The position numbers were made by a program, and so were the translations under genes. From Cyanobacteriota bacterium (GTDB lineage: Bacteria; Cyanobacteriota; Cyanobacteriia; PCC-6307; Cyanobiaceae), in assembly GCA_026389335.1 (NCBI GenBank), contig JAPLIB010000153.1:1-64000 (forward strand): a stretch of DNA of 64,000 nucleotides. Reading direction: 5' to 3'. The notes beneath the pieces are model-generated. The model did not search any database and was not told the origin of the DNA. It worked only from the letters and a program-made list of their open reading frames with translations. Numbering within the stretch: the stretch's first letter is position 1; every line of letters begins with the position of its first letter. Below, one piece after another: positions 1 through 64,000 of the stretch.

Positions 1-158
1 GTCTGCTTCTGAAATCCCGGCCGGAGGAATGGTCATCGCAGGCGATCTCTACCTGAAATGCAACCGGGGTTCAAGCTGGCGTCAAGGGCTCAAATGGGGC
101 CACCGTTCGCGGCGAGCATCACGACCCCTGAACGGATACGATTTTTTAAGCTATCCCA

Positions 159-992
159 GTGGATCCGATTCCGCAGATCTCCCCAATCCCCACGGTGAGC
201 CTATCGGACAACCGCTACAACGGAACCAGATTGCCCGTACTGAGGATTGATCCGGTCACGGTGACCCGTGACCTGCCCCCCAGCGTTTCGGCCACGGGTG
301 CTTCCACGGGCCGCTCCACCCAGGCACCGACGACTGTCTCCCGCCCAGGGCTGGATGTTCCGGCCCCAGGACTGGAGTATCCCGAGCTGAACGTGCCCAC
401 CCAGGCAGAGTTCAACGCAGTTTCAGACAAAAACGAAAAGGGCAACAGCAAGGACAACAAAAGCAAGACTGAGGATGACACTGCCAAGGCGAGGGAATTA
501 TCGAACAAGCTCCCACCACCGGCAATCATTCAACCAGTGCCTCGAGATCCCCAGCTCACGAGCCAGCCCTTTCCAACCTTCACGTCGCTAGCACCAGCCA
601 GCCCCGGGGCCCTACCCGCGGCAGCCCCCCCCAAGAGCGCAGCCACAACAACGGCCACCACGGGGGCCACCGTGAATCTTCCTCTGCTTGGCACAGTGCC
701 GCTGCCTTCGAAAGAGAGCATGGCGCTGGCCTCCACCACGGCTGTCACCGCAACTTTCGTGGCGGTGATGGGCAAAGCCGCCTTCGAGGCCTCACTGGAA
801 GGGATTAAACCGATATTGCGGCTTCTGGCAATTCGCTACAAGAAGCTGCGTAAACGTGAACTGAATGTCGAGGAGATTCAGCTTGAATTTTCGTTTGCGA
901 TGAAGAAGAAAGGCAAGCGAACCATTGGCGAAATGCTCAAAGACATCAAAGAATATTTCAGCGAGAACTTCTTCGACGATCTGATCGGGTAA
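159..992 (+). CDS. Proline-rich single-pass membrane protein, unknown function
   Basis: 277 aa from a GTG start; an in-frame TAA lies 9 nt upstream, so the frame cannot extend. Residues 1-185 are Pro/Ser/Thr/Ala-rich and probably disordered, with a short charged Asn/Lys/Asp patch near 90-110. A moderately hydrophobic segment rich in Ala, Thr and Val follows at about 188-215, then a basic, charged tail (KKLRKRE, MKKKGKR) ending in an acidic-aromatic terminus. The layout suggests one membrane helix with a long low-complexity arm. It converges with the secreted-protein gene at 1130-1690. I recall similar Pro-rich proteins with an Ala/Thr/Val helix in marine Synechococcus and cyanophage genomes, but this is recollection, not a search. 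Function unknown. Confidence 0.6.
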   Translation: MDPIPQISPIPTVSLSDNRYNGTRLPVLRIDPVTVTRDLPPSVSATGASTGRSTQAPTTVSRPGLDVPAPGLEYPELNVPTQAEFNAVSDKNEKGNSKDNKSKTEDDTAKARELSNKLPPPAIIQPVPRDPQLTSQPFPTFTSLAPASPGALPAAAPPKSAATTTATTGATVNLPLLGTVPLPSKESMALASTTAVTATFVAVMGKAAFEASLEGIKPILRLLAIRYKKLRKRELNVEEIQLEFSFAMKKKGKRTIGEMLKDIKEYFSENFFDDLIG

Positions 993-1129
993 GCAATCCC
1001 GCACCCTGCCCTGCCCTGGGTCGCTGCGCCCGCCCGCCGATGCGCGATGAGCCAGCACATTGGCAGTTCCAGCACAAAGCACCAAGCCCATAGCCATCAC
1101 TTTCAAGAGCGAAATAGCAGAAGCCTGGC

Positions 1130-1690
1130 TCAGTTCGATGTCGACGCAGGACCAGGCTGCCTCACCATCACGTCAGAACAAACGCGTCCATAGGGACTAT
1201 CGGCACTGAAGTAAATACCCTGTTTTTTGGCCTCCCCACAGCGGAGCAAGCGAACCAATTCATAATCCAAACGAGCCTTATCAGCTTCGGCTTGAGCCCG
1301 TTCCACCTCGACACGGGCGCGATCTTTACAGAGCTTTTGCAGAGTTTTATCGAGGGGGACAGACACGCCCATGGTGAAGCCTGGGTTGATATTATTGTTA
1401 GAAAAAGATTCGGGATCACCACTATAGGTAGTGCTACCATAGGCAAATCCCTGAACATTAAAGGTGGCCGATTGGCAGCTGGTACCCCCACCATAGGTAT
1501 TAACGGCATAGGGGCCCTGAAGCACCTGTACGGCTTGGTTGGTCACGGCACCGCTGGCGGTAGCTTGTGGCCCGGCAATATTTGTATTCGTAGGCGCCTG
1601 CTGCTGTGCCTGGCAAACCAGCGGCAAACCCAACCACTGAAGACCAACAAAAAAAGCCCAGAAAAAGTTCTGGGCTACTTGGGGACTCAT
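1130..1690 (-). CDS. Sec-exported protein with Cys/coiled-coil C-terminal half; family apparently shared with cyanophages
   Basis: 186 aa from the ATG at 1690; the frame is open further upstream, but this start gives a good signal peptide (hydrophobic FFWAFFVGLQWLGLPLV, then CQAQ cleavage). The middle is rich in Gly, Ser, Thr and Asn and includes a TNQAVQVLQGPY segment. The C-terminal part contains a probable helix (VEVERAQAEADKARLDYELVRL) followed by a short Cys-containing end (RCGEAK, SPYGRVCSDV). I recall the VLQGPY and LDYELVRL/SPY..VC signatures from a family found in marine picocyanobacteria and T4-like cyanophages; function unknown. Oddity: codons 5-14 form an intrinsic terminator (see 1649-1676). 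It is the last of three same-strand small secreted-protein genes. Confidence 0.7.
   Translation of the reverse strand: MSPQVAQNFFWAFFVGLQWLGLPLVCQAQQQAPTNTNIAGPQATASGAVTNQAVQVLQGPYAVNTYGGGTSCQSATFNVQGFAYGSTTYSGDPESFSNNNINPGFTMGVSVPLDKTLQKLCKDRARVEVERAQAEADKARLDYELVRLLRCGEAKKQGIYFSADSPYGRVCSDVMVRQPGPASTSN
1649..1676 (-). terminator. Intrinsic terminator inside signal-peptide codons
   Basis: On the minus strand AGCCCAGAA, a 4-nt loop CTTT and TTCTGGGCT form a perfect 9-bp stem followed by a run of seven T. It lies in codons 5-14 of the 1130-1690 gene and about 170 nt downstream of the stop of the 1846-2289 gene. It could end transcripts from that upstream gene or attenuate expression of 1130-1690. 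Confidence 0.7.
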
Positions 1691-1845
1691 GAAACAACCC
1701 TTCTGGCGGCAGCTCATCTTCCGCCGGAACACCAAACGAGAAGAACCAAGTGAGGGCATTGGCGAAGCTGAAACTTTCAACAACAAGATTTACGGGATAG
1801 GCTCAAGAAATTTTTGCTAAGCGACATTGAAAGGGCAAATGATTG

Positions 1846-2289
1846 TTACTGGGTAAAAACGGAAGTGGAGGTAGTTATGGATGTTTGAGTAGTGGTGCGA
1901 TCGATGGCAGTATCCCGGAAGATACCTGGACCGGTATAGGTTTCGGTCAACTGGAACGCAGCGCCAGGATTGATCACAGAATAAGAGGTGCCATAACAAA
2001 TGTTGCCCACCCCGGCCACGCAAGTAGGCGTGGCAATCGCGGTGGTGCCATTGCCGGGATAGGACAACGAAACTGGCGCCCCAGTGTCGTTGGCCCGAAC
2101 ATTGACACCGGTGACAACGTAGGTGTAACCATTGGAGTAATCCTGCTGACGAATTACTTCATTAACAGTCGTCGTTGACTGGGTGTTGGCCGTGATGGTG
2201 CCGCTGGTAAAACTGGGCGTAACAGGCATGGCAAAAGCCGTACCTGCGGCGCCCAGCACACAAGCCGCAAGGGCAAAGGAACGGATCAC
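1846..2289 (-). CDS. Small Sec-exported Thr-rich protein
   Basis: 147 aa from a GTG start. Residues 1-20 (MIRSFALAACVLGAAGTAFA) are a clear signal peptide with an AFA cleavage site. The mature part is rich in Thr, Ser, Gly and aromatic residues, with two cysteines (TPTCVAG, NICYG) that could form a disulfide, and short alternating stretches suggesting beta strands. Its stop precedes the 1130-1690 gene and its start lies 11 nt from the stop of 2301-2834, so it is probably co-transcribed with the latter. The function is not recognised; a cell-surface or extracellular structural role is an inference from export and composition. Confidence 0.75.
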   Translation of the reverse strand: MIRSFALAACVLGAAGTAFAMPVTPSFTSGTITANTQSTTTVNEVIRQQDYSNGYTYVVTGVNVRANDTGAPVSLSYPGNGTTAIATPTCVAGVGNICYGTSYSVINPGAAFQLTETYTGPGIFRDTAIDRTTTQTSITTSTSVFTQ

Positions 2290-2300
2290 GTCGTCTCAGC

Positions 2301-2834
2301 TCAGAAGGCCGTGAGGGAAATCGTCTGGGTCGCGATTGCCGTGGTGCCTGCTCCACCAGCCGTGATGGTGAGGGCCCCAGTAAGCGGATTCAATGTTCCA
2401 GCCAGAGTACCCGCACTTCCCGCCAGCTGAGTCGTGGATTTGCCATACAGGGTCGGTGTAGCTATGACGCCGGATACGTTGGCCTGCGTAGTGTTCACCG
2501 TATCACCAATATTAACTGATTGAGTCACAGAGAAGGGCATGCCGTCATTTACGATCGTGAAAGTCCCTGTACTATCGTTGGTAGCAATAGCAGGGGCTGT
2601 TGCTGATGCAACCGTACCCAGTCCAAGACCGAATCCCGCCCCGGCAACTTTCGTGTCCACATTGGTACCGGAAACGCTGAGAGAGGTACCGATCCTTTCC
2701 GTCTGGATGGCAGAGCCCTGAACGTTCAGATTAATGGAGTTTTGAATGGTTGAGGTGTAAGGCCCCGCGAGGGCAGGAAGGGCGAAAATGGGGGCGCAGA
2801 GTAACGCAGAAGCGCTAAGAATTTTGTTAAGCAT
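2301..2834 (-). CDS. Sec-exported Gly/Thr/Ser-rich protein
   Basis: 177 aa with an ATG start. Signal peptide at 1-23 (LLCAPIFALPALAG core). The mature chain is rich in Thr, Gly, Ser, Ala and Asn with many short hydrophobic-polar alternations, as in beta-rich surface proteins, and contains no cysteine. It ends in a hydrophobic SLTAF. It is the first gene of a tight pair with 1846-2289 (11 nt apart). A perfect 18-bp palindrome lies 49-66 nt upstream of its start and could be an operator. No known domain recognised. Confidence 0.75.
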   Translation of the reverse strand: MLNKILSASALLCAPIFALPALAGPYTSTIQNSINLNVQGSAIQTERIGTSLSVSGTNVDTKVAGAGFGLGLGTVASATAPAIATNDSTGTFTIVNDGMPFSVTQSVNIGDTVNTTQANVSGVIATPTLYGKSTTQLAGSAGTLAGTLNPLTGALTITAGGAGTTAIATQTISLTAF

Positions 2835-2882
2835 TTTTTAATTTGAAAACATTTGAAATTTACACCCCATGGCGACAAAGCG

Positions 2883-2900
2883 CGGTATCGACCGATACCG
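2883..2900. promoter_or_regulatory. Perfect 8+2+8 palindrome, candidate operator
   Basis: CGGTATCG-AC-CGATACCG is a perfect inverted repeat in an otherwise AT-rich intergenic region, 49-66 nt upstream of the start of the secreted-protein gene 2301-2834. Dimeric regulators bind sites of this shape; no regulator is identified. Confidence 0.45.
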
Positions 2901-3004
2901 AAGTGAGATTTGGCCTAGGATTGGCGGTAGCAAATCAGAAATTCTGGTGAAAACCTGACCCATCCAGGCGCACCTCACCGGGCCAGTGGTAACCTGGGAC
3001 CAGG

Positions 3005-3322
3005 CTACAGGCCGTCATCATCATCCTGGCCCTCCGATGAACCGGATTCAGGGCAGAGGCTCTGAATCAGATAGCGCCAACGGGCCACCAGCACCGGATT
3101 ATTGACCTGGAGTGCAGCCACCAGGGGGCCTGAAGCCAGCTGCAGGATTTCGGCCGTGGCCTGGGTGGCCGCCTGATCCGCCTGCTCAATGCTCTGGCCC
3201 TGATTTCTGCTGGCGCAATAAGCCGTGGCGCCAGCCTGGGCTGGATCGCTGCTCCATTGGGCCTGGGCCAGCTGCGGCGCGGCCAGCAAGATCAAACAGA
3301 TCAGAAAACTGCGCTTTATCAT
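3005..3322 (-). CDS. Small Sec-exported protein with acidic tail
   Basis: 105 aa. Signal peptide at 1-21 (MIKRSFLICLILLAAPQLAQA, AQA cleavage). The mature part is Gln- and Ala-rich and mostly helical in appearance, with two cysteines (AYCASR, SLCPES), and ends in an acidic DDDD segment. Its start is 3 nt from the stop of the upstream membrane-protein gene 3326-4144, so the two are almost certainly co-transcribed. Function unknown. Confidence 0.75.
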   Translation of the reverse strand: MIKRSFLICLILLAAPQLAQAQWSSDPAQAGATAYCASRNQGQSIEQADQAATQATAEILQLASGPLVAALQVNNPVLVARWRYLIQSLCPESGSSEGQDDDDGL

Positions 3323-3325
3323 CCG

Positions 3326-4144
3326 TTATTGCTCAAAGATCTGCGGTGCCAAACGTAGGCGCTGGATGCAATACAGCAAAGGATCGAGGCAGACGTCTTC
3401 AGCTGAGTTGACATCGTTGAAGCCGAAAGGATTGTCAAGATCTGAGATCAGAAACACCAAAAACAGCAGGATGAAACTAACAACGACCATAAACACATTG
3501 GATTCGAGTGGGCCATCCAATTGTGTGAAAATCAATCCGGCACAAGTCAAAGCCGTGCCCAGCCAGGCCAACCAGTAGACCGAAGCGACGAAGGAGGTTT
3601 CGCGGATCGTGTTAATCCTGTTGACAATCCTCAGCAGGCTTTCCAGCTGCTGCATCAGGCGACCCTGCAGCACAGGCTGCCCATCGAGCAACACGGTTGC
3701 AGCCACCGTCTGCCGGAAACAATCCTGATACGCCTGATGAAGCTGGGCAGTTGAGATTTTGGCGAGAAGCCAATCGAGCAGGGCTTCGGCCAGACAGGTG
3801 ACCGAGCGTTGAGGCTGGCTGATCTGCGCCTGAGAGTTGTGGACAGGAATCGCCAGCAGCTCCAGACTCAGCATTTCCAGAATGGTGGCCGCCTCGGCAG
3901 GCAAGCGCTCACTTTCTCTGAAATCACTGAGCACGCCTTGCAGCAGAACAGTAAGCAGAACCACCGTGGACAAGATCAAGGCAATGAACAGGGGGTCAAT
4001 CCTTAAAACATCAAGATGCAGGTCATGAACAAGACGCTTAAGCGCCCAGAGAACTGCAACCGCCAACCCAACTCTTCCGAGGAACAACAACCTTCGGCGG
4101 TTGGGGATTTTGCTCGCAATCTCCCACTGAAGACGTTGTTTCAT
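3326..4144 (-). CDS. Four-helix membrane protein, DUF4239/bestrophin-like
   Basis: 272 aa. Two hydrophobic helices near the N terminus (about 24-40 and 50-72), a soluble helical central domain (about 75-190), and two helices near the C terminus (about 192-210 and 220-238). The second pair ends in FLISDLDNPFG, which resembles the L-D-x-P-F signature closing DUF4239 (bestrophin-like) proteins. Assignment to that family is by pattern only. It is first in a two-gene operon with the small exported protein at 3005-3322. The upstream side is the gene-poor region with the hairpin and MITE. Confidence 0.7.
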   Translation of the reverse strand: MKQRLQWEIASKIPNRRRLLFLGRVGLAVAVLWALKRLVHDLHLDVLRIDPLFIALILSTVVLLTVLLQGVLSDFRESERLPAEAATILEMLSLELLAIPVHNSQAQISQPQRSVTCLAEALLDWLLAKISTAQLHQAYQDCFRQTVAATVLLDGQPVLQGRLMQQLESLLRIVNRINTIRETSFVASVYWLAWLGTALTCAGLIFTQLDGPLESNVFMVVVSFILLFLVFLISDLDNPFGFNDVNSAEDVCLDPLLYCIQRLRLAPQIFEQ

Positions 4145-4255
4145 GGGAGTGCGGGGTAATTCCGATCAGTGAATCAGGACAAAGCTTACAGGGGGCCCGC
4201 CCACTGGTCAGTCTCGGCAGACACCAACAAAGTTCGCATCAGCTCCGTTTCTGAC

Positions 4256-4305
4256 AGCCGCTGGCTCTCACCAGCCCAGACAGGGGCTGGCGAGAGCCAG
4301 CGGCT
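4256..4305. repeat. Long near-perfect hairpin
   Basis: AGCCGCTGGCTCTC pairs perfectly with GAGAGCCAGCGGCT, and the stem continues inward (CCAGCCC with GGGCTGG) with one mismatch, giving about 21 pairs around a short loop. It has no T run, so it is not a standard terminator. Its right foot overlaps the CTAG boundary of the MITE. Confidence 0.65.
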
Positions 4306-4529
4306 AGGAGCGTGTTGCGCATAGATCTCCGAGCAGAAAGTGGGGGCGTTTCCGCCGCCGAGGAGATTCAATCCGGAATCGAACTGAGAAAGATGCGAAT
4401 TGATTTTGGGTCGGTGGTTCGCTCAAACTAGTTGCACCACAATAGACCTGCCTGAGACCGAATTTGACGTTGGCGTGGAGCGAATCGGGTCTTTTCGTCC
4501 GGAACGGTCTATGTGCAACAGGCTCCTAG
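4304..4529 (-). mobile_element. MITE-like element, copy A (226 bp)
   Basis: Bounded by CTAG on both sides. The terminal inverted repeats are about 22 bp: CTAGGAGCGTGTTGCGCATAG at the left and the complement of CTAGGAGCCTGTTGCACATAG at the right, differing at two positions. The reverse complement matches the element at 42590-42857 nearly base for base, except for a 41-nt segment and one T that are absent here. There is no transposase frame inside. CTAG or TA as a target duplication fits mobilisation by IS5- or IS630-type transposases; that family call is inference. Confidence 0.85.
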
Positions 4530-4764
4530 GCAGACAGCGGCTAAGCGGACAGCGGCTGGGCAGACCTGGAAAAATCAGAACAGCATGGGAGCTTCGGGCC
4601 TTGGCTTTTCGGAGTGCGCACGCTGCGCTGCCATCACTCTGAACTATGCAGATTTCAGACTGGATTGAGGCCGGTGTTCATGGCCGAGGCTGGATCGTGG
4701 TGATTGCTGGCAAGCGGTGAACTGACCAGTGCCGCGGCCTGGGCCCTGGCGCTGCGCATTCTTA

Positions 4765-4775
4765 CCCCCCCCCCC
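4765..4775 (+). repeat. 11-nt C homopolymer
   Basis: A run of eleven C between ACTTA-like and GTGGG sequence in the gene-poor region. It lies in no recognised gene. Such tracts are prone to slipped-strand length change. Confidence 0.7.
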
Positions 4776-5246
4776 GTGGGCCAGGCCTCATGAGACTACT
4801 GAAACCATGCCGCAGCCAGAGTGAAGAGACCGCCGAACACCGATCTCGGCCCTGGGGGAGCGCTCTTCACCACCCGGCAACACTGTGTTGAGCGGCTTTT
4901 CACACGGCCGGCCGGACACCAGGCAAGATTTCTGAGGTTTTTCAGCATTCGCTCAGGAAAGCAGGCCGCGCTGGGCGGGATCGCCAGCTTCACGCGGCCG
5001 CAGACACGCTCCTGGAGCGCGGCTTTGCCGTCGATCGCCAGCAGGGCGGCTTGGGAGCAGAGCCGCCGGGCCTTGCCCAGGCGAGCTGGAGCGGCAGGAG
5101 GACTGAGCAAGGCGGCGGCTGTCCGTGGATCAACGGCAGCAGACGGGTCGCGGGAAGTCTGGAGCTCGGCAGCGGGATGGCGCGCCCCCTTCCGCCCTCA
5201 GCCGGCAGCAGCAGCCTGCTTACAGTGATGGATCTGCTGGGCGTCC

Positions 5247-5579
5247 ATGTCTGAGCGCGGCCTCCCCGATCGGACTCCGGCCTCCCGCCCGGCAGCCGCA
5301 CTTCCGTCGTCGCTGCAGCAGCTTCGGCACGACCTCTCGGAGCGGGAAGTGGAGATCATCGAGCTGGTGGCCACCGGCCTCACCAACCAGGAGATAGCCG
5401 CCCAGCTGGTGATCAGCAAGCGCACCGTCGATAACCACGTGAGCAATATCTTCACCAAAACCGGCGCCAAGAACCGGGTGGCCCTGCTCAATTGGGCCAT
5501 GGACAACGGCAAGATCTGCCGCGATGGCTTCAACTGCTGCTCGCTGGAGAACCCAGAGGCCGCCCGGAACGCCGGCTGA
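5247..5579 (+). CDS. pedR: PedR-like stand-alone LuxR-type transcription regulator
   Basis: 110 aa. After a short Pro/Ala-rich N terminus, residues about 28-87 form a complete LuxR/NarL helix-turn-helix (LSEREVEIIELVATGLTNQEIA, then ISKRTVDNHVSNIFTK). There is no receiver domain. The C terminus reads NWAMDNGKICRDGFNCC, with Cys91, Cys97 and Cys98. This architecture and Cys-containing tail match PedR of cyanobacteria, a thioredoxin-linked regulator of photosynthesis-related genes; redox control is inferred from that family. It converges with the CYTH gene. The exact orthology is by pattern, not alignment. Confidence 0.75.
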   Translation: MSERGLPDRTPASRPAAALPSSLQQLRHDLSEREVEIIELVATGLTNQEIAAQLVISKRTVDNHVSNIFTKTGAKNRVALLNWAMDNGKICRDGFNCCSLENPEAARNAG

Positions 5580-5646
5580 GGCCCGCTGCCAAGGCACATT
5601 GCCAAGGCAAAACAGCCGCAGGCTGAAAGCGTCGGGCCTGTGCCGC

Positions 5647-6312
5647 TCAGGCCGCCAGCAGAGCCTGGCGCTCGGATTCACTCCAGAGCGCCAGGGGCCT
5701 TGCCGCCAGGGCCGCATTGCTGAGCTCATGGCGGCCGGTGATGTCCCTGCCGCACCAGGGCGGCAGGCTCACCAACTGATCGGCGGCCTCCAGCTCCACC
5801 TCGGCCACCACCAGCGGTGCGTTGCCGGCCTCAAACACATCCAGCACCCAGTCACCGCCGGCCAGATCCAGGCCGTAGCGGCATTTGAGCAGCTGGTGGG
5901 GAGCCAGCTCCAGCAAGGCCTGGGCATCTGCGGCGGGAATGGGGTACTCGAACTCCAGGCGGGTGAGGGCCAGCCCCAGACCTGCCTGCTGAGCTTGCGA
6001 GGCACCCAGGTCTGCCGGGCTGGGAAGCTGCGACGGCGGCGGTGGTGCCTTGAGGGTGAGCCAGGCAGCCGCCGGCAAGCCGGCACCAGCCAGGGGCTCG
6101 CTGGTGCGCACCCGCAGGGTGAGACCAGCGGCGCCACTCAGCAGATAGCCCTGCCGCAGCCTGGCCTGCCAGCGCACATGGGGGCGCCAGCCTTGGCCCT
6201 CCACCAGGAAGCGACGCTCAATCTCCAGAGCCAGGGGGTCCTCAGGGTGCGGACTGCGCCGATTCTGACCGGCAGCCTCAGAGCTGGCGTAGATCGAGGG
6301 CCCAGGCGGCAA
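5647..6312 (-). CDS. CYTH-domain phosphohydrolase/cyclase-family protein
   Basis: The domain begins at about 6234 with ALEIERRFLV, the E-x-E-x-(R/K) signature of CYTH enzymes (triphosphate tunnel metalloenzymes), which hydrolyse or cyclise triphosphates with a metal. Further strand motifs include GLTLRVRTS, WLTLKAP, LEFEYPIP, KCRYGLDL, WVLDVFEAG and VVAEVELEA, all typical. The C terminus carries the common DITG..ELSNAALA end. The start is uncertain: there is no ATG near the domain; a TTG at 6312 is used here, an ATG at 6375 gives a Cys-rich unlikely N terminus, and a CTG sits at 6234. A small membrane ORF overlaps its 5' end. The substrate is probably inorganic triphosphate, by family. Confidence 0.8.
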   Translation of the reverse strand: MPPGPSIYASSEAAGQNRRSPHPEDPLALEIERRFLVEGQGWRPHVRWQARLRQGYLLSGAAGLTLRVRTSEPLAGAGLPAAAWLTLKAPPPPSQLPSPADLGASQAQQAGLGLALTRLEFEYPIPAADAQALLELAPHQLLKCRYGLDLAGGDWVLDVFEAGNAPLVVAEVELEAADQLVSLPPWCGRDITGRHELSNAALAARPLALWSESERQALLAA

Positions 6313-6427
6313 TCCGCTGGCGCGTGTGATGCCGCTGCCAGGCACACAGCGGCACCAACAACAGCGAAAGGCCATGGGAAGGAAGCAGCAGCACCAGAGC
6401 CAGCAGCGCCACCGCCCACCAGGGCAT
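6278..6427 (-). CDS. Small single-pass membrane protein (49 aa), candidate
   Basis: ATG at 6427 gives MPWWAVALLALVLLLPSHG followed by a second hydrophobic stretch and a basic amphipathic tail (WQRHHTRQR). The ATG sits 6 nt after the stop of another short frame (6434-6517), with GGGG between them as a possible ribosome site, and the frame ends inside the start region of the CYTH gene. The spacing suggests translational coupling through the three frames. Function unknown and conservation untested. Confidence 0.45.
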   Translation of the reverse strand: MPWWAVALLALVLLLPSHGLSLLLVPLCAWQRHHTRQRIAAWALDLRQL

Positions 6428-6433
6428 CACCCC

Positions 6434-6517
6434 TCAGGGCCGGCCCTGAGGACAGAGGTGTTTGCGGCGGGCCAGCCGCACGGTGGAGCGCTCCTGGGGG
6501 GTGAGGCCGATTTCCAT
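6434..6517 (-). CDS. Very short frame (27 aa), candidate
   Basis: ATG at 6517 encodes MEIGLTPQERSTVRLARRKH followed by 7 residues and TGA. It reads like a basic helical peptide. It precedes the small membrane frame 6278-6427 by 6 nt. The same frame is open upstream to 6664, so a longer 76-aa product is possible. Evidence is limited to spacing. Confidence 0.25.
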   Translation of the reverse strand: MEIGLTPQERSTVRLARRKHLCPQGRP

Positions 6518-6840
6518 AGCAGTGAACTTACAAAATGCTCGGCCCGGCAGAATGAAGGCGCGCTGAAGGACCTCGCCGAGGGCGATGGGTTTCCACCTTC
6601 TGCATCGATGAACATCCCCAAAGACAATGCTGAAAAAATCTTGCTCGGCCTTGGTTGATCGCATCGCCGCCAGCCAGAAACCCAGTATTTATCAGCTTTT
6701 TTCCACAACTGGGAGGATGCCGATCCGGTCTCCTCAGGATGATTCAGCCGGTCTTTTGGGGGCAGCGCGCAAAATCGCCCATCGCGCGCCCATCTGGCCA
6801 GAGCAAGCCAAATTCCGCAAGGCGTGCCTGCTGGCCGCCT
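6518..6840. other. Intergenic, no gene recognised
   Basis: About 320 nt between the nadK stop and the short frame upstream of CYTH. It is somewhat AT-richer around 6610-6720 than its surroundings. Open frames exist on both strands, but none has recognisable protein features. Confidence 0.4.
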
Positions 6841-7800
6841 TCAGTTGTGGGAGGGCTCGACGCTGGTGAGGCTGCCGGCCCAGTGCAGCTTGCGGGTGAG
6901 GGTGCGGTAATAGGACGGGCTCTGCTCCAACAGCACCATCAGGGCCGGATGGGGGCCGCGCTGCACCACACAGCGATCGCCCGGCTCCAGCACCGTGGCA
7001 TGGGCGCCGTCCTTCCAGAGCTTCACCCGGCGGCTGCTCTCGCCCAGGGGCCAGACCGTGAGGCGCGAGCGGGGCGGCACCACCACCGCCCGGCTGGAGA
7101 GGCTCATCGGGCAGATCGGGTTGACCACGATCGCCTCGATGCCGGGGTGCAGGATCGGCCCGCCGGCCGCCATCGCATAGCCGGTGGAGCCGGTGGGGGT
7201 GGCGATGATCAGGCCATCGCCGCGGTACTGATCCACCACCTCACCGTCGATGTCGAGCTCCAGCACACAGGTGGGCGACACTTCATCGAGGCAGGGGCGA
7301 AAATAGAGGTCATTGAGGGCGCTGTGGGGCCCCTCGGCCGCAACATCCGCAGCCAGGTCTTCCGGACCGCCATCGCCGGGCTGGGGCACGCCATCGCCGC
7401 GATCGATGCGGGCCTCCAGCATCATGCGCCGCTCCAGGGCGAAGCGGTCGTCCCGCAGGCGCTGCCAGAGGGTGTCGTCGCCATCGAGGCGCAGCAGGGC
7501 CCGGTCATGGGTGAGGAAGCCGAGATGGCCACCGATGTTGAAGCTGAGGATCGGCACCTCGAAGCGGGCCAAATGGCGCGCCGCCCCCAGCACCGTGCCA
7601 TCACCACCCAGCACCAGGGCCAGATCGGGCAGGCCTTCCTCGGTGGCCAGCAAGCCCGGGAAAGGATTGGCGGCCAGGCCGGAGGAAGCAACCGTGACAC
7701 TGACACCCTGGAGGCGCAGATCCTCGGCGCAGCGGCGGGCATGGCGCTGGGCCGACTGGCTACCGCGCCGCACAATCAACCAGATCCGTTCAAGCCGCAT
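6841..7800 (-). CDS. nadK: NAD kinase
   Basis: 319 aa. Phosphorylates NAD to NADP using ATP or polyphosphate in the cytoplasm. The hallmark GGDGT lies at residues 65-69, followed by the glycine-rich [10 protein letters not shown], the ALND metal/NAD-binding motif and [16 protein letters not shown], in family order. The length fits cyanobacterial NadK. It lies just downstream of ndhEGIA on the same strand, 34 nt after the ndhE stop, and may be read from the ndh transcript. NADP supply fits the photosynthetic context. The identification is firm. Confidence 0.97.
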
Positions 7801-7834
7801 GCGGATCGCTCAAGCGCTACAGGTACGAGATTGG

Positions 7835-8197
7835 CTACCAGCGCAGCAGGTTGAAGCGCTCCATATCCACTGTTTCGCGGTTGCGATACAGAGACAGCAG
7901 GATCGCCAGACCAACAGCAGCTTCAGCCGCAGCCACGGTGATCACAAAGATGGCAAACACCTGGCCGCGAATCAGTTGGCCATCGAGATAGTCGGAGAAG
8001 GCCATCAGATTGATGTTCACCGCGTTCAGCATCAGCTCGATGCTCATCAGCACCCGCACGGCATTGCGGCTGTTGATCAGCCCCCACACGCCGGTGCAGA
8101 ACAGCAGGGCCGCCACAGCCAGGTAGGCCTGCAGGGGAATCGTGCCACCCAGAACAATGGTGACGGCGTCGGTGGCGGCTCGGGGATCAGCGCTCAT
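7835..8197 (-). CDS. ndhE: NDH-1 subunit NdhE (NuoK-like)
   Basis: 120 aa, three transmembrane helices. Contains the conserved Glu-bearing segment [17 protein letters not shown] in the second helix and [17 protein letters not shown] in the third, both proton-pathway features of NuoK/NdhE. Part of the thylakoid membrane arm of cyanobacterial NDH-1, which carries out respiration, cyclic electron flow and CO2 uptake. ATG at 8197 overlaps the ndhG stop by 4 nt (ATGA), indicating translational coupling. Confidence 0.97.
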
Positions 8198-8829
8198 GGG
8201 GTGGTCTCCAGCAGAGGTTGGCCGCCAGCGTTGGCGGATGGATCAAGCAGCAAGGGGGTGCGGGTTTTCTCGATCAAGCCCTGATCCACAGGTTCGCCCG
8301 TGATCACATCACTGCTGTAGACATCGCGGCGCGCCAGCACGATGGCGCCGATCATCGCCATCAGCAGTAGTACAGAGGCCAGCTCGAAGGGCAGGAGATA
8401 GTCGCTGAAAAGATGTTCGCCGATGCGGATGGTGGCCTCTTCGCCCACCGGCAGCGGCCCCGGCAGGGCCCAGTGGGTGGTGAACGCCACGCGCAGCAGC
8501 AGCACGAACAGCCCCGCACACACCCCACCCGAAAGCAGACGGCGCAGCAGCAGCCCCGGGATGACCGCCAGGGTTTCCTTCTTGTTCACGAGCATGATCG
8601 CGAACAGGATCAATACGTTCACCGCGCCCACGTAGACCAGGATCTGGGCCGCTGCCACAAAGCTGGCATTGAGCAGCAGGTAGAGGCCGGCCACCCCAAG
8701 GAACACACCGCCGAGTAGGAAGGCGGAATAGACGATATTCGGCAGCAGCACCACGCCCAGGGCTCCCACCACCACGACGGCGGCCAGAACCAGGAAACAA
8801 AGCTGCTGAATGGTGGAAGCGAGCGTCAT
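8194..8829 (-). CDS. ndhG: NDH-1 subunit NdhG (NuoJ-like)
   Basis: 211 aa. Five hydrophobic helices with the conserved [21 protein letters not shown] segment of NuoJ/NdhG, and a long soluble C terminus ending in a Gly/Thr-rich tail. Membrane-arm subunit of NDH-1. Its start ATG overlaps the ndhI TGA by one base (TGATG). Gene order ndhA-ndhI-ndhG-ndhE is the standard cyanobacterial operon. Confidence 0.96.
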
Positions 8830-9506
8830 CAGGACTGGGCTCCTTGGTCAGCCACCGCTGGGTTCGGGGCCGTTGAACTGCTGGCAGTTTGCTCGGTCGC
8901 CGTCGCGGCTGGCGCTGCTGGGGGCTGGGCCAGGGTGGCCAGCACCTGCTCGGGCAAGCGGCCGGCTCGGGGCGCATTGGCGGGCACGCCATGGGGCTCC
9001 ATCACGCCCTTGGGCAGATAGGCCAGCTCGCGCAGGGCGAACACCGCCGGATCACTGGTGACGCTGGTGGGCAACCGACCGAGGGCAACGTTGTCGTAGT
9101 TGAGGCTATGGCGATCGAAGGCGGCCAGCTCGTACTCCTCCGTCATCGACAGGCAGTTGGTGGGGCAATACTCCACGCAGTTGCCGCAGAAGATGCACAC
9201 CCCGAAATCAATCGAGTAATTGCGCAGCTCTTTCTTCTTGGTGGCCTTGTTCATCACCCAGTCCACCACCGGCAGGTTGATCGGGCACACCCGCACACAC
9301 ACCTCGCAGGCGATGCACTTGTCGAACTCGTAGTGGATGCGGCCCCGGTAGCGCTCCGAGGGGATCAGCTTCTCGTAGGGATACTGAACCGTGATCGGCC
9401 GGCGCTTGAGATGGTCGAAGGTGACCGCCAGGCCCTGACCCAGGTACTGGGCGGCGCTGACCGCCTCCTTGGTGTAGTCACCGACTTTCTTGAGGAACCC
9501 GAACAT
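8829..9506 (-). CDS. ndhI: NDH-1 subunit NdhI, 2x[4Fe-4S] ferredoxin-like
   Basis: 225 aa from the ATG at 9506 ([16 protein letters not shown]), the usual start; the open frame continues upstream without meaning. Two cluster motifs are present: [12 protein letters not shown] and [12 protein letters not shown]. Together they bind two [4Fe-4S] clusters that carry electrons in the connecting arm of NDH-1. After about residue 190 there is an Ala/Pro/Thr-rich extension typical of picocyanobacterial NdhI. Operon with ndhA upstream and ndhG downstream. Confidence 0.97.
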
Positions 9507-9589
9507 GGTGCTGGTGGGGGAAGGGGCGGATCCGGCGATACGACGCTCGGACCATCTTGACCGGGAAAGCCCGGAGCTGACGAACGGTC

Positions 9590-10726
9590 TCAGCCTCCGA
9601 ACGCCATCGGGAACGCGAGCTTGAGCGCAGCCGTGACCAGCAGGTTGACCAGGGCGATCGGCAGCAGGAACTTCCAGCCCAGATCCAGCAGCTGGTCGAT
9701 CCGCACCCGCGGCACGGTCCAGCGCAGCAGGATCGCGAAAAACACCAGCAGGTAAGCCTTGAGCACGGTCATCACGATGCCGGTGGTGGCCGTGATCACC
9801 TGCACCACGGGGGCATCCACCGACTGGCCCAGCCAGCCCGCCAGCCACTCCACCGGCACCGGGAAGCCCCAGCCGCCCAGGTACAGCACCGACACCAGCA
9901 GGGCCGAGAGCACCAGGTTGATGTAGCTGCCCAGATAAAAAAGGGCGAACTTCATGCCCGAATACTCGGTCTGGTAGCCAGCCACCAGCTCCTCCTCCGC
10001 CTCCGGCAGGTCGAACGGCAGGCGCTCACATTCAGCCAGGGCGCAGATCCAGAAGATCACGAAGCCCACCGGCTGACGCCAGATGTTCCAGCTGAGAATG
10101 CCGGCGCCGTTCTGCTGGTTGACGATGTCGACCGTGCTGAGCGAATTGCTCATCATCACAATCGCCAGCACCGCCAAGGCCAGGGGGATTTCGTAGCTGA
10201 TCGACTGGGCCGCTGCCCGCAGCCCACCCAGCAGCGAATATTTGTTGTTGCTGGAATAGCCGCTCATCAGCAGGCCGATCGGCTGGATGCTGCTGAGCGA
10301 GATCCACAGGAAGATGCCCACGCCCACATTGCTGATCAGCAGGTTCTGACCGAAGGGCACCACCAGCCAGGAGAGGATCACCGGCACCAGCACCAGCACC
10401 GGCCCGAGCGTGAACAGCAGGCCATCGGCCCGGGCCGGGATGATGTCTTCCTTGAAGACGAGCTTGAGGCCATCGGCCATCGGCTGCAGTACCCCGAGGG
10501 GGCCGGCGTATTCCGGGCCGATGCGCTGCTGCACGGCGGCGGAGATTTTGCGCTCCAGCCAGACGTTGACCAGCACGCCGACCACGGCGGCCACCAGCAC
10601 GGTGACCATCGGCAGCGGCAGCCACAGCAGCCGGGCCGCACCGGGGCTGAGCCCCAGTCCCTGCAGGGCATCAACGAAGCTGGCCTGCAGATCGAGACCT
10701 GAACTCACGAGGGCGGTCGTCTCCAT
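9590..10726 (-). CDS. ndhA: NDH-1 subunit NdhA (NuoH-like)
   Basis: 378 aa, about eight or nine transmembrane helices. Conserved NuoH segments include [34 protein letters not shown] and the [20 protein letters not shown] loop. It links the peripheral and membrane arms of NDH-1 at the quinone site. It is the first gene of the ndhAIGE operon, with 83 nt to ndhI. The gltA stop lies 24 nt upstream of its start, so the ndh operon may also be read from gltA. Confidence 0.98.
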
Positions 10727-10750
10727 GCTGGCGAAGGGGGTGGGTGGACC

Positions 10751-11998
10751 TTAGGAGGGGGTCGGTCGACCCTCGAGCGGCAGCCAGGGCCGCTCCAGGG
10801 AACCGGTGTAGATCTGGGTGGGACGATAGATGCGATTGGCTCCCAGCTGTTCGCGCCAGTGGGCCAGCCAGCCAGCGGTGCGGGCAATCGCGAAGATGGG
10901 CGTGAACAGATCCCGCGGGATGCCGAGCTTGCGGTACACGAGGCCGGAATAGAAGTCGACGTTGGGGAAGATGCCCTTGGGGCCCAGCCGCTCGGCCGCC
11001 ACCGCCTCCAGCCGCCGGGCGACGTCGTACATGCTGTCGTAGCCGAAGCGCAGGAACAGATCCTCCGCCAGGCCCTGCAGGATCACCGCCCGCGGATCCT
11101 TGACCCGGTATTCGCGATGGCCGAAGCCCATGATCTTGCGCTTCTCGGCGATGGCCCGATCAAGCCAGGCCTCCACCTGATCCACCGAGCCGATCTCCTC
11201 GAGCATGTCGAGCACATCCTCATTGGCACCGCCGTGCAACGGCCCGGCCAGGGTGCCCACCGCCGAAGCCACCACCGCATAGGGATCGGTGAGCGTGCTG
11301 GCGGTGACGCGGGCGCTGAAGGTGCTGGCGTTGAGGCTGTGCTCGGCGTGCAGGATCAGGCAGGCATCGAAGATGCGGGCCGCCAGCGGATCGGGCTCCC
11401 GCTCCGTGAGCATGTACAGGAAGTTGGCCGAATAGGCCAGGTCGTCGCGGGGCTGGATCGGATCCTGGCCTTTGCGGATCAGCTGGAAGGCCGCCACCAT
11501 CGTCGGAATCCTGGCGATCAACCGCACCACCGCCTCGGTGATGTACTGGGGGTCGTACAGGGCGCGGCGGGAATAAAAGAGGCCCAGGGAGGCGGCGCTG
11601 GCCTGCAGGGCATCCATCGGATGGCCACTGGCTGGGAAGCACTTCATCATGTCGCGGATGCGGAAACTCACCCGCCGGTGCATCTGCACCTCCTGCTCAA
11701 AATCGCGCAGCTGGAAGATCGTGGGTAGCTCGCCCCAGATCAGCAGGTAGGCCGTTTCCAGAAAGGTGCTGTGGGAAGCCAGCTGATTGACCGGATAGCC
11801 CCGATAGGTGAGCACCCCACGGCTGCCGTCGATGTCGCAGATCGCCGACTGGGTGGCCGGCACCCCCTCGAGGCCGGGGCGAAAGACCGGCGCTGCGGCC
11901 GCAGCCGGGGTATCCGCCGGCGCGGAGGTGGCAGGGGCCGCTCCGGCGTCCGCTCCATTCAGCGGGCTGGCCATTTCAGGGGTGATTTTTGCCGCCAT
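10751..11998 (-). CDS. gltA: Citrate synthase
   Basis: 415 aa from the ATG at 11998 (MAAKITPEMAS); the frame is open another 16 codons. Condenses acetyl-CoA with oxaloacetate. Catalytic residues are visible: His in GPLHGGANE, His in MGFGHREYRV and Asp in NVDFYSGLVY. The N terminus has an Ala/Pro-rich stretch of about 35 residues before GLEGVPATQSAICDIDG. It is followed by the ndhA operon. It lies downstream of sixA on the same strand (78 nt apart). Confidence 0.97.
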   Translation of the reverse strand: MAAKITPEMASPLNGADAGAAPATSAPADTPAAAAAPVFRPGLEGVPATQSAICDIDGSRGVLTYRGYPVNQLASHSTFLETAYLLIWGELPTIFQLRDFEQEVQMHRRVSFRIRDMMKCFPASGHPMDALQASAASLGLFYSRRALYDPQYITEAVVRLIARIPTMVAAFQLIRKGQDPIQPRDDLAYSANFLYMLTEREPDPLAARIFDACLILHAEHSLNASTFSARVTASTLTDPYAVVASAVGTLAGPLHGGANEDVLDMLEEIGSVDQVEAWLDRAIAEKRKIMGFGHREYRVKDPRAVILQGLAEDLFLRFGYDSMYDVARRLEAVAAERLGPKGIFPNVDFYSGLVYRKLGIPRDLFTPIFAIARTAGWLAHWREQLGANRIYRPTQIYTGSLERPWLPLEGRPTPS

Positions 11999-12076
11999 CA
12001 CGATCGAGTCCGATTTGGCGAACCTACGCGGCGACGTCCAGCCCACGCCGTAGCGCTGGCTGCCACCGGCGCGATC

Positions 12077-12619
12077 TCAACCGAGGAGGCTGCGGGGGCT
12101 GAGCAGCAGCCGCAGGCGGGCGCTGCCAGGCGTGGGACCAGCGGGCAGCTCCAGCAGGGCCAATCCCGCCTTGCGCAGCTCGATCGCTCCCGGATGGGCC
12201 CCCAGCAGGCGCGCGGCCAGCAGGCCCAGATCGGGCTCATGGCCCACCAGCAGCACCCGCAGTCGCGCCGGCCGCTGCTCGCCGTTCCCCGGCTGGACCG
12301 GACCCAGCGAAACCGGGGCCAAGCCGGCCAGGGCATGGACCAGCAGCGGCAGGGGATCGTGACCGGGCTCCAGGCTCTCGCTCAGTTCCAGGGCCGGCGC
12401 CAGACCGACGGCACGGGCAATCTCCGCCGTCTGACGGGCCCGGGTGAACGGACTCGACAACATCCGATCCGCCGCCAGACCCAGGGCCAGCGACCGCTCC
12501 AGCACCTCACGGGTGCGCTGGCGGCCCTTCGCCGTGAGCGCCCGGGTGAGCTCCGGGCGCTCCGGGCTGCGCTCCTCGGCAATGCCATGACGAAGCAACA
12601 GCAGTTCGGCGGCAGCCAT
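12077..12619 (-). CDS. sixA: Phosphohistidine phosphatase SixA-like
   Basis: 180 aa. Histidine-phosphatase fold with LLLLRHGIAEER near the N terminus (RHG at about 10-12), SSPFTRARQTAEI and LLVGHEPDLG, the second catalytic His. Such enzymes remove phosphate from phosphohistidine in phosphorelay or PTS-like proteins. The partner here is unknown. Sits between the DUF3352 gene and gltA on the same strand. Confidence 0.88.
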   Translation of the reverse strand: MAAAELLLLRHGIAEERSPERPELTRALTAKGRQRTREVLERSLALGLAADRMLSSPFTRARQTAEIARAVGLAPALELSESLEPGHDPLPLLVHALAGLAPVSLGPVQPGNGEQRPARLRVLLVGHEPDLGLLAARLLGAHPGAIELRKAGLALLELPAGPTPGSARLRLLLSPRSLLG

Positions 12620-12799
12620 CGGTGTTCAAACAGCCTGAGGCCATCCAACAGCCCCATGCCCCCCTGAGGAAGCTGGGGGCAACAACGGCCAACAGATGCA
12701 GATGCAGTTGCAGTTGTAGATGCAGTTGCTATCGCAGTTGCTGATGCAGCGGCCCTGGAAGGCCCGAGCTGGCGCGCGCCCGAGCGCCAGCAACAACCA

Positions 12800-15166
12800 T
12801 CAACGCTCAAAACTGAGGCGGGCCTGCAGATGCAGGGTGCGGCCCTCGGGCTGGAGCGCCATGGCCAGCCCCTGCACCCCCCCATCCAGCCCGCCACCGG
12901 CCAGGGCCGAGAGCACCTGCCAAGGTTGCCAGAGCCGCAACAGCTCCCGCGAGGGCCCACGGGTCAGGGCCCACTGCAGCGGGGCAGCGGCACGGTCGAG
13001 GGCCGCCAGGGCCGTTCGCAGCTCCTCGCTACCGCGGCCGCCTGCGGGCTCATCGAGCACAGCCAGGCTCCGGCCCCACCAGGCCAGGGGGCCACTGGCC
13101 AGACGCCAGGCCGCCAGGGTGGCCTGCAACGACTCACCGCCGCCGGCCTGGGCCCGGCGCTGGCTGCTGGCCTCAAGCCGCGTCCAGACCAGGAGCGAAC
13201 GGTCGCCCAGTTCGAGCGGTGCCTGGATCAGGCCCGCCGCCGCCAGCTCGCCCTGCAGCTGCTCCGGCGCCGGCTGGGTGCTGGCCGTAGCCAGCTGCCA
13301 ACCCTGGGGGCCGGCGGCAAGCAGCAGCGGCCCTTCAGCCCGCTGGGCCACGAGGAAGGGAAGCGTGCCAGCCGCTGATCGCGCGCCCTTGGCCGGGCGT
13401 TGGTCGCCCGAGGCGAGGCGCTTCTGGCCCGGGCGCTGGCGACTCTCGCCCGCGTTGCCGCCTGGCTCGGCCGAGCCGCCCAAGCCCGCCGCCGTTGCCG
13501 GCAACGGTCCGCCGGCGACGGTGCGGGCCAGGGCCCGTTCCAGCAGCGGCTGCACCAGGGGCTGCTGCAGCTGGGCGGCGGGATTCTGGAGCAGCAGCAA
13601 GCTGCTGAGCTGGCCCCTCAGGCCGTCGAGCAACTGCTGCTGCTGGGCCGGATCGGCCGGCTGGATCACCACCGCCCCTGGCGCCGCCGCCGCGTCGAGC
13701 GTTACAGCGTTGGGCATTACAGCGTTGGGCATTGGAGTGGCACGAGTTGGAGCCGGGACCACTGCATCGGGGACTACTGCATCCGGGACCACTGGATCCA
13801 AGACCACTGCATACGGGACCACTGCATACGGAACCACTGGATCCGGGACCACTGGAGCAGGCACCACTGGATCAGTCATCACTGAATCAGTCAGCGCTGG
13901 AGCCGGGACCGCTGGAACGCTGCGGGTTGGGGCCAGCGGCAGGGCGGCGGTTGGGGTGGCGGGCGTTGGTGGCGAGGCGCCAGAGCTGACGGGGACGCCT
14001 GGAGCAGCAGGTGTTACTTGCTGGATCTGGCTGGGCGGGGTGCCTGGGGCAGCGGGGACGGCTTGCAGGGTCTCGCTGGCCGCAGCGCCTGGGGCGATGG
14101 CCGCGGGGACGAATGCCGGGGCGCCGGAAACACTTGCCCGCTGGGGATCTGAACGCCAGACCGCCGCCGTGGCCGCCGTAGACGCGGACCTCGTTACGGC
14201 GCTGAGGGCCGTGGCGGCGGCCCTGTTGGCCGCCTGGCTGGTCGTTCCCGCGCTGATGGGCAGCGCCCGGATCGCCAGGGGCGGAGCCGGCAGCTGCAGA
14301 TGGCCATGGAGCAGCAGCGACCGACCCTCGGGCCGCAACGCCGCCAACAGCTGGGTGGGCCTTTGCTCTGGCGCCAGCGGCAGCGGCCAGCCCAGCCACT
14401 GCTCCAGCGCCTGGGGCCGGGCCAGCAGCAGGGCTGCCCCCTCGCCGAGCTGGTCGAGCTCCCGCTGCAGGCCCGGCTGGGAGGCCTGGTTGAGTTCCGG
14501 GATCTGGGACACATCCAGAGCACGCTCCAGCACACCGCGACCGGAGGCGATCAGCACCAGATCGTCATCCACCAGGGCGGTGGCCAGGGGCACCGAGCGA
14601 CTGCCCACCAGGGCGCCGCGGCCACTGATCAACCCCATGCCGCGGTAGTTGCTCACCTGCAGATCGGTGCCGGCCAGGCTGCGGGTCTGCCAGAAGCGCT
14701 GCAGAAAATGGCGGGCACCGTCGTCGTCGCGGCTGGCCAGGGCCAGCAGCCAGCCACCGGAGGGAGGGCCGCTGGCGGCGGCGCCGCTGATCTCGGCCGC
14801 CGGATCGTCGAACAGCACCAGGGCGATTCCCGGGGCCAGCCAACGGGCCAGTTCATCGTGGTAATCGAGGCCGGCGGCGGCAAAGGCCCCATCCCGCAGC
14901 CGCTCGATAGCCTCGCCGGCATTGCGGCGCTGGCGGCCTGGAGCCACCGCCCGGGCATAGGCCACCGGCTGCTCCCCATCGCTGAGCAGATAGAGGCTCA
15001 AGGGAGCCTGGGCAGGCACAAAGCGGGCCGCCCGGGGGATGGTGAGGGCGTGATGGGCGAGCTGCAGCGGTCCCCGCTGCCAGATCAGCCACCAGCCCCC
15101 CACACCAAGGCTGAAGGTGAGCAGCACCACGGCCAGCACCACCGCCAGAAAGGGGCGGCCCTTCAT
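12800..15166 (-). CDS. DUF3352-family membrane-anchored protein with VVPDP repeat insert
   Basis: 788 aa from the ATG at 15166 (MKGRPFLAVV). One N-terminal transmembrane helix (about 4-28) and then a large extracytoplasmic region resembling DUF3352 in two halves. They are separated by a low-complexity insert of about 130 residues, encoded around 13700-14180, rich in Pro, Ala, Val and Thr. Part of the insert is eleven 15-bp units encoding five-residue VVPDP-like repeats. DUF3352 proteins are conserved in picocyanobacteria with no known role. It is divergent from the rhodanese gene, 45 nt apart. Confidence 0.82.
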   Translation of the reverse strand: MKGRPFLAVVLAVVLLTFSLGVGGWWLIWQRGPLQLAHHALTIPRAARFVPAQAPLSLYLLSDGEQPVAYARAVAPGRQRRNAGEAIERLRDGAFAAAGLDYHDELARWLAPGIALVLFDDPAAEISGAAASGPPSGGWLLALASRDDDGARHFLQRFWQTRSLAGTDLQVSNYRGMGLISGRGALVGSRSVPLATALVDDDLVLIASGRGVLERALDVSQIPELNQASQPGLQRELDQLGEGAALLLARPQALEQWLGWPLPLAPEQRPTQLLAALRPEGRSLLLHGHLQLPAPPLAIRALPISAGTTSQAANRAAATALSAVTRSASTAATAAVWRSDPQRASVSGAPAFVPAAIAPGAAASETLQAVPAAPGTPPSQIQQVTPAAPGVPVSSGASPPTPATPTAALPLAPTRSVPAVPAPALTDSVMTDPVVPAPVVPDPVVPYAVVPYAVVLDPVVPDAVVPDAVVPAPTRATPMPNAVMPNAVTLDAAAAPGAVVIQPADPAQQQQLLDGLRGQLSSLLLLQNPAAQLQQPLVQPLLERALARTVAGGPLPATAAGLGGSAEPGGNAGESRQRPGQKRLASGDQRPAKGARSAAGTLPFLVAQRAEGPLLLAAGPQGWQLATASTQPAPEQLQGELAAAGLIQAPLELGDRSLLVWTRLEASSQRRAQAGGGESLQATLAAWRLASGPLAWWGRSLAVLDEPAGGRGSEELRTALAALDRAAAPLQWALTRGPSRELLRLWQPWQVLSALAGGGLDGGVQGLAMALQPEGRTLHLQARLSFER
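13755..13919 (-). repeat. 15-bp minisatellite, 11 units
   Basis: Eleven consecutive 15-nt units with consensus GGGACCACTGCATCC on the plus strand, inside the DUF3352 gene, each encoding five residues such as VVPDP or VVPYA. The units keep the reading frame, so copy-number change would lengthen or shorten the spacer without breaking the protein. Confidence 0.85.
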
Positions 15167-15211
15167 GCACGCACAGCAGGATGGGTCCATCCTGACGCCC
15201 TACCGGTTCCG

Positions 15212-15586
15212 ATGCCCGACACCAGCACCCCCGAAGCGGGTTCAGCCACGCCGATGCCGATCAGCGCCAGCGAGCTGCAGGCCCGGCTGCTGGCCGGGGA
15301 GGCGATCCAACTGGTGGATGTGCGTGAAGACAACGAGCTGGAGCTGGCCCAGCTGGCCCATCCGGTGCTGCATCTGCCCCTGAGCCGCTCCCAGGACTGG
15401 ATCGGCCAGATCGACAGCCTGATCGAGCGGCAGCAACCGGTGGCGGTGTTGTGCCACGCCGGGGTGCGCAGCTGGCATTTCGGTTGCTGGCTGATCCAGG
15501 AGCACGGCCATCCCCAGGTGTGGAACCTGCAGGGGGGCATCGATGCCTGGAGCACGACCGTGGATCGCTCGGTTCCCCGATATTGA
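15212..15586 (+). CDS. Rhodanese-like protein
   Basis: 124 aa from ATG 15212. Single rhodanese domain: IQLVDVREDNELELAQL near the N terminus and the active loop CHAGVRS at residues 81-87 with Cys81, followed by WNLQGGIDAW. Such proteins transfer or carry sulfane sulfur. The substrate is not determinable from sequence. It precedes hrcA on the same strand by 151 nt. Confidence 0.92.
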   Translation: MPDTSTPEAGSATPMPISASELQARLLAGEAIQLVDVREDNELELAQLAHPVLHLPLSRSQDWIGQIDSLIERQQPVAVLCHAGVRSWHFGCWLIQEHGHPQVWNLQGGIDAWSTTVDRSVPRY

Positions 15587-15737
15587 GTGCAGGCGCCTGA
15601 ATTCTGGCGCCTGCACCCTGGCCCTGATCCCCGTGGCTGCAGCCGGGTGCCATGTCAGGCCGCGACGGTGTACTGCCGGCAGCGCACGAGAGCCCGGCCG
15701 ATCCCTACGATCCAGGAATCACGCATAACGAATCGGG

Positions 15738-16742
15738 TTGGACACCCTGCCGCGGCGGCAACAGGATGTGCTCAGAGCCACGGTTCGGCACTACGTCGAC
15801 ACGGTTGAACCCGTGGGCAGCCACACCTTGGTGCGACGCTTCGGCCTGCCTGCCAGCCCCGCCACCGTGCGCTCGGCCATGGGGGCCCTCGAACTGCGGG
15901 GCCTGCTGACCCAGCCCCACACCTCCGCCGGTCGCATCCCCAGCCAGCAGGGCTATCGGCTCTATGTGGATCAGCTGCTGCCCGAACCCGGCTCGGCCGC
16001 CCGCCAGCTGGAACGGGAACTGGCGGGGGTGAGTCTGCAATGGGCCGCCCTCGACGATCTGCTGCTGCATCTGGCCCGCCGCCTGGCCGATCTCACCGGC
16101 CTGCTGAGCCTGATCACCCGACCCCAACGCCAGCGCCCCCAGCTGCAGGCGATTCGGCTGGTGGCCAGCAGTGACCGGCTGCTGGTGTTCCTGGTGCAGG
16201 GCTCGGCGCTCACCACCAGCCTCAACCTGCGGCTGCCCAGCGGCGCCGAGCGCGAGCTGCCGATCCTGGAACGCTGGACCAATGACCGCCTGCGCCACCC
16301 TGACGGCAAGATCGCCTGGGAGCGCCTGCCGGAGGAGCTGCGCCGCAGCGGCGATGTGCTGCGCCAGGCCCTGGAACACCACGAACGGCTGCGCAGCACC
16401 GACCTGGACGGGGTGGTGGCGGCGGGCCTGGGCGGTCTGCTGGGTCAGCCGGAATTCAGCCTCACCTCGAGCCTGTTACCGCTGGTGCAGCTGGTGGAAC
16501 ACCAACCCGAACAGGTGCTGGGCCCCTCCCTGGGACCTGCCGCCCCCGTCGATTCGATCTGGATCGGCAGGGAGCACCCCCACCGGGCCCTCGAGGCCTG
16601 TTCGGTGGTGCAGGCTCCCTATGGCACCGCCGATGGCGCCTGCGGCCACGTGGCGCTGGTGGGACCGATGCGGATGGCCTACGCCACCGCCCGCGCCGCC
16701 GTGCGCTCGGTGGCGACGATCCTGCAACGACTCCTGAGCTGA
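15738..16742 (+). CDS. hrcA: Heat-inducible transcription repressor HrcA
   Basis: 334 aa from a TTG at 15738 (reads MDTLPRRQQDVL). N-terminal winged helix with PVGSHTLVRRFGLPASPATVRSAMGALELRGLL and the conserved HTSAGRIPSQQGYRLYVDQLL, followed by the GAF-like ligand-binding domain. HrcA represses chaperone operons through CIRCE elements. I saw no CIRCE inverted repeat near this gene, and no chaperone gene is in the window. The Anbu gene follows 21 nt downstream. Confidence 0.95.
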   Translation: MDTLPRRQQDVLRATVRHYVDTVEPVGSHTLVRRFGLPASPATVRSAMGALELRGLLTQPHTSAGRIPSQQGYRLYVDQLLPEPGSAARQLERELAGVSLQWAALDDLLLHLARRLADLTGLLSLITRPQRQRPQLQAIRLVASSDRLLVFLVQGSALTTSLNLRLPSGAERELPILERWTNDRLRHPDGKIAWERLPEELRRSGDVLRQALEHHERLRSTDLDGVVAAGLGGLLGQPEFSLTSSLLPLVQLVEHQPEQVLGPSLGPAAPVDSIWIGREHPHRALEACSVVQAPYGTADGACGHVALVGPMRMAYATARAAVRSVATILQRLLS

Positions 16743-16763
16743 ACGAGGCAGCCAACTTCCGCC

Positions 16764-17585
16764 ATGACTTACTGCGTTGCCTTCCTGCTTGAGAAGGGCC
16801 TCGTCTTCGCCTCCGACTCCCGCACCAATGCCGGCGTGGACTACATCTCCAGCTACAGCAAGCTGCATGTGTTCCAGCCGGCTGAAGATCGGCTGTTCGT
16901 GATCATGGCGGCCGGCAATCTCGGCACCACCCAGGCCGTGCTCAACCGCATCCGCCGTGACATCGACCGGCACCATGAAGCGGCGACGGAGCGGGCGGAT
17001 CGGAAACCGGCAGCCGACGGCCCACCCGCAGCCGCCGCACCGGGTGCTGCCAGCGCAGCGCCGACCCTGCTCACCGCCCGCTATCTGTTCGAGGCCGCCG
17101 ACTACATCGGCAAGCTGAGCGTGGATGTGCAGCGGCAGTTCAGCACCTCGCTGCGGGAGGCGGGCGCCACCGGCGAGGCCAGCTTCATCCTCGGCGGCCA
17201 GATCGCCGGTGAAAAGCATGGGCTGTATCTGATCTATCCCCAGGGCAATGCGGTGATGGCCACCGCGGAAACCCCGTTTCTGCAGATCGGCGAGAGCAAA
17301 TATGGCAAGCCACCGCTGGATTACATCGGCCACAGCCGCCTCTCCCTCGAGGATGCCGCCCGTCTCTGCCTGGTGTCGCAGATCATCACCCGCCGCGCCA
17401 ATCTCACCGTGGGGCCACCGTTTGAAATCGCCCTGGTGCCCGCCAATGAGTTGCGGGTGTCACGCCGGGTGAAGCTGGAAAAAGAGTGCGACGAAGTGAA
17501 CCGCTCGATGGAAGTGTGGACCCGCACGATGCAGGAAGGGCTGCAGCGGCTGCCGCGCTTCGCCTGGGAGCAGGATCCGCTTTGA
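16764..17585 (+). CDS. Anbu-type proteasome-like peptidase (Ntn hydrolase)
   Basis: 273 aa. Starts MTYCVAFLLEKGLVFASDSRTNAGVDYIS, so removal of Met exposes Thr as nucleophile as in HslV/Anbu subunits. The DSRTNAG and SYSKLHVF motifs and the long length point to Anbu, the bacterial proteasome-like family, not to HslV. Residues about 75-100 form a Pro/Ala-rich insert. The usual Anbu partners (ATP-grasp, alpha-E and transglutaminase-like proteins) are not beside it. It follows hrcA closely and may share its transcript. Confidence 0.9.
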   Translation: MTYCVAFLLEKGLVFASDSRTNAGVDYISSYSKLHVFQPAEDRLFVIMAAGNLGTTQAVLNRIRRDIDRHHEAATERADRKPAADGPPAAAAPGAASAAPTLLTARYLFEAADYIGKLSVDVQRQFSTSLREAGATGEASFILGGQIAGEKHGLYLIYPQGNAVMATAETPFLQIGESKYGKPPLDYIGHSRLSLEDAARLCLVSQIITRRANLTVGPPFEIALVPANELRVSRRVKLEKECDEVNRSMEVWTRTMQEGLQRLPRFAWEQDPL

Positions 17586-17623
17586 AAAACTGCGGCGTGT
17601 CTCAACCCAGGGCCAACTTGATC

Positions 17624-17674
17624 AATCAACCGAATCAATTAATCAACCAGATGAATTAATCAACCAGATTTATT
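17624..17674 (+). repeat. 17-bp AT-rich tandem repeat, three units
   Basis: Three consecutive units of AATCAACCAGATGAATT type (17624-17640, 17641-17657, 17658-17674), followed by a partial unit AATTAATCAATG. Much AT-richer than the surrounding GC-rich DNA. Confidence 0.8.
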
Positions 17675-17779
17675 AATTAATCAATGCCGCGATGTGCGCC
17701 GGAGGGTCATGGAGCTTGTGCAGCAAAGCCCCATGGGAGGACAGAACAAGCGCCCAAGGTTGGCCGCCGGTAGTTGTTC

Positions 17780-17814
17780 GCCCATCAGCAGGGGTAGCTG
17801 CACTGCTGATGGGC
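17780..17814. repeat. Perfect 12-bp stem hairpin
   Basis: GCCCATCAGCAG, an 11-nt loop, then CTGCTGATGGGC. It lies about 150 nt past the trpB stop and 195 nt past the Anbu stop. No T run on either side, so termination is only a possibility. Confidence 0.6.
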
Positions 17815-17965
17815 ACCTGAGCCAGGGGCGGGTGTGTGGCATGGAGCCAGGGGCGAGCCAAACGTTCGCGCTGATCCCGGGTCCAAGCCCATGACGGGCT
17901 CAGGACAATCGCCCTGGCACCACGCCTTTCGGCCCGGCGACGGCTCGAGGGCGAGCACGCAGCCC

Positions 17966-19234
17966 TCAGCCCCCCAGCCGATCCCCCAGGCGTTCGACCA
18001 TGGTGTTGACATCCTTATCGCCGCGGCCGGAAAGGTTGAGCACCACTTCGGTGCCGGGGGCCAGGCTGGGGCAGAGGGTCTCCAGCCAGGCGAAGGCGTG
18101 GGCGGTTTCCAGGGCCGGGATGATGCCTTCGAGCCGGCAGAGCAGCTGCAGGGCGTCGAGGGCCTGCTGGTCGGTGACGGCGGCGTATTCGGCGCGGCCG
18201 ATGCCCTTGAGATAGCTGTGCTCCGGGCCCACCCCGGGGTAATCGAGGCCGGCGCTGATCGAATGGGCTTCCTGCACCTGACCCTCGCTGTCCTGCAGCA
18301 GCAGGCTCATGGCACCGTGCAGCACCCCCACCCGCCCTTCGGTGATCGTGGCCGCATGGCGGCCGGTGGCGACGCCATCACCTGCGGCCTCAACCCCGAT
18401 CAGGCGCACCGAGGTGTCCTGTACGAAGGGATGGAACAGGCCCATGGCATTGGAGCCGCCACCGACACAGGCCACCAGCACATCGGGCAACCGGCCGAAG
18501 GCCTCGGCGCACTGACGCTTGGTTTCCTCGCCGATCACAGCGTGAAAATCGCGCACCAGCATCGGATAGGGATGGGGACCGGCCACCGAACCGAGGATGT
18601 AATGGGTGCGCTCCACATTGGTGACCCAGTCGCGGATGGCCTCGCTGGTGGCGTCCTTGAGGGTGGCGGTACCGGCGGTGACCGGCTGCACGGTGGCGCC
18701 GAGCAGGCGCATGCGGAACACGTTCAGCTCCTGGCGGCGCATGTCCTCGGCGCCCATGTAGATGACGCACTCGAGGCCGAAGCGGGCGCAGACCGTGGCC
18801 GTGGCGACGCCATGCTGGCCGGCGCCGGTTTCGGCAATGATCCGCTGCTTGCCCATGCGCAGGGCCAGCAGGGCCTGGCCGAGGGCGTTGTTGATCTTGT
18901 GGGCACCGGTGTGGTTGAGGTCTTCGCGCTTGAGCCAGAGGCGCGGGCCGCCTTCGGGGCGGCGATAGTGCTCGCTCAGCCGCTCCGCCTCATAAAGGGG
19001 GCTGGGCCGCCCGACGTAGTCGCGCAAAAGATGATTGAGCCGTTCGGTGAAGGCCGGATCGCGCCAGGCTTCAGCGGCGGCGGCCTCCAGTTCGGCCAGG
19101 GCCGGCATCAGCGTTTCCGGCACGTACTGACCGCCATAGGGGCCAAAGCGGCCGAGAGCATCGGGCCGGGCGGACGGCTGCAGCGCCGCAGCATCGGGGC
19201 GGGCGGCGGGGATCGGCGGGATGGTGCTGGTCAC
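17966..19234 (-). CDS. trpB: Tryptophan synthase beta subunit
   Basis: 422 aa from a GTG at 19234. Joins indole and serine to give tryptophan with PLP. PLP lysine in [13 protein letters not shown] (Lys113), phosphate-binding [28 protein letters not shown] at the N terminus and the [13 protein letters not shown] motif are all present. Length is normal. No other trp gene adjoins it. The alpha subunit must be encoded elsewhere. Confidence 0.98.
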
Positions 19235-19893
19235 CAGCGGCGCTCGGTGGACGGATCTTTAGCGTAGAGACTGCGCCGACCGGCCTGGGCCGCCAGCGGC
19301 GGCTCCGGTTCAGAAGACCGCTGCAGACCCCTCAGAAGACCTGACTGGCGTTGGGCCGGACGGGTACAAACCGATGGACTTGGGGGGGCCGGGTGGTGAA
19401 GCAGCGGCCAAGCCTGGCCCCTACAGGGTGTTCCGCCAACTCGCGGGGCCCCAGGCCCCCTCTCAAGCCTGGGCTGCCCAGCCAACTCAGACACCACTCC
19501 CGCGACGGAACCGGCCTTGTGGGCGACGGGAGCGCTCCGATGGGGTGCGGGCTCAATCGCCGCTCTTGCTGGGGATGGATCCACAGCTCCATCCCCAGCA
19601 GGAATCTGGCCGTGCTGGCACGGTGCCGTCGGCTGACTGGCACCAGGCCCTGACGCGGGAAGCGCCGTGCAGCGGGCGCCTAGGCTCACGCCCTCTCTCC
19701 AGTCCCCACCGGAGTGGGATGGGTGGCTGTTCAGCCCCAGATCCTCCGAGCCCTGGCGACCTGATCCCTGCCAGTCCCAACCGGCCAGGCCCCAGCCTGC
19801 CGCGGGGCTGGCTGGCTCGCCACGCCAGCACGCTCCCTGCCCTGCCGGCCTGTTCCCCTGACGCTCCCCCTACCCGCCCAGCCGGCCGCGCCC
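19235..19893. other. Intergenic region upstream of trpB, no gene recognised
   Basis: About 660 nt, GC-rich, between the divergent starts of trpB and the mannosyltransferase gene. It carries a perfect hairpin at 19568-19599. Open frames on both strands are Pro/Gly/Arg-rich and do not look like proteins. Confidence 0.45.
19568..19599. repeat. Perfect 12-bp stem hairpin
   Basis: GCTGGGGATGGA, 8-nt loop, TCCATCCCCAGC. No T run follows. Located midway in the gene-free region between trpB and the mannosyltransferase gene. Confidence 0.6.
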
Positions 19894-21183
19894 ATGCCAT
19901 TCCCTCAGCCCGCCAGCGGGCTGGTCCCCACCGGTGGGCCTGGGCCTACCGGTGCGGGCAACCGAGGCGAGGCGTTGCTGCCGCCCCTGGTGCTCGGCAG
20001 CTGGCTGCTAAGCCGCCTGTTGTTCTTTGGACCGCTGCTGATCGCCGTGCAGCGTCAGGCGCCCGGCAGCCTGGCCTCGCGGCTCAGCCAATGGGACGCC
20101 GCCCACTACCTGCAGATCGTGACGGAGGGCTACAGCGGTGACAACTTCGCCTTCTTTCCCTTCTTTCCATACTTCACCAGGCTGACGGCCAGCCTGCTGC
20201 AGCTGCCGCCCCTGGCCGTGGCGCTGGTGCTCAGCAACGGGGCCTTTCTGATCGCCCTGGGACTGCTCTATCGGCTCAGTCAGCAATGCCAGGGAAACGC
20301 CACGGCCCGGAGTGTGGTGCTGCTGAGCTGCTTCAACCCCATGAGCATCTTCTTCGCCATTCCCTACACGGAGTCGCTCTATCTGCTGTTCACCTGCCAG
20401 GCCCTGCTGGAGCTGCTGCGCCCCCGGTTGCATGCCCCCCGGATCGCCTTCATTGGCGCCCTGATCGCCGCAACCCGCCCCACCGGCCTGGTGATCGCCC
20501 CCGCAATCCTGGTGGCCTTTGGCCGCCAGCGCCGCCTGGCCACCGGCCTGGTGGTGGCGCTGCTGGCCCTGGGTGGACTGGGCGCCGTGGCCTGGATCAA
20601 CCTGCACCTGAGTGGCAATCCCCTCGCCTTTGTCCAGGCCCAGAAGGCCTGGAACGTGCAGCCGGGCTTCAATCTCTCCGGGCTGCCCTCCTGGAACAAG
20701 CTGCTGACCCAGGTGCTGTTCGGCCTGGCCAACACCAGGGCCGGTGCCCTGATCGATCGCGTCCACCCGCTGCTGATCACGGCCAGCTTGCTGGTGGGCG
20801 TCGCCGCCTTCCGACTGCGCCACAAACGGCCGCGATCAAGCTTCCTGCTCTCGCTGCTCGCCTTTCTCGCCTATTGGCTCCTGGCCGGCATGCCAGGCCT
20901 CAACCTGCTGCTGGTGGTCGGCGCCGCCCTGCTGATCTGCTGGGGCTATCGGCGGCTGCCGCTGGAACTCTGGATCTTCGGCGCTGCCAGCCTGGCGCTC
21001 TATCTGCTCAAACAGAACACGATCAGCCTCGAGCGCCATATCTTCGCCACGGCGCCACTGCTGATGCTGTATGGCGCCTGGTTCGAACAGCATCAGCAGT
21101 GGCGTCGCTTTCTGTTGGGCTTCGGCAGCCTGCTGCTACTGCTCTACGCCTTGCGCTTCGCCCAAGGCCTCTGGATCGGCTGA
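19894..21183 (+). CDS. PIG-V-like (GPI mannosyltransferase 2 family) membrane glycosyltransferase
   Basis: 429 aa, about ten transmembrane helices. After the first helix comes WDAAHYLQIVTEGY, the acidic/aromatic luminal-type motif of PIG-V/Gpi18-like and other GT-C enzymes, then FAFFPFFPYFTR and NPMSIFFAIPYTESLYLLFT, which are strong PIG-V signatures. Such bacterial proteins are expected to transfer a sugar from a lipid carrier on the outer face of the membrane. The acceptor is unknown. It lies in an accessory block between trpB and SUI1, convergent with the DUF2808 gene. Confidence 0.85.
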   Translation: MPFPQPASGLVPTGGPGPTGAGNRGEALLPPLVLGSWLLSRLLFFGPLLIAVQRQAPGSLASRLSQWDAAHYLQIVTEGYSGDNFAFFPFFPYFTRLTASLLQLPPLAVALVLSNGAFLIALGLLYRLSQQCQGNATARSVVLLSCFNPMSIFFAIPYTESLYLLFTCQALLELLRPRLHAPRIAFIGALIAATRPTGLVIAPAILVAFGRQRRLATGLVVALLALGGLGAVAWINLHLSGNPLAFVQAQKAWNVQPGFNLSGLPSWNKLLTQVLFGLANTRAGALIDRVHPLLITASLLVGVAAFRLRHKRPRSSFLLSLLAFLAYWLLAGMPGLNLLLVVGAALLICWGYRRLPLELWIFGAASLALYLLKQNTISLERHIFATAPLLMLYGAWFEQHQQWRRFLLGFGSLLLLLYALRFAQGLWIG

Positions 21184-21210
21184 ACGGGCGGGCGGGCGCG
21201 GCGAGGCGTG

Positions 21211-21882
21211 TCAATCCTGTTCAGGCGTGATTCGGATCAGCCAGGTGCCCCGGTAGGTGAGCTCGGGAGTCTCGGGGCTGCCGGCGTACAGGCGTAAGGG
21301 ATACCGGTCGGGGACGCTGGGGTTGAACAGCACCAGCGACAGGCCATAGGTGCCCGCACCATACAAAGGGGTCTGGGGAATGATCAGCACCTCCTTGGGA
21401 TTGGACCGCTCCACACGGGCCGGCAGGGTCTCGCTGCAACGGGTGCGATGGGCTGTCGGTGGCGTGAGCATGCGGCAGAGGCGCAGGCTCTCGAGGGTCA
21501 GACCGCCATCGAAGCTGGCCGGGAAGCGCAGGCTGAGCGAGGAGAGCGGCGCCCCATAGTCATCCGGGCGGATCAGCAGGTCGTACCGGGAGCTCTTGAG
21601 CCGGATCGCAAGCACCTGCACGAAATCCAGCGACTGGAAGCTGCGACCATCCCCCCAGAGCCGCTGGCAGTGACTGGCCGGCCTGGCCGCCGGTGGGCTG
21701 CTGCTGGGGCTGGTGCCGGCACGGCTGGGTGAGCCGGGGGGCTCCGCCAGGCTCGCGGGCAGGGCCCAGGCCAGCAAGGGCAAGACCAGCAACGGGGCCC
21801 AGAGCGCCAGCGCAAGACGCGCAAACGAGCTGCGGGCAGGGCCGATCCCGGCAGCAAGAAGCAGGGATGGGGTGGGAGTCAT
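21211..21882 (-). CDS. DUF2808 exported protein
   Basis: 223 aa from the ATG at 21882 (MTPTPSLLLAAGIG). The frame runs on upstream through the 12-bp repeats and is not used here. A hydrophobic segment near residues 22-42 ends in ALPASLA, a likely signal peptide. The remainder fits DUF2808: FPASFDGGLTLESLRLC, PKEVLIIPQTPLYGAGTYGLSLVLFNPS and WLIRITPE. These proteins are common near cyanobacterial surface genes and of unknown role. Convergent with the mannosyltransferase gene, 27 nt apart. Confidence 0.82.
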   Translation of the reverse strand: MTPTPSLLLAAGIGPARSSFARLALALWAPLLVLPLLAWALPASLAEPPGSPSRAGTSPSSSPPAARPASHCQRLWGDGRSFQSLDFVQVLAIRLKSSRYDLLIRPDDYGAPLSSLSLRFPASFDGGLTLESLRLCRMLTPPTAHRTRCSETLPARVERSNPKEVLIIPQTPLYGAGTYGLSLVLFNPSVPDRYPLRLYAGSPETPELTYRGTWLIRITPEQD

Positions 21883-22480
21883 GGGCAAATCGGCCAGAGA
21901 CCAGCCGCTGCAGGGAGCGATACGGGTAGCGATATGGTTAGCGACGCGGATAGCGATACAGATAGCGATAGGGGTAACGACGCGGCCAGCAGACACCGGG
22001 GGAAACCGAAGCGGAGACACCACCAATGCCATCAGGCCATCGAGCGATTCAGCGACACAGGGGCAGGGATGGGATGGGCCGGAAGGCTCAGCCAGAAGAA
22101 TTAATCCTAAGGCGCAATGGCAAAATCCCAGGGCGCAATGGCAAAGGCAAATAATGCTGCGTCATCCAAATCCTGAGCCCCCATCGCGAATCCGAACACC
22201 GGATCAAGGATCAAGCCCAAAGGCCAAGTGCAGCGATCAAGTTCAGCAGCAGACTTCAAGCCTTAAACCCTGAAAATGAATCTCCACCATGACAGCTCCA
22301 CAGCGAAGTTGAGCCCAAGGCCAACAGGGCCATCCCGCGCCAGGACTGCATGACAGCCCCACAACAGGAGCCCAGGGGAAAGGATCAGGAAGACAGATCC
22401 ATTGGATCGATCATCCCATTCTTTGGAGCAACCAACCCACGGGGATGCGCCGCTGGATTGAGGCGAGCGCTCCAGGGGCC
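21883..22480. other. Intergenic, repeats and no gene recognised
   Basis: About 600 nt between the DUF2808 start and the porin stop. It contains the 12-bp repeat array (21917-21988) and a 14-bp direct repeat GGCGCAATGGCAAA at 22111 and 22132. Short open frames have no protein-like features. No clear terminator for the porin gene was seen. Confidence 0.5.
21917..21988 (+). repeat. 12-bp tandem repeat, six units
   Basis: Six 12-nt units of GCGATACGGGTA type, imperfect, beginning 35 nt upstream of the DUF2808 start codon. They fall in the presumed promoter or leader of that gene. Confidence 0.8.
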
Positions 22481-24292
22481 TCAGAAGCGGAAGCGCAACT
22501 TCAGCAGCGCCCCGAGGGCCCCGAAGCTGGAGCCTTGGCTCCTGGGCAAGGGGGTGCTGTTCCACTCGCTGCCGCTGGCGGTGAGCTGCCCGCGGGGACG
22601 GGGCAGCCAGAACAAGCCCGGCGTGATCGAGAGCCAGTCCGTGGCCTGATAGCGATACCAGAACTCCAGCATCAGCGCCTGGTCATCGGCCCCCTGCTCG
22701 CCAGCGGGATTCGTGTAGCGCGTCATGAACTGGGGCGAACCGATCGCCATCCCCAGCTCGCTCCCCGAATCGAAGGCATCCGACCAGTTGAGGCCCAGCA
22801 TCCAGGATTGGCTGGTGCCCGCCAGCAGGCTGCTGGCCGCGTAGGGACCGTCTTGGTCGTAGACATTGCGACTGAGGCCCCAGCCGAGGTTGATGGAGGG
22901 AATCCAGCCGCGGCGCAAGGGCTGCCAGAAGGCGGAGAGGCCATAGGAATGCACGTACCCCCCCAGGCCCTCTTCAAGCTTCGGCCAACTCTGCGCCGCC
23001 AGGGGGGTGCTGGCGGCGCGATCGTAGGCACCGGCCTGGTTGTAGGTGTAGGCAGCGGCCAGGCCCCAGCCCCGGCCCAGGTAGCCCAGCTGGGCCGTGG
23101 CCGCCCCCACTGCAGCGGCCGTGAACAGACCGCCTTCGGAGGGGTTGCCATCCTTGCCGGCAGCTGTCACATAGACGCCGCTCAGCACCAGCCCCGGATT
23201 GGTCGCCGCCCGGTCACGCTGGTTCCAGTAGAGCCCGATCCCGGAGCCCTTGATGTCGCTGTAAGCGCCAGGAGCGCCTGCTTTGTCGAAAGGGATCAGC
23301 AACACCTCGTTGTCGCCATACACCGAAGGCCAGATGCCGAGCATGTCCTTCTGGTTAACCCGACTACCAACAGTGAGGTGCAGATGATCGCCAATTGAGC
23401 GCTGATAATAGAGCTTGTCGACAACGATCTGACCATTCCGGCAGATCTTGCCCGGCTGACAACTGCCGGGGGAGACACCAGACGCTTGCAGCGGCGGAGC
23501 TGTATTACTGCGGAAATCGCTATAACCGCCGTTACCGCTGCGCAGCCGCACCCGCAGCAGGTCCTGGCCGTTGAAACTGGTGTCGAAGTTGAGGCGCACG
23601 TCATAGACTAAAACCAGCGCTTCGCGCAACAGTTGGCCGCTATAGGTGCTGCGGGCACGATCGATCTGATTGCCGCCATACTGCACCGCCCCGAGCCACA
23701 ATCTCGCATCGGCCCAGAGGATCGTGCTGGCCGCGAATTGGCTGGCTTGCAGCTCGCCCAATCGGGTCTCGAGCCCATCGGCAAGCCCCTGCAGCACGGC
23801 CAGCTCCTGTTCAAATTCCAGCTGCAAGCGACGGACCAGATCAGTCCTGGCGCCGCTCGTGACCAGACAGGCCTGGAGCAGCGCCGCCGCTTCATAGCGG
23901 CTCAGGGGCAGCCCCCCATCCAGCCCAACCCGACCAGCGGCGGCGGGACAGCCATCCAGGGCCACCAGCTGGCTCAGCGCCTGATAAGCCCAATCGCCGG
24001 GACGCACCTCGCTGAAGCGGCTGGGTGCGGCGAGCGGCTCCGCGGCTGCCGCCAGGCCCGCATCTGGGGCAGCAGGGGAGCGGGCCAGAGGCACCGGGTC
24101 CGCCGCACGGGCCGCCAGCAGGGGAGGGAACAAAGCCAGCGCCAAGCCCGCCCCACTCAGCGATACGACCCAGGGATCGCTCCACCGCACCTGGCGCGCG
24201 CTCCCCAATCCAGGACAGGGGCAGGAGGACTGGCCCCGAGCCGCAGACCAGCCCGTGAACGGCCGCAGCCCGATGGCCCGCTTCAACTTCAC
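22481..24292 (-). CDS. SLH-domain iron-uptake-type outer membrane porin
   Basis: 603 aa from a GTG at 24292; a GTG near 24190 just before the hydrophobic segment is an alternative. Signal peptide core SLSGAGLALALFPPLLAARA. An SLH-like domain follows (about 95-145: FSEVRPGDWAYQALSQLV, LSRYEAAALLQAC), then a coiled-coil (LQLEFEQELAVLQGLADGLETRL). The rest is a long beta-barrel ending in the C-terminal Phe (LKLRFRF) used in outer-membrane assembly. This is the layout of cyanobacterial Som/OprB-type porins. Divergent from SUI1 by 148 nt. Confidence 0.92.
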   Translation of the reverse strand: MKLKRAIGLRPFTGWSAARGQSSCPCPGLGSARQVRWSDPWVVSLSGAGLALALFPPLLAARAADPVPLARSPAAPDAGLAAAAEPLAAPSRFSEVRPGDWAYQALSQLVALDGCPAAAGRVGLDGGLPLSRYEAAALLQACLVTSGARTDLVRRLQLEFEQELAVLQGLADGLETRLGELQASQFAASTILWADARLWLGAVQYGGNQIDRARSTYSGQLLREALVLVYDVRLNFDTSFNGQDLLRVRLRSGNGGYSDFRSNTAPPLQASGVSPGSCQPGKICRNGQIVVDKLYYQRSIGDHLHLTVGSRVNQKDMLGIWPSVYGDNEVLLIPFDKAGAPGAYSDIKGSGIGLYWNQRDRAATNPGLVLSGVYVTAAGKDGNPSEGGLFTAAAVGAATAQLGYLGRGWGLAAAYTYNQAGAYDRAASTPLAAQSWPKLEEGLGGYVHSYGLSAFWQPLRRGWIPSINLGWGLSRNVYDQDGPYAASSLLAGTSQSWMLGLNWSDAFDSGSELGMAIGSPQFMTRYTNPAGEQGADDQALMLEFWYRYQATDWLSITPGLFWLPRPRGQLTASGSEWNSTPLPRSQGSSFGALGALLKLRFRF

Positions 24293-24440
24293 AACCAGGA
24301 TCTCAGCCAGCGCTGGGCGCGATCAAGTTACTTCCGTTGCTTGGGGCCCGGGCGAGCGGGCTTGGCCGGGCCAAAGCCGCTGGTTCGCTCGCAACTCAGA
24401 ATGGCCGCGCATGCGGTTGGCACAGGGGAGGACGGAGGCC

Positions 24441-24767
24441 ATGGCAAACAAAGGCGGCTGGCAGGAATTCAGCCGGACGGAAAGCCTGCAGCGCGGCCTC
24501 CCGGCGCCGTCCGCCATCGCCAGGACCCAGCAGAAAGTGCGGGTGCAGCGCACCAAGGCGGGCAAGGGCGGCAAGCTGGTGACAGCCATCACGGGACTGG
24601 AGATCCCCGAGGCGGAAGCCAAGGCGCTGCTCAAGGCCCTCAAGGCCACAGCCGGCACCGGCGGCACCCTCAAGGACGGTGTGATCGAACTACAGGGCGA
24701 CCAGCTGACTTGCGCCTTGGCAGCCCTGGAGAGAGAGGGGTTCCGCCCGAAGCAGGCGGGTGGCTGA
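24441..24767 (+). CDS. SUI1/YciH-type translation initiation factor
   Basis: 108 aa from the ATG at 24441 (MANKGGWQEFSR), preceded by GGAGGA-like sequence about 10 nt upstream; the frame is open earlier, but this start matches the family. The SUI1/eIF1 fold is shown by KVRVQRTKAGKGGKLVTAITGLE, LLKALKATAGTGGTLKDGVIELQGDQ and the short C terminus. In bacteria the protein is thought to aid start-site fidelity. Followed 99 nt later by cysC on the same strand. Confidence 0.93.
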   Translation: MANKGGWQEFSRTESLQRGLPAPSAIARTQQKVRVQRTKAGKGGKLVTAITGLEIPEAEAKALLKALKATAGTGGTLKDGVIELQGDQLTCALAALEREGFRPKQAGG

Positions 24768-24866
24768 TCGACGGGCCCAACCCAAGCGATGGATGGCTGA
24801 TTGGACTGCTCAGCAGGGAGAATGCCAGCCTCCCCTTGACCCTGCGGCGATCCTGCCGCCGATGCC

Positions 24867-25535
24867 ATGACATCGCCCAGCTCCGCCCAGGCCAGCAACG
24901 ACGCCCTGGAGACCAACCCCGGCAAAGCCACCAACATCGTCTGGCACCACTCCACCGTGACCCGCGCCGCCCGGGCCCACCAGCGCGGCCATCGCAGCGC
25001 CATCCTCTGGTTCACCGGGCTGAGCGGTGCCGGTAAGAGCACCCTGGCCAACGCGGTCAACTCGGCCCTGTTCGAGCAAGGACTGGCCTGTTACGTGCTC
25101 GATGGCGACAACGTGCGCCACGGCCTCTGCGCCGACCTGGGCTTCAGCGACGGCGACCGGGAGGAAAACATCCGTCGCATCGGCGAAGTGGCCAAGCTGT
25201 TCCTCGATGCCGGCGTGGTGGTGCTCACCGCCTTCGTGTCGCCCTTCCGCGCCGACCGCGCCCGCGCCCGCGCCCTGGTGGACAGCGGCGACTTCATCGA
25301 GATCCACTGCGCCGCAGATCTGGAGGTGTGCGAACTGCGCGACACCAAGGGCCTCTACGCCAAGGCCAGGGCTGGCACGATCAAAGACTTCACCGGCATC
25401 TCCAGCCCCTACGAAGAACCGGAAGCGCCAGAACTGCGGGTGAATACCGGCAGCCAGAGCCTGGAGGAATCGGTGGCGCAGGTGATCAGCTACCTGGAGC
25501 AGCAGGGGGTGGTGCCGGCGCCGGGGGAGAGCTGA
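24867..25535 (+). CDS. cysC: Adenylylsulfate kinase
   Basis: 222 aa. Phosphorylates APS to PAPS in sulfate assimilation. P-loop GLSGAGKST at 51-59, DGDNVRHGL, the FVSPFRADR loop and KGLYAKARAG / FTGISSPYEEPEAPEL are all as in CysC. The N terminus has about 25 extra polar residues. No other sulfate-assimilation gene adjoins. Confidence 0.97.
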   Translation: MTSPSSAQASNDALETNPGKATNIVWHHSTVTRAARAHQRGHRSAILWFTGLSGAGKSTLANAVNSALFEQGLACYVLDGDNVRHGLCADLGFSDGDREENIRRIGEVAKLFLDAGVVVLTAFVSPFRADRARARALVDSGDFIEIHCAADLEVCELRDTKGLYAKARAGTIKDFTGISSPYEEPEAPELRVNTGSQSLEESVAQVISYLEQQGVVPAPGES

Positions 25536-25627
25536 ACCAGCCCGAGCAAGCCAATCAAGCGGCTTGGGAGCGAGGCACTGCGTTGGCTAAGGCGGAGCCC
25601 CAGAAAACAACCAGAAGACACCCTGAC

Positions 25628-26329
25628 TTACGCAGGGGCGAGCAGGCGGCCGTCATCAATGCCGATAACCCGATCTGCCATATCCATCACCCGAGGGTCG
25701 TGGGTGGCCATCACAATTGAGATTGATCTTTCCTTCGCTATTGATCTCAGGATAGCCACCACATCTCGCCCTGTTTTGGCATCAAGTGCAGCCGTTGGCT
25801 CATCGGCCACAATCAACTGGGGGTTGCAGGCCAAAGCCCTTGCGAAAGCAACCCGCTGCTTCTGACCACCAGAGAGCATGGAAGGATAATGATTAGCCCT
25901 GTCTTTCAAGCCAACAGAAGCAAGTAGTTCAAGACATCGCAGCTCCCTGGCTCGAAAAGAACGATCGATCACCGCTTCGGTAGCAACCTGCACATTCTGA
26001 TTTGCGGTCAAAAATTCCATCAGATGATGGGACTGAAAAATCATGCCAATCTTAGTTCGGAGCCCATTGAGCAAGGAGGGAGAACAGCCTTTCAGGGAGC
26101 AACCAAGGACATCAAGGGAACCAGATTGCACACTCTTCAAGCCACCGATCAAGGTGAGTAATGTGGATTTTCCACAGCCAGATGGACCAGCAAGTGTGAC
26201 AAATTCACCGGGCTGCACCTCAAAACAGATGTCCTTGAGCACATGCATCCTTTCAGGACCATCGCCATAGAAATGATTGAGGCCAACGGCGAGAACAGAG
26301 GGATTAGCCACATCATGCACGGAGTTCAT
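25628..26329 (-). CDS. devA: DevA-type ABC exporter ATPase
   Basis: 233 aa. Walker A GPSGCGKST at about 48-56, signature LSGGQ, Walker B LIVADEPTAALD and the THD switch histidine. Similar to DevA of cyanobacterial DevBCA exporters, which work with an HlyD-type DevB and an outer-membrane TolC-like channel; glycolipid export is known for heterocystous strains. The cargo here is unknown. Last gene of the operon devB-devC-devA, 12 nt downstream of devC. The base composition is AT-richer than the flanking cysC and nearby core genes. Confidence 0.92.
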   Translation of the reverse strand: MNSVHDVANPSVLAVGLNHFYGDGPERMHVLKDICFEVQPGEFVTLAGPSGCGKSTLLTLIGGLKSVQSGSLDVLGCSLKGCSPSLLNGLRTKIGMIFQSHHLMEFLTANQNVQVATEAVIDRSFRARELRCLELLASVGLKDRANHYPSMLSGGQKQRVAFARALACNPQLIVADEPTAALDAKTGRDVVAILRSIAKERSISIVMATHDPRVMDMADRVIGIDDGRLLAPA

Positions 26330-26341
26330 GGGTCGACAAAC

Positions 26342-27508
26342 TTACTGAAAAAGATCAGCAGGATCGGCATCCTTGATCTTGCCCATAGCCAACATCGCGG
26401 AGGTGCTACACATGAACAAAATCAACAAAAATGTCGTCACCACCATTTGAGGCGACAGGATCATTGGCAAGGATGTATAACTTACGACGAGGCCGCACAA
26501 AAAAGCGCCAACAAGCCAAGCAAGCGGGAAACCAAGACAAGAAAGAATCAAGCCCTCCGTAAAAACAATCATCTCCAATCTCTGCCTCTGATAGCCTATC
26601 GACATCAAAAGGGCATAGGCTGGCAGATGGAAGGTCACATCCATATGCAAGAGCTGATACACCATGGTTGCGCCTACTGCCAAGCCCATTAACGAGCAAA
26701 AGGAAAAGACAAAGCCAATCGGCTTACTCTTGGCCCAATAAACTTTTTCATAACTCTCGAAAGCAGATTTTGTCATGACCACTACATCTTCAGGCAACTG
26801 AGGCGAAAGCCTTCGGACCACAAGATCAGGGTCGCTACCAGGGGCCAACTTAACGACCCCCAGCTCCGTCAAGCCCAAAGAGGTAGGGACAAGCTGATTC
26901 CAGGTTACAATGCTGGTCAGGAAAGAAGAGTCGTAGCCGAAAGATGGCCCAAAACGCACAAGCCCAGCAACGAAAAGGCGATGGGAGCCAACATAAGCGA
27001 CTACTTTCTTGCCTGCCTCAAACTGCTCTTTTACCGGGCCAAACTCCGGACGAGAAAGACTATCGTATAACACCCTATCCTTTGCGCCCAATAAGTGCTG
27101 CTGACTGGATATCAAAGGATCATTAAAAATTGGCTGAAATGGATTAATACCAACAGCAATTGCAAGCCGCGACTGGAGCTCACCTGGTAGGCGCCATTTG
27201 ACATAATGCCATCGGACTGGCAGCACCGACTGAACATCAGGACTACGCAAAACGCTTGAAAGTCGTTCCTCAGGAAAACCCGCCAAGCCAACAAGACTGG
27301 CAGACTGGGAACTAATCAACAGCAAGTCAGCGTCAAACTTATCGACAATCGAGACGCTTGAACGAAACATTGCGTCCTGAAACGCAAACTGCATCAGGAT
27401 CAGAATACCGGCCGCAGCAACGCCAACAAAGGCAGTGATCAAACGAGCTGGTTGGCGCGTTAGCAGCAACCAAGCCAGGGGTAGACGGCGGCGAAATCTA
27501 GGCAACAT
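26342..27508 (-). CDS. devC: DevC-type ABC exporter permease
   Basis: 388 aa. An FtsX/MacB-like arrangement: one helix near residues 20-45, a large periplasmic domain (about 50-265) and three helices toward the C terminus. The N terminus (RRRLPLAWLLLTRQPARLITAFVGVAAAGILILMQFAFQDAMFRS) matches DevC proteins. It forms the membrane part of the exporter with DevA. 23 nt separate it from devB. Confidence 0.9.
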   Translation of the reverse strand: MLPRFRRRLPLAWLLLTRQPARLITAFVGVAAAGILILMQFAFQDAMFRSSVSIVDKFDADLLLISSQSASLVGLAGFPEERLSSVLRSPDVQSVLPVRWHYVKWRLPGELQSRLAIAVGINPFQPIFNDPLISSQQHLLGAKDRVLYDSLSRPEFGPVKEQFEAGKKVVAYVGSHRLFVAGLVRFGPSFGYDSSFLTSIVTWNQLVPTSLGLTELGVVKLAPGSDPDLVVRRLSPQLPEDVVVMTKSAFESYEKVYWAKSKPIGFVFSFCSLMGLAVGATMVYQLLHMDVTFHLPAYALLMSIGYQRQRLEMIVFTEGLILSCLGFPLAWLVGAFLCGLVVSYTSLPMILSPQMVVTTFLLILFMCSTSAMLAMGKIKDADPADLFQ

Positions 27509-27531
27509 AAGCAGCAGGGCGAGACAAAAGA

Positions 27532-28452
27532 CTACTCTACAAAAGTTGCCATAATTTTAACGCCGGAAAGATTTCTGACCACGTCAATATATTCTGGCAA
27601 GATAGCAACACGAACATCTATTGTTCTCGCCTCTGCATCAGAGTCAGAAGCGGGATCAACCGTAAGCCGCTTTCTCCAGCTGACCTTTGGAGCGATGCGC
27701 ACGACCCTGCCTGCCAGCTTTTGGGAGAAACTACCATTTTCACTTGATATCGATACTTTTTGTCCCAGCCGGACAAAGCTGATGTCATCCTCATTGACTT
27801 GGGCGATTGCCTCCATATGCTGATTTGCGCCAATTTCCATCACCCCCTGGCGACCAGGCCGTTCGCCAACTCGTGAATTAATCTTCAAGACTGTTCCACC
27901 AATTGGAGAATAAAGCTTGCCGTAGCTTTCCTCCGTTTGCAGTTGGCCCAGCTCCGCCTTAGCCTGCTTGAGTTCACCCTTCAACTGCAAAAGCTTTAAC
28001 TCACGCAACTCAAGATCAGCCTTAGAAAAAACGCCCTCACGCGTCAGGGCACGGTAACGACTCGTTTCACTCTCCAACACTGCAAGCTGGGACTTAATTG
28101 AGAGTATTCTAACGTCTATTGTATTCTGCTGGGAAAGGATTCTATCGACAGTATCAAAAGTTGCCAGCAGCTGAGATTGAGCAACAATCTGCCCCTCTTC
28201 AACATCCAGAGTTTTAATGCGCGGTGAGCCATCCACACCCTGGATCGGCGCCGCCAATATTCTCACATCACCAGCTGGCTCCAGATATCCCAAGGCAGAG
28301 ACATAAGCGGCTTTTGCAACTTTGGAAACTTTGGAACGCTGGACCTTGGGCGCCGGCGGATTACGGTCAACACTGGAGACTAGCCGAATCAATGTGCCCG
28401 CAAGCAAAACGAGCACAATGATTGAGACAAGAAGACGGATCCTGTGATTCAT
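27532..28452 (-). CDS. devB: DevB-type periplasmic adaptor (HlyD family)
   Basis: 306 aa. One N-terminal transmembrane helix (RLLVSIIVLVLLAGTLIRLV), a lipoyl-like half-motif, a central coiled coil (about 120-175, with repeated Leu/Glu/Lys heptads such as LELRELKLLQLKGELKQAKAELGQL split here), and beta-barrel C-terminal segments. It is first in the operon and connects the ABC transporter to an outer-membrane channel not encoded nearby. AT-rich relative to the surroundings, as are devC and devA. Confidence 0.9.
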   Translation of the reverse strand: MNHRIRLLVSIIVLVLLAGTLIRLVSSVDRNPPAPKVQRSKVSKVAKAAYVSALGYLEPAGDVRILAAPIQGVDGSPRIKTLDVEEGQIVAQSQLLATFDTVDRILSQQNTIDVRILSIKSQLAVLESETSRYRALTREGVFSKADLELRELKLLQLKGELKQAKAELGQLQTEESYGKLYSPIGGTVLKINSRVGERPGRQGVMEIGANQHMEAIAQVNEDDISFVRLGQKVSISSENGSFSQKLAGRVVRIAPKVSWRKRLTVDPASDSDAEARTIDVRVAILPEYIDVVRNLSGVKIMATFVE

Positions 28453-29294
28453 TGCTTAACGGTTCAGGGATCTATCCTGAGCAAAACTCGCTCAGAGCCG
28501 AGGGGGAAACGCAACAGAATAGAAATAATCAAAACAGCATCATGGCGAAGCATTCAGATAATCAAGAACAGCAAAGACATCCAGCAGGGAGATCCTCAAT
28601 AGCCGTTGACTGCAAGAGCTTGAGAAAAATCTTTCATCCTGTCGAAGATTGATCCTGACCTTTGACTACTATAGCCTTGCCCACAGCCGAACGGGAACGT
28701 CCACTTAGCTGTCGTGTCCTGTCACTGGCCCAGGCTGATCGGCAGCGGGCCCGGGCGAAGGGAAGACACCCGACGGATAAAGCACGGGACGGATACAGCA
28801 CGGGATGGTGCCGGCGCCGCGGGAGGGGTGAAGCGCGCCGCACACTCCGACTCCACGGCCAGCCAGGAGTGGGTGGCCATATCAGCAAGCTTCAGGATGG
28901 CATCACGCCACTGCGGGGAGGGGCAATCCAGGCCGGCTCCCGGAACCGCCAGGGCTCCCGGCCTGGCGGATCGGCCGGCAACTCGGCGGCAACGTTGGCC
29001 CATCAATCGCGACATTCTTCCACTGGTGCCACTGAACAAACAGCTGTTGCGGCAACGCCAGTCACTCCCTTCGATTTCACAGCTGGTGATCAAAACGCCT
29101 TACAGCTCGAGCACAAGCCGCCAGATCAGGGCTCCCTGGACATTCGAGCGGCAGCCAATCAGCTCAAGCCGGATGTTTTTTGGCCAGCCCAGCAAGGAAG
29201 CGCTGGACAACCCCCTCGTTTCTGGCCTGGAGTGATGGCAAGATCCCAGACGGGGCCTGCTGTGGAGTGGCAGACCAGCAGAAGTCTCCAGGGC
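28453..29294. other. Large intergenic region, no gene recognised
   Basis: About 840 nt. The first 200 nt are AT-rich and probably contain the devB promoter on the minus strand. From about 28700 the sequence is GC-rich with long open frames on both strands, but none has a protein-like composition or a known motif. Degenerate gene remnants are possible. Confidence 0.4.
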
Positions 29295-30395
29295 TCAAGC
29301 CAGATCCACCACCCCCTCAGCCCCGCCTGGGGGCCCATCCCCCCGCCGCAACCGCCCCGCCCAGGCATCCAGAAACGTCTTGCCACAACTGGCCACCGGT
29401 ACCGCCAGCAGCAGCCCCAGCAACTCACCCAGCCCCAGCAGGCTGCCCAGCCGCGCCCCGATCGGCAGGCTGATCAGCAGCCAGGCGGGCTGCAGCCCGA
29501 CGATGCTGCCCATCAGCCGGGGCTGGATCACCTGATCGACCACCTGGCCCACCGTGATCGCCGCCGCCAGCACCTCCAGCCCCTGGCGCGGATCCTGCAG
29601 CGCCAGCAGCAGGCTCACCAGCACAATCATCAGGGCACTGGCATAGGGCACCAGGGTGGTGAAGCCGATGGCCACCGCAAACAGCACGCCATAGGGAATG
29701 CCGAGCAGGGCGAAGACCACGATCTGCAGCAGGCTGAGGATCAGGGCCAACACCACCTGGCCGGCGAAGTAGCCGCGGAAGGTGCGATAAAGAGTGCTTG
29801 TCACCAGGGAGCGCACACCGGGGGGCAACCACTCCGCCAGCCCCTGGGCAATCCGCTCTCCACCCAGCAGCAGGAACACGGTGAGCACCAGCACGATCAC
29901 GGTGTTGACCGTGAGGCCCACAGTGGCGCCGAGCAAACTGAGCAGCTGCTGGCTGAGCTGGCTGGCCAGTTTGCTGGTGCGACTGATCAGTTCACTGCTG
30001 AGATTACCGATATCGGTGGGTAAACCTTTGGCCACTGCCCAGGTCTGCAGATCAGACAGCAATGTTTCGCCCTGGGCCAGCCAGCCCGGCAACGCGGTGA
30101 TCAGTTCATCGAGCTGGGTGACCAGACGCGGCAGCAGCCACAGGGCCGCCAGCACCACCCCTCCGAAACTGATCCCCAGCACCAGCAGCAAGGCCAGCGC
30201 TCGGGGCAGACCGCGTGCCACCAGCCAACGGGTGGGGATATCCAGCAAAAAGGCCAGCAACGCCGCCGTCAGAAACAGGGCCGGGAAGGGCGCCAGGGGC
30301 ACCAGCAACTGGCGCAACACCCAGAGGTTGAGCACCAGCAGCGGCAAGGCCAGGCTGAATCGTAACCAAGGAGGCAACACCAACCGTTCGAGCAT
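29295..30395 (-). CDS. AI-2E family transporter (PerM-like permease)
   Basis: 366 aa, about eight transmembrane helices. Conserved features: a hydrophobic N-terminal hairpin, a soluble helical loop (about 85-145), then TVFLLLGGERIAQGLAEWLP, YRTFRGYFAGQVVLALILSLLQ, GIPYGVLFAVAIGFTTLVPY and QVVDQVIQPRLMGSIVGLQP. These define the AI-2E/PerM family, whose substrates vary and are mostly unknown. No clear operon partner. Confidence 0.92.
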   Translation of the reverse strand: MLERLVLPPWLRFSLALPLLVLNLWVLRQLLVPLAPFPALFLTAALLAFLLDIPTRWLVARGLPRALALLLVLGISFGGVVLAALWLLPRLVTQLDELITALPGWLAQGETLLSDLQTWAVAKGLPTDIGNLSSELISRTSKLASQLSQQLLSLLGATVGLTVNTVIVLVLTVFLLLGGERIAQGLAEWLPPGVRSLVTSTLYRTFRGYFAGQVVLALILSLLQIVVFALLGIPYGVLFAVAIGFTTLVPYASALMIVLVSLLLALQDPRQGLEVLAAAITVGQVVDQVIQPRLMGSIVGLQPAWLLISLPIGARLGSLLGLGELLGLLLAVPVASCGKTFLDAWAGRLRRGDGPPGGAEGVVDLA

Positions 30396-30843
30396 GGCCT
30401 CAGAACAAGGGGCTCCATCGTTGGAGCAAGGATGGGCTCAGCTTGGCGGGCGGACTGGGCCGGCGCTTGATTCAGAGCCAGGTGCGGCCCTAAATCAGGC
30501 CGGCGGGGAGCTCGGCCCAGCCATCAGCCTGGGATTGGCTGGTGCCCCCGCCGTACCAGTGCGCCTCCCCGACCAGAGAAGGCAGGCTTCTGGAAGGGAT
30601 CACGCCTCGCAGGACGCTGGAGACCAAGGGTTTGGGAGCTGCCCCGCAGAGGACAGCGAAGGGATCCTGGTGGCGTGATTCGCTGCATTCAGCAGGGCCG
30701 CCATTGAGCCTGATCCCTGGGCCTCCCTGAGGCGAACCCGCGACTGAGCATGGTCCAGGCGCGCACCAGGCTGCCATGGTTCCCGGAGACAGTTCACCCA
30801 CCCGCAACCGCTCGCGGCCGGATAGCAGTCCAGCAAGCTGACT
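30396..30843. other. Intergenic, no gene recognised
   Basis: About 450 nt between the start of the AI-2E transporter gene and the stop of the exported-protein gene 30844-31272. GC-rich; the open frames present do not resemble proteins and no repeats or terminators stand out. Confidence 0.4.
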
Positions 30844-31272
30844 TCAGTCCGAAAAGACGATCGGCGTGTTCAGGTCATCGCAGAAGTCGAACATAGCCGG
30901 CTCAGAAGTGGTGCCATCGGCGAAGGTGGCCCGGATGCTCTGTTTGCAATCTTCGTTGTCGGTGGATTTGGCCCAGTCGATCCGAACCTTCTGCCCCGCC
31001 GCGATGCCCCCATCCAGATCGAACTGGCCCCAGCTGCCGCTCTTTTCCCTGGTTTCCAGACGGGTGATGGCAGAGCGGCTGGAGTTCTGGACGTAGAAAT
31101 ACCAGGTTGCCGCCTGGGCCGGGCCGCCGATCCAGGCAACCAGAGCGCTCAGAACAACAATCCGCCCAGCCGAGATAGGAGAGGACAACAGGGACAAGAG
31201 ACGGAATCGGAAAAACTGGTCGGATTCTATAACCCCCCAAGGCCGGCGCCAGGGACAATCAGTCTGTTTCAT
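30844..31272 (-). CDS. Exported small protein resembling picocyanobacterial 'WYF' surface proteins
   Basis: 142 aa. After an N-terminal stretch of about 30 residues comes a hydrophobic segment (IVVLSALVAWIGGPAQAA) with a good cleavage site. The mature part, about 85 residues, reads TWYFYVQNSSRSAITRLE, a Gly-rich turn, and DNEDCKQSIRATFADG with a second Cys near the end, possibly a disulfide-stabilised beta domain. It recalls a family of small exported proteins with 'NNTSR...CRYDLRATFADG' patterns in many bacteria. Function unknown. The start could be further downstream. Confidence 0.72.
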   Translation of the reverse strand: MKQTDCPWRRPWGVIESDQFFRFRLLSLLSSPISAGRIVVLSALVAWIGGPAQAATWYFYVQNSSRSAITRLETREKSGSWGQFDLDGGIAAGQKVRIDWAKSTDNEDCKQSIRATFADGTTSEPAMFDFCDDLNTPIVFSD

Positions 31273-31483
31273 CTAGATTCTCAAACAGGAATTGAGAGCG
31301 GCTCCGTCTCCAGCTCTATTCAAGCCGCTATCAGATCGAGCCACCAGTGAATGGCGCTTGATCGTCTGATTGGCCCGGATCCTCTCTACAGAAATCCCTT
31401 CCTGGGCCTGAGTCGGGCCTGGGGCCTGGTTCAGCAGGGCATCGGAATCGGAGAGGCTGGTGGCCGTGGCCTTGGGGCAGCCT

Positions 31484-32101
31484 TCACATCTGGTCCAGGT
31501 AGGCGGCACTGCCGAGCTGCTGCAGGCGCTCGTCCTTGGCCACCACCTGATCGTGCAGTTCGGCCTGATAGCGGGCCAACTGGCCGGCCAGCCCATCGTC
31601 GGCGATGGCCAGGATCCGCGCCGCCAGCAGGCCGGCATTGAGCCCATTGCCGATCGCCACCGTGGCAACAGGGATGCCACCCGGCATCTGCACAATCGAA
31701 TGCAGCGAATCCACCCCCGACAGCGCCCGGCTCTGAACCGGCACGCCGATCACCGGCAAGGTGGTGAGCGCGGCCACCATGCCGGGCAGATGGGCGGCAC
31801 CACCGGCGCCGGCAATGATCACTTTCACCCCCCGGGCCGCTGCCGCCTCGGCGAAGGCCACCATCTCCAGCGGCGTGCGATGGGCCGAAAGCACCCGCAC
31901 TTCACAAGCCACCCCGAACTGCTCCAGGATCAGCTGCGCCGGTGCCATGGTCGGCAGATCGGAATCACTGCCCATGATCACGGCCACCCGCGGGGCGCCG
32001 CAGGGGGGTGGGGCGAAGGCCTGGGTCGCAGGGCTGGCCGCTACGGCAGCCGTGGAGGACAAGGGGGAGGCCACGGCGGGCTGGGGCACTGGCGATGGCA
32101 T
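31484..32101 (-). CDS. purE: N5-carboxyaminoimidazole ribonucleotide mutase PurE
   Basis: 205 aa from the ATG at 32101. Purine biosynthesis. Motifs: [48 protein letters not shown] and [24 protein letters not shown], all as in PurE. The N terminus carries about 45 extra Ser/Ala/Pro residues before the domain. Divergent from nagA with 28 nt between start codons, so the two genes share a very short promoter region. Confidence 0.97.
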
Positions 32102-32129
32102 TCTCTCTGCCAGGCGTGACTGCAACTCG

Positions 32130-33296
32130 ATGCGCTGGCTCACCAACCTGCGCCTGCCCGACCACCGGGGCCATGGCCAGCAGCCCGAACGACACTGGCG
32201 CGTGGGTCTGGATGCTCAGGAGCGCATCGCCAGCATCCAGGTGCTCACTCCCGGCAGCCAGGCCGCCGGCGAAGACTGGGGCGGCGACTGGCTGTCGCCC
32301 GCCGGGGTGGACCTGCAGATCAACGGCGGCCTGGGGCTCGCCTTTCCGGAGTTGACGGCGGCGGATCTGCCCCGACTGGAGGAGCTGTTGGAGCTGCTCT
32401 GGCGCGATGGCGTCGAGGCGATCTGCCCGACCTTGGTCACCTGTGAAGTGGCGTCGCTGCGCCAGGCACTCACGGTGCTGGCGGCAGCGAGGCGCCGACA
32501 TCGGCCAGGGCGCTGCCGCCTGCTGGGAGCCCATCTGGAGGGGCCATTCCTGGCAGCGGCCCGCCGCGGCGCCCACCCGAATCAGCATCTCTGCGAGCCA
32601 AGCCTGGCGGCCCTGGAGGCGCGCATCGGCGGCTTTCGCGGCGGCCCCGAGGCCGACATCGCTTTGGTGACATTGGCGCCGGAGCTGGCAGGCAGCGCCG
32701 CGGTGATCGCCGCCCTGCGGGCGATGGACGTGCTGGTGAGCCTGGGCCACAGCGCCGCCAGCGAGGTGGAAGCCCAGGCGGCCTTCGAGGCCGGCGTCGG
32801 CATGCTCACCCACGCCTTCAATGCCATGCCCGACATGCACCGCCGCGCCCCGGGACCCGTCGCCGCCGCGCTGCTGCGCCAGGATGTGGCCGTGGGCCTG
32901 ATCGCCGATGGCGTGCACGTGGCCCCCACCATGGCGGTGCTGCTGCAACGCCTGGCCCCCGAGCAACTGGTGATCGTCAGCGATGCCCTCGCCCCCTACG
33001 GCCTGGCGGAAGGCCAGCATCGCTGGGATGAACGCATGCTCAGCGTGCGTGACGGCAGCTGCCGCCTGGACGATGGCACCCTGGCCGGGGTGACCTTGCC
33101 GCTGCTGGAGGGGGTGGTGCGACTGGCGCGCTGGAGCGACCAACCCGGGCAGGCGATTGCCGCCGCCACCCTGCGGCCCCGCAGCTTGATGGGTGGTAGC
33201 GCCGCTGCCGATAGGGCGCTGCTGGGGATGGCGCTGGCAGACACCCTGCGCTGGCAGGGAAGCGCCGCAGACCTGCGCTGGCGGCGGCCGACCTGA
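32130..33296 (+). CDS. nagA: N-acetylglucosamine-6-phosphate deacetylase
   Basis: 388 aa from the ATG at 32130. Amidohydrolase fold: [21 protein letters not shown] (metal-binding Glu), [23 protein letters not shown] and VSDALAPYG. Removes acetate from GlcNAc-6-P in amino-sugar recycling. The frame is open upstream across purE, which I treat as shadow. Its divergent neighbour purE is 28 nt away. Confidence 0.93.
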
Positions 33297-33702
33297 GCCC
33301 GCTGCCGGCTGGGCAAGGTTGATCCCCCTGGGCACAAGATCGCTGTCATCCGGCTCTTCCAGCAAGCTCGGCAGCGGACAAGGTCTTCACCAGCGATCAA
33401 GCCAGGGCGTCGTTGCCCAGCGGAAACGGCCCCAGGCCCTGATCGGGATGTGGACCCGGACCTGGAAACATGGCGTCGTGCGAAAAAGCCGCTGACAATT
33501 CGGGCGCTATCTCCAGCTCGTCGCGATTCAACGGCCTCAGATGATCGACCAATGCGACGGGATGGCCCCACTGAATACAGTGCTCGCCACTCTCACGCAG
33601 TGATTCGCCGGCAAGGGAACAACCAGCGCCAATCGAGCCGCTCCTGGCTCCTGGCAGGGGTCACTGCCTAGGATCCGCCCCACCAGTGCGTGCCCCAGTC
33701 CG
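33297..33702. other. Intergenic, no gene recognised
   Basis: About 400 nt between nagA and chlM. A 24-residue minus-strand frame with an ATG at 33471 is present but unsupported. Probably contains the chlM promoter near its right end. Confidence 0.4.
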
Positions 33703-34470
33703 ATGTCCCCCGACCTCCAGGAGACTCAGCCCGGCCCGACCAGCGCCAGCACCGCTGGCCCTCAGACGCCGGCGGGGATTGGCAAGCAGGCCGAGAAGGC
33801 TGAAGTGCAGGCCTATTTCGAGAGCACCGGCTTCGAGCGCTGGAATCGCATCTACAGCGACAGCGATGAGGTGAACAAGGTTCAGCGCAACATCCGCATC
33901 GGCCACCAGAAAACCGTCGATGAGGTGCTGCGCTGGCTGCAGGAGCAGGGCAACCTGGCAGGCCGCAGCTTCTGCGATGCCGGCTGCGGCGTCGGCAGCC
34001 TCAGCCTGCCGCTGGCCCAGCTGGGGGCGGGCTCGGTGGCCGCCAGCGATCTGTCGGCGGCGATGGTGACCGAGGCGGCCCGGCGGGCGGGAGAAGCCGG
34101 CCTCAGCGGCGAGCGCCTCAGCTTCAGTACCTCGGACCTCGAAAGCCTGCAGGGGCGCTACGACACGGTGGTCTGCCTGGATGTGTTCATCCACTACCCC
34201 CAGGCGGCCGCAGAAGAGATGGTCGCTCACCTCGCCGCCATGGCCGAGACCCACCTGCTGGTCAGTTTTGCGCCTTACACTCCGTTGCTGGCCCTGCTCA
34301 AGGGCATCGGCCAGCTGTTCCCTGGCCCCAGCAAAACCACCCGCGCCTACACCCTGCGCGAAGACGGCATTGTGGCGGCAGCGGCGGCGGCCGGCTTCCG
34401 GCCCGTGCGCCGCAGCCTCAACCAGGCGCCCTTCTATTTCTCACGGCTGATCGCCTTTGAACGGGGCTGA
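33703..34470 (+). CDS. chlM: Magnesium protoporphyrin IX methyltransferase
   Basis: 255 aa. Methylates Mg-protoporphyrin IX with SAM in chlorophyll synthesis. SAM-binding motif DAGCGVGSLSLPLAQLGA, conserved YFESTGFERWNRIYSDSDEVNKVQ at the domain start, and CLDVFIHYP. Cytoplasmic or thylakoid-associated. The N terminus has about 25 extra residues. The GIDE gene starts just after it. Confidence 0.97.
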   Translation: MSPDLQETQPGPTSASTAGPQTPAGIGKQAEKAEVQAYFESTGFERWNRIYSDSDEVNKVQRNIRIGHQKTVDEVLRWLQEQGNLAGRSFCDAGCGVGSLSLPLAQLGAGSVAASDLSAAMVTEAARRAGEAGLSGERLSFSTSDLESLQGRYDTVVCLDVFIHYPQAAAEEMVAHLAAMAETHLLVSFAPYTPLLALLKGIGQLFPGPSKTTRAYTLREDGIVAAAAAAGFRPVRRSLNQAPFYFSRLIAFERG

Positions 34471-34471
34471 G

Positions 34472-35233
34472 ATGGAGGCCTCACTCCTCCTGATCCCCGC
34501 AGTGCTGGGCTGCGGTGCCATGGCCACAGGCCTGGCCCGCCGACATCAGGCTCGCAAACTGGCCCATCTGCTGGATGCCCGCTCATCCAGCGTTACCGAA
34601 CTGCTTGACCTCCAGGCCACGGTGGCCGAGCAGATGGGTGAGGGCTCCTTTCAAGAGCAGGTGAAACTCTCGGGGGAGATCGTCTGCACAGAACCGCTCA
34701 CGGCCCCATGGAGCGGCGAACCCTGCGTGGCATTCATCAACACAACCACCTGCCTGATGGAGGTGCGCACGGAAACCACCCGCACCGACAGTGACGGCAA
34801 CAGCCGCATCGAGGTGAGCTGGGAGCGCCGGGAGGAAACCCTCGACAAGCTGGAACGCCGGCAAGGGTTTGAGCTGCGCCACGGCTGCCAGACCCTGCCG
34901 CTCAAGCCCGATGACGCCGAACTGGAACTGGAAACCGTATTCACGGAAGTGGAACCACCCACCCGCCGCGACACGGCCGACACCCGCCAACTGGGCATCC
35001 GCCGCGAAGAGGCGATCCTGCGCGCCAGCGGCATGGCCTTCGTGGTGGGGGAGTGCAGTGATGCCAGTGGGAGCCTGCTTCTACAAGCACCACAGACAGG
35101 GGGCTTGTTTGTGGTGCGCCGCGGCAATGAAGAAACATTCAGCCGTGCCATTCGCCGCTGGCGGCGCATCTGGATGGTGAGCACCTGGGTGTTACTTGGG
35201 ATAGCCGCAATCCTGCTGCTGGCAAGCCTCTAG
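34472..35233 (+). CDS. GIDE/MUL1-type membrane protein without RING domain
   Basis: 253 aa from ATG 34472, 2 nt after the chlM stop; a start at 34457 would overlap chlM. An N-terminal hydrophobic helix (LLLIPAVLGCGAMATGLA) and a C-terminal helix (WMVSTWVLLGIAAILLLASL) bracket a domain with the GIDE signature: CTEPLTAPWSGEPCVAF, an S-W-E pattern, QTLPLKPDDAELE and RREEAILRASG. GIDE domains are known from mitochondrial MUL1, which also has a RING domain. Bacterial versions lack the RING and are uncharacterised. Probable co-transcription with chlM. Confidence 0.78.
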   Translation: MEASLLLIPAVLGCGAMATGLARRHQARKLAHLLDARSSSVTELLDLQATVAEQMGEGSFQEQVKLSGEIVCTEPLTAPWSGEPCVAFINTTTCLMEVRTETTRTDSDGNSRIEVSWERREETLDKLERRQGFELRHGCQTLPLKPDDAELELETVFTEVEPPTRRDTADTRQLGIRREEAILRASGMAFVVGECSDASGSLLLQAPQTGGLFVVRRGNEETFSRAIRRWRRIWMVSTWVLLGIAAILLLASL

Positions 35234-35254
35234 ACCCAGCCAATGCCGCCGCCT

Positions 35255-36094
35255 TCATCGCTGCCATTCCCCCTGCTCCGCGAGCAAGATTGTTACGGAC
35301 CGACTCACCTCAAGCCGGCCATCTTCCCAGACCATGTAAAGATAGGCACCATGACGAAACTCATAGCCAAGAAAGCGGCAGGGCGTAACACCATCAGCAC
35401 AGGTCACATGGAGCGTTTTCCCCATGAGACGCAGCGATGCGCCGCTTTGCCGATCAACCCCCAGATAACTCACACGGTCACACACCACAGCACCCTCAGG
35501 GCAACGGCGGTTCACAACCACACGAAAGCTAGGTGTGAGCAGCACTTCTCCCTCCGAATCAAGTAATTGATCCAACAGGGGCTGCAAGCTCCAGCTACTA
35601 CCAGATTTACGATCACCGCCATAAACGATGTCACTGATCAGCCAAGTATTAGCCCATCTTCGCAACACAAGATTGACAATTTGATTGGATACCCGCTGAG
35701 GGCCCAAGCCTGCCCGAACAGCCACCTGAGCTTTCAAGCGACCATCCACCTCCAATCGGCATCGCTGGAGTTGATAACCGTAGGAGCTCACCTGGACCCC
35801 ATTAAAAGGACCGAAATCGAGGGAGGCCTTGCCGGCCCGTGCCATGTTGAAAGCCGCCTGCAGATCAACATAGAAAGCTTGCACAAACAGCTGCTGCTGC
35901 TGCTGCAAATGATCACGATAGGCATCACCTGCATGGAGATACCAGTCATAAAGCCGAGTCACGGTGCGGGCTGCCTCAGCAGGGCATCCCGGTGCCGCAT
36001 GCGCCGCAGCAGCACCCCCACCCCCACCCGGAGCGCAAACCCCAACCATCAACCCCACAGAGATTGAAGCCAAACGGGGAACGAGGAGTCGCAT
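35255..36094 (-). CDS. Exported protein with DUF3828-like domain
   Basis: 279 aa from ATG 36094; one codon earlier is a TTG. Signal peptide (about 1-34, with a Gly/Ala-rich run ending AHAAPG). The domain has VTRLYDWYLHAGDAYRD, LDFGPFNGVQVSSYGYQLQRC and VNLVLRRWANTWLISDIVYGG, which resemble DUF3828. The C terminus contains four cysteines (RRCPEGAVVCDRV, HVTCADGVTPCRF) and FRHGAYLYMVWEDG, resembling periplasmic inhibitor-type folds. It converges with the GIDE gene. Function unknown. Confidence 0.72.
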   Translation of the reverse strand: MRLLVPRLASISVGLMVGVCAPGGGGGAAAAHAAPGCPAEAARTVTRLYDWYLHAGDAYRDHLQQQQQLFVQAFYVDLQAAFNMARAGKASLDFGPFNGVQVSSYGYQLQRCRLEVDGRLKAQVAVRAGLGPQRVSNQIVNLVLRRWANTWLISDIVYGGDRKSGSSWSLQPLLDQLLDSEGEVLLTPSFRVVVNRRCPEGAVVCDRVSYLGVDRQSGASLRLMGKTLHVTCADGVTPCRFLGYEFRHGAYLYMVWEDGRLEVSRSVTILLAEQGEWQR

Positions 36095-36300
36095 CAAACA
36101 CAGACCGCTATCGGCGTAGCTTCATCGATCCACCGAGGAGTTGCACGCACCCAATCAGCCAACTGCACCCACCCCAAGCGGGCGGCCATCACTGCCGCGC
36201 CAGGCACCGGCCCACCAGACCCAGACACAACGTTTTGCAAAGAGCCGAAGGAGCAAGTCGCCCCGTGTACCATGAGATCCAAGCCAACAGTCCCCTAAAA

Positions 36301-36666
36301 ATGCTCCACCCAAGGAAGATCAGAACCGGAGCACTTAGGGCTGCAACTCTCAGCAAAGAACTGCGGCATGTCTTACTGGCCGCAACCGGCTGCCTAGGCC
36401 TAGCCCTCACCCCGACAGCGGCGCTCGCCTGGGAACCGGGCGACGACTGGAGGGATAGCCAATGCCGCACCAACCGCGATGTAAGCGGAAATCCCGTAGA
36501 GGTGTGCCAGGGGATCTATGACGGCAACAAGATATACCTTGGCGTTTACTGGAACGACAACTCGGAAGTTGTCGGCCCCTGCTCCCCTCAAGATCCAGCA
36601 CCAATAGAGTTCAAAGGCATGTCCAAATCTGACGCAAAGACCTGGGTCAAAACATATTGCCCTTAA
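36301..36666 (+). CDS. Small exported Cys-containing protein
   Basis: 121 aa from ATG 36301. Signal peptide with core VLLAATGCLGLALTPTAALA. The mature part, about 77 aa, begins WEPGDDWRDSQCRTNRD and has four cysteines (SQCRT, EVCQG, GPCSP, TYCP), suggesting two disulfides. Between the divergent DUF3828-like gene (204 nt away) and the methyltransferase gene. No family recognised. Confidence 0.68.
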   Translation: MLHPRKIRTGALRAATLSKELRHVLLAATGCLGLALTPTAALAWEPGDDWRDSQCRTNRDVSGNPVEVCQGIYDGNKIYLGVYWNDNSEVVGPCSPQDPAPIEFKGMSKSDAKTWVKTYCP

Positions 36667-36816
36667 ACAATCATTTCGCCAGCATCGGCAGACACGAGGC
36701 CCGAGGGGTAGCGGCAACGGTGCTGTGTGAATACGGATTGAATAAGGGCCGCCACTGGCAGTCGCCACCTCCACCGAGCAAGCCCCAGAGCGGCGTTCCA
36801 GCAGCGCCGTGATGTC

Positions 36817-37980
36817 ATGTATCACGGCTCAAACCACAGGACCGTTGCGATCAGCGCTGGAAGAACTGGTACAATTGATTCGATCGAAACAGATTTCTGG
36901 GTGATCAAATATCTCGGCTCAAAGCGCACAATCCTGCCGAGACTAATGGTAGCGATACGTAGCTTACAAGGCGTAAATTCCGTGCTGGATGCGTTTTCTG
37001 GAACCTCAAGAGTGGGCTATGAGCTAAAAAAGAGCGGCTATCAGGTGTTCAGCAACGACATCAACACCTATGCCCATACCCTGGCCCAGTGCCATGTGGA
37101 AGCGGAAGCCAACTCCACCCTGACAACAGCCACCCAATTAATTAAAGAGCTCAATCAACTATCAGGCAAACATGGCTATATCACCGAAACCTACTGCATC
37201 AACAGTCGATTCTTTCAACCTCAAAATGGCGAAAGAATCGATGCGATCCGCGATAAGATCGAGTCTTGGCAGCTTTCACCAACCCTGAAGGCCATCTGTC
37301 TCACAGCGTTGATCGAAGCGGCCGATCGAGTTGATTCCACCACCGGGATGCAGATGGCCTACCTGAAGCAATGGGCCAAACGCTCCTACAACCCCCTGCA
37401 GCTGAGACTGCCGGCAATGCTTAACGCCGCAGCCAATCACCCCTGCCAGTCCTATCAACTGGATGCCCTCGCCGCGGCCGATACCATCCCGGCGGACTGC
37501 GCCTATCTTGATCCACCTTACAACCAACACTCCTATTTGGGAAACTATCACATCTGGGAAAGCATCGTCCGCTGGGACCAACCAGAAGTGTATGGCATCG
37601 CCTGCAAGCGCATCGACTGCAAACAGAATAAAAGTGATTTCAACAGCAAGCCAAAGGCACTACCCACCTTCACAGATCTGATCAGCAGATTACGCACACC
37701 CAACCTGATCGTCTCGTTTAGCAATGAGGGCTTCATTGATCGCAGTTCCATGGAGAAGCTGCTGAGCGAGAAGGGCCATCTGCAGACGATCGAGCTGGAT
37801 TACAAACGCTATGTGGGAGCCCAGATCGGTATCCATAACCCGGAAGGGGATCGCACTGGGGTCGTCAGCCATCTGAAGAACAAGGAATTCATCTACATCG
37901 TTTCTGCCAAGCCCCTCAGCCCTGGCCGCCTCGACGAGCTCCAGCACCGGGCTGGTGAGCCCTTGGGTACACGGCTGTGA
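36817..37980 (+). CDS. Orphan N6-adenine DNA methyltransferase (D12 class)
   Basis: 387 aa. The catalytic motif DPPYNQHSY begins at residue 232. Motif order is FxGxx (DAFSGTSRVGYELKKSGY) first and DPPY later, the D12 class order. IKYLGSKRTILPRL near the N terminus is the usual opening of such enzymes, and a GTG at 36901 just before it is an alternative start. No restriction endonuclease adjoins, so it is probably solitary. Target sequence is unknown. It lies among secreted-protein genes of accessory type. Confidence 0.88.
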   Translation: MYHGSNHRTVAISAGRTGTIDSIETDFWVIKYLGSKRTILPRLMVAIRSLQGVNSVLDAFSGTSRVGYELKKSGYQVFSNDINTYAHTLAQCHVEAEANSTLTTATQLIKELNQLSGKHGYITETYCINSRFFQPQNGERIDAIRDKIESWQLSPTLKAICLTALIEAADRVDSTTGMQMAYLKQWAKRSYNPLQLRLPAMLNAAANHPCQSYQLDALAAADTIPADCAYLDPPYNQHSYLGNYHIWESIVRWDQPEVYGIACKRIDCKQNKSDFNSKPKALPTFTDLISRLRTPNLIVSFSNEGFIDRSSMEKLLSEKGHLQTIELDYKRYVGAQIGIHNPEGDRTGVVSHLKNKEFIYIVSAKPLSPGRLDELQHRAGEPLGTRL

Positions 37981-38043
37981 TTACGGAGCGGCCTGCCACC
38001 ATCTCCTGCTGATACCGCCAGCCGGTGGCCAGAGTCGTCACTC

Positions 38044-38397
38044 TCAGCGCTCAAACCGAAAAGAAAACAACAGCAGACCAAAAACCGCGCCAATCGCCAA
38101 GCCAACGACACCCGCCGCCAGGAAAGCCAGCGCGGCGATCAGCAGCGCAATCACCAGCTGCAGAATCCGGACAGTCCGATTGATCCTGCGCGCTTGTTCG
38201 CGTCGCAGCAGCTGACGCCGACGCCGCTCGAACACCTGATAATCGTCGCTCGCGGCACCTTCTGCGGATGGCTGACCAGAACGACCAGCCCGCTCCTGGC
38301 GCGACGGCGGCTCCGGGGGCCTGTTGAAGTCCGGGATCCACCAGCGGGGCACGTCAGTCCCGTATTTGAGTCTGCGATTGCGCTCGTCTGCCGTCAT
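38044..38397 (-). CDS. Small tail-anchored membrane protein
   Basis: 117 aa from ATG 38397 (MTADERNRRLKYGTDVPRWWIPDF). Residues 1-65 are polar, with a conserved-looking RRLKYGTDVPRWW. A basic Arg-rich helix (FERRRRQLLRREQARRINR) precedes two closely spaced hydrophobic helices at the C terminus. Convergent with the methyltransferase gene and located 128 nt upstream of the end of potC. Function unknown; possibly a conserved cyanobacterial family. Confidence 0.65.
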   Translation of the reverse strand: MTADERNRRLKYGTDVPRWWIPDFNRPPEPPSRQERAGRSGQPSAEGAASDDYQVFERRRRQLLRREQARRINRTVRILQLVIALLIAALAFLAAGVVGLAIGAVFGLLLFSFRFER

Positions 38398-38524
38398 GAA
38401 CCACAACTCCCTGGCTGCTGGCAGGGCCATGGCCTCAAGATAAAGGCGCGCTGGCGACTTGAGGCAGCAGCAACGATCGGCGCCAGCCAGCCGGGCTCAG
38501 ATCCGCTGATCAACAGTGCCCCCT

Positions 38525-39304
38525 TCACGGCCGCCCCTGGCGGAACGGCGAGGCCAGCGCCAGCAGGGCCGCGCTGACCAGCAGCACCAGGCTGGAGAGC
38601 ACCTGGATCTGGGGCGAGATCTCCCGCTGGAAAGCCCCGGCCAGATAGAGGGGCAGGGTGACGATTTCGCCGGCCGTGAAGCTGCTGACCACGTAATCGT
38701 CGAAGGACAGGGAGAAGGAGAGCAGGGCGGCCGCCAGCAGCCCCGGCACCAGCAACGGCAAGGTGACGCGGCAGAAAGCCTGCAGCGGCGGCGCCCCCAG
38801 ATCCTGGGCCGCCAGCTCCAGGGTGGAATCGAAACCCGCCAGCCGGGCCTTGAGGGTGAGCGCCGCATAGCTCAGGCAGAACAGGCTGTGGGAGAGCAGC
38901 AAGGTGAGCGGTCCGCGCGGCAGATCGACGCCCACGAACAGGTTGAGCAGGGCGGTGGCCAACACGATCTCCGGGTTGGTGAGCGGCAGCGCCAACAACA
39001 GCTCGATCGAGCGGCGGCCCCGGAAGCGGGCGCGCTCGAGGGCCAGCGCCATCAGGCCCCCCAGCAGCACCGCCAGCAGCGTCGCGGCCAGGGCCAGGCC
39101 AAGGCTGGTGAGAAAGGCCTCGCTGAGGGCGGCATCGCGCAGCGGCTGGCGCCAGTTCTCCAGGGTGAAGCCCTGCCACACCAGGTTGAAGCGGCCCCGC
39201 GGCGCATTGAAGCTGAACAGCACCATGACGACCACCGGTGCGTACAGCAGCCCGAAGGCCAGGGCACTTGCCAGTCCCAGCAGCACGCTCCCGATCCGGT
39301 TCAT
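38525..39304 (-). CDS. potC: Polyamine-type ABC permease PotC
   Basis: 259 aa, six transmembrane helices. N terminus LLGLASALAFGLLYAPVVVMVLFSFN and the EAA-like loop AAQDLGAPPLQAFCRVTLPLLVPG are typical of PotC. Last gene of the potADBC operon. ATG overlaps the potB TGA (ATGA). Imports spermidine/putrescine-like substrates with PotB, PotA and PotD; specificity is by family. Confidence 0.9.
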   Translation of the reverse strand: MNRIGSVLLGLASALAFGLLYAPVVVMVLFSFNAPRGRFNLVWQGFTLENWRQPLRDAALSEAFLTSLGLALAATLLAVLLGGLMALALERARFRGRRSIELLLALPLTNPEIVLATALLNLFVGVDLPRGPLTLLLSHSLFCLSYAALTLKARLAGFDSTLELAAQDLGAPPLQAFCRVTLPLLVPGLLAAALLSFSLSFDDYVVSSFTAGEIVTLPLYLAGAFQREISPQIQVLSSLVLLVSAALLALASPFRQGRP

Positions 39305-40320
39305 GGCAGCGGCAGCTCCTCCAGCCCCCGGCCGCGCAGCTGCAGCAACACGGCCACGGTGATGAGGGCCATCAACACCAGCGTGAGCGCCGCCGCCCGC
39401 GGCGCCTGCATCTGCACCAGCAGCAGATTCTCAATCGTGTTCGCGATCATGCGCTCGTTCGGCCCGCCGAGAATCAGGGGATTCACCAGATCACCGGCGG
39501 CGGGAATCAGGCTCAGCAGGATGCCAGCCGCCAGCCCCGGCCGTGACAGGGGCCAGACCACCTGGACAAAGCAGCGCCAGGGACCGGCATGCAGATCGGC
39601 GGCCGCCTCCAGTAGCCGGTGATCAATCCGCTCCATCGCCACCACCAGGGGCAGCACCAGGAACGGCAGCAGGTTGTTGGTGAGCCCGAGAATCACCGCT
39701 GTGGCGGTGTTCAGCAGCCGGCCATCGCGCAGCACCCCCAGGGCATCGAGCGGCCCAGTCAGACCGAGGGCCGACACCAGGGCCAGCACCGGTCCCTGGT
39801 CCCCGAGCAGGCTGGTCCAGGCGATCGCCCGCACCAGATAGGAGCTGAGCGAGGGCAGCACCACCAGGCCGATCAGGAGCGGCTGCCAGCGCCCGCCGCG
39901 GAAGCGGATCGCGAAGGCCAACGGATAGGCCAGCAACAGGCCCAGGGCCGTGGCGACGACGGCGTAGCCCAGGGAGCGAGCCAGGATCGGGCCGTAGGCC
40001 TGCAGCACCTCCAGGTAGTTGGCCACCCGGCCGCTGAACACGGTCTCCAGGCCGAAGCGACTGAGCGGCTCCGACAACGACAGCGGCACCAGGGCCAGCA
40101 GGGGCAGCCCATAGAGCCCCAGCAGCCAGATCAGGCCCGGTGCCAGCAGCAGCCAGGGCCACAGGCGCCTCTGAACCCCGGACCGGCGCGGCCCTTGCCA
40201 CCGCTGGCGCTGCCTCCGCAGTGCAGCCTTGGATGATTCAGCCGCGAGAGTTTCAGCAGTCAGTGGCTCAGCCCTCAGTGATGCGGGCGAAGCGCTCGTC
40301 CCAGCGGGCCTCTTCGGCAT
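39301..40320 (-). CDS. potB: Polyamine-type ABC permease PotB
   Basis: 339 aa. About 55 N-terminal polar residues, then six helices: LWPWLLLAPGLIWLLGLYGLPLL, a conserved EAAADLHAGPWRCFVQVVWPLSRPGL loop and ERMIANTIENLLLVQ. The first 18 codons overlap the end of potD by 53 nt, and no better downstream start is obvious. Membrane part of the transporter. Confidence 0.9.
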   Translation of the reverse strand: MPKRPAGTSASPASLRAEPLTAETLAAESSKAALRRQRQRWQGPRRSGVQRRLWPWLLLAPGLIWLLGLYGLPLLALVPLSLSEPLSRFGLETVFSGRVANYLEVLQAYGPILARSLGYAVVATALGLLLAYPLAFAIRFRGGRWQPLLIGLVVLPSLSSYLVRAIAWTSLLGDQGPVLALVSALGLTGPLDALGVLRDGRLLNTATAVILGLTNNLLPFLVLPLVVAMERIDHRLLEAAADLHAGPWRCFVQVVWPLSRPGLAAGILLSLIPAAGDLVNPLILGGPNERMIANTIENLLLVQMQAPRAAALTLVLMALITVAVLLQLRGRGLEELPLP

Positions 40321-41476
40321 CGCTCAGGGGGCCGAACATGTGCAGCCGCTGCTGCTCGGCCGCATCGGGGAACATCAGCGGATTGCGGGCCAGGGCGGCG
40401 GTGGCCGGAGTCTTCGCCAGCACCTGCTGCACCCCCTCCACCGGCGAGATGTACTGCACGGCGGCGGCAATGCGGGCCGCCTCGACGGGGTCGTAGACCC
40501 AGTTCAGCCATTGGGCCACCTCGCGGCGATGGCGAGACCCCTTGGGCATCACCATCACGTCGGCCCAGAGCACGCCACCGCTTTCGGGCACCACGAAGCG
40601 CAGATCCGGTTGCTCCAGGGCCAGTTGGGCCACATCGCCAGACCAGCCCATGCAGGCGGCCAGATTGCCGGAGAGCAGATCGTTCTGGTAGTCGTTGCCG
40701 GTGAAACGGCGGATCTGGCCGTCCCTTCGGGCCTTCTCCAACCGCTGGAAGCTGGACTGGGCCGTGGCCCAGGTGGGACGGGTGATGTCCTGACCGTCGG
40801 CCAGCATCAACAGGCCCATCGTGTCGCGCATCTCCAGCAGCGCCGAGACCCGCCCCTTGAGGGCCGGATCGAACAGGTCGTCGATGCCCCGCAACGGCCG
40901 GCCGGTGGCCTTGATGTTGTAGGCGATGCCGGCGATGCCGGACTGCCAGGGCAGGCTGTAGCGCTGCTGGGGATCCCAGGCGGGATGGCGCAGGGAGGGG
41001 ATCAGGTTGCGGGCGTTGGGCACCTGCTCCAGGGGCAGCGGCTCGATCCAGCCCAGGCGGTTCAGCCGCTCGGCCATCCAGCCGGTGAGCACCACCAGAT
41101 CCTGGGAGAGGGGCCGGCCGGCGGCCAGCTGGGGACGGATGCGGGCGAAGAACTGGCGCACATCGTTGATGTCCTCGACATAGCGCAGATCGATGCCGGT
41201 CGCGGCGCGGAAGCGCTCGACACTGCCGGGAGCGCCGGGTTGGCCCGGATCGATGTAGAGGGGGAAGGTGGAGATCACCAGCTCGCCACCACGCCCACCG
41301 CCTGCGGCCGCACCCTTGGGGCCCCGGCCGCAGGCCTGCAACAGCCCGGGGGCCAGCACGGCGCCGGTGGCTCCCCAGCCCAGCCGCCGCAGGAAGGCCC
41401 GGCGGCCGGACCGGAAGGGAGCGGCGGCGGCAGCACCCAGGCCGTCGCAGCGGCCCTCCTGGAAGAGCGGGGCCAT
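40268..41476 (-). CDS. potD: Polyamine-type substrate-binding protein PotD
   Basis: 402 aa from ATG 41476; the frame extends 17 codons upstream inside potA. A twin-Arg-like RRAFLRRLGWGATGAVLAPGLLQAC segment shows a Tat/lipoprotein-type export signal with Cys at the end of the hydrophobic region, suggesting a lipid anchor. The binding domain has ELVISTFPLYIDP, YVEDINDVRQFF, PWQSGIAGIAYN and MGWSGDVAQL. Its start base coincides with the last base of the potA stop. Confidence 0.9.
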   Translation of the reverse strand: MAPLFQEGRCDGLGAAAAAPFRSGRRAFLRRLGWGATGAVLAPGLLQACGRGPKGAAAGGGRGGELVISTFPLYIDPGQPGAPGSVERFRAATGIDLRYVEDINDVRQFFARIRPQLAAGRPLSQDLVVLTGWMAERLNRLGWIEPLPLEQVPNARNLIPSLRHPAWDPQQRYSLPWQSGIAGIAYNIKATGRPLRGIDDLFDPALKGRVSALLEMRDTMGLLMLADGQDITRPTWATAQSSFQRLEKARRDGQIRRFTGNDYQNDLLSGNLAACMGWSGDVAQLALEQPDLRFVVPESGGVLWADVMVMPKGSRHRREVAQWLNWVYDPVEAARIAAAVQYISPVEGVQQVLAKTPATAALARNPLMFPDAAEQQRLHMFGPLSDAEEARWDERFARITEG

Positions 41477-42564
41477 CAGCTCTGGGGGGCCTCCAGCAGG
41501 TGACTGTCGGCGGGATTCCAGCGGCACCAGACTTCCTCACCGATGCGCAGATTGTCCGGCAGAGCGGCGCTGGTGTCGATGGCGATCAGCTGCAGATCAT
41601 CGGCACCACACAGCCGCACCTCCACCGTGGCCCCCTGGAAGACCAGCTCGCGCACCCGCGCCCGCAGCCCCCGCTCCCCCTGGCCCGGTGGGGCGGCACT
41701 GAGCCGCAGGCGCTCCGGACGTAGCAGCCGCAGCCCTTCGCCGTTCACCGCCGGCAGCAGGTTGGCGGCCCCCAGGAAGGTGGCCACCACGGCACTGCGG
41801 GGCTGGTCGTAGAGCTGGCGCGGCGTGCCCACCTGCTCCAGCCGGCCGCCGTGCATCACCGCCAGGCGGTCGCTGAGGCTGAGGGCCTCTTCGCGGTCGT
41901 GGGTGACGAGCAGGAAGGTGATGCCCACCTCCCGCTGGATGCGCTTGAGCTCGGAGCGCATCGTGCGGCGCAGGTCGGGATCGAGGGCGGCCAGCGGTTC
42001 GTCGAGCAGCAGGGCAGCCGGGGCATTGACCAGGGCCCGGGCCAGGGCCACCCGCTGCTGCTGGCCGCCGGAGAGCTGGTGGGGCCGGCGCCGGGCCAGC
42101 TCAGACAGTCGCACCACCTCCAGGCTCTCGCCCACCCGCCGGCGGAGCTCCGGCTCCGGCAACCGCTGGGACCGGGGGCCGAAGGCGACGTTGTCCCAGA
42201 CGCTGAGGTGGGGAAAGAGGGCGTAGTTCTGAAACACCAGGTTCACCGGCCGCCGATGCGGCGGCGCCTCGGTGAGATCGCGGCCCTGCAGCAGGATCCG
42301 GCCCGCCTGGGGGCGATCGAAGCCGGCGATCAGACGCAGGGTGGTGGTCTTGCCGCAGCCGGAGGGGCCCAGCAGGGAGAAGAACTCGCCGGCGGCGATC
42401 GAGAGGCTGAGCCCCTCCAGGGCGACCAGCTGGCCGTAGCGCCGGCTGACGTTGTGCATGGCGATCACGGCGGCGCTCTCGTCACCGCCACCGCCACTGC
42501 CACTGCCACTGCCGCTCTCACGGCAATCGCTGCCGCCGATCTGGGTGGCAGGCTCCGAGAGCAC
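41476..42564 (-). CDS. potA: Polyamine-type ABC ATPase PotA
   Basis: A GTG at 42564 is used; the frame continues to a GTG at 42606, inside the MITE. Walker A GPSGCGKTT, Q-loop VFQNYALFPH, signature LSGGQQQRVALARAL and Walker B LLLDEPLAALD; a TOBE-like regulatory domain follows (FLGAANLLPAVNGEGLRLLRPERL). The stretch before the first strand is a Gly/Ser spacer coded by short CCACTG repeats. The MITE at 42590 lies right at the 5' end, so the native promoter may have been displaced or replaced. First gene of potADBC. Confidence 0.9.
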   Translation of the reverse strand: MLSEPATQIGGSDCRESGSGSGSGGGGDESAAVIAMHNVSRRYGQLVALEGLSLSIAAGEFFSLLGPSGCGKTTTLRLIAGFDRPQAGRILLQGRDLTEAPPHRRPVNLVFQNYALFPHLSVWDNVAFGPRSQRLPEPELRRRVGESLEVVRLSELARRRPHQLSGGQQQRVALARALVNAPAALLLDEPLAALDPDLRRTMRSELKRIQREVGITFLLVTHDREEALSLSDRLAVMHGGRLEQVGTPRQLYDQPRSAVVATFLGAANLLPAVNGEGLRLLRPERLRLSAAPPGQGERGLRARVRELVFQGATVEVRLCGADDLQLIAIDTSAALPDNLRIGEEVWCRWNPADSHLLEAPQS

Positions 42565-42589
42565 GGGCGACAGGCGATAGCTTCCCTGT

Positions 42590-42857
42590 CTAGGAGCCTG
42601 TTGCACATAGACCGTTCCGGACGAAAAGACCCGATTCGCTCCACGCCAACGTCAAATTCGGTCTCAGGCAGGTCTCGCCGGCTCCCTCACGTCAGGCCAG
42701 CCAAAACCTGAGATCGATTGTGGTGCAACTTAGTTTGAGCGAACCACCGACCCAAAATCAATTCGCATCTTTCTCAGTTCGATTCCGGATTGAATCTCCT
42801 CGGCGGCGGAAACGCCCCCACTTTCTGCTCGGAGATCTATGCGCAACACGCTCCTAG
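42590..42857 (+). mobile_element. MITE-like element, copy B (268 bp)
   Basis: Same element as 4304-4529 but in the opposite orientation and with 41 extra internal bases (beginning CGCCGGCTCC) plus one T. CTAG at both ends; terminal repeats CTAGGAGCCTGTTGCACATAG and the complement of CTAGGAGCGTGTTGCGCATAG. No transposase frame. It lies between potA and the RluA-like gene, whose stop is 71 nt to the right. Confidence 0.88.
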
Positions 42858-42928
42858 CAATCTCTCCCCTCCCCGGTTGTTCGCGCCTCATGGCTGGGCT
42901 CAACGGTGCTGCGGCTGGCGCTGGGCAG

Positions 42929-44158
42929 TCAGGGGGTCGGCGCCAGCCAGCCCTGGCTGATCGGGCCGCCCAGGGCCAGGGCCACCGGCACCTCCAGATC
43001 CAACCGCTCCCCCCCGGGGCATGGCAATTCCAGCCGCCAGGCCTGCAACCGGTAGCCGCCATCGCCGGGAAGGGCCGTCGCCGCCGCCAGGCCGCCGGAC
43101 CAGTAGAGCGGATCACCCAGCAGCGGGGCGCCAAGGGCGGCGCAGTGGATGCGGATCTGGTGGGGGCGACCGCTGGCGATCGCCACCTGCACCAGGTCGG
43201 CCTCGGCATGGCGCTCCAACAGGGTGAGGGTGCTGCGGGCGGCCAGATCCCCAGCCTGGGAACCATCGGCGGCGCACCAGATCTGTCCCAGCTGGGGATG
43301 GGGACGGCGCCCGATCGGCGTGGTGATCGAGCGCGAGTCCCCCGGCGCCAGCGCCAGCACCCCCGGCACCAACAAGGCGCGATACAGCTTGCGGCAGCCG
43401 GGTTCCGCAGCAGATCCAGGTCGTTCGCCGGCATCGGAAGGGCCAGCAGCGGGCGTCGGAGGCCCGACTCCGGCTGCCTTCAGGCCAGTGGGCCAGCCGG
43501 GCGCCTCCGGCCACAGCGGGCCAGCTATGGGCCCTGAGGCGATCGCGGCCCTTGGATCCTCATCAACCCTGCCCGCGGCAGCCACGAGATCGGAAGCAGC
43601 ACCCCTGACAGCCCCGCGGTCAGCCCCCTGATCCACGCCGCCAGCGGTGCTGTCCCGCAGCCGCGCACTCAACCAGGCCCGCGTGGCCGGGCGGCGGGCA
43701 CAGACCAGCAGGCCGCTGGTGAAGCGCCCCAGCCGGTGCACCGGCCGCGGTACGCCGGCGGCATCGCCCTGGTGGCGCCGCTGCAGCAGCCCCAGCACGG
43801 TGTGCGCCAACCAACCACCGGCGGGCAGCACCGGCAAGCCGGCCGGCTTGTCGATCACCAGCAGATCGCCGTCATCCAGCACCACCGCCCAGGTGCCCGG
43901 TACGGCCTCCTCCCACCAGGGGGGCCGCTGCCAGACCAGCCGATCGCCGGCCCCCAGGACCACATCGGCCAGGAGCCGCTGGCCGTTGCGCTCGATCTCG
44001 CCGGCGGCCAGGCGCCGCTGCCACTCCTGCTGAGCGGAATGGCGATAACGGCCGGCATAGAAGGCGGTGACGGGCAGGCCGTGGGAGCGGACATCGATCC
44101 GATCGTGATAGCTCCAGCCGCCGTTGCGTGCTCGCGGCAGCCAGCCTTCGGGAGTCAT
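42929..44158 (-). CDS. RluA-family pseudouridine synthase-like protein with HRLGR motif
   Basis: 409 aa. RluA fold with LLVIDKPAGLPVLPAGG, VHRLGRFTSGLLVCA, SGRPHQIRIHCAALGAPLLGDPLY. The family catalytic Asp is normally in HRLD; here the codon at 43727-43729 is GGG (Gly144). Residues about 175-255 form a low-complexity Ala/Gly/Pro insert absent from typical RluA. The S4-like N-terminal region includes QEWQRRLAAGEIERNGQR. Either a specialised clade using HRLGR or a non-catalytic RNA-binding protein. Confidence 0.82.
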   Translation of the reverse strand: MTPEGWLPRARNGGWSYHDRIDVRSHGLPVTAFYAGRYRHSAQQEWQRRLAAGEIERNGQRLLADVVLGAGDRLVWQRPPWWEEAVPGTWAVVLDDGDLLVIDKPAGLPVLPAGGWLAHTVLGLLQRRHQGDAAGVPRPVHRLGRFTSGLLVCARRPATRAWLSARLRDSTAGGVDQGADRGAVRGAASDLVAAAGRVDEDPRAAIASGPIAGPLWPEAPGWPTGLKAAGVGPPTPAAGPSDAGERPGSAAEPGCRKLYRALLVPGVLALAPGDSRSITTPIGRRPHPQLGQIWCAADGSQAGDLAARSTLTLLERHAEADLVQVAIASGRPHQIRIHCAALGAPLLGDPLYWSGGLAAATALPGDGGYRLQAWRLELPCPGGERLDLEVPVALALGGPISQGWLAPTP

Positions 44159-44228
44159 CGCCGCGGCGGCAGGGCCGCGGCCGCGGCCGGGAGGCGGCGC
44201 CCCTCAGCGGTGGGATCGCAGCGGAGCG

Positions 44229-44717
44229 TCAGGTGCATCCCTGCACGGAGATGCGGTAGCTGAAGCCGATGGCCGCGGGCTGGCTGCTGGAGCCCACCCG
44301 GAAGTTCATCAGGTTGGTGCGCTTGCCCGGAACGGCGAGGAACGGACCGAACATGCGGCCGCTGCCCGGTTCAAAGGTGGGGGTTTCATTGATCACCTGC
44401 AGGCTGCTGCCATCGGTGAAGCGCATGAAGCCGGACACCGGGAAACTGGCCCGCTCGCTGGAGGCGGAGGTGAAGAAGAAGCGATAGCTGCGGAAGGTCT
44501 TGTCGACGATGAAATCCGTGTTCCAGTTGGTGCGCCCCAGCAGGCGATCGGGGCCGATGCGCTTGGACACCACCGGCTGACCACCGCCACCGAGGGGCAT
44601 CAGGAAACGGCACTTCTCCTGGGCCTGCGCCGCGGGAATCCCCCAGCTCAGCAGGGCGGAGGCCGCCAGAGCACCGGCAACGCGGAGGGGAGCAATCAAA
44701 GCGAACAATGGGGTCAT
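44229..44717 (-). CDS. Small exported protein, unknown
   Basis: 162 aa from ATG 44717. Signal peptide core GALAASALLSWGIPAAQAQ with AQA cleavage. The mature chain begins EKCRFLMPLGGGGQPVV and ends SVQGCT, with the two Cys far apart, possibly one disulfide joining the ends of a beta-rich domain (FRSYRFFFTS, FPVSGFMRFTDG). Lies between the RluA-like gene and the regulator gene, same strand. Function unknown. Confidence 0.72.
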   Translation of the reverse strand: MTPLFALIAPLRVAGALAASALLSWGIPAAQAQEKCRFLMPLGGGGQPVVSKRIGPDRLLGRTNWNTDFIVDKTFRSYRFFFTSASSERASFPVSGFMRFTDGSSLQVINETPTFEPGSGRMFGPFLAVPGKRTNLMNFRVGSSSQPAAIGFSYRISVQGCT

Positions 44718-44926
44718 CGGGGCAAGGGGAGCTGGGGAAGAAGCAGGAGCCGATCCATGGTGGCAAGCCACATCACGGGATTCCAGGCAGAACAACGACA
44801 GGCCATCCGGCGCCAAGCACCGTCACTCTGACCTTCAGGCCCCAGCCGCCACGAGGCCTACCGCCACGAGCGAGAGACCGCGGCCACGGTTGCCAATAGC
44901 CAGGTTGCCAGCGGCCAGGACGGCCT

Positions 44927-45733
44927 TCAGTCCACCAGCCCGTGTTCAAGCGCAAAGCGCACCAGTTCGGTGCGGCTGGCGGTGCCGGTCTTGATGAACA
45001 GGCGACTCACATATTTCTCGACATTGCGGATCGAGGTTTCCAGCCGCCGGGCGATCTCCTTGTTCATCATCCCTTCCGCCACCAGCTGCAGCACACTGGC
45101 CTCCCGCGGGGTGAAGTCCAGCTTCACATCGGCCACGGGCTTTCTGGAGCCACCGGTGCCGAGCATCGAGCGGATCTCGGTGATCTGTTTGGCCATCGCG
45201 CCGATGTCGGCATCGGCGAAGCGGGCCGCTTCCGCCAGCAGCCGGTCCTGGCGCCGCACCACATTGCGCACCCGCGCCACCAGTTCATCGGGATCGAAGG
45301 GCTTGGGGATGTAGTCGTCCGCACCGGCCTGGAAACCGGAGATGCGATCGGCGGTCATGCCCTTGGCGGTGAGAAAGATCACCGGCGTGCCGCCGAGACG
45401 CTCATCAGCCCGCAGGCGCTTGAGCAGGCCATAGCCATCGCAGCGGGGCATCATCACGTCGGTGATGACCACATCGGGCAGCAACTCCTGGGCCGCCGTC
45501 CAGCCCTCTTCGCCGTCATTGGCGGTGCTGACGTGGAAGCCCTCGTCCTCCAGATAGGTCTTGACGGCGATGCGCAGGCCGGGTTCGTCATCCACCAGCA
45601 GCAGCCGCACCGGCAGCTTGGCGACCTCCTCGGCGGCAGAGCTGCTGGCATCAGCGGCAGGGCTGGCCGCAGGATTGACGGGGTTGTTGGCGTTGAACGC
45701 GGCGTTGACACCGGCCATGGATTCACTGCTCAT
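44927..45733 (-). CDS. Ycf29/Rre1-like NarL-family response regulator
   Basis: 268 aa. After about 40 Ala/Asn-rich residues comes a receiver (RLLLVDDEPGLRIAVKTYLEDEG, phospho-Asp in VVITDVMMPR, Lys in PKPFDPDELV) and a linker ending in a LuxR-type HTH (LTPREASVLQLVAEGMMNKEIARRL style: FTPREASVLQLVAEGMMNKEIA, RNVEKYVSRLFIKTG). This long-linker form matches cyanobacterial Ycf29/Rre1 regulators, linked to stress and light responses with Hik partners. No histidine kinase adjoins. Confidence 0.88.
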   Translation of the reverse strand: MSSESMAGVNAAFNANNPVNPAASPAADASSSAAEEVAKLPVRLLLVDDEPGLRIAVKTYLEDEGFHVSTANDGEEGWTAAQELLPDVVITDVMMPRCDGYGLLKRLRADERLGGTPVIFLTAKGMTADRISGFQAGADDYIPKPFDPDELVARVRNVVRRQDRLLAEAARFADADIGAMAKQITEIRSMLGTGGSRKPVADVKLDFTPREASVLQLVAEGMMNKEIARRLETSIRNVEKYVSRLFIKTGTASRTELVRFALEHGLVD

Positions 45734-45838
45734 GGCGAGAATCTATCCAGGTTTGCCAGCCCAGACCCGCGTTGGTCAGATCCGAGTCCTCTGGGCCGAC
45801 TCGAAATCCCTTCAGGTCCGTGATCCGGATCGGCAAGC

Positions 45839-46426
45839 TCAGCGCCGCGGCACCACCAGCACCTCTTCCCGTTCGATCAGCCGGCCGCTGTAGCCCAGGG
45901 AGCGGGCCAGGGGCCCGAGCGTGGCGGGATCCTTGCCCGCCTGGGCCGGCACACACACCGCCCACCAGATCAGATGGTCGAGGCGATTGGCCGGGGTGAT
46001 CGACCCACCGGGGTTCAGTTCCCGCACGATCAGGCGCGTGGCGGTGCCGGTGACCCGCATCGGCCCCGTGGGGCTGCAACGGATCTTGTCGGTGGCGATC
46101 GTGATTCGATCCGGCTGCTCCTGCCAGATCTGCACACTCCAGTTATCGGGCATCCGCGGATCGGCCTTGACGCCGTACACCCCGATCGACTGGGGCCCCT
46201 CGCGGCTGATCCACTCCTGCAGGATCACCAGATCCGCAGGCCGGGGCGGCTTGGCATCGTCGGGCAGGGGATTCTGAGCCGCCGCTGCGGGGCGCAGGCT
46301 GCCGGGCAGCAAGCCGCCGGGCAGCAAGGCCAGCGCCAGCATCAGGGCGGCCAGGGTGGCAGGCACCTGCGGAGCCAGCGGCCCCAGGCGGCATGTACGG
46401 AGGTGTGTACGAAGGAACGTCAGCAT
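45839..46426 (-). CDS. Exported protein of unknown function
   Basis: 195 aa from ATG 46426; an ATG at 46342 gives the better-placed signal peptide (MLALALLPGGLLPGSLRPAAAA). The mature region includes ADLVILQEWISREGPQSIGVYGVKAD, WSVQIWQEQPDRITIATDKIRC and WWAVCVPAQ, probably a beta-rich domain. Its start is 6 nt from the divergent cysteine desulfurase start, which makes the downstream start more likely. Function unknown. Confidence 0.7.
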   Translation of the reverse strand: MLTFLRTHLRTCRLGPLAPQVPATLAALMLALALLPGGLLPGSLRPAAAAQNPLPDDAKPPRPADLVILQEWISREGPQSIGVYGVKADPRMPDNWSVQIWQEQPDRITIATDKIRCSPTGPMRVTGTATRLIVRELNPGGSITPANRLDHLIWWAVCVPAQAGKDPATLGPLARSLGYSGRLIEREEVLVVPRR

Positions 46427-46432
46427 GGGTCC

Positions 46433-47575
46433 ATGCTCGCCTACCTCGATCACCACGCCACCACCGCCTGCGACGCCCGGGTGCTGGCGGCGATGGAACC
46501 CTGGTGGCGTCAGCAGTTCGCCAACCCCGCCAGTCGCCTCTACCGGACGGCGCTGGAGGCCGCTGCCGCCGTGGAGATCGCCCGCGGCCAGGTGGCCGCC
46601 GCCCTGCAGATGCCGACTGAAGCGGTGATCTTCACCAGCGGTGCCACCGAAGCCAACAACCTGGCCCTCAAAGGGGTCGCTGAAGCCGCCCTGGAACGCG
46701 GTGAGCCGCGCCGCGGCCTGATCACCCTCGCCACCGAACACCGGGCCGTGCTCGATCCGCTGGCCTGGCTGGACCGCCATGGGTTCCCTCTCACCGTGCT
46801 GCCGGTGCGATCCGATGGCCTGCTGGATCCCCAACGGCTGGCTGACGCCCTCAGTGCTGACACCCTGCTGGTGTCGGTGATGGCCGCCAACAACGAAATC
46901 GGCGTGCTGCAGGATCTGGCCGCCATCGGCGCCCTCTGCCGCCAGCACGGTGCCCTGTTCCACTGCGACGCCGCCCAGGCGGTGGGACACATCCCCCTGG
47001 CGATGGCCGCACTGGGCATCGACCTGCTCAGCCTCAGCGGCCACAAGCTCTATGGCCCCAAGGGTTGCGGGGCCCTGCTGCGCCGTGACGGCGTCGCCCT
47101 CGCCCCCCAGCAGCACGGCGGCAGCCAGGAAGGGGGCCTGCGGGCCGGCACCCTGGCGGTGCCCCTGCTGGTGGGTCTGGGGGCAGCGGTGGAGCTGGCC
47201 CTGGCGGACCAGGCCGAACGTGGTGCCCGGCTCACGGCCCTGCGGGATCGCCTCTGGGAAGGCCTGGAGCTGCTGGGGGGCGTGCAGCTCAACGGCCCGC
47301 AACGCCAGCGCCTGGGCCACAATCTCAATGTTTGCATCGCAGGCGTCGACGGCCAGCGGCTGCACCGGCTGCTGCGCGCTGAACTGGCGGTGAGCAGCGG
47401 CTCGGCCTGCAGTCAGGGCAGTCCCTCCCACGTGCTGGCAGCCCTCGGCCGCAGCCGCCTCCAGGCCGCCGCCTCGATCCGCTTCGGGCTGGGCCGCGAC
47501 ACCAGCGCCGCCGAGATCGATCGGGCCCTGGCGGCCGTGACCGCGGCCCTGGCCGAACTCCGGCAGCCCATCTAG
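46433..47575 (+). CDS. iscS: Cysteine desulfurase (IscS/NifS-type)
   Basis: 380 aa from ATG 46433. Class V aminotransferase: YLDHHATTACDARVL, TSGATEANNLALKG, DAAQAVGHIPL, PLP Lys in SLSGHKLYGPKGCGAL and the catalytic Cys loop SSGSACSQGSPSH. Provides sulfur for Fe-S clusters and tRNA thiolation. Single copy in the window and no isc/suf partners next to it; which paralog this is cannot be told. Confidence 0.95.
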   Translation: MLAYLDHHATTACDARVLAAMEPWWRQQFANPASRLYRTALEAAAAVEIARGQVAAALQMPTEAVIFTSGATEANNLALKGVAEAALERGEPRRGLITLATEHRAVLDPLAWLDRHGFPLTVLPVRSDGLLDPQRLADALSADTLLVSVMAANNEIGVLQDLAAIGALCRQHGALFHCDAAQAVGHIPLAMAALGIDLLSLSGHKLYGPKGCGALLRRDGVALAPQQHGGSQEGGLRAGTLAVPLLVGLGAAVELALADQAERGARLTALRDRLWEGLELLGGVQLNGPQRQRLGHNLNVCIAGVDGQRLHRLLRAELAVSSGSACSQGSPSHVLAALGRSRLQAAASIRFGLGRDTSAAEIDRALAAVTAALAELRQPI

Positions 47576-47600
47576 CTTTCAGCGATCCGCAGCCCCCGTC

Positions 47601-48440
47601 ATGACCGCCCCCTTCCCCGGTCGTGCGGCCCCCCGCCTCAACATCGGTGATGCCGTCCATGACGGCTGGCAGGCCTTCTGCCGCAGCCCAGGCGCCTTTG
47701 TGCTGTTCGCGCTGCTGCTCTGGGGCCTGCAGGTGTTGTTTCAGCTGCTGCAGGCCCGCATCGGGACCGCCGCAGCGCTCTCCGCCGATCCCGCCGATTG
47801 GCTTCTGGCCCTGGTGGGCCTGGTGGGCAGCCTCACCAGCTACTTCTGGGGCACGATCGGCATGGTGCGCGGCGCCCTGATGGGCCTCGAGGGCCGCCGC
47901 CCTCGCTTCGCCGACCTGATCCGCTGGGATGGCGGCGCCATCACCCGTCTGTTCTGGGCCGCGCTGCTGCTGGGGGCGCTGCTGTTGGCGGCGCTGGCGG
48001 CGATCACGGTGCTGCTGGGAGGGCCCCTTGGCCTCCTGACCGCCATGGCCGACGCCAGGGCCGGCAGCCTGTCACCAGGTCTGCAGCTGATGACCCTGGT
48101 CGTGGCCGTGCTGCTGCTGCTGCTGGTCGGCTTCTGGCTGGTGGGGCTGATCTATGTGAGCGTCAACCAGCAGTTTCAGGCCCAGATCTCGCTGACGGAA
48201 CGGCTGGGCCCCTGGGCCACGCTGCGACGCAGCCGCGCCCTGGTGGATCCCCACTGGCCGCTGCTGCTGCTGCTGGTGATCGTCGAGGCGCTGCTCAGCC
48301 TGCTGGGGGTGCTGGCCTGCTTCGTGGGCTTCTTCGTGGCCTGGCCCGTGGTGGTGTGTGTGTCCACCGCCGCCTATCGCCAGCTGCTGGCACTGGAAGC
48401 CGCGCCGCCGCCCTTACCCGAGGCCAACCGGGCCCCCTAA
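47601..48440 (+). CDS. Multi-pass membrane protein, DUF975-like
   Basis: 279 aa, about six hydrophobic helices. Residues 35-50, 68-86, 118-142, 158-185 and 215-255 are strongly hydrophobic, with a polar loop including WGTIGMVRGALMGLEGRRPRFADLI. The C-terminal half (LGPWATLRRSRALVDPHWPLLLLLV) recalls integral membrane proteins of the DUF975 type and the paralog-like gene at 54757. 25 nt after the cysteine desulfurase; convergent with DUF456 with a 4-nt overlap. Confidence 0.72.
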   Translation: MTAPFPGRAAPRLNIGDAVHDGWQAFCRSPGAFVLFALLLWGLQVLFQLLQARIGTAAALSADPADWLLALVGLVGSLTSYFWGTIGMVRGALMGLEGRRPRFADLIRWDGGAITRLFWAALLLGALLLAALAAITVLLGGPLGLLTAMADARAGSLSPGLQLMTLVVAVLLLLLVGFWLVGLIYVSVNQQFQAQISLTERLGPWATLRRSRALVDPHWPLLLLLVIVEALLSLLGVLACFVGFFVAWPVVVCVSTAAYRQLLALEAAPPPLPEANRAP

Positions 48441-49084
48441 CCCCAGCGAACACTCAGCAGCACAAAGCCCAGCACCCCGAGCAGCGCCAGCAGCACCTGG
48501 GCCAGCCGGCTGACCAACATGCCGGCCAGCACCGCCAGGCCCACCTGCAGGGAACGCTGCAAACGCTGCAGACCGAAGCGGCCCAGGGCGGTGGGGGCAC
48601 TCAGCAGTTCGCCCAGGCTGGCGCCGAGCAGAGGCCCCAGCAGGGCTCCCAGCAGCGGCCCGCCGATCGGCAGAGCTGGCAGCAAGCCCAACAGTCCAAC
48701 CACCAGACCGATGGCGGCACCGATGTAGGCCCAGCGGCTGGCCTGCAGCCGGGCGGCGCCGAGCAGCAGCCCCAGGGCCTCCGCCCCCCAGCCCAGCAGC
48801 AGAATCACAACGCCGAGCAGCAGCGTCGGCCAGGCCGTGGCCCAGCCCACCGCCGCCACCCAGAGCAAGGCACCAAGGGGCAACAGGGCCAGCCCGGGCA
48901 GCACCGGCAGCAGGGTGCCGGGAATCGCCAGCACCTGCACCAGCAGGGCTGCCCACCAGAGCAGATCACTGCGGGTCAGGTCCGCCATGCCCGTCAAGGC
49001 CAGTGGCGAGGACAGTGGCGAGGACAGCGGCGAAGACAGTGGCAAAGCCAACAGCAACGGCGAAGAGAGCAGAGCGAAGGTCAT
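48437..49084 (-). CDS. DUF456 membrane protein
   Basis: 215 aa from the ATG at 49084, which overlaps the rsmH stop (TGATG); a start at 48988 (MADLTRSD) is equally possible. Several hydrophobic helices with glycine-rich turns (LLGAARLQASRWAYIGAAIGLVVGLLGLLPALPIGGPLLGALLG) typical of DUF456. The first 33 residues contain a repeated SSPL motif from a 12-bp tandem repeat. Function unknown. Confidence 0.78.
   Translation of the reverse strand: MTFALLSSPLLLALPLSSPLSSPLSSPLALTGMADLTRSDLLWWAALLVQVLAIPGTLLPVLPGLALLPLGALLWVAAVGWATAWPTLLLGVVILLLGWGAEALGLLLGAARLQASRWAYIGAAIGLVVGLLGLLPALPIGGPLLGALLGPLLGASLGELLSAPTALGRFGLQRLQRSLQVGLAVLAGMLVSRLAQVLLALLGVLGFVLLSVRWG
49002..49049 (-). repeat. 12-bp tandem repeat, four units
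   Basis: Four 12-nt units of AGTGGCGAGGAC type, in frame in the N-terminal codons of the DUF456 gene (repeat SSPL), or directly upstream if translation starts at 48988. Confidence 0.75.
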
Positions 49085-49974
49085 CAACGGCGCCGGGCCA
49101 CTCGCAGTTTGGCGGAGCGGCTGCGGGGATTGGCCTCCGCCTCGGCCGCCTCGGCCACCAGGGGCTTGCGGGTGATCCGCTCCAAGCGGTCGTCGCTGAG
49201 GAAGGCGGTCTTGACGCGCCGATCCTCAAGTGAATGGAAGCTGATGATCGCCAGCAGGCCGCCGGGCAGCAGCCAGTCGGGGGCCCGCTGCAGCAGCCGA
49301 TCGAGCTGGCCGAGTTCGTCGTTGACGGCGATGCGCAGGGCCTGGAAGGTGCGGGTGGCGGGGTGAATGCGGCCGCGCCGGGCCGGAGGCGGGAAACAGC
49401 CGCCGATCACATAGGCCAGATCAGCGCTGCTGCGGTCGCTGCCGCTCCAGGGGCGCTCCGCCACCAGGCGCCGGGCGATGCGGCGCGACAGGCGCTCCTC
49501 TCCGTAGGCATAGATCAGGTCCGCCAGCTCGCTTTCCTGCAGCCGGTCGATCAGCTGCGCCGCCGTCTCACCGGCCTCCGGATTCATGCGCATATCGATC
49601 GGCCCATCGGCGCGGAAACTGAAGCCCCGGGCCGCCACCTCGAGCTGGGGGCTGCTGACCCCCAGATCCGCCAACACCCCCTGCAACGGCTGATCCGGGG
49701 TGTGGTCGCCGAAGCTGGTGGCCACGATCGTGACGCGATCGCCGTAAGGCGCCAGCTGCTCGGCGGCGGCGGCGCGGGCGGTGGGATCACGATCCAGGCC
49801 GATCAGCCGCAGCTGCGGATGGGCCGCCAACAGCAGGGCGCTGTGGCCGCCGCCGCCGAGGGTGGCATCGAGCAGCAGGGGCGACTCGCCGCCGGGTGGG
49901 AGCGGCAAGGCGGCGAAGGCGGCCAACACCTGGTCGGCGAGCACCGGGAGATGGGAATAGGAGGCGGAGTCCAT
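49084..49974 (-). CDS. rsmH: 16S rRNA (cytosine1402-N4)-methyltransferase RsmH (MraW)
   Basis: 296 aa. [13 protein letters not shown] (SAM site), [63 protein letters not shown] and [12 protein letters not shown]. Methylates C1402 N4 of 16S rRNA. C-terminal [10 protein letters not shown] is typical. Followed with TGATG coupling by the DUF456 gene. No mur or fts genes adjoin. Confidence 0.97.
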
Positions 49975-50085
49975 GGCTCTGTCCTAAACCCTGCCCCCTT
50001 CTTGATCCGTTGGCCGTCAGCTCCAGCAATCCGGGCCCAACCCCCACCGGGCGAGCCCAGGCGGCCTGATTGAAAGTGCCTGCCG

Positions 50086-50925
50086 TCAGCCCGCCGCAGC
50101 CAGCCAGGCCTCAAGGTCGCTGGGGCCCTCAAAATCAAGCAGGGCTTCCGCCAGGGTTTCCAGTTGCTCCAGCGGCAGGGCTCGGAGGCAGGCCTCCTGC
50201 TTGGGACTGAGCTGGCCGCAGCGGCGACGAAGCAGGCGGAGGGCCATCTCCAGCTCGCCCTCCTGGCGGCCTTCCAGACGACCCTGCCCAAAGATCTCGA
50301 GGTACGCCACGCTCTGGGTGAAATCCTCAAGGGTGATGCCGCCCATGGCGCAGAGCTCCTCTAGTGATCGTCCGTTGAATATTGTGACAACGATAGCGGC
50401 GATTACATCCGTCAAGGCACGGGCATCCGTCGTGCCGGCCACTTGCTTGCGAATGGCGGCACTGCTGGCCGGCACCTGCTCCTCCGGCTGCACCAGGAGC
50501 GCCAGGGCGCGGAGCAATGGCGGTGCCGTGGGGTCGGCAGCGGCAGGCTGCAACTCGATCCAGTGCACCCGCTCCCGCAGAAACTCCGCCACCGCCTGGG
50601 GCCGGCCGAAGTTGAGGTTCCGGTGGGGGCAGATCACCACCACCCGCCAGTGGTCGAGGCTGGCTTCCTGCTGCAGCCAGCGGCCGCACTCCGCATAGAG
50701 CCGCCGCAGGAAGGTCGGATCGGCGGCCATCTGCGCCTCCAGGATCACCGCCGGCTGCTGCGGCGGAGGCAGAAACAGCCCATCCAGCCGGTAGTCCCGC
50801 TCTTTGAGCACCGGTGCCGAGAAGCGGTATCCGCCGGCATCGGCCGGCAGGTCAGCCTGGAGCTGCAGGATCCAGTCGGGCTGGTTCTGGAACACCCAGT
50901 AGAAGAGCTTGTCGCTGACGCTCAC
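50086..50925 (-). CDS. Rpn-type PD-(D/E)xK nuclease/putative transposase-associated protein
   Basis: 279 aa from a GTG at 50925. N terminus SDKLFYWVFQNQPDWILQL and the core RLDGLFLPPPQQPAVILEAQM give the Asp and Glu-x-Gln of the DUF2887/Rpn nuclease family. The C terminus (LRLLRRRCGQLSPKQEACLRALPLEQLETLAEALLDF) matches DUF4351. Such genes are often multi-copy and horizontally moved. Between rsmH and ndhH on the opposite strand from ndhH. Confidence 0.85.
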   Translation of the reverse strand: MSVSDKLFYWVFQNQPDWILQLQADLPADAGGYRFSAPVLKERDYRLDGLFLPPPQQPAVILEAQMAADPTFLRRLYAECGRWLQQEASLDHWRVVVICPHRNLNFGRPQAVAEFLRERVHWIELQPAAADPTAPPLLRALALLVQPEEQVPASSAAIRKQVAGTTDARALTDVIAAIVVTIFNGRSLEELCAMGGITLEDFTQSVAYLEIFGQGRLEGRQEGELEMALRLLRRRCGQLSPKQEACLRALPLEQLETLAEALLDFEGPSDLEAWLAAAG

Positions 50926-51161
50926 AGCACCACACCCCAGCCCCAGACCGGACCCAGAATCTCACCCCTGGTACACGGGAACGGCTCCAGCCAGGACATC
51001 CGAGACCATCGCAATCCCGGCCAGCGGCCAGGCCCTGGGCCAGGACGGGCTGGCGCTGAAAGCAGCTGATGGGTTAGGAGTCCGAGTCGGAGTGCGACAC
51101 CAACCCTTCCGGCATCGGGACCTTCCTAAGATCCCCGCATCCATGAGCAGCCCACGGCCCC

Positions 51162-52346
51162 ATGACGCAGCTGGAAACGCGCACGGAGCCGATGGTGATC
51201 AACTTCGGTCCCCATCACCCCTCGATGCACGGGGTGCTGCGGCTGGTGGTCACCCTTGATGGCGAGGACGTGGTGGACTGCGAGCCGGTGATCGGCTACC
51301 TGCATCGCGGCATGGAGAAGATCGCCGAAAACCGCACCAGCGTGATGTACGTGCCGTACGTCAGCCGCATGGACTACGCCGCCGGCATGTTCTACGAGGC
51401 GATCGTGGTGAATGCGCCGGAACGGCTGGCCAACGTGCCGGTGCCGAAGCGGGCCAGCTACATCCGGGTGCTGATGCTGGAACTGAACCGCATCGCCAAT
51501 CACCTGCTCTGGCTTGGTCCTTTCCTGGCCGACGTGGGAGCTCAGACGCCATTTTTCTACATCTTCCGCGAACGGGAGATGATCTATGACCTCTGGGAAG
51601 CCGCCACCGGCCAACGCCTGATCAACAACAACTACTTCCGCATCGGCGGAGTGGCGGTGGATCTGCCCTATGGCTGGCTGGAAAAATGTGCGGACTTCTG
51701 TGATTGGTTCGGCCCCAAGATTGATGAATACGAGAAGCTGATCACCAACAACCCCATCTTCCGCAAGCGGGTTGAAGGGCTGGGGATTGTCAGCCGCGAA
51801 CAGGCGATCAACTGGAGCCTGTCGGGGCCGATGCTGCGTGCCTCCGGCGTGCCCTGGGATCTGCGCAAAGTGGATCACTACGAGTGCTACGACGACTTCG
51901 ACTGGAATGTGGCCTGGGAGAAGGAAGGCGACTGCTACGCCCGCTATCGGGTGCGGCTGCAGGAAATGCGCGAATCCCTGAAAATCCTGCGCCAGGCGAT
52001 CACGATGATTCCCGGCGGTCCCACCGAAAACCTCGAAGCCCGGCGCCTGGCCGAAGGTAAAGGCAGTGAGTGGTTCGGCTTTGACTATCAGTACGTGGCC
52101 AAAAAAGTGGCTCCCACCTTCAAGATTCCCTCTGGTGAGCTCTACACCCGGCTCGAGTCCGGCAAAGGTGAAATCGGCGTGCTGATCCAGGGCAATGACG
52201 ACGTCACCCCCTGGCGCTTCAAGATCCGCGCCGCCGACTTCAACAATCTCCAGATCCTGCCCCACATTCTCAAGGGAGCCAAGGTGGCCGACCTCATGCC
52301 GATCCTCGGCTCGATCGATGTGATCCTGGGGTCGGTGGATCGCTGA
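51162..52346 (+). CDS. ndhH: NDH-1 subunit NdhH (NuoD-like)
   Basis: 394 aa. 49-kDa-type subunit near the quinone-binding site: [46 protein letters not shown] and the C-terminal [17 protein letters not shown] style end ([18 protein letters not shown]). Not with the other ndh genes, as is usual in cyanobacteria. Single gene with no adjacent partner. Confidence 0.97.
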
Positions 52347-52652
52347 TTCAGCGTGATCGTTGCTGATCACTCGCACCTGGGGCGTTCCCTGACTTGTTGA
52401 TCATCAGGCCGGCGCTGCCGAAGGCCAACTTCCCGTGCTGGCATCAGCGGACTGGTCAGGGCCTCGGGAAGGGTCACTCCGCCAGGGAAGCCTCGACAGC
52501 AAAGACGCTGGGATCAGGGCAAACCACCCTGGCGTGAGCCGAGACTGCACCTGAAAGCACATCTGATCACAACTGGGCGCTGTAGATGCATATTCCAAGC
52601 AAATATGGGGCGAATCAGGGTGCTATCTTGGCCAGACCTTAACTAACAGGCC
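52347..52652. other. Intergenic, probable RTX-gene promoter region
   Basis: About 306 nt. A small hairpin (GTGATC, loop, GATCAC) lies just after ndhH without a T run. TATCTT at 52624-52629, in TGCTATCTT context, could be a -10 element for the downstream RTX gene. No gene seen. Confidence 0.35.
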
Positions 52653-54023
52653 ATGACTTCCGTCGTCGTCCCCCCCGTCATGGAAACGCCAAAGCGCCAG
52701 CCCCTGCCGGAACCAATCACAGCGAAGAAGCCCCCCGAACTGCTCAATTTGATCGGCACCGATGAAACCGATATCTTGTATGGCAACAGAAACAACAACG
52801 CTTACCTGGCCGGCTCGGGTGACGACCTGATCAATGGCTCTGCCGGCAATGACAGCCTCAGCGGTGGTTCTGGGATCGACACCCTGGATTATGGGGGAGT
52901 GAACGCCGATATCACCTTCTCCAGGGGTGGGGTAATCACAAAATCTGGTGGCATGGGCACTGACACCATCGCCGCTTTTGATATTGAAGTGATCAAGGGC
53001 AATGCCAATCGCATCAATACGATCGACGGAAGCGGAGGCACAACCGCCGCCATCAACGTTGATCTCTCAACCAATTCTCTTGAAATTACCGGATTACCCG
53101 TGATTGGCAGCGCCAAGCTGACGGTCGTCAACTTCAGCAATGTCAATGGCTCCGAGAACAATGATGTGATCATCGGCGATGACAAGAGCAATGTGATCAA
53201 CGGAGCCGGAGGCGACGACAGCATGTCCGGTGCTGGTGGTGACGACCGCTTCCTCGGATCAAGCGGTTCCGATGTCTACCGAGGCGGGACAGGCGCCGAC
53301 AGCCTCAGCTACGAAGACTTCGCTGGGGGCGTCACCCTCGTGCGTGGGGGCACGATCATCAAGACGAATGGCTCGATTGACACCATCGCCGATTTTTCCA
53401 TTGAAACCATCATCGGAACCAAGGGCGTGGTCAACACGATTGACGGCTCTACCGGGGTAACAGCTGCCCTCAACGTCGATCTCTCCAAGCAGAATGTCAC
53501 GATCACTGGCCTGCCGTTTATCGGCACCGCCGCCCTCACGGTAAAGAACTTTACCGATGTCAATGGATCCGAGAATGCCGATACGATCACCGGCGATAAA
53601 GGCAACAATCGATTGCTCGGCAATGCGGGCAATGACATCCTCACCGGCCTTGGTGGCAAGGACAACCTGACCGGTGGTGCAGGCAGCGATACCTTTGTAG
53701 TCGGCTATGGGGATTCTCTACTGAGCGGCTTCGACCAGATCACAGACCTGGCCATTGGTGTTGATTCCATCGATGGCAGGGCCGCAGCTGCAGTCAGCCG
53801 TGTCGGCAGCGCAACGAGCCTGAATGCCGTTGATCTCAGCAAAGTGCTGACCACAAGCAACTTCCTGGCCAATGGGGCTGCGGCCTTTGTGGTGAGCTCC
53901 ACTGGCGGAGATCGCACGTTCCTGGCCTTGAATGATTCCCAGATTGGCTTCCAGGCTGGCAAGGACCTGATGGTTGAAATCACCGGCTATACGGGAAGCC
54001 TCAGTGATCTTGTGATTATTTGA
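52653..54023 (+). CDS. RTX-like calcium-binding protein, duplicated
   Basis: 456 aa. No Sec signal; acidic Gly-Asp-rich nonapeptides (SGDDLINGSAGNDSLSGGSG, GNDILTGLGGKDNLTGGAGSD) typical of RTX proteins that bind calcium and are secreted by a type I system. A module of about 135 residues (53-190) recurs at about 190-325, including ITGLP.IG.A.LTV.NF..VNGSEN. The C-terminal part (FDQITDLAIGVDSIDG to SDLVII) resembles the uncleaved secretion end. No type I transporter gene is in the window. Confidence 0.88.
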   Translation: MTSVVVPPVMETPKRQPLPEPITAKKPPELLNLIGTDETDILYGNRNNNAYLAGSGDDLINGSAGNDSLSGGSGIDTLDYGGVNADITFSRGGVITKSGGMGTDTIAAFDIEVIKGNANRINTIDGSGGTTAAINVDLSTNSLEITGLPVIGSAKLTVVNFSNVNGSENNDVIIGDDKSNVINGAGGDDSMSGAGGDDRFLGSSGSDVYRGGTGADSLSYEDFAGGVTLVRGGTIIKTNGSIDTIADFSIETIIGTKGVVNTIDGSTGVTAALNVDLSKQNVTITGLPFIGTAALTVKNFTDVNGSENADTITGDKGNNRLLGNAGNDILTGLGGKDNLTGGAGSDTFVVGYGDSLLSGFDQITDLAIGVDSIDGRAAAAVSRVGSATSLNAVDLSKVLTTSNFLANGAAAFVVSSTGGDRTFLALNDSQIGFQAGKDLMVEITGYTGSLSDLVII

Positions 54024-54324
54024 TTGCAGCTGGCAGGCCCGACCCCTCCTGGACACGTTCCCCCGGGGACAAGACAGAGAGGCCCGGGCCATTCACTGAC
54101 GAGCTTTGCGCCAACAGCTCAATCAGCTCAATCAAGGCCTAGGCCAAGAATCTCCTGTTCAAGGTTGACCAAACCACTTCTGGTCATCGCAACAGTTCAG
54201 GGCAGAAGCCAGCCCCCTGTGCGACCTTGACTCAGCGTTGGTTTCACGGCTCGACCAACCGTATTAATCTTTATTTTTCAGCCCAGCGCAAGGCACCAGC
54301 CCACATTGTGGGGCTTTCCGCTCC
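54024..54324. other. Intergenic, no gene recognised
   Basis: About 300 nt between the RTX gene and the DUF2752 gene. AT-rich just before 54310 (CGTATTAATCTTTATTTTTC), a plausible promoter for DUF2752. No strong terminator noticed. Confidence 0.35.
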
Positions 54325-54750
54325 ATGGCCAGGACCGTCTTCCTCAGCCGCTTCCGCCGGAGCGGATCCATCCTCCCTGCTGGGCTGACGGGCTACCTGT
54401 GGCTGAAGGGCGCCCACCCCTTGTTGCCGGGCTTCAGCTGCCCGCTACGGGCCCTCACCGGCATTCCCTGCCCCACCTGCTTCCTCACCCGCGCCACGGC
54501 AGCGGCTCTACATGGTGATCTGAGCGGTTCGCTCCAACTGCATGCCTTCGGCCCCCTCGCTGCCACAGCCTTGCTGTGGTGGTCCATCACGGCCGTCCGC
54601 CAACGGCGCCTGCTGCCTGCTGATCTACCGGCCTGGCCGCTGGGCCTGACAGCCGTGGGGCTGCTGGCCTACTGGATCCTGCGGCTCGTCCTCAGCGTTG
54701 GCCTAGGCCTGCAAGGATCTCCGGGGTTTCCGGCAGAGCCGGCCGGCTGA
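54325..54750 (+). CDS. DUF2752 membrane protein
   Basis: 141 aa. DUF2752 signature CPLRALTGIPCPTCFLTRATAAALHGDL, with its Cys pair, then two hydrophobic helices (HAFGPLAATALLWWSITA, WPLGLTAVGLLAYWILRLVLSVGL). Such proteins are often next to small membrane proteins, as here: it converges with 54757-55437. Function unknown. Confidence 0.85.
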   Translation: MARTVFLSRFRRSGSILPAGLTGYLWLKGAHPLLPGFSCPLRALTGIPCPTCFLTRATAAALHGDLSGSLQLHAFGPLAATALLWWSITAVRQRRLLPADLPAWPLGLTAVGLLAYWILRLVLSVGLGLQGSPGFPAEPAG

Positions 54751-54756
54751 AGCTGA

Positions 54757-55437
54757 TCAGCTGATCAAGCCCTTGTGGTAAGCGGCATTCTGCAGATAGA
54801 ACGTGCTCACCGGCACTGCAACTAGCGCACCAAGGCCACAAGTGCACATCGAAACCACCACGACAAGCAACCAGGCCAGAAGCTCAATCCCCAGGAAACT
54901 CATACCATTGGAAGATCGATAGACAGCCCGAAAAGAGGCGGCAAATGCATCAGCTATGGACTGATTGGTCAAGAAAATACGATTCACATAGATCGGCATC
55001 ACCAGCACGACTGCCAGACCAGGAAGAATGCACAACACAAAACCGATGGCTGCAACCAGCGAAAACAGGACTCCAGCCAACAGGTAGCGAAGCGGGCGTC
55101 TCATCAGCGAAGCAAAGGCATCATTGACGGCAATTGTTTCGCCGCCGTGATAATACATCGCTGGTACCGCCACAAACAACACACCAACCAAACTGGAGAG
55201 GATCGAGAAAGGGAGCTGGCCCAGCTGGGCGAGGGCGGTGGAGAGAGTGACAACGCTATCGCCGGAGTTGCCGCCGATACCCAACCCAACAAGGGCAATC
55301 ACAAAAGAGACCCCGAAGCCAACACCGGCCAGCAGAACCGTAACAATCCAGATCAAGAGGATTGTCGGAATATGCGCCAGAAAAGCCTCCCAAGACTTGT
55401 TAATTGTAGGCTGTTCGTAGGCTAAAGATGCCGCCAT
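54757..55437 (-). CDS. Multi-pass membrane protein, DUF975-like
   Basis: 226 aa from ATG 55437; a TTG two codons upstream also opens the frame. About five or six hydrophobic helices, with a short N-terminal soluble part (SLAYEQPTINKSWEAFLAH). The segment YHGGETIAVNDAFASLMRRPLRYLLAG resembles DUF975-like proteins, and CTCGLGALVAVPVSTFYLQNAAY is paralleled in 47601-48440. Its stop is 7 nt from the DUF2752 stop. Function unknown. Confidence 0.75.
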   Translation of the reverse strand: MAASLAYEQPTINKSWEAFLAHIPTILLIWIVTVLLAGVGFGVSFVIALVGLGIGGNSGDSVVTLSTALAQLGQLPFSILSSLVGVLFVAVPAMYYHGGETIAVNDAFASLMRRPLRYLLAGVLFSLVAAIGFVLCILPGLAVVLVMPIYVNRIFLTNQSIADAFAASFRAVYRSSNGMSFLGIELLAWLLVVVVSMCTCGLGALVAVPVSTFYLQNAAYHKGLIS

Positions 55438-55599
55438 GGACAAGGGGTAAAATCATCAAGATTATAGATGTCGCCAGATGTCGGCACAACCAGTGCAATG
55501 CATTTCGACAACTGACTTAAATACCGCCGCACCATGCTCTGCAGCGACAGCGATGCCGTCGGTGTCCTGCACTTCCACCAGCTGAGGCGGGAATCGACG

Positions 55600-57384
55600 T
55601 CAATTCAGCGATGGAGGTGTCTCCAGATCGGGCCGCTGCTCTTCCATGCGGTCGATCCGTTCACGAACGTGCAGCAACGCCAGCCAGGCAGACTGGTCTC
55701 CAGCCAAGGGGGACTCTGGCAGAGCACTCTCAGCTTCCGGTAGCCGCACCGAGGTCATCGGCGGGAGCCAGAGTTCACCGGCCTCATCAAAACTGGCCCA
55801 GACCTGGCGGCCGGCGGCCTCAGGCCAGAGGTGAAGCGGCAGGACAAACCCGCACGCCTCGTGGTGCCCCTGGGCCGCCATGCCGGCACGGGGCAGCGTG
55901 CAGCTCAACGCCCGAGAGACCAACCCCTCGGCGTGCAACCAGACCGTGGCGGGACCAGAAGAGCGGGAATAGCACCAACCCCGCAGCTCGTCAGCTTCGG
56001 GACTGAGCCCATCGAAATGACCCCGCATCCCGCGCAACGCCAAGGCGAGGGCCGCTCTGAGGCGCTCGCCGGTGCCGTCGCCGGCATCGTTAGCCAGAAC
56101 CAGCGGGAAGCAGAAGGCTCGATCCGCCGTCATGGCCAGCAGGCGCAGCGGCTCGCCGGCCGAGGGATCAGGGTGGGAATCGGGTATCTCAAGCTGAAAA
56201 CCAAAGCGGCCGCTGCGTCCGAGTCGTTCGACCACATCAGGACGCTCCACATTGATCGGAGCCGTGGCGATCACCTGGGAACCCAGGAGAAGACGCACCT
56301 CCGTGAGGGCCAGCTCGGCATGGCTCACCCAGCCCATCACCTGGGATGGCGTGATGACATCAACCACTCCCTGAAGAGGCGTTGAAGGCTTGATCTTCGG
56401 TGGGTCCTTCTGCGGGAGCAAGGCTCTCAACCGGCTGATCCCGGCCGGCGCGCTCCGATCCGGTCCCTGCCGTTGAGACGGCTCAGGCAACATCGGCAAA
56501 TTCGCCTGAACCATCTCCCATTGGGACTGGGACCAGCGGTTCCGCCCCGTGGCGAGATCGAACGGATTGCGCAGGTACGGCCCACCCTGATCAGCGGGGA
56601 AGCTGTTCAAAGGAGTCGTATAGAGACAATCCGCAAAGTAGTAATGCACCACCTGACTCCAACGCCGGGCCTGCTTGTTGAGCACCGGGGTCCCACCGTG
56701 GAGAAGATTGGCATGCCAGATCAGCACCTCACCACGACGGGGAAGAAACTGTTCAACCTGCAGACCGTGAAGGTCGACCTCCCGTTGCCAGACAGATTCA
56801 AAAAAACGCTGGGGATGAGGTTCGGCCGCTACTTGTTCAGGACTGAGGCCAAGACTGCCTGCACTGTGGTAATCAAGCCGATGACTACCAGGAAAGTAAA
56901 TCAACGGGCCACTATCGGGTTGAACATCATCCAGAGGAATCCACACACCACACATGAAGCCATGGGGCTGAGAATGAAAGTGCACAGCATCACTGTGATA
57001 AGGCTGCTCGCTGCCCACGGCAAAGTTGAGCGTTTGGAAGGCAAAGGGTTCACGGCCATAGACATGGCGCAGCAAATCCAGCACAGCAGGTTGCAGGGCC
57101 AGGCTCCGCACCGCGGCCTGCTCACGCCATCCGTCCTGCACCCTTGGTGCGCCCGTCCGCCCAGCCTCCCAGTCGCTCAATTCAGGCTTGAGGCGCCGCT
57201 GCTGATCGGCGATCACCTCACGGCAATCGCTCAGAAATGAAGCATCGTCGATCTCGAGCAGGCAAAAGCCTTGGCGGCTGAGATTGGCGGCCTGCTTTGA
57301 CCAGCGGCCAAAGCGGCCCTCGGCCAGAAGGGTGTCGACATCGGGTCGATCAATCAGCGGCAGTCCTTGGAGATCGAGGGTCAT
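55600..57384 (-). CDS. PhyH-family dioxygenase with two C-terminal GWA-like modules
   Basis: 594 aa. The N-terminal half is a phytanoyl-CoA dioxygenase domain: iron ligands in HSDAVHFHSQPHG (His-x-Asp) and the distal HGGTPV, with CGVWIPLDDVQPDSGPLIYFPGSH. Residues about 335-590 hold two modules in which 'GWV/GWC' lies in a conserved position (MGWVSHAELALTEVRLLLG, LRGWCYSRSSGPATVWLHAEG), as in domains often fused to sugar-modifying proteins. 4-nt overlap with the upstream glycosyltransferase. Suggests modification of a capsule or lipid substrate, by context. Confidence 0.85.
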   Translation of the reverse strand: MTLDLQGLPLIDRPDVDTLLAEGRFGRWSKQAANLSRQGFCLLEIDDASFLSDCREVIADQQRRLKPELSDWEAGRTGAPRVQDGWREQAAVRSLALQPAVLDLLRHVYGREPFAFQTLNFAVGSEQPYHSDAVHFHSQPHGFMCGVWIPLDDVQPDSGPLIYFPGSHRLDYHSAGSLGLSPEQVAAEPHPQRFFESVWQREVDLHGLQVEQFLPRRGEVLIWHANLLHGGTPVLNKQARRWSQVVHYYFADCLYTTPLNSFPADQGGPYLRNPFDLATGRNRWSQSQWEMVQANLPMLPEPSQRQGPDRSAPAGISRLRALLPQKDPPKIKPSTPLQGVVDVITPSQVMGWVSHAELALTEVRLLLGSQVIATAPINVERPDVVERLGRSGRFGFQLEIPDSHPDPSAGEPLRLLAMTADRAFCFPLVLANDAGDGTGERLRAALALALRGMRGHFDGLSPEADELRGWCYSRSSGPATVWLHAEGLVSRALSCTLPRAGMAAQGHHEACGFVLPLHLWPEAAGRQVWASFDEAGELWLPPMTSVRLPEAESALPESPLAGDQSAWLALLHVRERIDRMEEQRPDLETPPSLN

Positions 57385-59471
57385 CGATGCTGGGCCTGGA
57401 GCATTCCTCCAGGCCTGGTAGTTGAACCTGATGGGCGTAGAGCCAGAGAAAAGTTCTCCTCAACCAGTGAAAGATGGGGACTATAGTGAGGATCCGCATT
57501 CAACAGATGTCCCCAACGCTGCAGCATCGACTGGCGCTCCTGTTGCCATTGAGCCATGGCTTCGGGGCTGGAAGGAGCGCCGCGGCTGCGAGATTCATGA
57601 TGGATGAGTGAGGCATCGGGGCAGTAGAGATTGCGGTAGCCACGAGCCATCAAGCGCAGACAGAGATCAACGTCGTTGTAGCTCACGGCGAAGCAGGCGG
57701 CATCAAAGCCACCCACCTCCAGAAACAAAGCCTTGCGCACAACCATCACGGCCGCGGTAACGGCACTGAGCTGATGGGTGAGTTGCAGCCGCAACTGGTA
57801 GCCATCGGCCCCCGCAGCAAAATATTTATGCGCATGACCGGCAATACCACCGATGCCGAGCAGTACGCCGGCATGCTGCACGGTGCCATCATCAAACAAC
57901 AAGCGGGCACCCACCGCTCCAATCTCCGGGCGCAGAGCCTGGGCCACCATCGTGGCCAACCAGCCGGGCTGCAAGGCTTCAACATCGTTATTGAGAAAAG
58001 CAAGAACCTCGCCGCGGGCCAGGCTGGCAGCATCATTATTCAGAGCGGCGTAGTTGAACGGCCCGGGCCGTCGCAGCAGTCGCACGCCCGGACGAGACTC
58101 GAGTTCGGCCAGATAAGCCACACTGGCTGGATCGGAGCTGCCGTTATCGATCAACAGAAGCTCGACGGGGAGATGGGCCGCCGCCGTACGCTCCAGCGAA
58201 TCCAGACAGCCGCGCAGCAACTCGGATCGATCACGGGTGGGAATGATCACACTGACGAGGGGCGCAAGATCCGGAAGCGACCAATGCAGGCAGTGGCCGC
58301 CAGCCGGGCGGGACGTGACCTCGATCGAGCGACCCTGACGCGCCAGAAAGTTAGCCAGAGTGGTGGCGCTGACGGAGTCGCCACGGCACTCACCGCAGCG
58401 ATCGGCCCGGTGATACAACACCTCGGGCAGATGCACGATCTGCTCGGGCCGGCAGGCAGCCGTAGCCTCAAGCACCAGGCCATAGAGACTGACGGACTCA
58501 GCCGCATCGGCGAGTCTGCGGGCAACCTTCTGGGCCAGATCGGCTCGGATCAACCAGCAATGGGAATAGTGGGGGTCGCTGTAGAGCAGATCAGGATTCC
58601 AGGACGGCTTGAACTGGGGACTGTGACGCCGGCCTGCTGAGCTGATGCGATCCTCGTCGGCATAGAGCACCAAGGCCTCTGGATGCTGGGCGAGCGCAGC
58701 TGTAAAGCGGAGCAGGGCCTGGCGAGCCAGCCGATCCCCGATCTGCAGCAGCACCAACCAAGCCTGGGGATCCTCGTTCTCAGCCGCACGGTCTGGATCA
58801 AGGAGCTCAAAAGGGCCAGGGAACTGACGTTTCAGGCTCTGAACCGAGATCTGCAGGCCGTTGGCATCGGGACTTTGGCCCCAGAGGCCTGGAGCGAAAC
58901 GGGGCCGGTGCCGATTGTCACCGGCAGCGGCAGGGTGGAGCGGGTCCTGGGCCACGCTCGGATCCGCGGCCAGCGCGGGCTGCTCGAGACGCTCGATCCA
59001 CTCGTCGTAGCCCACCAGGGGCCAATTGCCACGAGCCAGCAGGCGGTTGTAGTCGCTCCAGAGCCTTGAGAATGGACGTCTGCGCGTGTGCTGATCGTAA
59101 CCAGGGTGCAGCCTCAGCAACTTACGCTGCATCAAGCGACGAGCCCGCCAGGCTGTTTGGGGCTGCAGCCTCAGCACAGGCACCTGACTATCGCCATTGA
59201 GTCCATAGAGCTCAAAGGTGAGCTCCTGCGTACCGGCACGAATGCGCACCAGACGACGACGCAATCGGTTGCTGACCAGAACGCGACCCTGACACCCATT
59301 GAAGAGGCCAAAACAGCGCAGCTGCTCGCTGCGATGCAGCACGGTCAGCATGTACCAGCCGGGCCTTGGAGGCGACTTGAGAGCGAGACGCGCTGGTGAG
59401 GTCTCAACATCCCAGACCCAATCCTGACGGAGGCGAATGGAGAGCCAACGATGTAGAGAAAGGAATGACAT
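57381..59471 (-). CDS. GT2 glycosyltransferase with two GT-like halves
   Basis: 696 aa from ATG 59471 (MSFLSLHRW). An N-terminal region of about 230 residues (GWYMLTVLHRSEQLRCF), then a first GT2-like segment (LVLYADEDRISSAGRRHSPQFKPSWNPDLLYSD split by loops), then a full GT-A domain: LVSVIIPTRDRSELLRGCL, LLLIDNGSSDP, LNNDVEALQPGWL and YNDVDLCLRLMARGYRNLYCPD. Typical of long rhamnosyl-type transferases in capsule and O-antigen clusters. In an operon between kpsE and phyH. Confidence 0.88.
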   Translation of the reverse strand: MSFLSLHRWLSIRLRQDWVWDVETSPARLALKSPPRPGWYMLTVLHRSEQLRCFGLFNGCQGRVLVSNRLRRRLVRIRAGTQELTFELYGLNGDSQVPVLRLQPQTAWRARRLMQRKLLRLHPGYDQHTRRRPFSRLWSDYNRLLARGNWPLVGYDEWIERLEQPALAADPSVAQDPLHPAAAGDNRHRPRFAPGLWGQSPDANGLQISVQSLKRQFPGPFELLDPDRAAENEDPQAWLVLLQIGDRLARQALLRFTAALAQHPEALVLYADEDRISSAGRRHSPQFKPSWNPDLLYSDPHYSHCWLIRADLAQKVARRLADAAESVSLYGLVLEATAACRPEQIVHLPEVLYHRADRCGECRGDSVSATTLANFLARQGRSIEVTSRPAGGHCLHWSLPDLAPLVSVIIPTRDRSELLRGCLDSLERTAAAHLPVELLLIDNGSSDPASVAYLAELESRPGVRLLRRPGPFNYAALNNDAASLARGEVLAFLNNDVEALQPGWLATMVAQALRPEIGAVGARLLFDDGTVQHAGVLLGIGGIAGHAHKYFAAGADGYQLRLQLTHQLSAVTAAVMVVRKALFLEVGGFDAACFAVSYNDVDLCLRLMARGYRNLYCPDASLIHHESRSRGAPSSPEAMAQWQQERQSMLQRWGHLLNADPHYSPHLSLVEENFSLALRPSGSTTRPGGMLQAQHR

Positions 59472-59475
59472 CGTC

Positions 59476-60699
59476 CTACTGGCGATGACTGGCTTGCATG
59501 CCAAGCACAAACTTCGACAAGCTGAAAGCGACTGCACACGTAGCCACTATTGTGATAAAACCTTTGCTGCGCCAGTTGCCATCTGGATCCTCAGGCAGCT
59601 GAGGGGCTGAAAGCAGAGCCATGAACTTCTGCTGGCGCGTGCTTTCAACTCGAGCCTTTTCCACCGACGTCAGCGCCAGTTTGTAGCTATCTGTGGCGAA
59701 GGATACATCAGATTCAAGCTTGACAACATCGGCAGCCTTGCGATTGAGATTACGCCCCTTGACGGATAGCAGCAGGCGACGCTCCTGGGCAACCTGCTGC
59801 TCCAGCTCACGCGCTGCATCGGCAACGGCGAGAACCTCAGGCTCGCGTGGATCCTTGTACTGGCGTCGCAATGTAGCCAGTTCAACCTTCTTCTCGACAA
59901 GCTGCTCCTGAAGCTTATTGATAGACATACTAGCCATCTGGGCCTCACCCTTGGGATCAATCACCACCGCATTCTTATCCTGGTAAATGATCAGCCGATT
60001 CTTGATCAACTCCAAGTTAGCACGGGCACGCCGCAGCTCTGCTTCTGCAAAGCGGAGCTGCTTCAGACTGATATCTTGATTGAGGCGATTGACAAAATTC
60101 TCACTTTTTGCGAGCATGAAACGATTCAGATCAAAGGAAGTCCGAGGGTCCAGAGCCACAGTGCGCAATACAATGGCACCTGACAGCTCATCCAGGCTTA
60201 CCGAAACCTGCTTCTTGAAGAAGTTAAGCGTTTTCTCGGGACTCGAGCCCGCCTGAATACCGGCGAAGGGATCACGACTATCACGGGCGTAAGATTTTTC
60301 AATATTGAAGCTGCGCTTGAGATCACTGAGAACCTGCGGGGACTGCAGATAAGTCTTAAGGTAGCGAGCATCTTCTAGCGACAGTTGATTACTTCGGCCC
60401 AACAGAGAGCCAAGACTGCCACCATCAGCATTGGCTGCATCTTCAGCTTTGCGGATCACAAAATCAGATCGAGTCACAAAGCGATCCCTGGCAATGACAT
60501 AGAAGTAGAGCGCCGAACCCAGCACGGGAATGAGCAATAACTGAGCAACAGAGAATCGGCGCAGACGATTGGCGCGTACCGCTGGGGGGACAACGGGCAC
60601 CACCTTCGCGTTGCTGGCAAAATCGTCATCGGTGAGCAACTGTGACTTCTGATTGTCAGCGAAAAAACGCTTGAGCGGGCTGCGATCCAAATCGATCAT
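59476..60699 (-). CDS. kpsE: Capsule export inner-membrane protein KpsE/BexC-like
   Basis: 407 aa. Two transmembrane helices (about 50-68 and 380-398) flank a long periplasmic coiled coil (LELIKNRLIIYQDKN to VELATLRRQYKDPREPEVL, with further heptads). Belongs to the BexC/CtrB/KpsE family that spans the periplasm in group 2 capsule export. Follows kpsT after 78 nt; the glycosyltransferase start is 4 nt after its stop. Confidence 0.9.
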   Translation of the reverse strand: MIDLDRSPLKRFFADNQKSQLLTDDDFASNAKVVPVVPPAVRANRLRRFSVAQLLLIPVLGSALYFYVIARDRFVTRSDFVIRKAEDAANADGGSLGSLLGRSNQLSLEDARYLKTYLQSPQVLSDLKRSFNIEKSYARDSRDPFAGIQAGSSPEKTLNFFKKQVSVSLDELSGAIVLRTVALDPRTSFDLNRFMLAKSENFVNRLNQDISLKQLRFAEAELRRARANLELIKNRLIIYQDKNAVVIDPKGEAQMASMSINKLQEQLVEKKVELATLRRQYKDPREPEVLAVADAARELEQQVAQERRLLLSVKGRNLNRKAADVVKLESDVSFATDSYKLALTSVEKARVESTRQQKFMALLSAPQLPEDPDGNWRSKGFITIVATCAVAFSLSKFVLGMQASHRQ

Positions 60700-60777
60700 G
60701 ATTAAAACAAGAGAAAGAGCGCTAACGGTTAAAAGCTATGGTCAAATCACAGGATCACTGGAAACTCCAGGTCTGTT

Positions 60778-61467
60778 CTAATGCGCCGAAGCAGCCGATA
60801 CCGTACCGGCCAGGAGACGGTCAGTATGAATTGCAACGGCTTCATCAAGATTATCAAATTCCTCTATGTTGCCACGTTCGAGAATAAAGGCCCGATCGCA
60901 ATGCAGCTTCAAGCCCCATAGGTTGTGATCCACCATCAGGAAATCCGCCCGCTTCTTTCTGTCCAGCAACATTCTCTTGCTCTTTTCCCGGAATCTCTGA
61001 TCTCCTGCAGCGGTAACCTCGTCAATCAGATAAACATCAAAATCAAACGCCATCGACAAACCGAAGGCGATGCGAGAGCGCATACCACTTGAATAGGTCT
61101 TGAAAGGGCGATCAAAGTACACGCCAAGCTCGGCAAACTCTTCTACGTAACGAATCTTCTCGGGAATATTTCGCTTGGCGGCATAAATACGGCTGACAAA
61201 CGTGACATTCTCTCGGCCCGTCAGGCTTCCTTGAAAACCACCGGCAATCCCCACGGGCCAAGAAACGGAAGCATCTGTTTCAATCGTGCCCCTGTCGGGG
61301 AGATCAATGCCACCGAGCAGCCTCAGCAACGTGCTCTTGCCAGCACCATTGGCGCCAAGGATCGCCACTGATTCACCCGTTGCAATCGTGAAATCAAGGT
61401 TTTCAAAGATGATACTGCGACGCCCCTTATACACATAGCTTTTGGTGAGACCGCGAACTCGAATCAT
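60778..61467 (-). CDS. kpsT: Capsule polysaccharide ABC ATPase KpsT
   Basis: 229 aa. Walker A GANGAGKST at about 40-48, Walker B region YLIDEVTAAGD, a YSSGMRSRIAFGLSMAF signature (KpsT-type) and DHNLWGLKLHCDRAF. Powers capsule export with KpsM. 52 nt from the kpsM stop. Confidence 0.93.
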   Translation of the reverse strand: MIRVRGLTKSYVYKGRRSIIFENLDFTIATGESVAILGANGAGKSTLLRLLGGIDLPDRGTIETDASVSWPVGIAGGFQGSLTGRENVTFVSRIYAAKRNIPEKIRYVEEFAELGVYFDRPFKTYSSGMRSRIAFGLSMAFDFDVYLIDEVTAAGDQRFREKSKRMLLDRKKRADFLMVDHNLWGLKLHCDRAFILERGNIEEFDNLDEAVAIHTDRLLAGTVSAASAH

Positions 61468-61519
61468 ACCAGCTTCTCACAAAGGGCAAACAGAGGCTTC
61501 CAAAACCCAATTAATACAA

Positions 61520-62350
61520 TCAAAGCGTTAAAAGACGGCGCTCATTGATTGAATAAAACCAGCAAGCGATAGCTGCCTGGACAATGGCCCAAACAATAAC
61601 ATAATTCAAGCTAGCATCTGGCGTAAAGTATTCATCACTCATCGCCTTACGGTTCAATTCGATACAATGCATCAGAGGGTTCCAGACGAAAAAGGACCTT
61701 GTCCAGTCGGGGAATTTCCAGTAACGGAAAGGAACTCCCGAAAGGAACCACAAAATGCGAGGAATCCAAATAGCCACCTGACTAAAAGCCGGCAAAATAT
61801 GGCTGGCTGTCATAAAAATGACTCCCGTAGAAAACCCCAAAAACGTCGCCAACAAGATTGAAACCAGAAAGAGGCCAAGATCTGACATCACCACCTGATC
61901 AAGGTAAATCCAGGTACCCGCAAGCATGATGAACATGCAGCAGAAGAAAAGGCCTGATTCACAGACTGCGCGAGAAATAACCGTATCAATCGGCTTAACG
62001 GGTCGATAGAATAAAAGCGCTTCATTAGCCTGAATAGCCGTAATACTGCGACTTGCTATTGTGGAAAAAATACTATACAGGATAATCCCAGATGTCAGAA
62101 AAAGGACCACATTCAAGCTGCCACCTCGATTTACATTCAAAGCTGAAAGAAAGATCATCCAGATTGCCAACAGCCCGAGCGGCTGCAGCAGCACACCCAG
62201 GAAGCCACCCCTCACCTCGCTAACGCGTGTGCGTAGCTCGCGATAGGTGAGAGCATCAACCACACGCCACTGAATACGCCAACCGCTAAGACCTTGGATG
62301 CCATCGGTGCGCTTTCCCAATCGACCACTGCCAGCGATAGAAGTTGCCAA
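61520..62350 (-). CDS. kpsM: Capsule polysaccharide ABC permease KpsM
   Basis: 276 aa from a TTG at 62350. ABC-2 permease with six helices; N-terminal RELRTRVSEVRGGFLGVLLQPLGLLAIW and IPRILWFLSGVPFRYWKFPDW match KpsM-type proteins. First gene of the export operon kpsM-kpsT-kpsE-GT-phyH; the DUF1997 gene lies 23 nt upstream. Confidence 0.92.
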   Translation of the reverse strand: MATSIAGSGRLGKRTDGIQGLSGWRIQWRVVDALTYRELRTRVSEVRGGFLGVLLQPLGLLAIWMIFLSALNVNRGGSLNVVLFLTSGIILYSIFSTIASRSITAIQANEALLFYRPVKPIDTVISRAVCESGLFFCCMFIMLAGTWIYLDQVVMSDLGLFLVSILLATFLGFSTGVIFMTASHILPAFSQVAIWIPRILWFLSGVPFRYWKFPDWTRSFFVWNPLMHCIELNRKAMSDEYFTPDASLNYVIVWAIVQAAIACWFYSINERRLLTL

Positions 62351-62373
62351 CCAAACAAAACAACTGCCCCACT

Positions 62374-62925
62374 CTAAACCTCAGCCTGTACATACGAGAG
62401 CCAAACCAGCAGGTCCTTGGCCAGTCCACGCCTCAGACGACGCTCCATCCTGTCCAGAACCTGTTCGAGCGCCCTGGCCGCCAGCGATTTTCCCCAGCCT
62501 GGCACCGTAGAAGGCAAGGCCACCCACACAGTCGCCAACACATTCAACACCGCTGAACCTGGCCTGAGATCTGCCACGAGGCCAAAGGTGAGGACATCGG
62601 CCCAGCGACCCAGCCCGACAATGCGGCAGTTGACACTGAGCAGATGGAGGCAGGCCCCCTGGCAGCAGGCCTGAAGCTCCAGGGTGGGCACCAGTTCATA
62701 CTGCAGCAGCCGGAGAGGATTGGAAGAGTAGCGGAAGCGACCGAGACCAAGCGCTTGTGTTCTACTGTGAGCGAGCAGCGCAGCCACAGGCCGATCCACC
62801 AAGGCCAGATAGGCCGCAAGCCGCTCTGGTGTGGCACCGGGATCGTTCACCTGCAAGGCACAATCGCGACGACGCGTGACCATGACGTCCTCGTTCGATG
62901 CCTGAGCTGACGGCTTATTGTTCAT
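62374..62925 (-). CDS. DUF1997 protein
   Basis: 183 aa. A steroidogenic/START-like cyanobacterial family: YLALVDRPVAALLAHSRTQALG, FRYSSNPLRLLQYELVPTLELQ, LHLLSVNCRIVGLGRW, and the closing LPSTVPGWGKSLAARALEQVLDRMERRLRRGLAKDLLVW. Function unknown, though widespread in photosynthetic organisms. Probably in the same transcript as kpsM by spacing; divergent from kpsC by 55 nt. Confidence 0.82.
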   Translation of the reverse strand: MNNKPSAQASNEDVMVTRRRDCALQVNDPGATPERLAAYLALVDRPVAALLAHSRTQALGLGRFRYSSNPLRLLQYELVPTLELQACCQGACLHLLSVNCRIVGLGRWADVLTFGLVADLRPGSAVLNVLATVWVALPSTVPGWGKSLAARALEQVLDRMERRLRRGLAKDLLVWLSYVQAEV

Positions 62926-62980
62926 TTCAATCAGCGCATGTCAATCGTTAGCAGGTTGCGATGGACTAGGCGGCAAGCTG

Positions 62981-64000
62981 ATGGAGAATAACCCAACTCC
63001 CACACCGCCTAACACCACGCCAGCGGACCTCAGGACACCAAGGCTCCTGCAGGCTGGCCCCGTTCTGGGTGTGCCCAGCGCCGGCATGGCCCGGATCTCC
63101 ACCCTGGAGCCGTTGCTGGCGCCGGCCCAACTCCTTCGGGGCCACAAAGCCTGCCGAGAGCAGGCTCTTGACGCGCTGCTGGCTTGGGGCAACAAGCCAT
63201 CGGCACAAAAGGCCGAACGCCTGGCCGAGCAGCGCAACCTCCCCCTATGGCGCTGCGAGGACGGTTTTCTGCGCTCGCTCGGACTCGGTGCTGACGGCCC
63301 ACCCCTCTCTCTGGTGGTGGACGACCTCGGCATCTATTACGACGCGACGCGACCGAGCCGGCTGGAGGCCTTGATCGCCGCCCCGCTGGGGGCCAACGCC
63401 CGACAGCGAGCCCAGCATTTACAACAGCTCTGGTGCCAGGAACGGCTGAGCAAGTACAACGGCGCCCGCGAATCCATACCACCCCTGGAGCCTTTTGTGC
63501 TGGTTGTGGACCAGACGGCCGGCGACCAGTCGATCCGCAGCGGCTTGGCCGATGCCGGCAGCTTCCATACCATGCTGGAGACTGCCCGGCGCGACCATCC
63601 GCACTGCCGGGTCGTGCTCAAGATTCATCCGGATGTGGCCCGAGGCCGCAAAAAGGGGCATTACAGCGCAGCCCTCCGCAGGGATCCGCGCTTGGTGCTC
63701 TGTGCCGATGGCGGCCATCCCGCGGCTCTGCTGCAACAGGCCCGGGCCGTGTATGTGGTGACATCGCAGCTGGGCTTTGAAGCACTGCTCTGGAACAAAA
63801 CTGTGCATTGCTTCGGCATGCCGTTCTATGCCGGCTGGGGTCTCACCCGTGATGCCCTGCCGGCACCGGAACGACGACTGGACGGCAGCGATCTTGAACG
63901 GTTGATTCATGCGGCGCTGATCGACTACCCGGCCTACTTCGACCCCCATCACCACAACCGCTGTAGCCCGGAACGGCTGATGCGGGTGCTGGGTCTGCAG
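62981..64000 (+). CDS. kpsC: Capsule polysaccharide biosynthesis protein KpsC, partial
   Basis: 340 codons from ATG 62981 to the window edge, no stop reached, so the gene is truncated by the window. Contains AWGNKPSAQKAERLAEQRNLPLWRCEDGFLRSLGLG and LSLVVDDLGIYYDATRPSRLE, then VLKIHPDVARGRKKGHYSA and TSQLGFEALLWNKTVHCFGMPFYAGWGLT, all hallmarks of KpsC, a Kdo-transferase-like enzyme that builds the lipid-linked capsule base. The full protein usually has two such copies; only the first is seen. Confidence 0.9.
   Translation, partial: MENNPTPTPPNTTPADLRTPRLLQAGPVLGVPSAGMARISTLEPLLAPAQLLRGHKACREQALDALLAWGNKPSAQKAERLAEQRNLPLWRCEDGFLRSLGLGADGPPLSLVVDDLGIYYDATRPSRLEALIAAPLGANARQRAQHLQQLWCQERLSKYNGARESIPPLEPFVLVVDQTAGDQSIRSGLADAGSFHTMLETARRDHPHCRVVLKIHPDVARGRKKGHYSAALRRDPRLVLCADGGHPAALLQQARAVYVVTSQLGFEALLWNKTVHCFGMPFYAGWGLTRDALPAPERRLDGSDLERLIHAALIDYPAYFDPHHHNRCSPERLMRVLGLQ

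Follow-up and report, generated by a model that had tools for sequence, protein, structure and literature searches.

A CTAG-bounded MITE family, its candidate IS1182-family parent and recurrent shortening at an internal core in a picocyanobacterial genome

Two CTAG-bounded copies in opposite orientation

Two short sequences with CTAG at either end lie in opposite orientation on a contig of a cyanobacterial genome (assembly GCA_026389335.1), raising the questions of what they are, how they came there, and whether the 38 kb of genes between them form a unit. The window, i.e. the whole stretch of 64,000 nucleotides analysed, contains the following features:

4304..4529, + strand: MITE copy A, 226 bp including both CTAG, shortened right of the core, absent at the matching place in relative G028
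42590..42857, - strand: MITE copy B, 268 bp including both CTAG, full length, with one additional base at the left edge of the core
4432..4442, + strand: 11-nt core TTGCACCACAA in copy A
42718..42728, - strand: 11-nt core TTGCACCACAA in copy B
42676..42716, - strand: 41-nt block present in B and missing from A, starting next but one to the core
4304..4327, + strand: terminal repeat of A, CTAGGAGCGTGTTGCGCATAGATC, resembling the left end of an IS1182-family IS
42590..42611, + strand: opposite terminal repeat of B, CTAGGAGCCTGTTGCACATAGA
4256-4277 and 4284-4305, no strand: arms of a 22-nt inverted repeat, the right arm ending within the left CTAG of A

The earlier note had described near-identical, CTAG-bounded copies in opposite orientation, and alignment bears this out: every one of the 226 bases of A recurs in B, with zero substitutions, and B exceeds A by 41 bases in a single block plus one base. 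CTAG bounds both copies on either side, and the distance from A to B is 38,060 bp. A 15-nt end pattern, allowing up to two mismatches, matches the window four times, once at each end of A and of B, against an expectation of 0.55, and four matches were reached in 0 of 100 shuffles. Folded as a single strand, B is far more stable than its shuffles (z -4.5, 0/200 shuffles), which is to be expected of an element carrying long imperfect inverted repeats; an Rfam scan of the window gave no match at the gathering score, and a reading as an RNA family was therefore dropped. Copy A is followed by repeats of the CAGCGGCT type (window 4526-4555).

From comparison of the sequences, we consider it very probable that A and B are non-autonomous copies of a single MITE family of about 268 bp, moved in trans by an IS1182-family transposase with the same ends and with CTAG as its target. 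Insertion would take place at CTAG, with one CTAG remaining on each side of the new copy.

Copy number and distribution of the family

The earlier note had taken the copies for a MITE and had proposed a BLASTN copy count and a search for a parent transposase with like ends. Using B as the blastn query, 13 clear copies were found in the own genome (G000), some of them as two pieces owing to internal deletions, and further copies in relatives; a sequence profile, built by aligning 11 full-length copies taken from five genomes, identified 38 elements in the own genome (41 rows, three of which are second pieces). With stricter filters, profile matches are present in 12 of the 42 genomes of the genus, the own included, compared with 8 of 42 by blastn at E 1e-6. 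Among the 60 nearest genomes, 12 (own included) have a blastn match at E 1e-3, some of these matches being IS ends only, and blastn found the MITE in none of the 23 that belong to other genera. The cut-out copies measure 160-282 bp, which leaves no room for a transposase gene; the elements are therefore short, multicopy and without a transposase gene, and the MITE claim is upheld by these properties together with ends common to an IS1182-family IS of the own genome. Neither of the two outcomes that the note had named as telling against it, a lack of other copies or a sequence fixed in all relatives, was observed.

Carriage by phages or plasmids was considered and rejected, since blastn against phage and plasmid collections gave no match in either, and an exact search for the terminal inverted repeats (TIRs) in viral contigs likewise gave none. 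In the accessible portions of the literature on IS1182, CTAG and MITEs in cyanobacteria and picocyanobacteria (Synechococcus, Cyanobium), no description of this MITE family was found; the family is new, and of an already known kind. Two local arrangements involve further copies. On contig C66 of the own genome (66559-66813 and 66805-66987), a young shortened copy abuts an old, degenerate one at its end. In relative G024 (C12:98638-98905, L036), a MITE copy of its own is located next to the pseudouridine-synthase-like gene flanking B, in the opposite orientation, and is probably an independent insertion.

A candidate parent element

The search for a parent yielded an intact IS on contig C105 of the own genome (L031:1398-3167), 1,770 bp long with CTAG on both sides. 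Its 521-aa transposase scores 344 bits against the NCBIfam model NF033551 (IS1182; cut-off 270) and exceeds the cut-offs of both Pfam DDE_Tnp_1 and DUF772, which places it in the IS1182 family, and of the 32 matches to transposases in the genome it alone is a full-length open frame. Compared with the first 24 bases of A, the left IS end shows one or two differences; the right IS end bears only a partial resemblance to the MITE ends, which counts against the proposed parentage. The terminal inverted repeats of the MITE thus recur in an autonomous IS residing in the own genome, closely at the left end and partially at the right. We infer that the mover is the C105-type transposase, which would act in trans on the MITE copies. 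Five contigs (C169, C103, C168, C51 and C45) break off a short way into a left IS end of the C105-IS kind, and C30 has the same coordinates, on which basis one further multicopy IS was probably left unresolved by the assembly.

Exact matches to a 22-nt end pattern were found in 38 stretches from named genomes, among them MAGs of Acidobacteria, Myxococcales, Gemmatimonadetes, Proteobacteria and Deltaproteobacteria (L141, L142, L144, L149, L150, L155, L158, L164, L165, L167, L171, L172, L174 and L177), and the cyanobacterial records comprise Cyanobium, Synechococcus, Microcystis elabens and an uncultured cyanobacterium, which makes a picocyanobacterial origin of the window probable. A transposase relative (E 1e-5) lies within the stored stretch in 8 of the 38, L141 among them. 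The sequence GATC is present in the IS and MITE ends, and a gene for a D12-class adenine DNA methyltransferase is located between A and B (window 36817-37980); on account of these two observations, methylation could, speculatively, matter for the IS and the MITE.

Empty sites and relative age of the copies

Relatives that lack a given copy preserve several of the target sites. In G017, B is missing and its flanks join at a single CTAG; a single CTAG likewise marks the empty site of copy C148 in G028 and that of C149_39k in six relatives (G028, G011, G015, G021, G032 and G007). In the own genome, 10 young MITEs and 2 ISs have kept CTAG at either end, and target duplication there is matched by empty sites elsewhere. 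By contrast, several sites have no clean single-CTAG empty counterpart, which weighs against the favoured reading: at the sites of C80 (five relatives), C109 and C66, the sequence of the relatives runs through but contains no CTAG; for C48 and C43, their alignment is gapped or broken around the site; A is missing from G028, where part of a flanking repeat is missing too; and for C40, no relative among those compared spans the site. Copies C82, C79 and C149_28k occupy the same sites in G028, and are therefore older.

The empty sites in relatives support one half of the earlier proposal that the identity of A and B implies recent movement or gene conversion. Gene conversion was rejected as the source of this identity and is not needed, because A and B are no closer to each other than to other young copies, which are equally alike. 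The longest inverted repeat at 12 insertion sites averages 4.8 bp compared with 4.6 bp at 49 CTAG controls (some of which are ends of copies), which speaks against insertion favouring inverted repeats; the fold energy, however, is lower at the insertion sites (-31.9 vs -26.2, A being the extreme), so that such a preference may still exist. With its probable parent IS, its dated insertions and its empty sites, the family offers markers of recent movement in a picocyanobacterial genus.

Two of the copies lie in reading frames that are uninterrupted in relatives. A shortened copy (G000:C80:295-492, L009) interrupts a frame that we take to encode an AbrB-like antitoxin beside a PIN-like toxin frame, and a full-length copy (G000:C109:414-681, L003) lies inside a frame presumably resembling UDP-glucose dehydrogenase.

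Shortening from an internal core

Ten copies in the own genome have both CTAGs intact, of which three are full length (B, C149_39k and C109) and seven are shortened, each of the seven deletions having one end at the edge of the 11-nt core TTGCACCACAA. The deletions lie to the right of the core in A, C43, C148 and C48 (A retaining one extra base) and to its left in C40, C80 and C66, and the core is whole in all seven. The sequence common to the two sides of a deletion junction amounts to 0-2 nt, and outside the deletion six of the seven show no substitution relative to the full-length reference, C40 having three. Small insertions are present at the left edge of the core in B (+1) and C149_39k (+3, TTG twice), and would be real insertions if the CTAGTTGCACC form of the right-shortened copies is the original. 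In 4,000 trials with random deletions, the best common anchoring was 4/6, 4/7, 5/9 and 4/11, compared with the 7/7 observed in the own genome; the trials assume independent deletions, which related copies need not have, and C43 and C148 may be a single event plus a 4-nt slip.

Junctions were read in 11 shortened copies, comprising the seven above, C180 and C63 of G007, and C6 and C154 of G028; C172 of G007 was left out (Ns), as were degenerate copies, because their ends are not exact. Eight of the 11 are anchored at the core without homology, including G007 C180, which has a left-hand deletion like those of the own genome. G007 C63 was rejected as a further case, since its deletion, although at the core, runs between 10-bp repeats, as its host flank showed; G028 C6 is shortened between CTGAGA repeats and not at the core, and the shortening of G028 C154 starts elsewhere. 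The site of G028 C6 is shared with C149_28k of the own genome, and only the G028 copy is shortened, indicating an in situ deletion between short repeats.

As the cause of shortening from one internal point, we regard a fragile site as just as likely as the excision of a nested element. In the former, to which we give tentative credence, the core would be a fragile or polymerase-stopping site at which staggered breaks or aborted gap repair follow transposition, nothing ever having been inserted. The junctions at the core edge are those expected, the strong single-strand fold of B (z -4.5) is consistent with such a site, and the G028 C6 comparison documents deletion in place once, though between short repeats. 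Against this, a fragile site does not account for the retention of the whole core after loss on either side, and the core lies at no clear hairpin tip in the consensus fold.

In the latter, which is possible but doubtful, a cut-and-paste element would have inserted into the core, duplicating an 11-bp target (TTGCACCACAA on each side), and would have left the copies separately. End joining after one-sided DNA loss would then keep one whole core and delete either the left or the right, and joining with little loss would leave the small insertions of B and C149_39k. All nine core copies differ from the presumed progenitor by an event ending at the core edge, although this progenitor is derived from the variants themselves; the near absence of shared sequence at the junctions (at most 2 nt), the failure of random deletions to exceed 4/7, and the like left-hand deletion of G007 C180 point in the same direction, the second of these being weakened if C43 and C148 are one event. 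A candidate for a still occupied copy is a G007 locus split over contigs C61 and C160, both of which end in the core with a 13-nt overlap, and whose flanks are contiguous in four of the six genomes searched (G028, G000, G021 and G032), G011 and G015 aligning only to about the junction. The locus may be an occupied copy or merely an assembly branch, as a contig break can also stem from branching between the G007 copies. Also against the nested element, in the own genome TTGCACCACAA is found in nine copies and two other places, none of them at a contig end and with no occupied copy seen; C109 is full length with an intact core; and G007 C63, G028 C6 and G028 C154 were shortened between repeats or elsewhere. 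If the deletions are indeed excision footprints, the MITE copies constitute a natural record of excision repair and a ready-made set of end-joining products; to our knowledge, end-joining data are scarce for the host genus.

The intervening 38 kb and the assembly

The earlier note had suggested that the inverted copies could recombine and flip the DNA between them. This is possible in principle, as a single contig carries the two copies (226 and 268 bp) in inverted orientation and free of substitutions, but that the pair delimits an invertible segment is very unlikely. Orientation was read from two markers, a block of genes on the inner side of A (window about 5.3-6.0 kb) and, on the far side of B, the pseudouridine-synthase-like gene; among the matches listed, both occur on one contig in at least 20 relatives (G002, G004, G008, G011, G013, G014, G015, G018, G020, G022, G023, G024, G025, G026, G027, G029, G035, G060, G061 and G062). 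Marker order and strand are as in the window in 19 of these 20, and in G020 the markers are 0.49 Mb apart in another order; the inverted arrangement was found in 0 of the 20 testable relatives among the matches listed, so the two orientations that an invertible segment would present do not both occur there. Both window junctions are in the orientation of relatives, the flanks of A lying on one contig in G028 and G011, and those of B in G017. Because A and B are just two of the 13 clear copies in the own genome (38 by profile), their bracketing of the segment is incidental: the opposite orientation is chance, and the intervening 38 kb is no unit.

At the B end (window 41476-44158), a PotA-like gene adjoins the pseudouridine-synthase-like gene, likewise in G017. 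The two genes are on different contigs in several relatives (e.g. G011, G021 and G024), on which account the pot genes may have reached this location late.

An assembly artefact, with repeats misjoined by a short-read assembler, is scarcely credible: the assembly does consist of 171 contigs, several of which end inside an IS of the C105-IS family, but the 13 copies are internal to contigs with different flanks, no more than 2 nt are common to the two sides of a deletion junction, and in relatives that lack the element several of the flanks run on continuously.

Comparison with known systems

Nezha is a MITE of cyanobacteria, as is the present family.

The IS1182-family element IS1272 of Staphylococcus aureus, which belongs to the same IS family as the candidate parent, is described in the accessible part of its report as replacing inverted repeats, with no target duplication (PMC5678879). 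This different mode of insertion counts against the favoured reading. By contrast, the present elements have CTAG on both sides, and inverted repeats at their sites are no longer than those of controls. Because CTAG flanks both sides of the 10 young MITEs and 2 ISs, and a single CTAG remains in empty sites, insertion of the IS1272 type does not apply here; it is a mode reported for one IS1182-family member (PMC5678879) and may or may not define the family.

Among the closest counterparts are the IS1182-derived MITEs of Methanosarcina acetivorans (parent ISMac2), which are 160-169 bp long, are present in 7 and 14 copies and share 25-26 bp terminal repeats with an IS1182-family IS, one of the two also having 4-bp direct repeats (PMC3852290). 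They differ in being archaeal and of other sequence, and the accessible part of that report makes no mention of anchored shortening (PMC3852290). As portrayed there, they resemble the present family in being short and multicopy, with IS1182-family terminal repeats and, for one of the two, 4-bp direct repeats (PMC3852290).

Follow-up and report, generated by a model that had tools for sequence, protein, structure and literature searches.

The question raised by this locus is what an oxygenase of the PhyH family, joined to two modules of a kind carried by glycosyltransferases, may be doing at the end of a capsule operon belonging to a single freshwater lineage of cyanobacterial operons of this type. 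The locus lies in a 64,000-nucleotide stretch of contig JAPLIB010000153.1 from a cyanobacterium of the family Cyanobiaceae, hereafter the window (Table 1). The answer that we favour, with about an even chance of being right, is that the gene codes for a docked oxygenase that tailors the capsule in one Kps subtype of Cyanobium-like cyanobacteria, acting most likely on a capsule sugar.

Table 1 The fused gene, its parts and the neighbouring Kps genes. Positions are those of the window; loci with the prefix L are related loci described in the text.
Feature	Position	Strand	Evidence or remark
Fused PhyH and two GWA modules gene, 594 aa	55600..57384	-	ORF translation, Pfam match
PhyH catalytic domain, residues 1-292	56509..57384	-	PF05721, AF2 model, dN/dS 0.095
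HxD iron-binding motif H130-S131-D132	56989..56997	-	H130 and D132 invariant in 13 relatives
H229, distal iron-binding histidine	56698..56700	-	Invariant in 13 relatives
R241, presumed 2-oxoglutarate-binding arginine	56662..56664	-	Invariant in 13 relatives; role inferred from the PhyH family
Linker, residues 293-336	56377..56508	-	dN/dS 1.02, near-neutral
GWA module 1, residues 337-428	56101..56376	-	
GWA module 2, residues 450-551	55732..56037	-	Homologous to N-terminal modules of large glycosyltransferases
GT2-family glycosyltransferase	57381..59537	-	PF00535; true start probably near 59510 (comparison with L038)
KpsE / BexC-CtrB-like export protein	59476..60699	-	TIGR01010 2.2e-67, below the model's cut-off
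KpsT-like ABC ATPase	60778..61467	-	PF00005
KpsM-like ABC permease	61520..62350	-	NF050053 5.8e-35, below the model's cut-off
DUF1997 protein between KpsM and KpsC	62374..62925	-	PF09366; same place in L034, L035, L037
KpsC-like Kdo transferase, start	62918..64000, on to G000:C25:65068	+	PF05159

The reading frame of the fused gene has no internal stops, its residues 58-241 match the Pfam PhyH model PF05721 (5.7e-20, 72.9 bits against a cut-off of 22), and its two modules prove related by profile comparison (hhalign P 2e-4), so the initial annotation of a PhyH dioxygenase with two GWA-like modules stands. The same fusion is found in frame in a second assembly, locus L038, where the protein has 591 aa and is 88% identical, which rules out a sequencing artefact or a frameshift join. 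Between the window and L038 the PhyH part has a dN/dS of 0.095, against 1.02 in the linker, 0.23 and 0.47 in the two modules and 0.70 in the tail. Purifying selection is thus strong on the catalytic half and weaker on the modules, which rules out decay of the fused gene. The initial annotation had left room for the fusion being strain-specific decay, and this did not prove to be the case because of the selection on the catalytic half and the presence of the fusion in L038. The L038 record (CALPNT020000100.1) is titled as a Bifidobacterium breve MAG, yet it carries a cyanobacterial Kps operon and matches the ndhH end of the window over 347 bp (95%); its content is plainly cyanobacterial, and the record looks mis-binned or mislabelled.

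In the alignment of 13 relatives, H130, D132, H229 and R241 are invariant and are predicted to make up a complete HxD...H...R site, with the arginine as the putative 2-oxoglutarate ligand. The AlphaFold model of the PhyH part (pLDDT 86.5) adopts a double-stranded beta-helix fold of the PhyH type and is nearest to SnoN and EctD (Z 18.8), with human PAHX at Z 18.1, and a profile search against solved structures led to the same families. The fold, the site and the Pfam match are thus shared with the PhyH-family oxygenases (PF05721: PAHX, EctD, SnoN/SnoK), but the identity to the solved members found is about 20% or less and, unlike them, the window protein comes from a Kps capsule operon and bears two glycosyltransferase-associated modules. 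KanJ, HygX, AviO1, EvdMO1 and SnoN, which act on aminoglycoside, orthosomycin or amino-sugar moieties, are of the same fold class, whereas they belong to antibiotic pathways and not to a capsule, and we know of no fusion in them resembling that of the window gene. Counting against a sugar substrate, enzymes with the PhyH fold act on amino acids, lipids and polyketides as well as on sugars, and in the fold comparison the scores of EctD and the proline hydroxylases are close to that of SnoN.

Outside the PhyH domain, the modules included, the protein matches no Pfam or NCBIfam model, and no sequence match of note between the modules and solved structures was obtained. The modules are predicted (mean pLDDT 86) to be two Ig/FnIII-like beta-sandwiches followed by a short helix. 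Only generic Ig/FnIII-like neighbours were returned by the PDB fold search, the best of them being a biofilm protein (Z 7.2, rmsd 3.2 over 85 residues) which is uninformative on the ligand, and the assignment of the modules to a specific known fold was dropped on these grounds. A module 2 profile built without any glycosyltransferase matched the N-termini of large GT2 proteins with values from 8e-11 to 2e-6, and these N-termini were then added to the profile before it was used to search 151 Cyanobiaceae genomes. The widened profile detected 24 places in 22 genomes, including 16 frames of 906-1169 aa also matching GT2 (with Pfam confirmation in L085, L091 and L108) and two very large proteins with multiple GT4 domains. 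The six left over comprise the fused gene, four stand-alone proteins with two modules each and a short stand-alone protein from genome G074. Wherever module 2 is part of another kind of protein in these related genomes, that protein has glycosyltransferase domains (18 of 18), which for this set bears out the earlier claim that the modules belong with sugar-handling proteins; a glycosyltransferase-associated module is a correlate of sugar work only. Beyond the family the modules are rare, being present in four of 292 genomes sampled phylum-wide, one of which is from outside the family and has the module in a TPR-GT2 protein. The large cyanobacterial GT2-GT4 glycosyltransferases with N-terminal GWA modules (for example, that of G119, 980 aa) possess a homologous module 2 (E down to 8e-11), but theirs is attached to glycosyltransferase domains, whereas that of the window is attached to an oxygenase.

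The minus-strand gene order is kpsM-kpsT-kpsE-GT2-PhyH, the PhyH gene being the last and sharing a 4-bp ATGA overlap (57381-57384) with the GT2 gene. Divergent genes extending past the window include kpsC, kpsS, a GNAT gene, a GT4-type gene, a KpsD/Wza gene and a gene coding for a stand-alone two-module protein. The export set consisting of KpsM, KpsT, KpsE and KpsD is present, with matches under the NCBIfam equivalog or subfamily cut-offs, PF05159 (KpsC/KpsS) is found in two neighbouring proteins, and KdsA and KdsB are found over cut-off in the genome. Judged by its gene content, this is a full Kps-type capsule locus with the capsule on a putative lipid-Kdo anchor; the capsule operon initially annotated here was confirmed with all of KpsM, KpsT, KpsE, KpsC, KpsS and KpsD, and so was its overlap with the glycosyltransferase gene. 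KpsM, T, E, D, C and S are common to the ABC-dependent Kps capsule systems of groups 2 and 3, and compared to those systems the window locus adds the PhyH-module unit and a KpsS with a C-terminal acyltransferase domain. The latter domain (PF01553, LPLAT) belongs to the KpsS encoded at L024:3098-5086, equivalent to G000:C25:65098-67086, and the fusion looks conserved because the KpsS homologues of G092 (675 aa) and G077 (654 aa) are of similar full length.

PF05159 (Capsule_synth) was found in 22 of the 151 family genomes. All seven PF05159-positive genomes tested possess both KdsA and KdsB, and four of six PF05159-negative genomes are without KdsA and without an over-cut-off KdsB match, a pattern that fits Kdo synthesis for the capsule. 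It was suggested in a 2015 survey that the poly-Kdo linker is possibly absent from cyanobacterial polysaccharides (PMC4594306). The cyanobacterial locus described here has the full set of Kps and Kdo genes.

The kpsM-kpsT-kpsE-GT2-PhyH order is found in ten loci, namely the window, L033-L038, G148, G092 and G077, and among them the oxygenase-module fusion occurs only in the window and L038. In L033, L034, L036 and G148, L036 being from Cyanobium sp. Aljojuca 7A6, the PhyH gene codes for 292-299 aa only, and 16-56 bp behind it begins the gene of a separate two-module protein (315-339 aa). The fusion is thus the derived form, most relatives having separate adjoining PhyH (about 295 aa) and two-module (about 315 aa) genes, and since the fused and split forms have the same neighbours, both parts probably act together. 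The remaining loci show further variation. In L035 (9136-10290) a radical SAM ORF and a SPASM ORF, perhaps one gene split in two, lie between the PhyH gene and the module protein and may represent a further tailoring enzyme for the same capsule. G092 (L027:10115-11926) has two tandem PhyH domains in one 603-aa gene ahead of the module protein. In G077 (L029:16444-17349) a stop interrupts PhyH, which may be due to decay or to a sequencing error, and the module protein is located on another contig. In addition to the fused gene, the window genome encodes a separate two-module protein downstream of kpsD (G000:C25:70365-71309), with which the stand-alone proteins in L036 and G148 share 56% identity, compared with about 40% with the fused modules. 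In the tree of module proteins it groups with the stand-alone proteins of the other loci, the fused pair being apart; an origin of the fused gene by duplication followed by fusion is only suggested by this grouping because of its weak support (68/80) and a long-branch warning.

Co-occurrence of PhyH and Kps genes, proposed as a check in the initial annotation, is seen in these ten loci, which were partly found through PhyH itself; less biased support therefore comes from 17 KpsE-bearing genomes, chosen independently of PhyH and obtained by a KpsE search of 20 genomes. Four of them, the window genome with G148, G092 and G077, have a window-type KpsE (E of 5e-94 at most) with the same GT2 next in line, and PhyH is present in each of these four, whereas the 13 genomes with a diverged KpsE (E 1e-41 to 1e-76) have other genes 3' of kpsE and none has a PhyH of the window group. 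By chance alone such a split, 4/4 versus 0/13, would have a probability of 1 in 2380 by hand computation, but it is only an indication because the genomes are related and not phylogenetically independent. Phylum-wide, a search for PhyH relatives at E 1e-40 returned the window genome alone (1/292), and the remaining distribution therefore rests on the family-level set. The surroundings of more remote PhyH relatives are mixed. In a Bacteroidetes MAG they are polysaccharide-like, with a GT4, a sulfotransferase and a MatE flippase-like protein close by, while relatives in Peribacteria, Rhodanobacter and Planctomycetota are situated outside polysaccharide clusters, which counts against the favoured reading.

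On the favoured reading, the N-terminal half would be an Fe(II)/2-oxoglutarate oxygenase and the two C-terminal beta-sandwich modules an adaptor of the kind found at the N-terminus of large glycosyltransferases. The adaptor most likely tethers the oxygenase to the GT2/KpsMTE assembly, presumably on the cytoplasmic side, where the enzyme would hydroxylate, epimerise or otherwise oxidise a sugar prior to export, whether in the growing capsule chain or as the activated precursor. In the split-gene relatives the oxygenase and the adaptor would have to come together as a complex, while in the window they are fused, and the existence of both forms makes such a protein complex a testable prediction. 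By eye, the stand-alone module proteins have short basic, partly hydrophobic stretches before module 1 (for example, KGRRLKRYLGLRR) and after the tail helix, and the fused linker retains one such basic stretch, ISRLRALLPQK; membrane attachment of the protein might be their role. The tailoring reactions known to us for capsules exported by ABC transporters are acetylation, sulfation, phosphorylation and the like, and oxidation by a 2-oxoglutarate oxygenase would, if true, be an added class. Our literature search returned no paper relating phytanoyl-CoA dioxygenase to capsular polysaccharide genes in such a role.

It is unlikely, although worth considering, that the oxygenase acts on the polymer itself, the glycosyltransferase-type modules placing it at the GT2/KpsMTE exporter so that sugars of the nascent chain are hydroxylated or epimerised before export; if so, this would be tailoring of a new kind among ABC-dependent capsules. 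Somewhat less doubtful is the suggestion that it makes a small precursor, either a nucleotide sugar or an acyl or amino-acid capsule substituent, with the modules serving for localisation or stability only. The PhyH relatives of known structure do include the small-molecule hydroxylases EctD and H11, and the locus has a GNAT-like acyltransferase and the LPLAT domain on KpsS, but the fusion to modules of the glycosyltransferase type and the ATGA overlap with GT2 point to action near the polymerising enzyme, and the stretch examined yielded no recognisable gene for a nucleotide-sugar enzyme. That the gene is a relic or an incidental neighbour with no capsule role is very improbable: the stop in the PhyH frame of G077 and the rarity of relatives phylum-wide (1/292 genomes) would fit it, while the intact catalytic site, the low PhyH dN/dS and the operon place conserved in ten loci argue against it.

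The Kps anchor, meaning the Kdo linker or its lipid, is a distinctly improbable substrate, despite the precedent of KdoO, a dioxygenase acting on Kdo in the lipopolysaccharide core of Burkholderia (PMC5462993). KpsC, KpsS, KdsA and KdsB are all present in the window genome, so Kdo is probably made there, and KdoO resembles the oxygenase proposed here in being a dioxygenase for a surface polysaccharide sugar, differing in its setting, which is the lipopolysaccharide core and not a Kps capsule (PMC5462993). KdoO is not among the fold and profile matches listed for the PhyH part, an absence compatible with kinship. To our knowledge, no modules occur on KdoO. Against the anchor, the 13 related genomes without a window-group PhyH carry Capsule_synth genes and KpsE, and the oxygenase is therefore no general need of a Kdo-lipid anchor; moreover, the PhyH gene is placed after the glycosyltransferase gene, away from kpsC and kpsS. 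In G023 the PhyH relative is located 3.3 kb from a Bac_transf priming sugar transferase with a GT4 nearby, in a genome without PF05159/KpsC, and therefore points to a glycan and not to the Kps anchor. The shared Kdo-lipid anchor is thus less likely than a capsule sugar to be the substrate, and the oxidation of the lipid carrier, which the initial annotation had offered as an alternative, is weakened by the 13 Kps genomes without PhyH and by the G023 relative.

Two further features of the window deserve mention. Between ndhH and the capsule operon (52653-54023) there is a gene coding for a 456-aa protein with RTX calcium-binding repeats (PF00353). The synonymous divergence between the window (59476-62350) and L038 (2717-5594) is 0.8-1.15 for kpsM, kpsT and kpsE, compared with 0.36 for kpsC, 0.28 for GT2 and 0.26 for the PhyH gene on the flanks; being two to four times as diverged as the flanks, the transporter block looks as if it had been swapped by recombination in one lineage.
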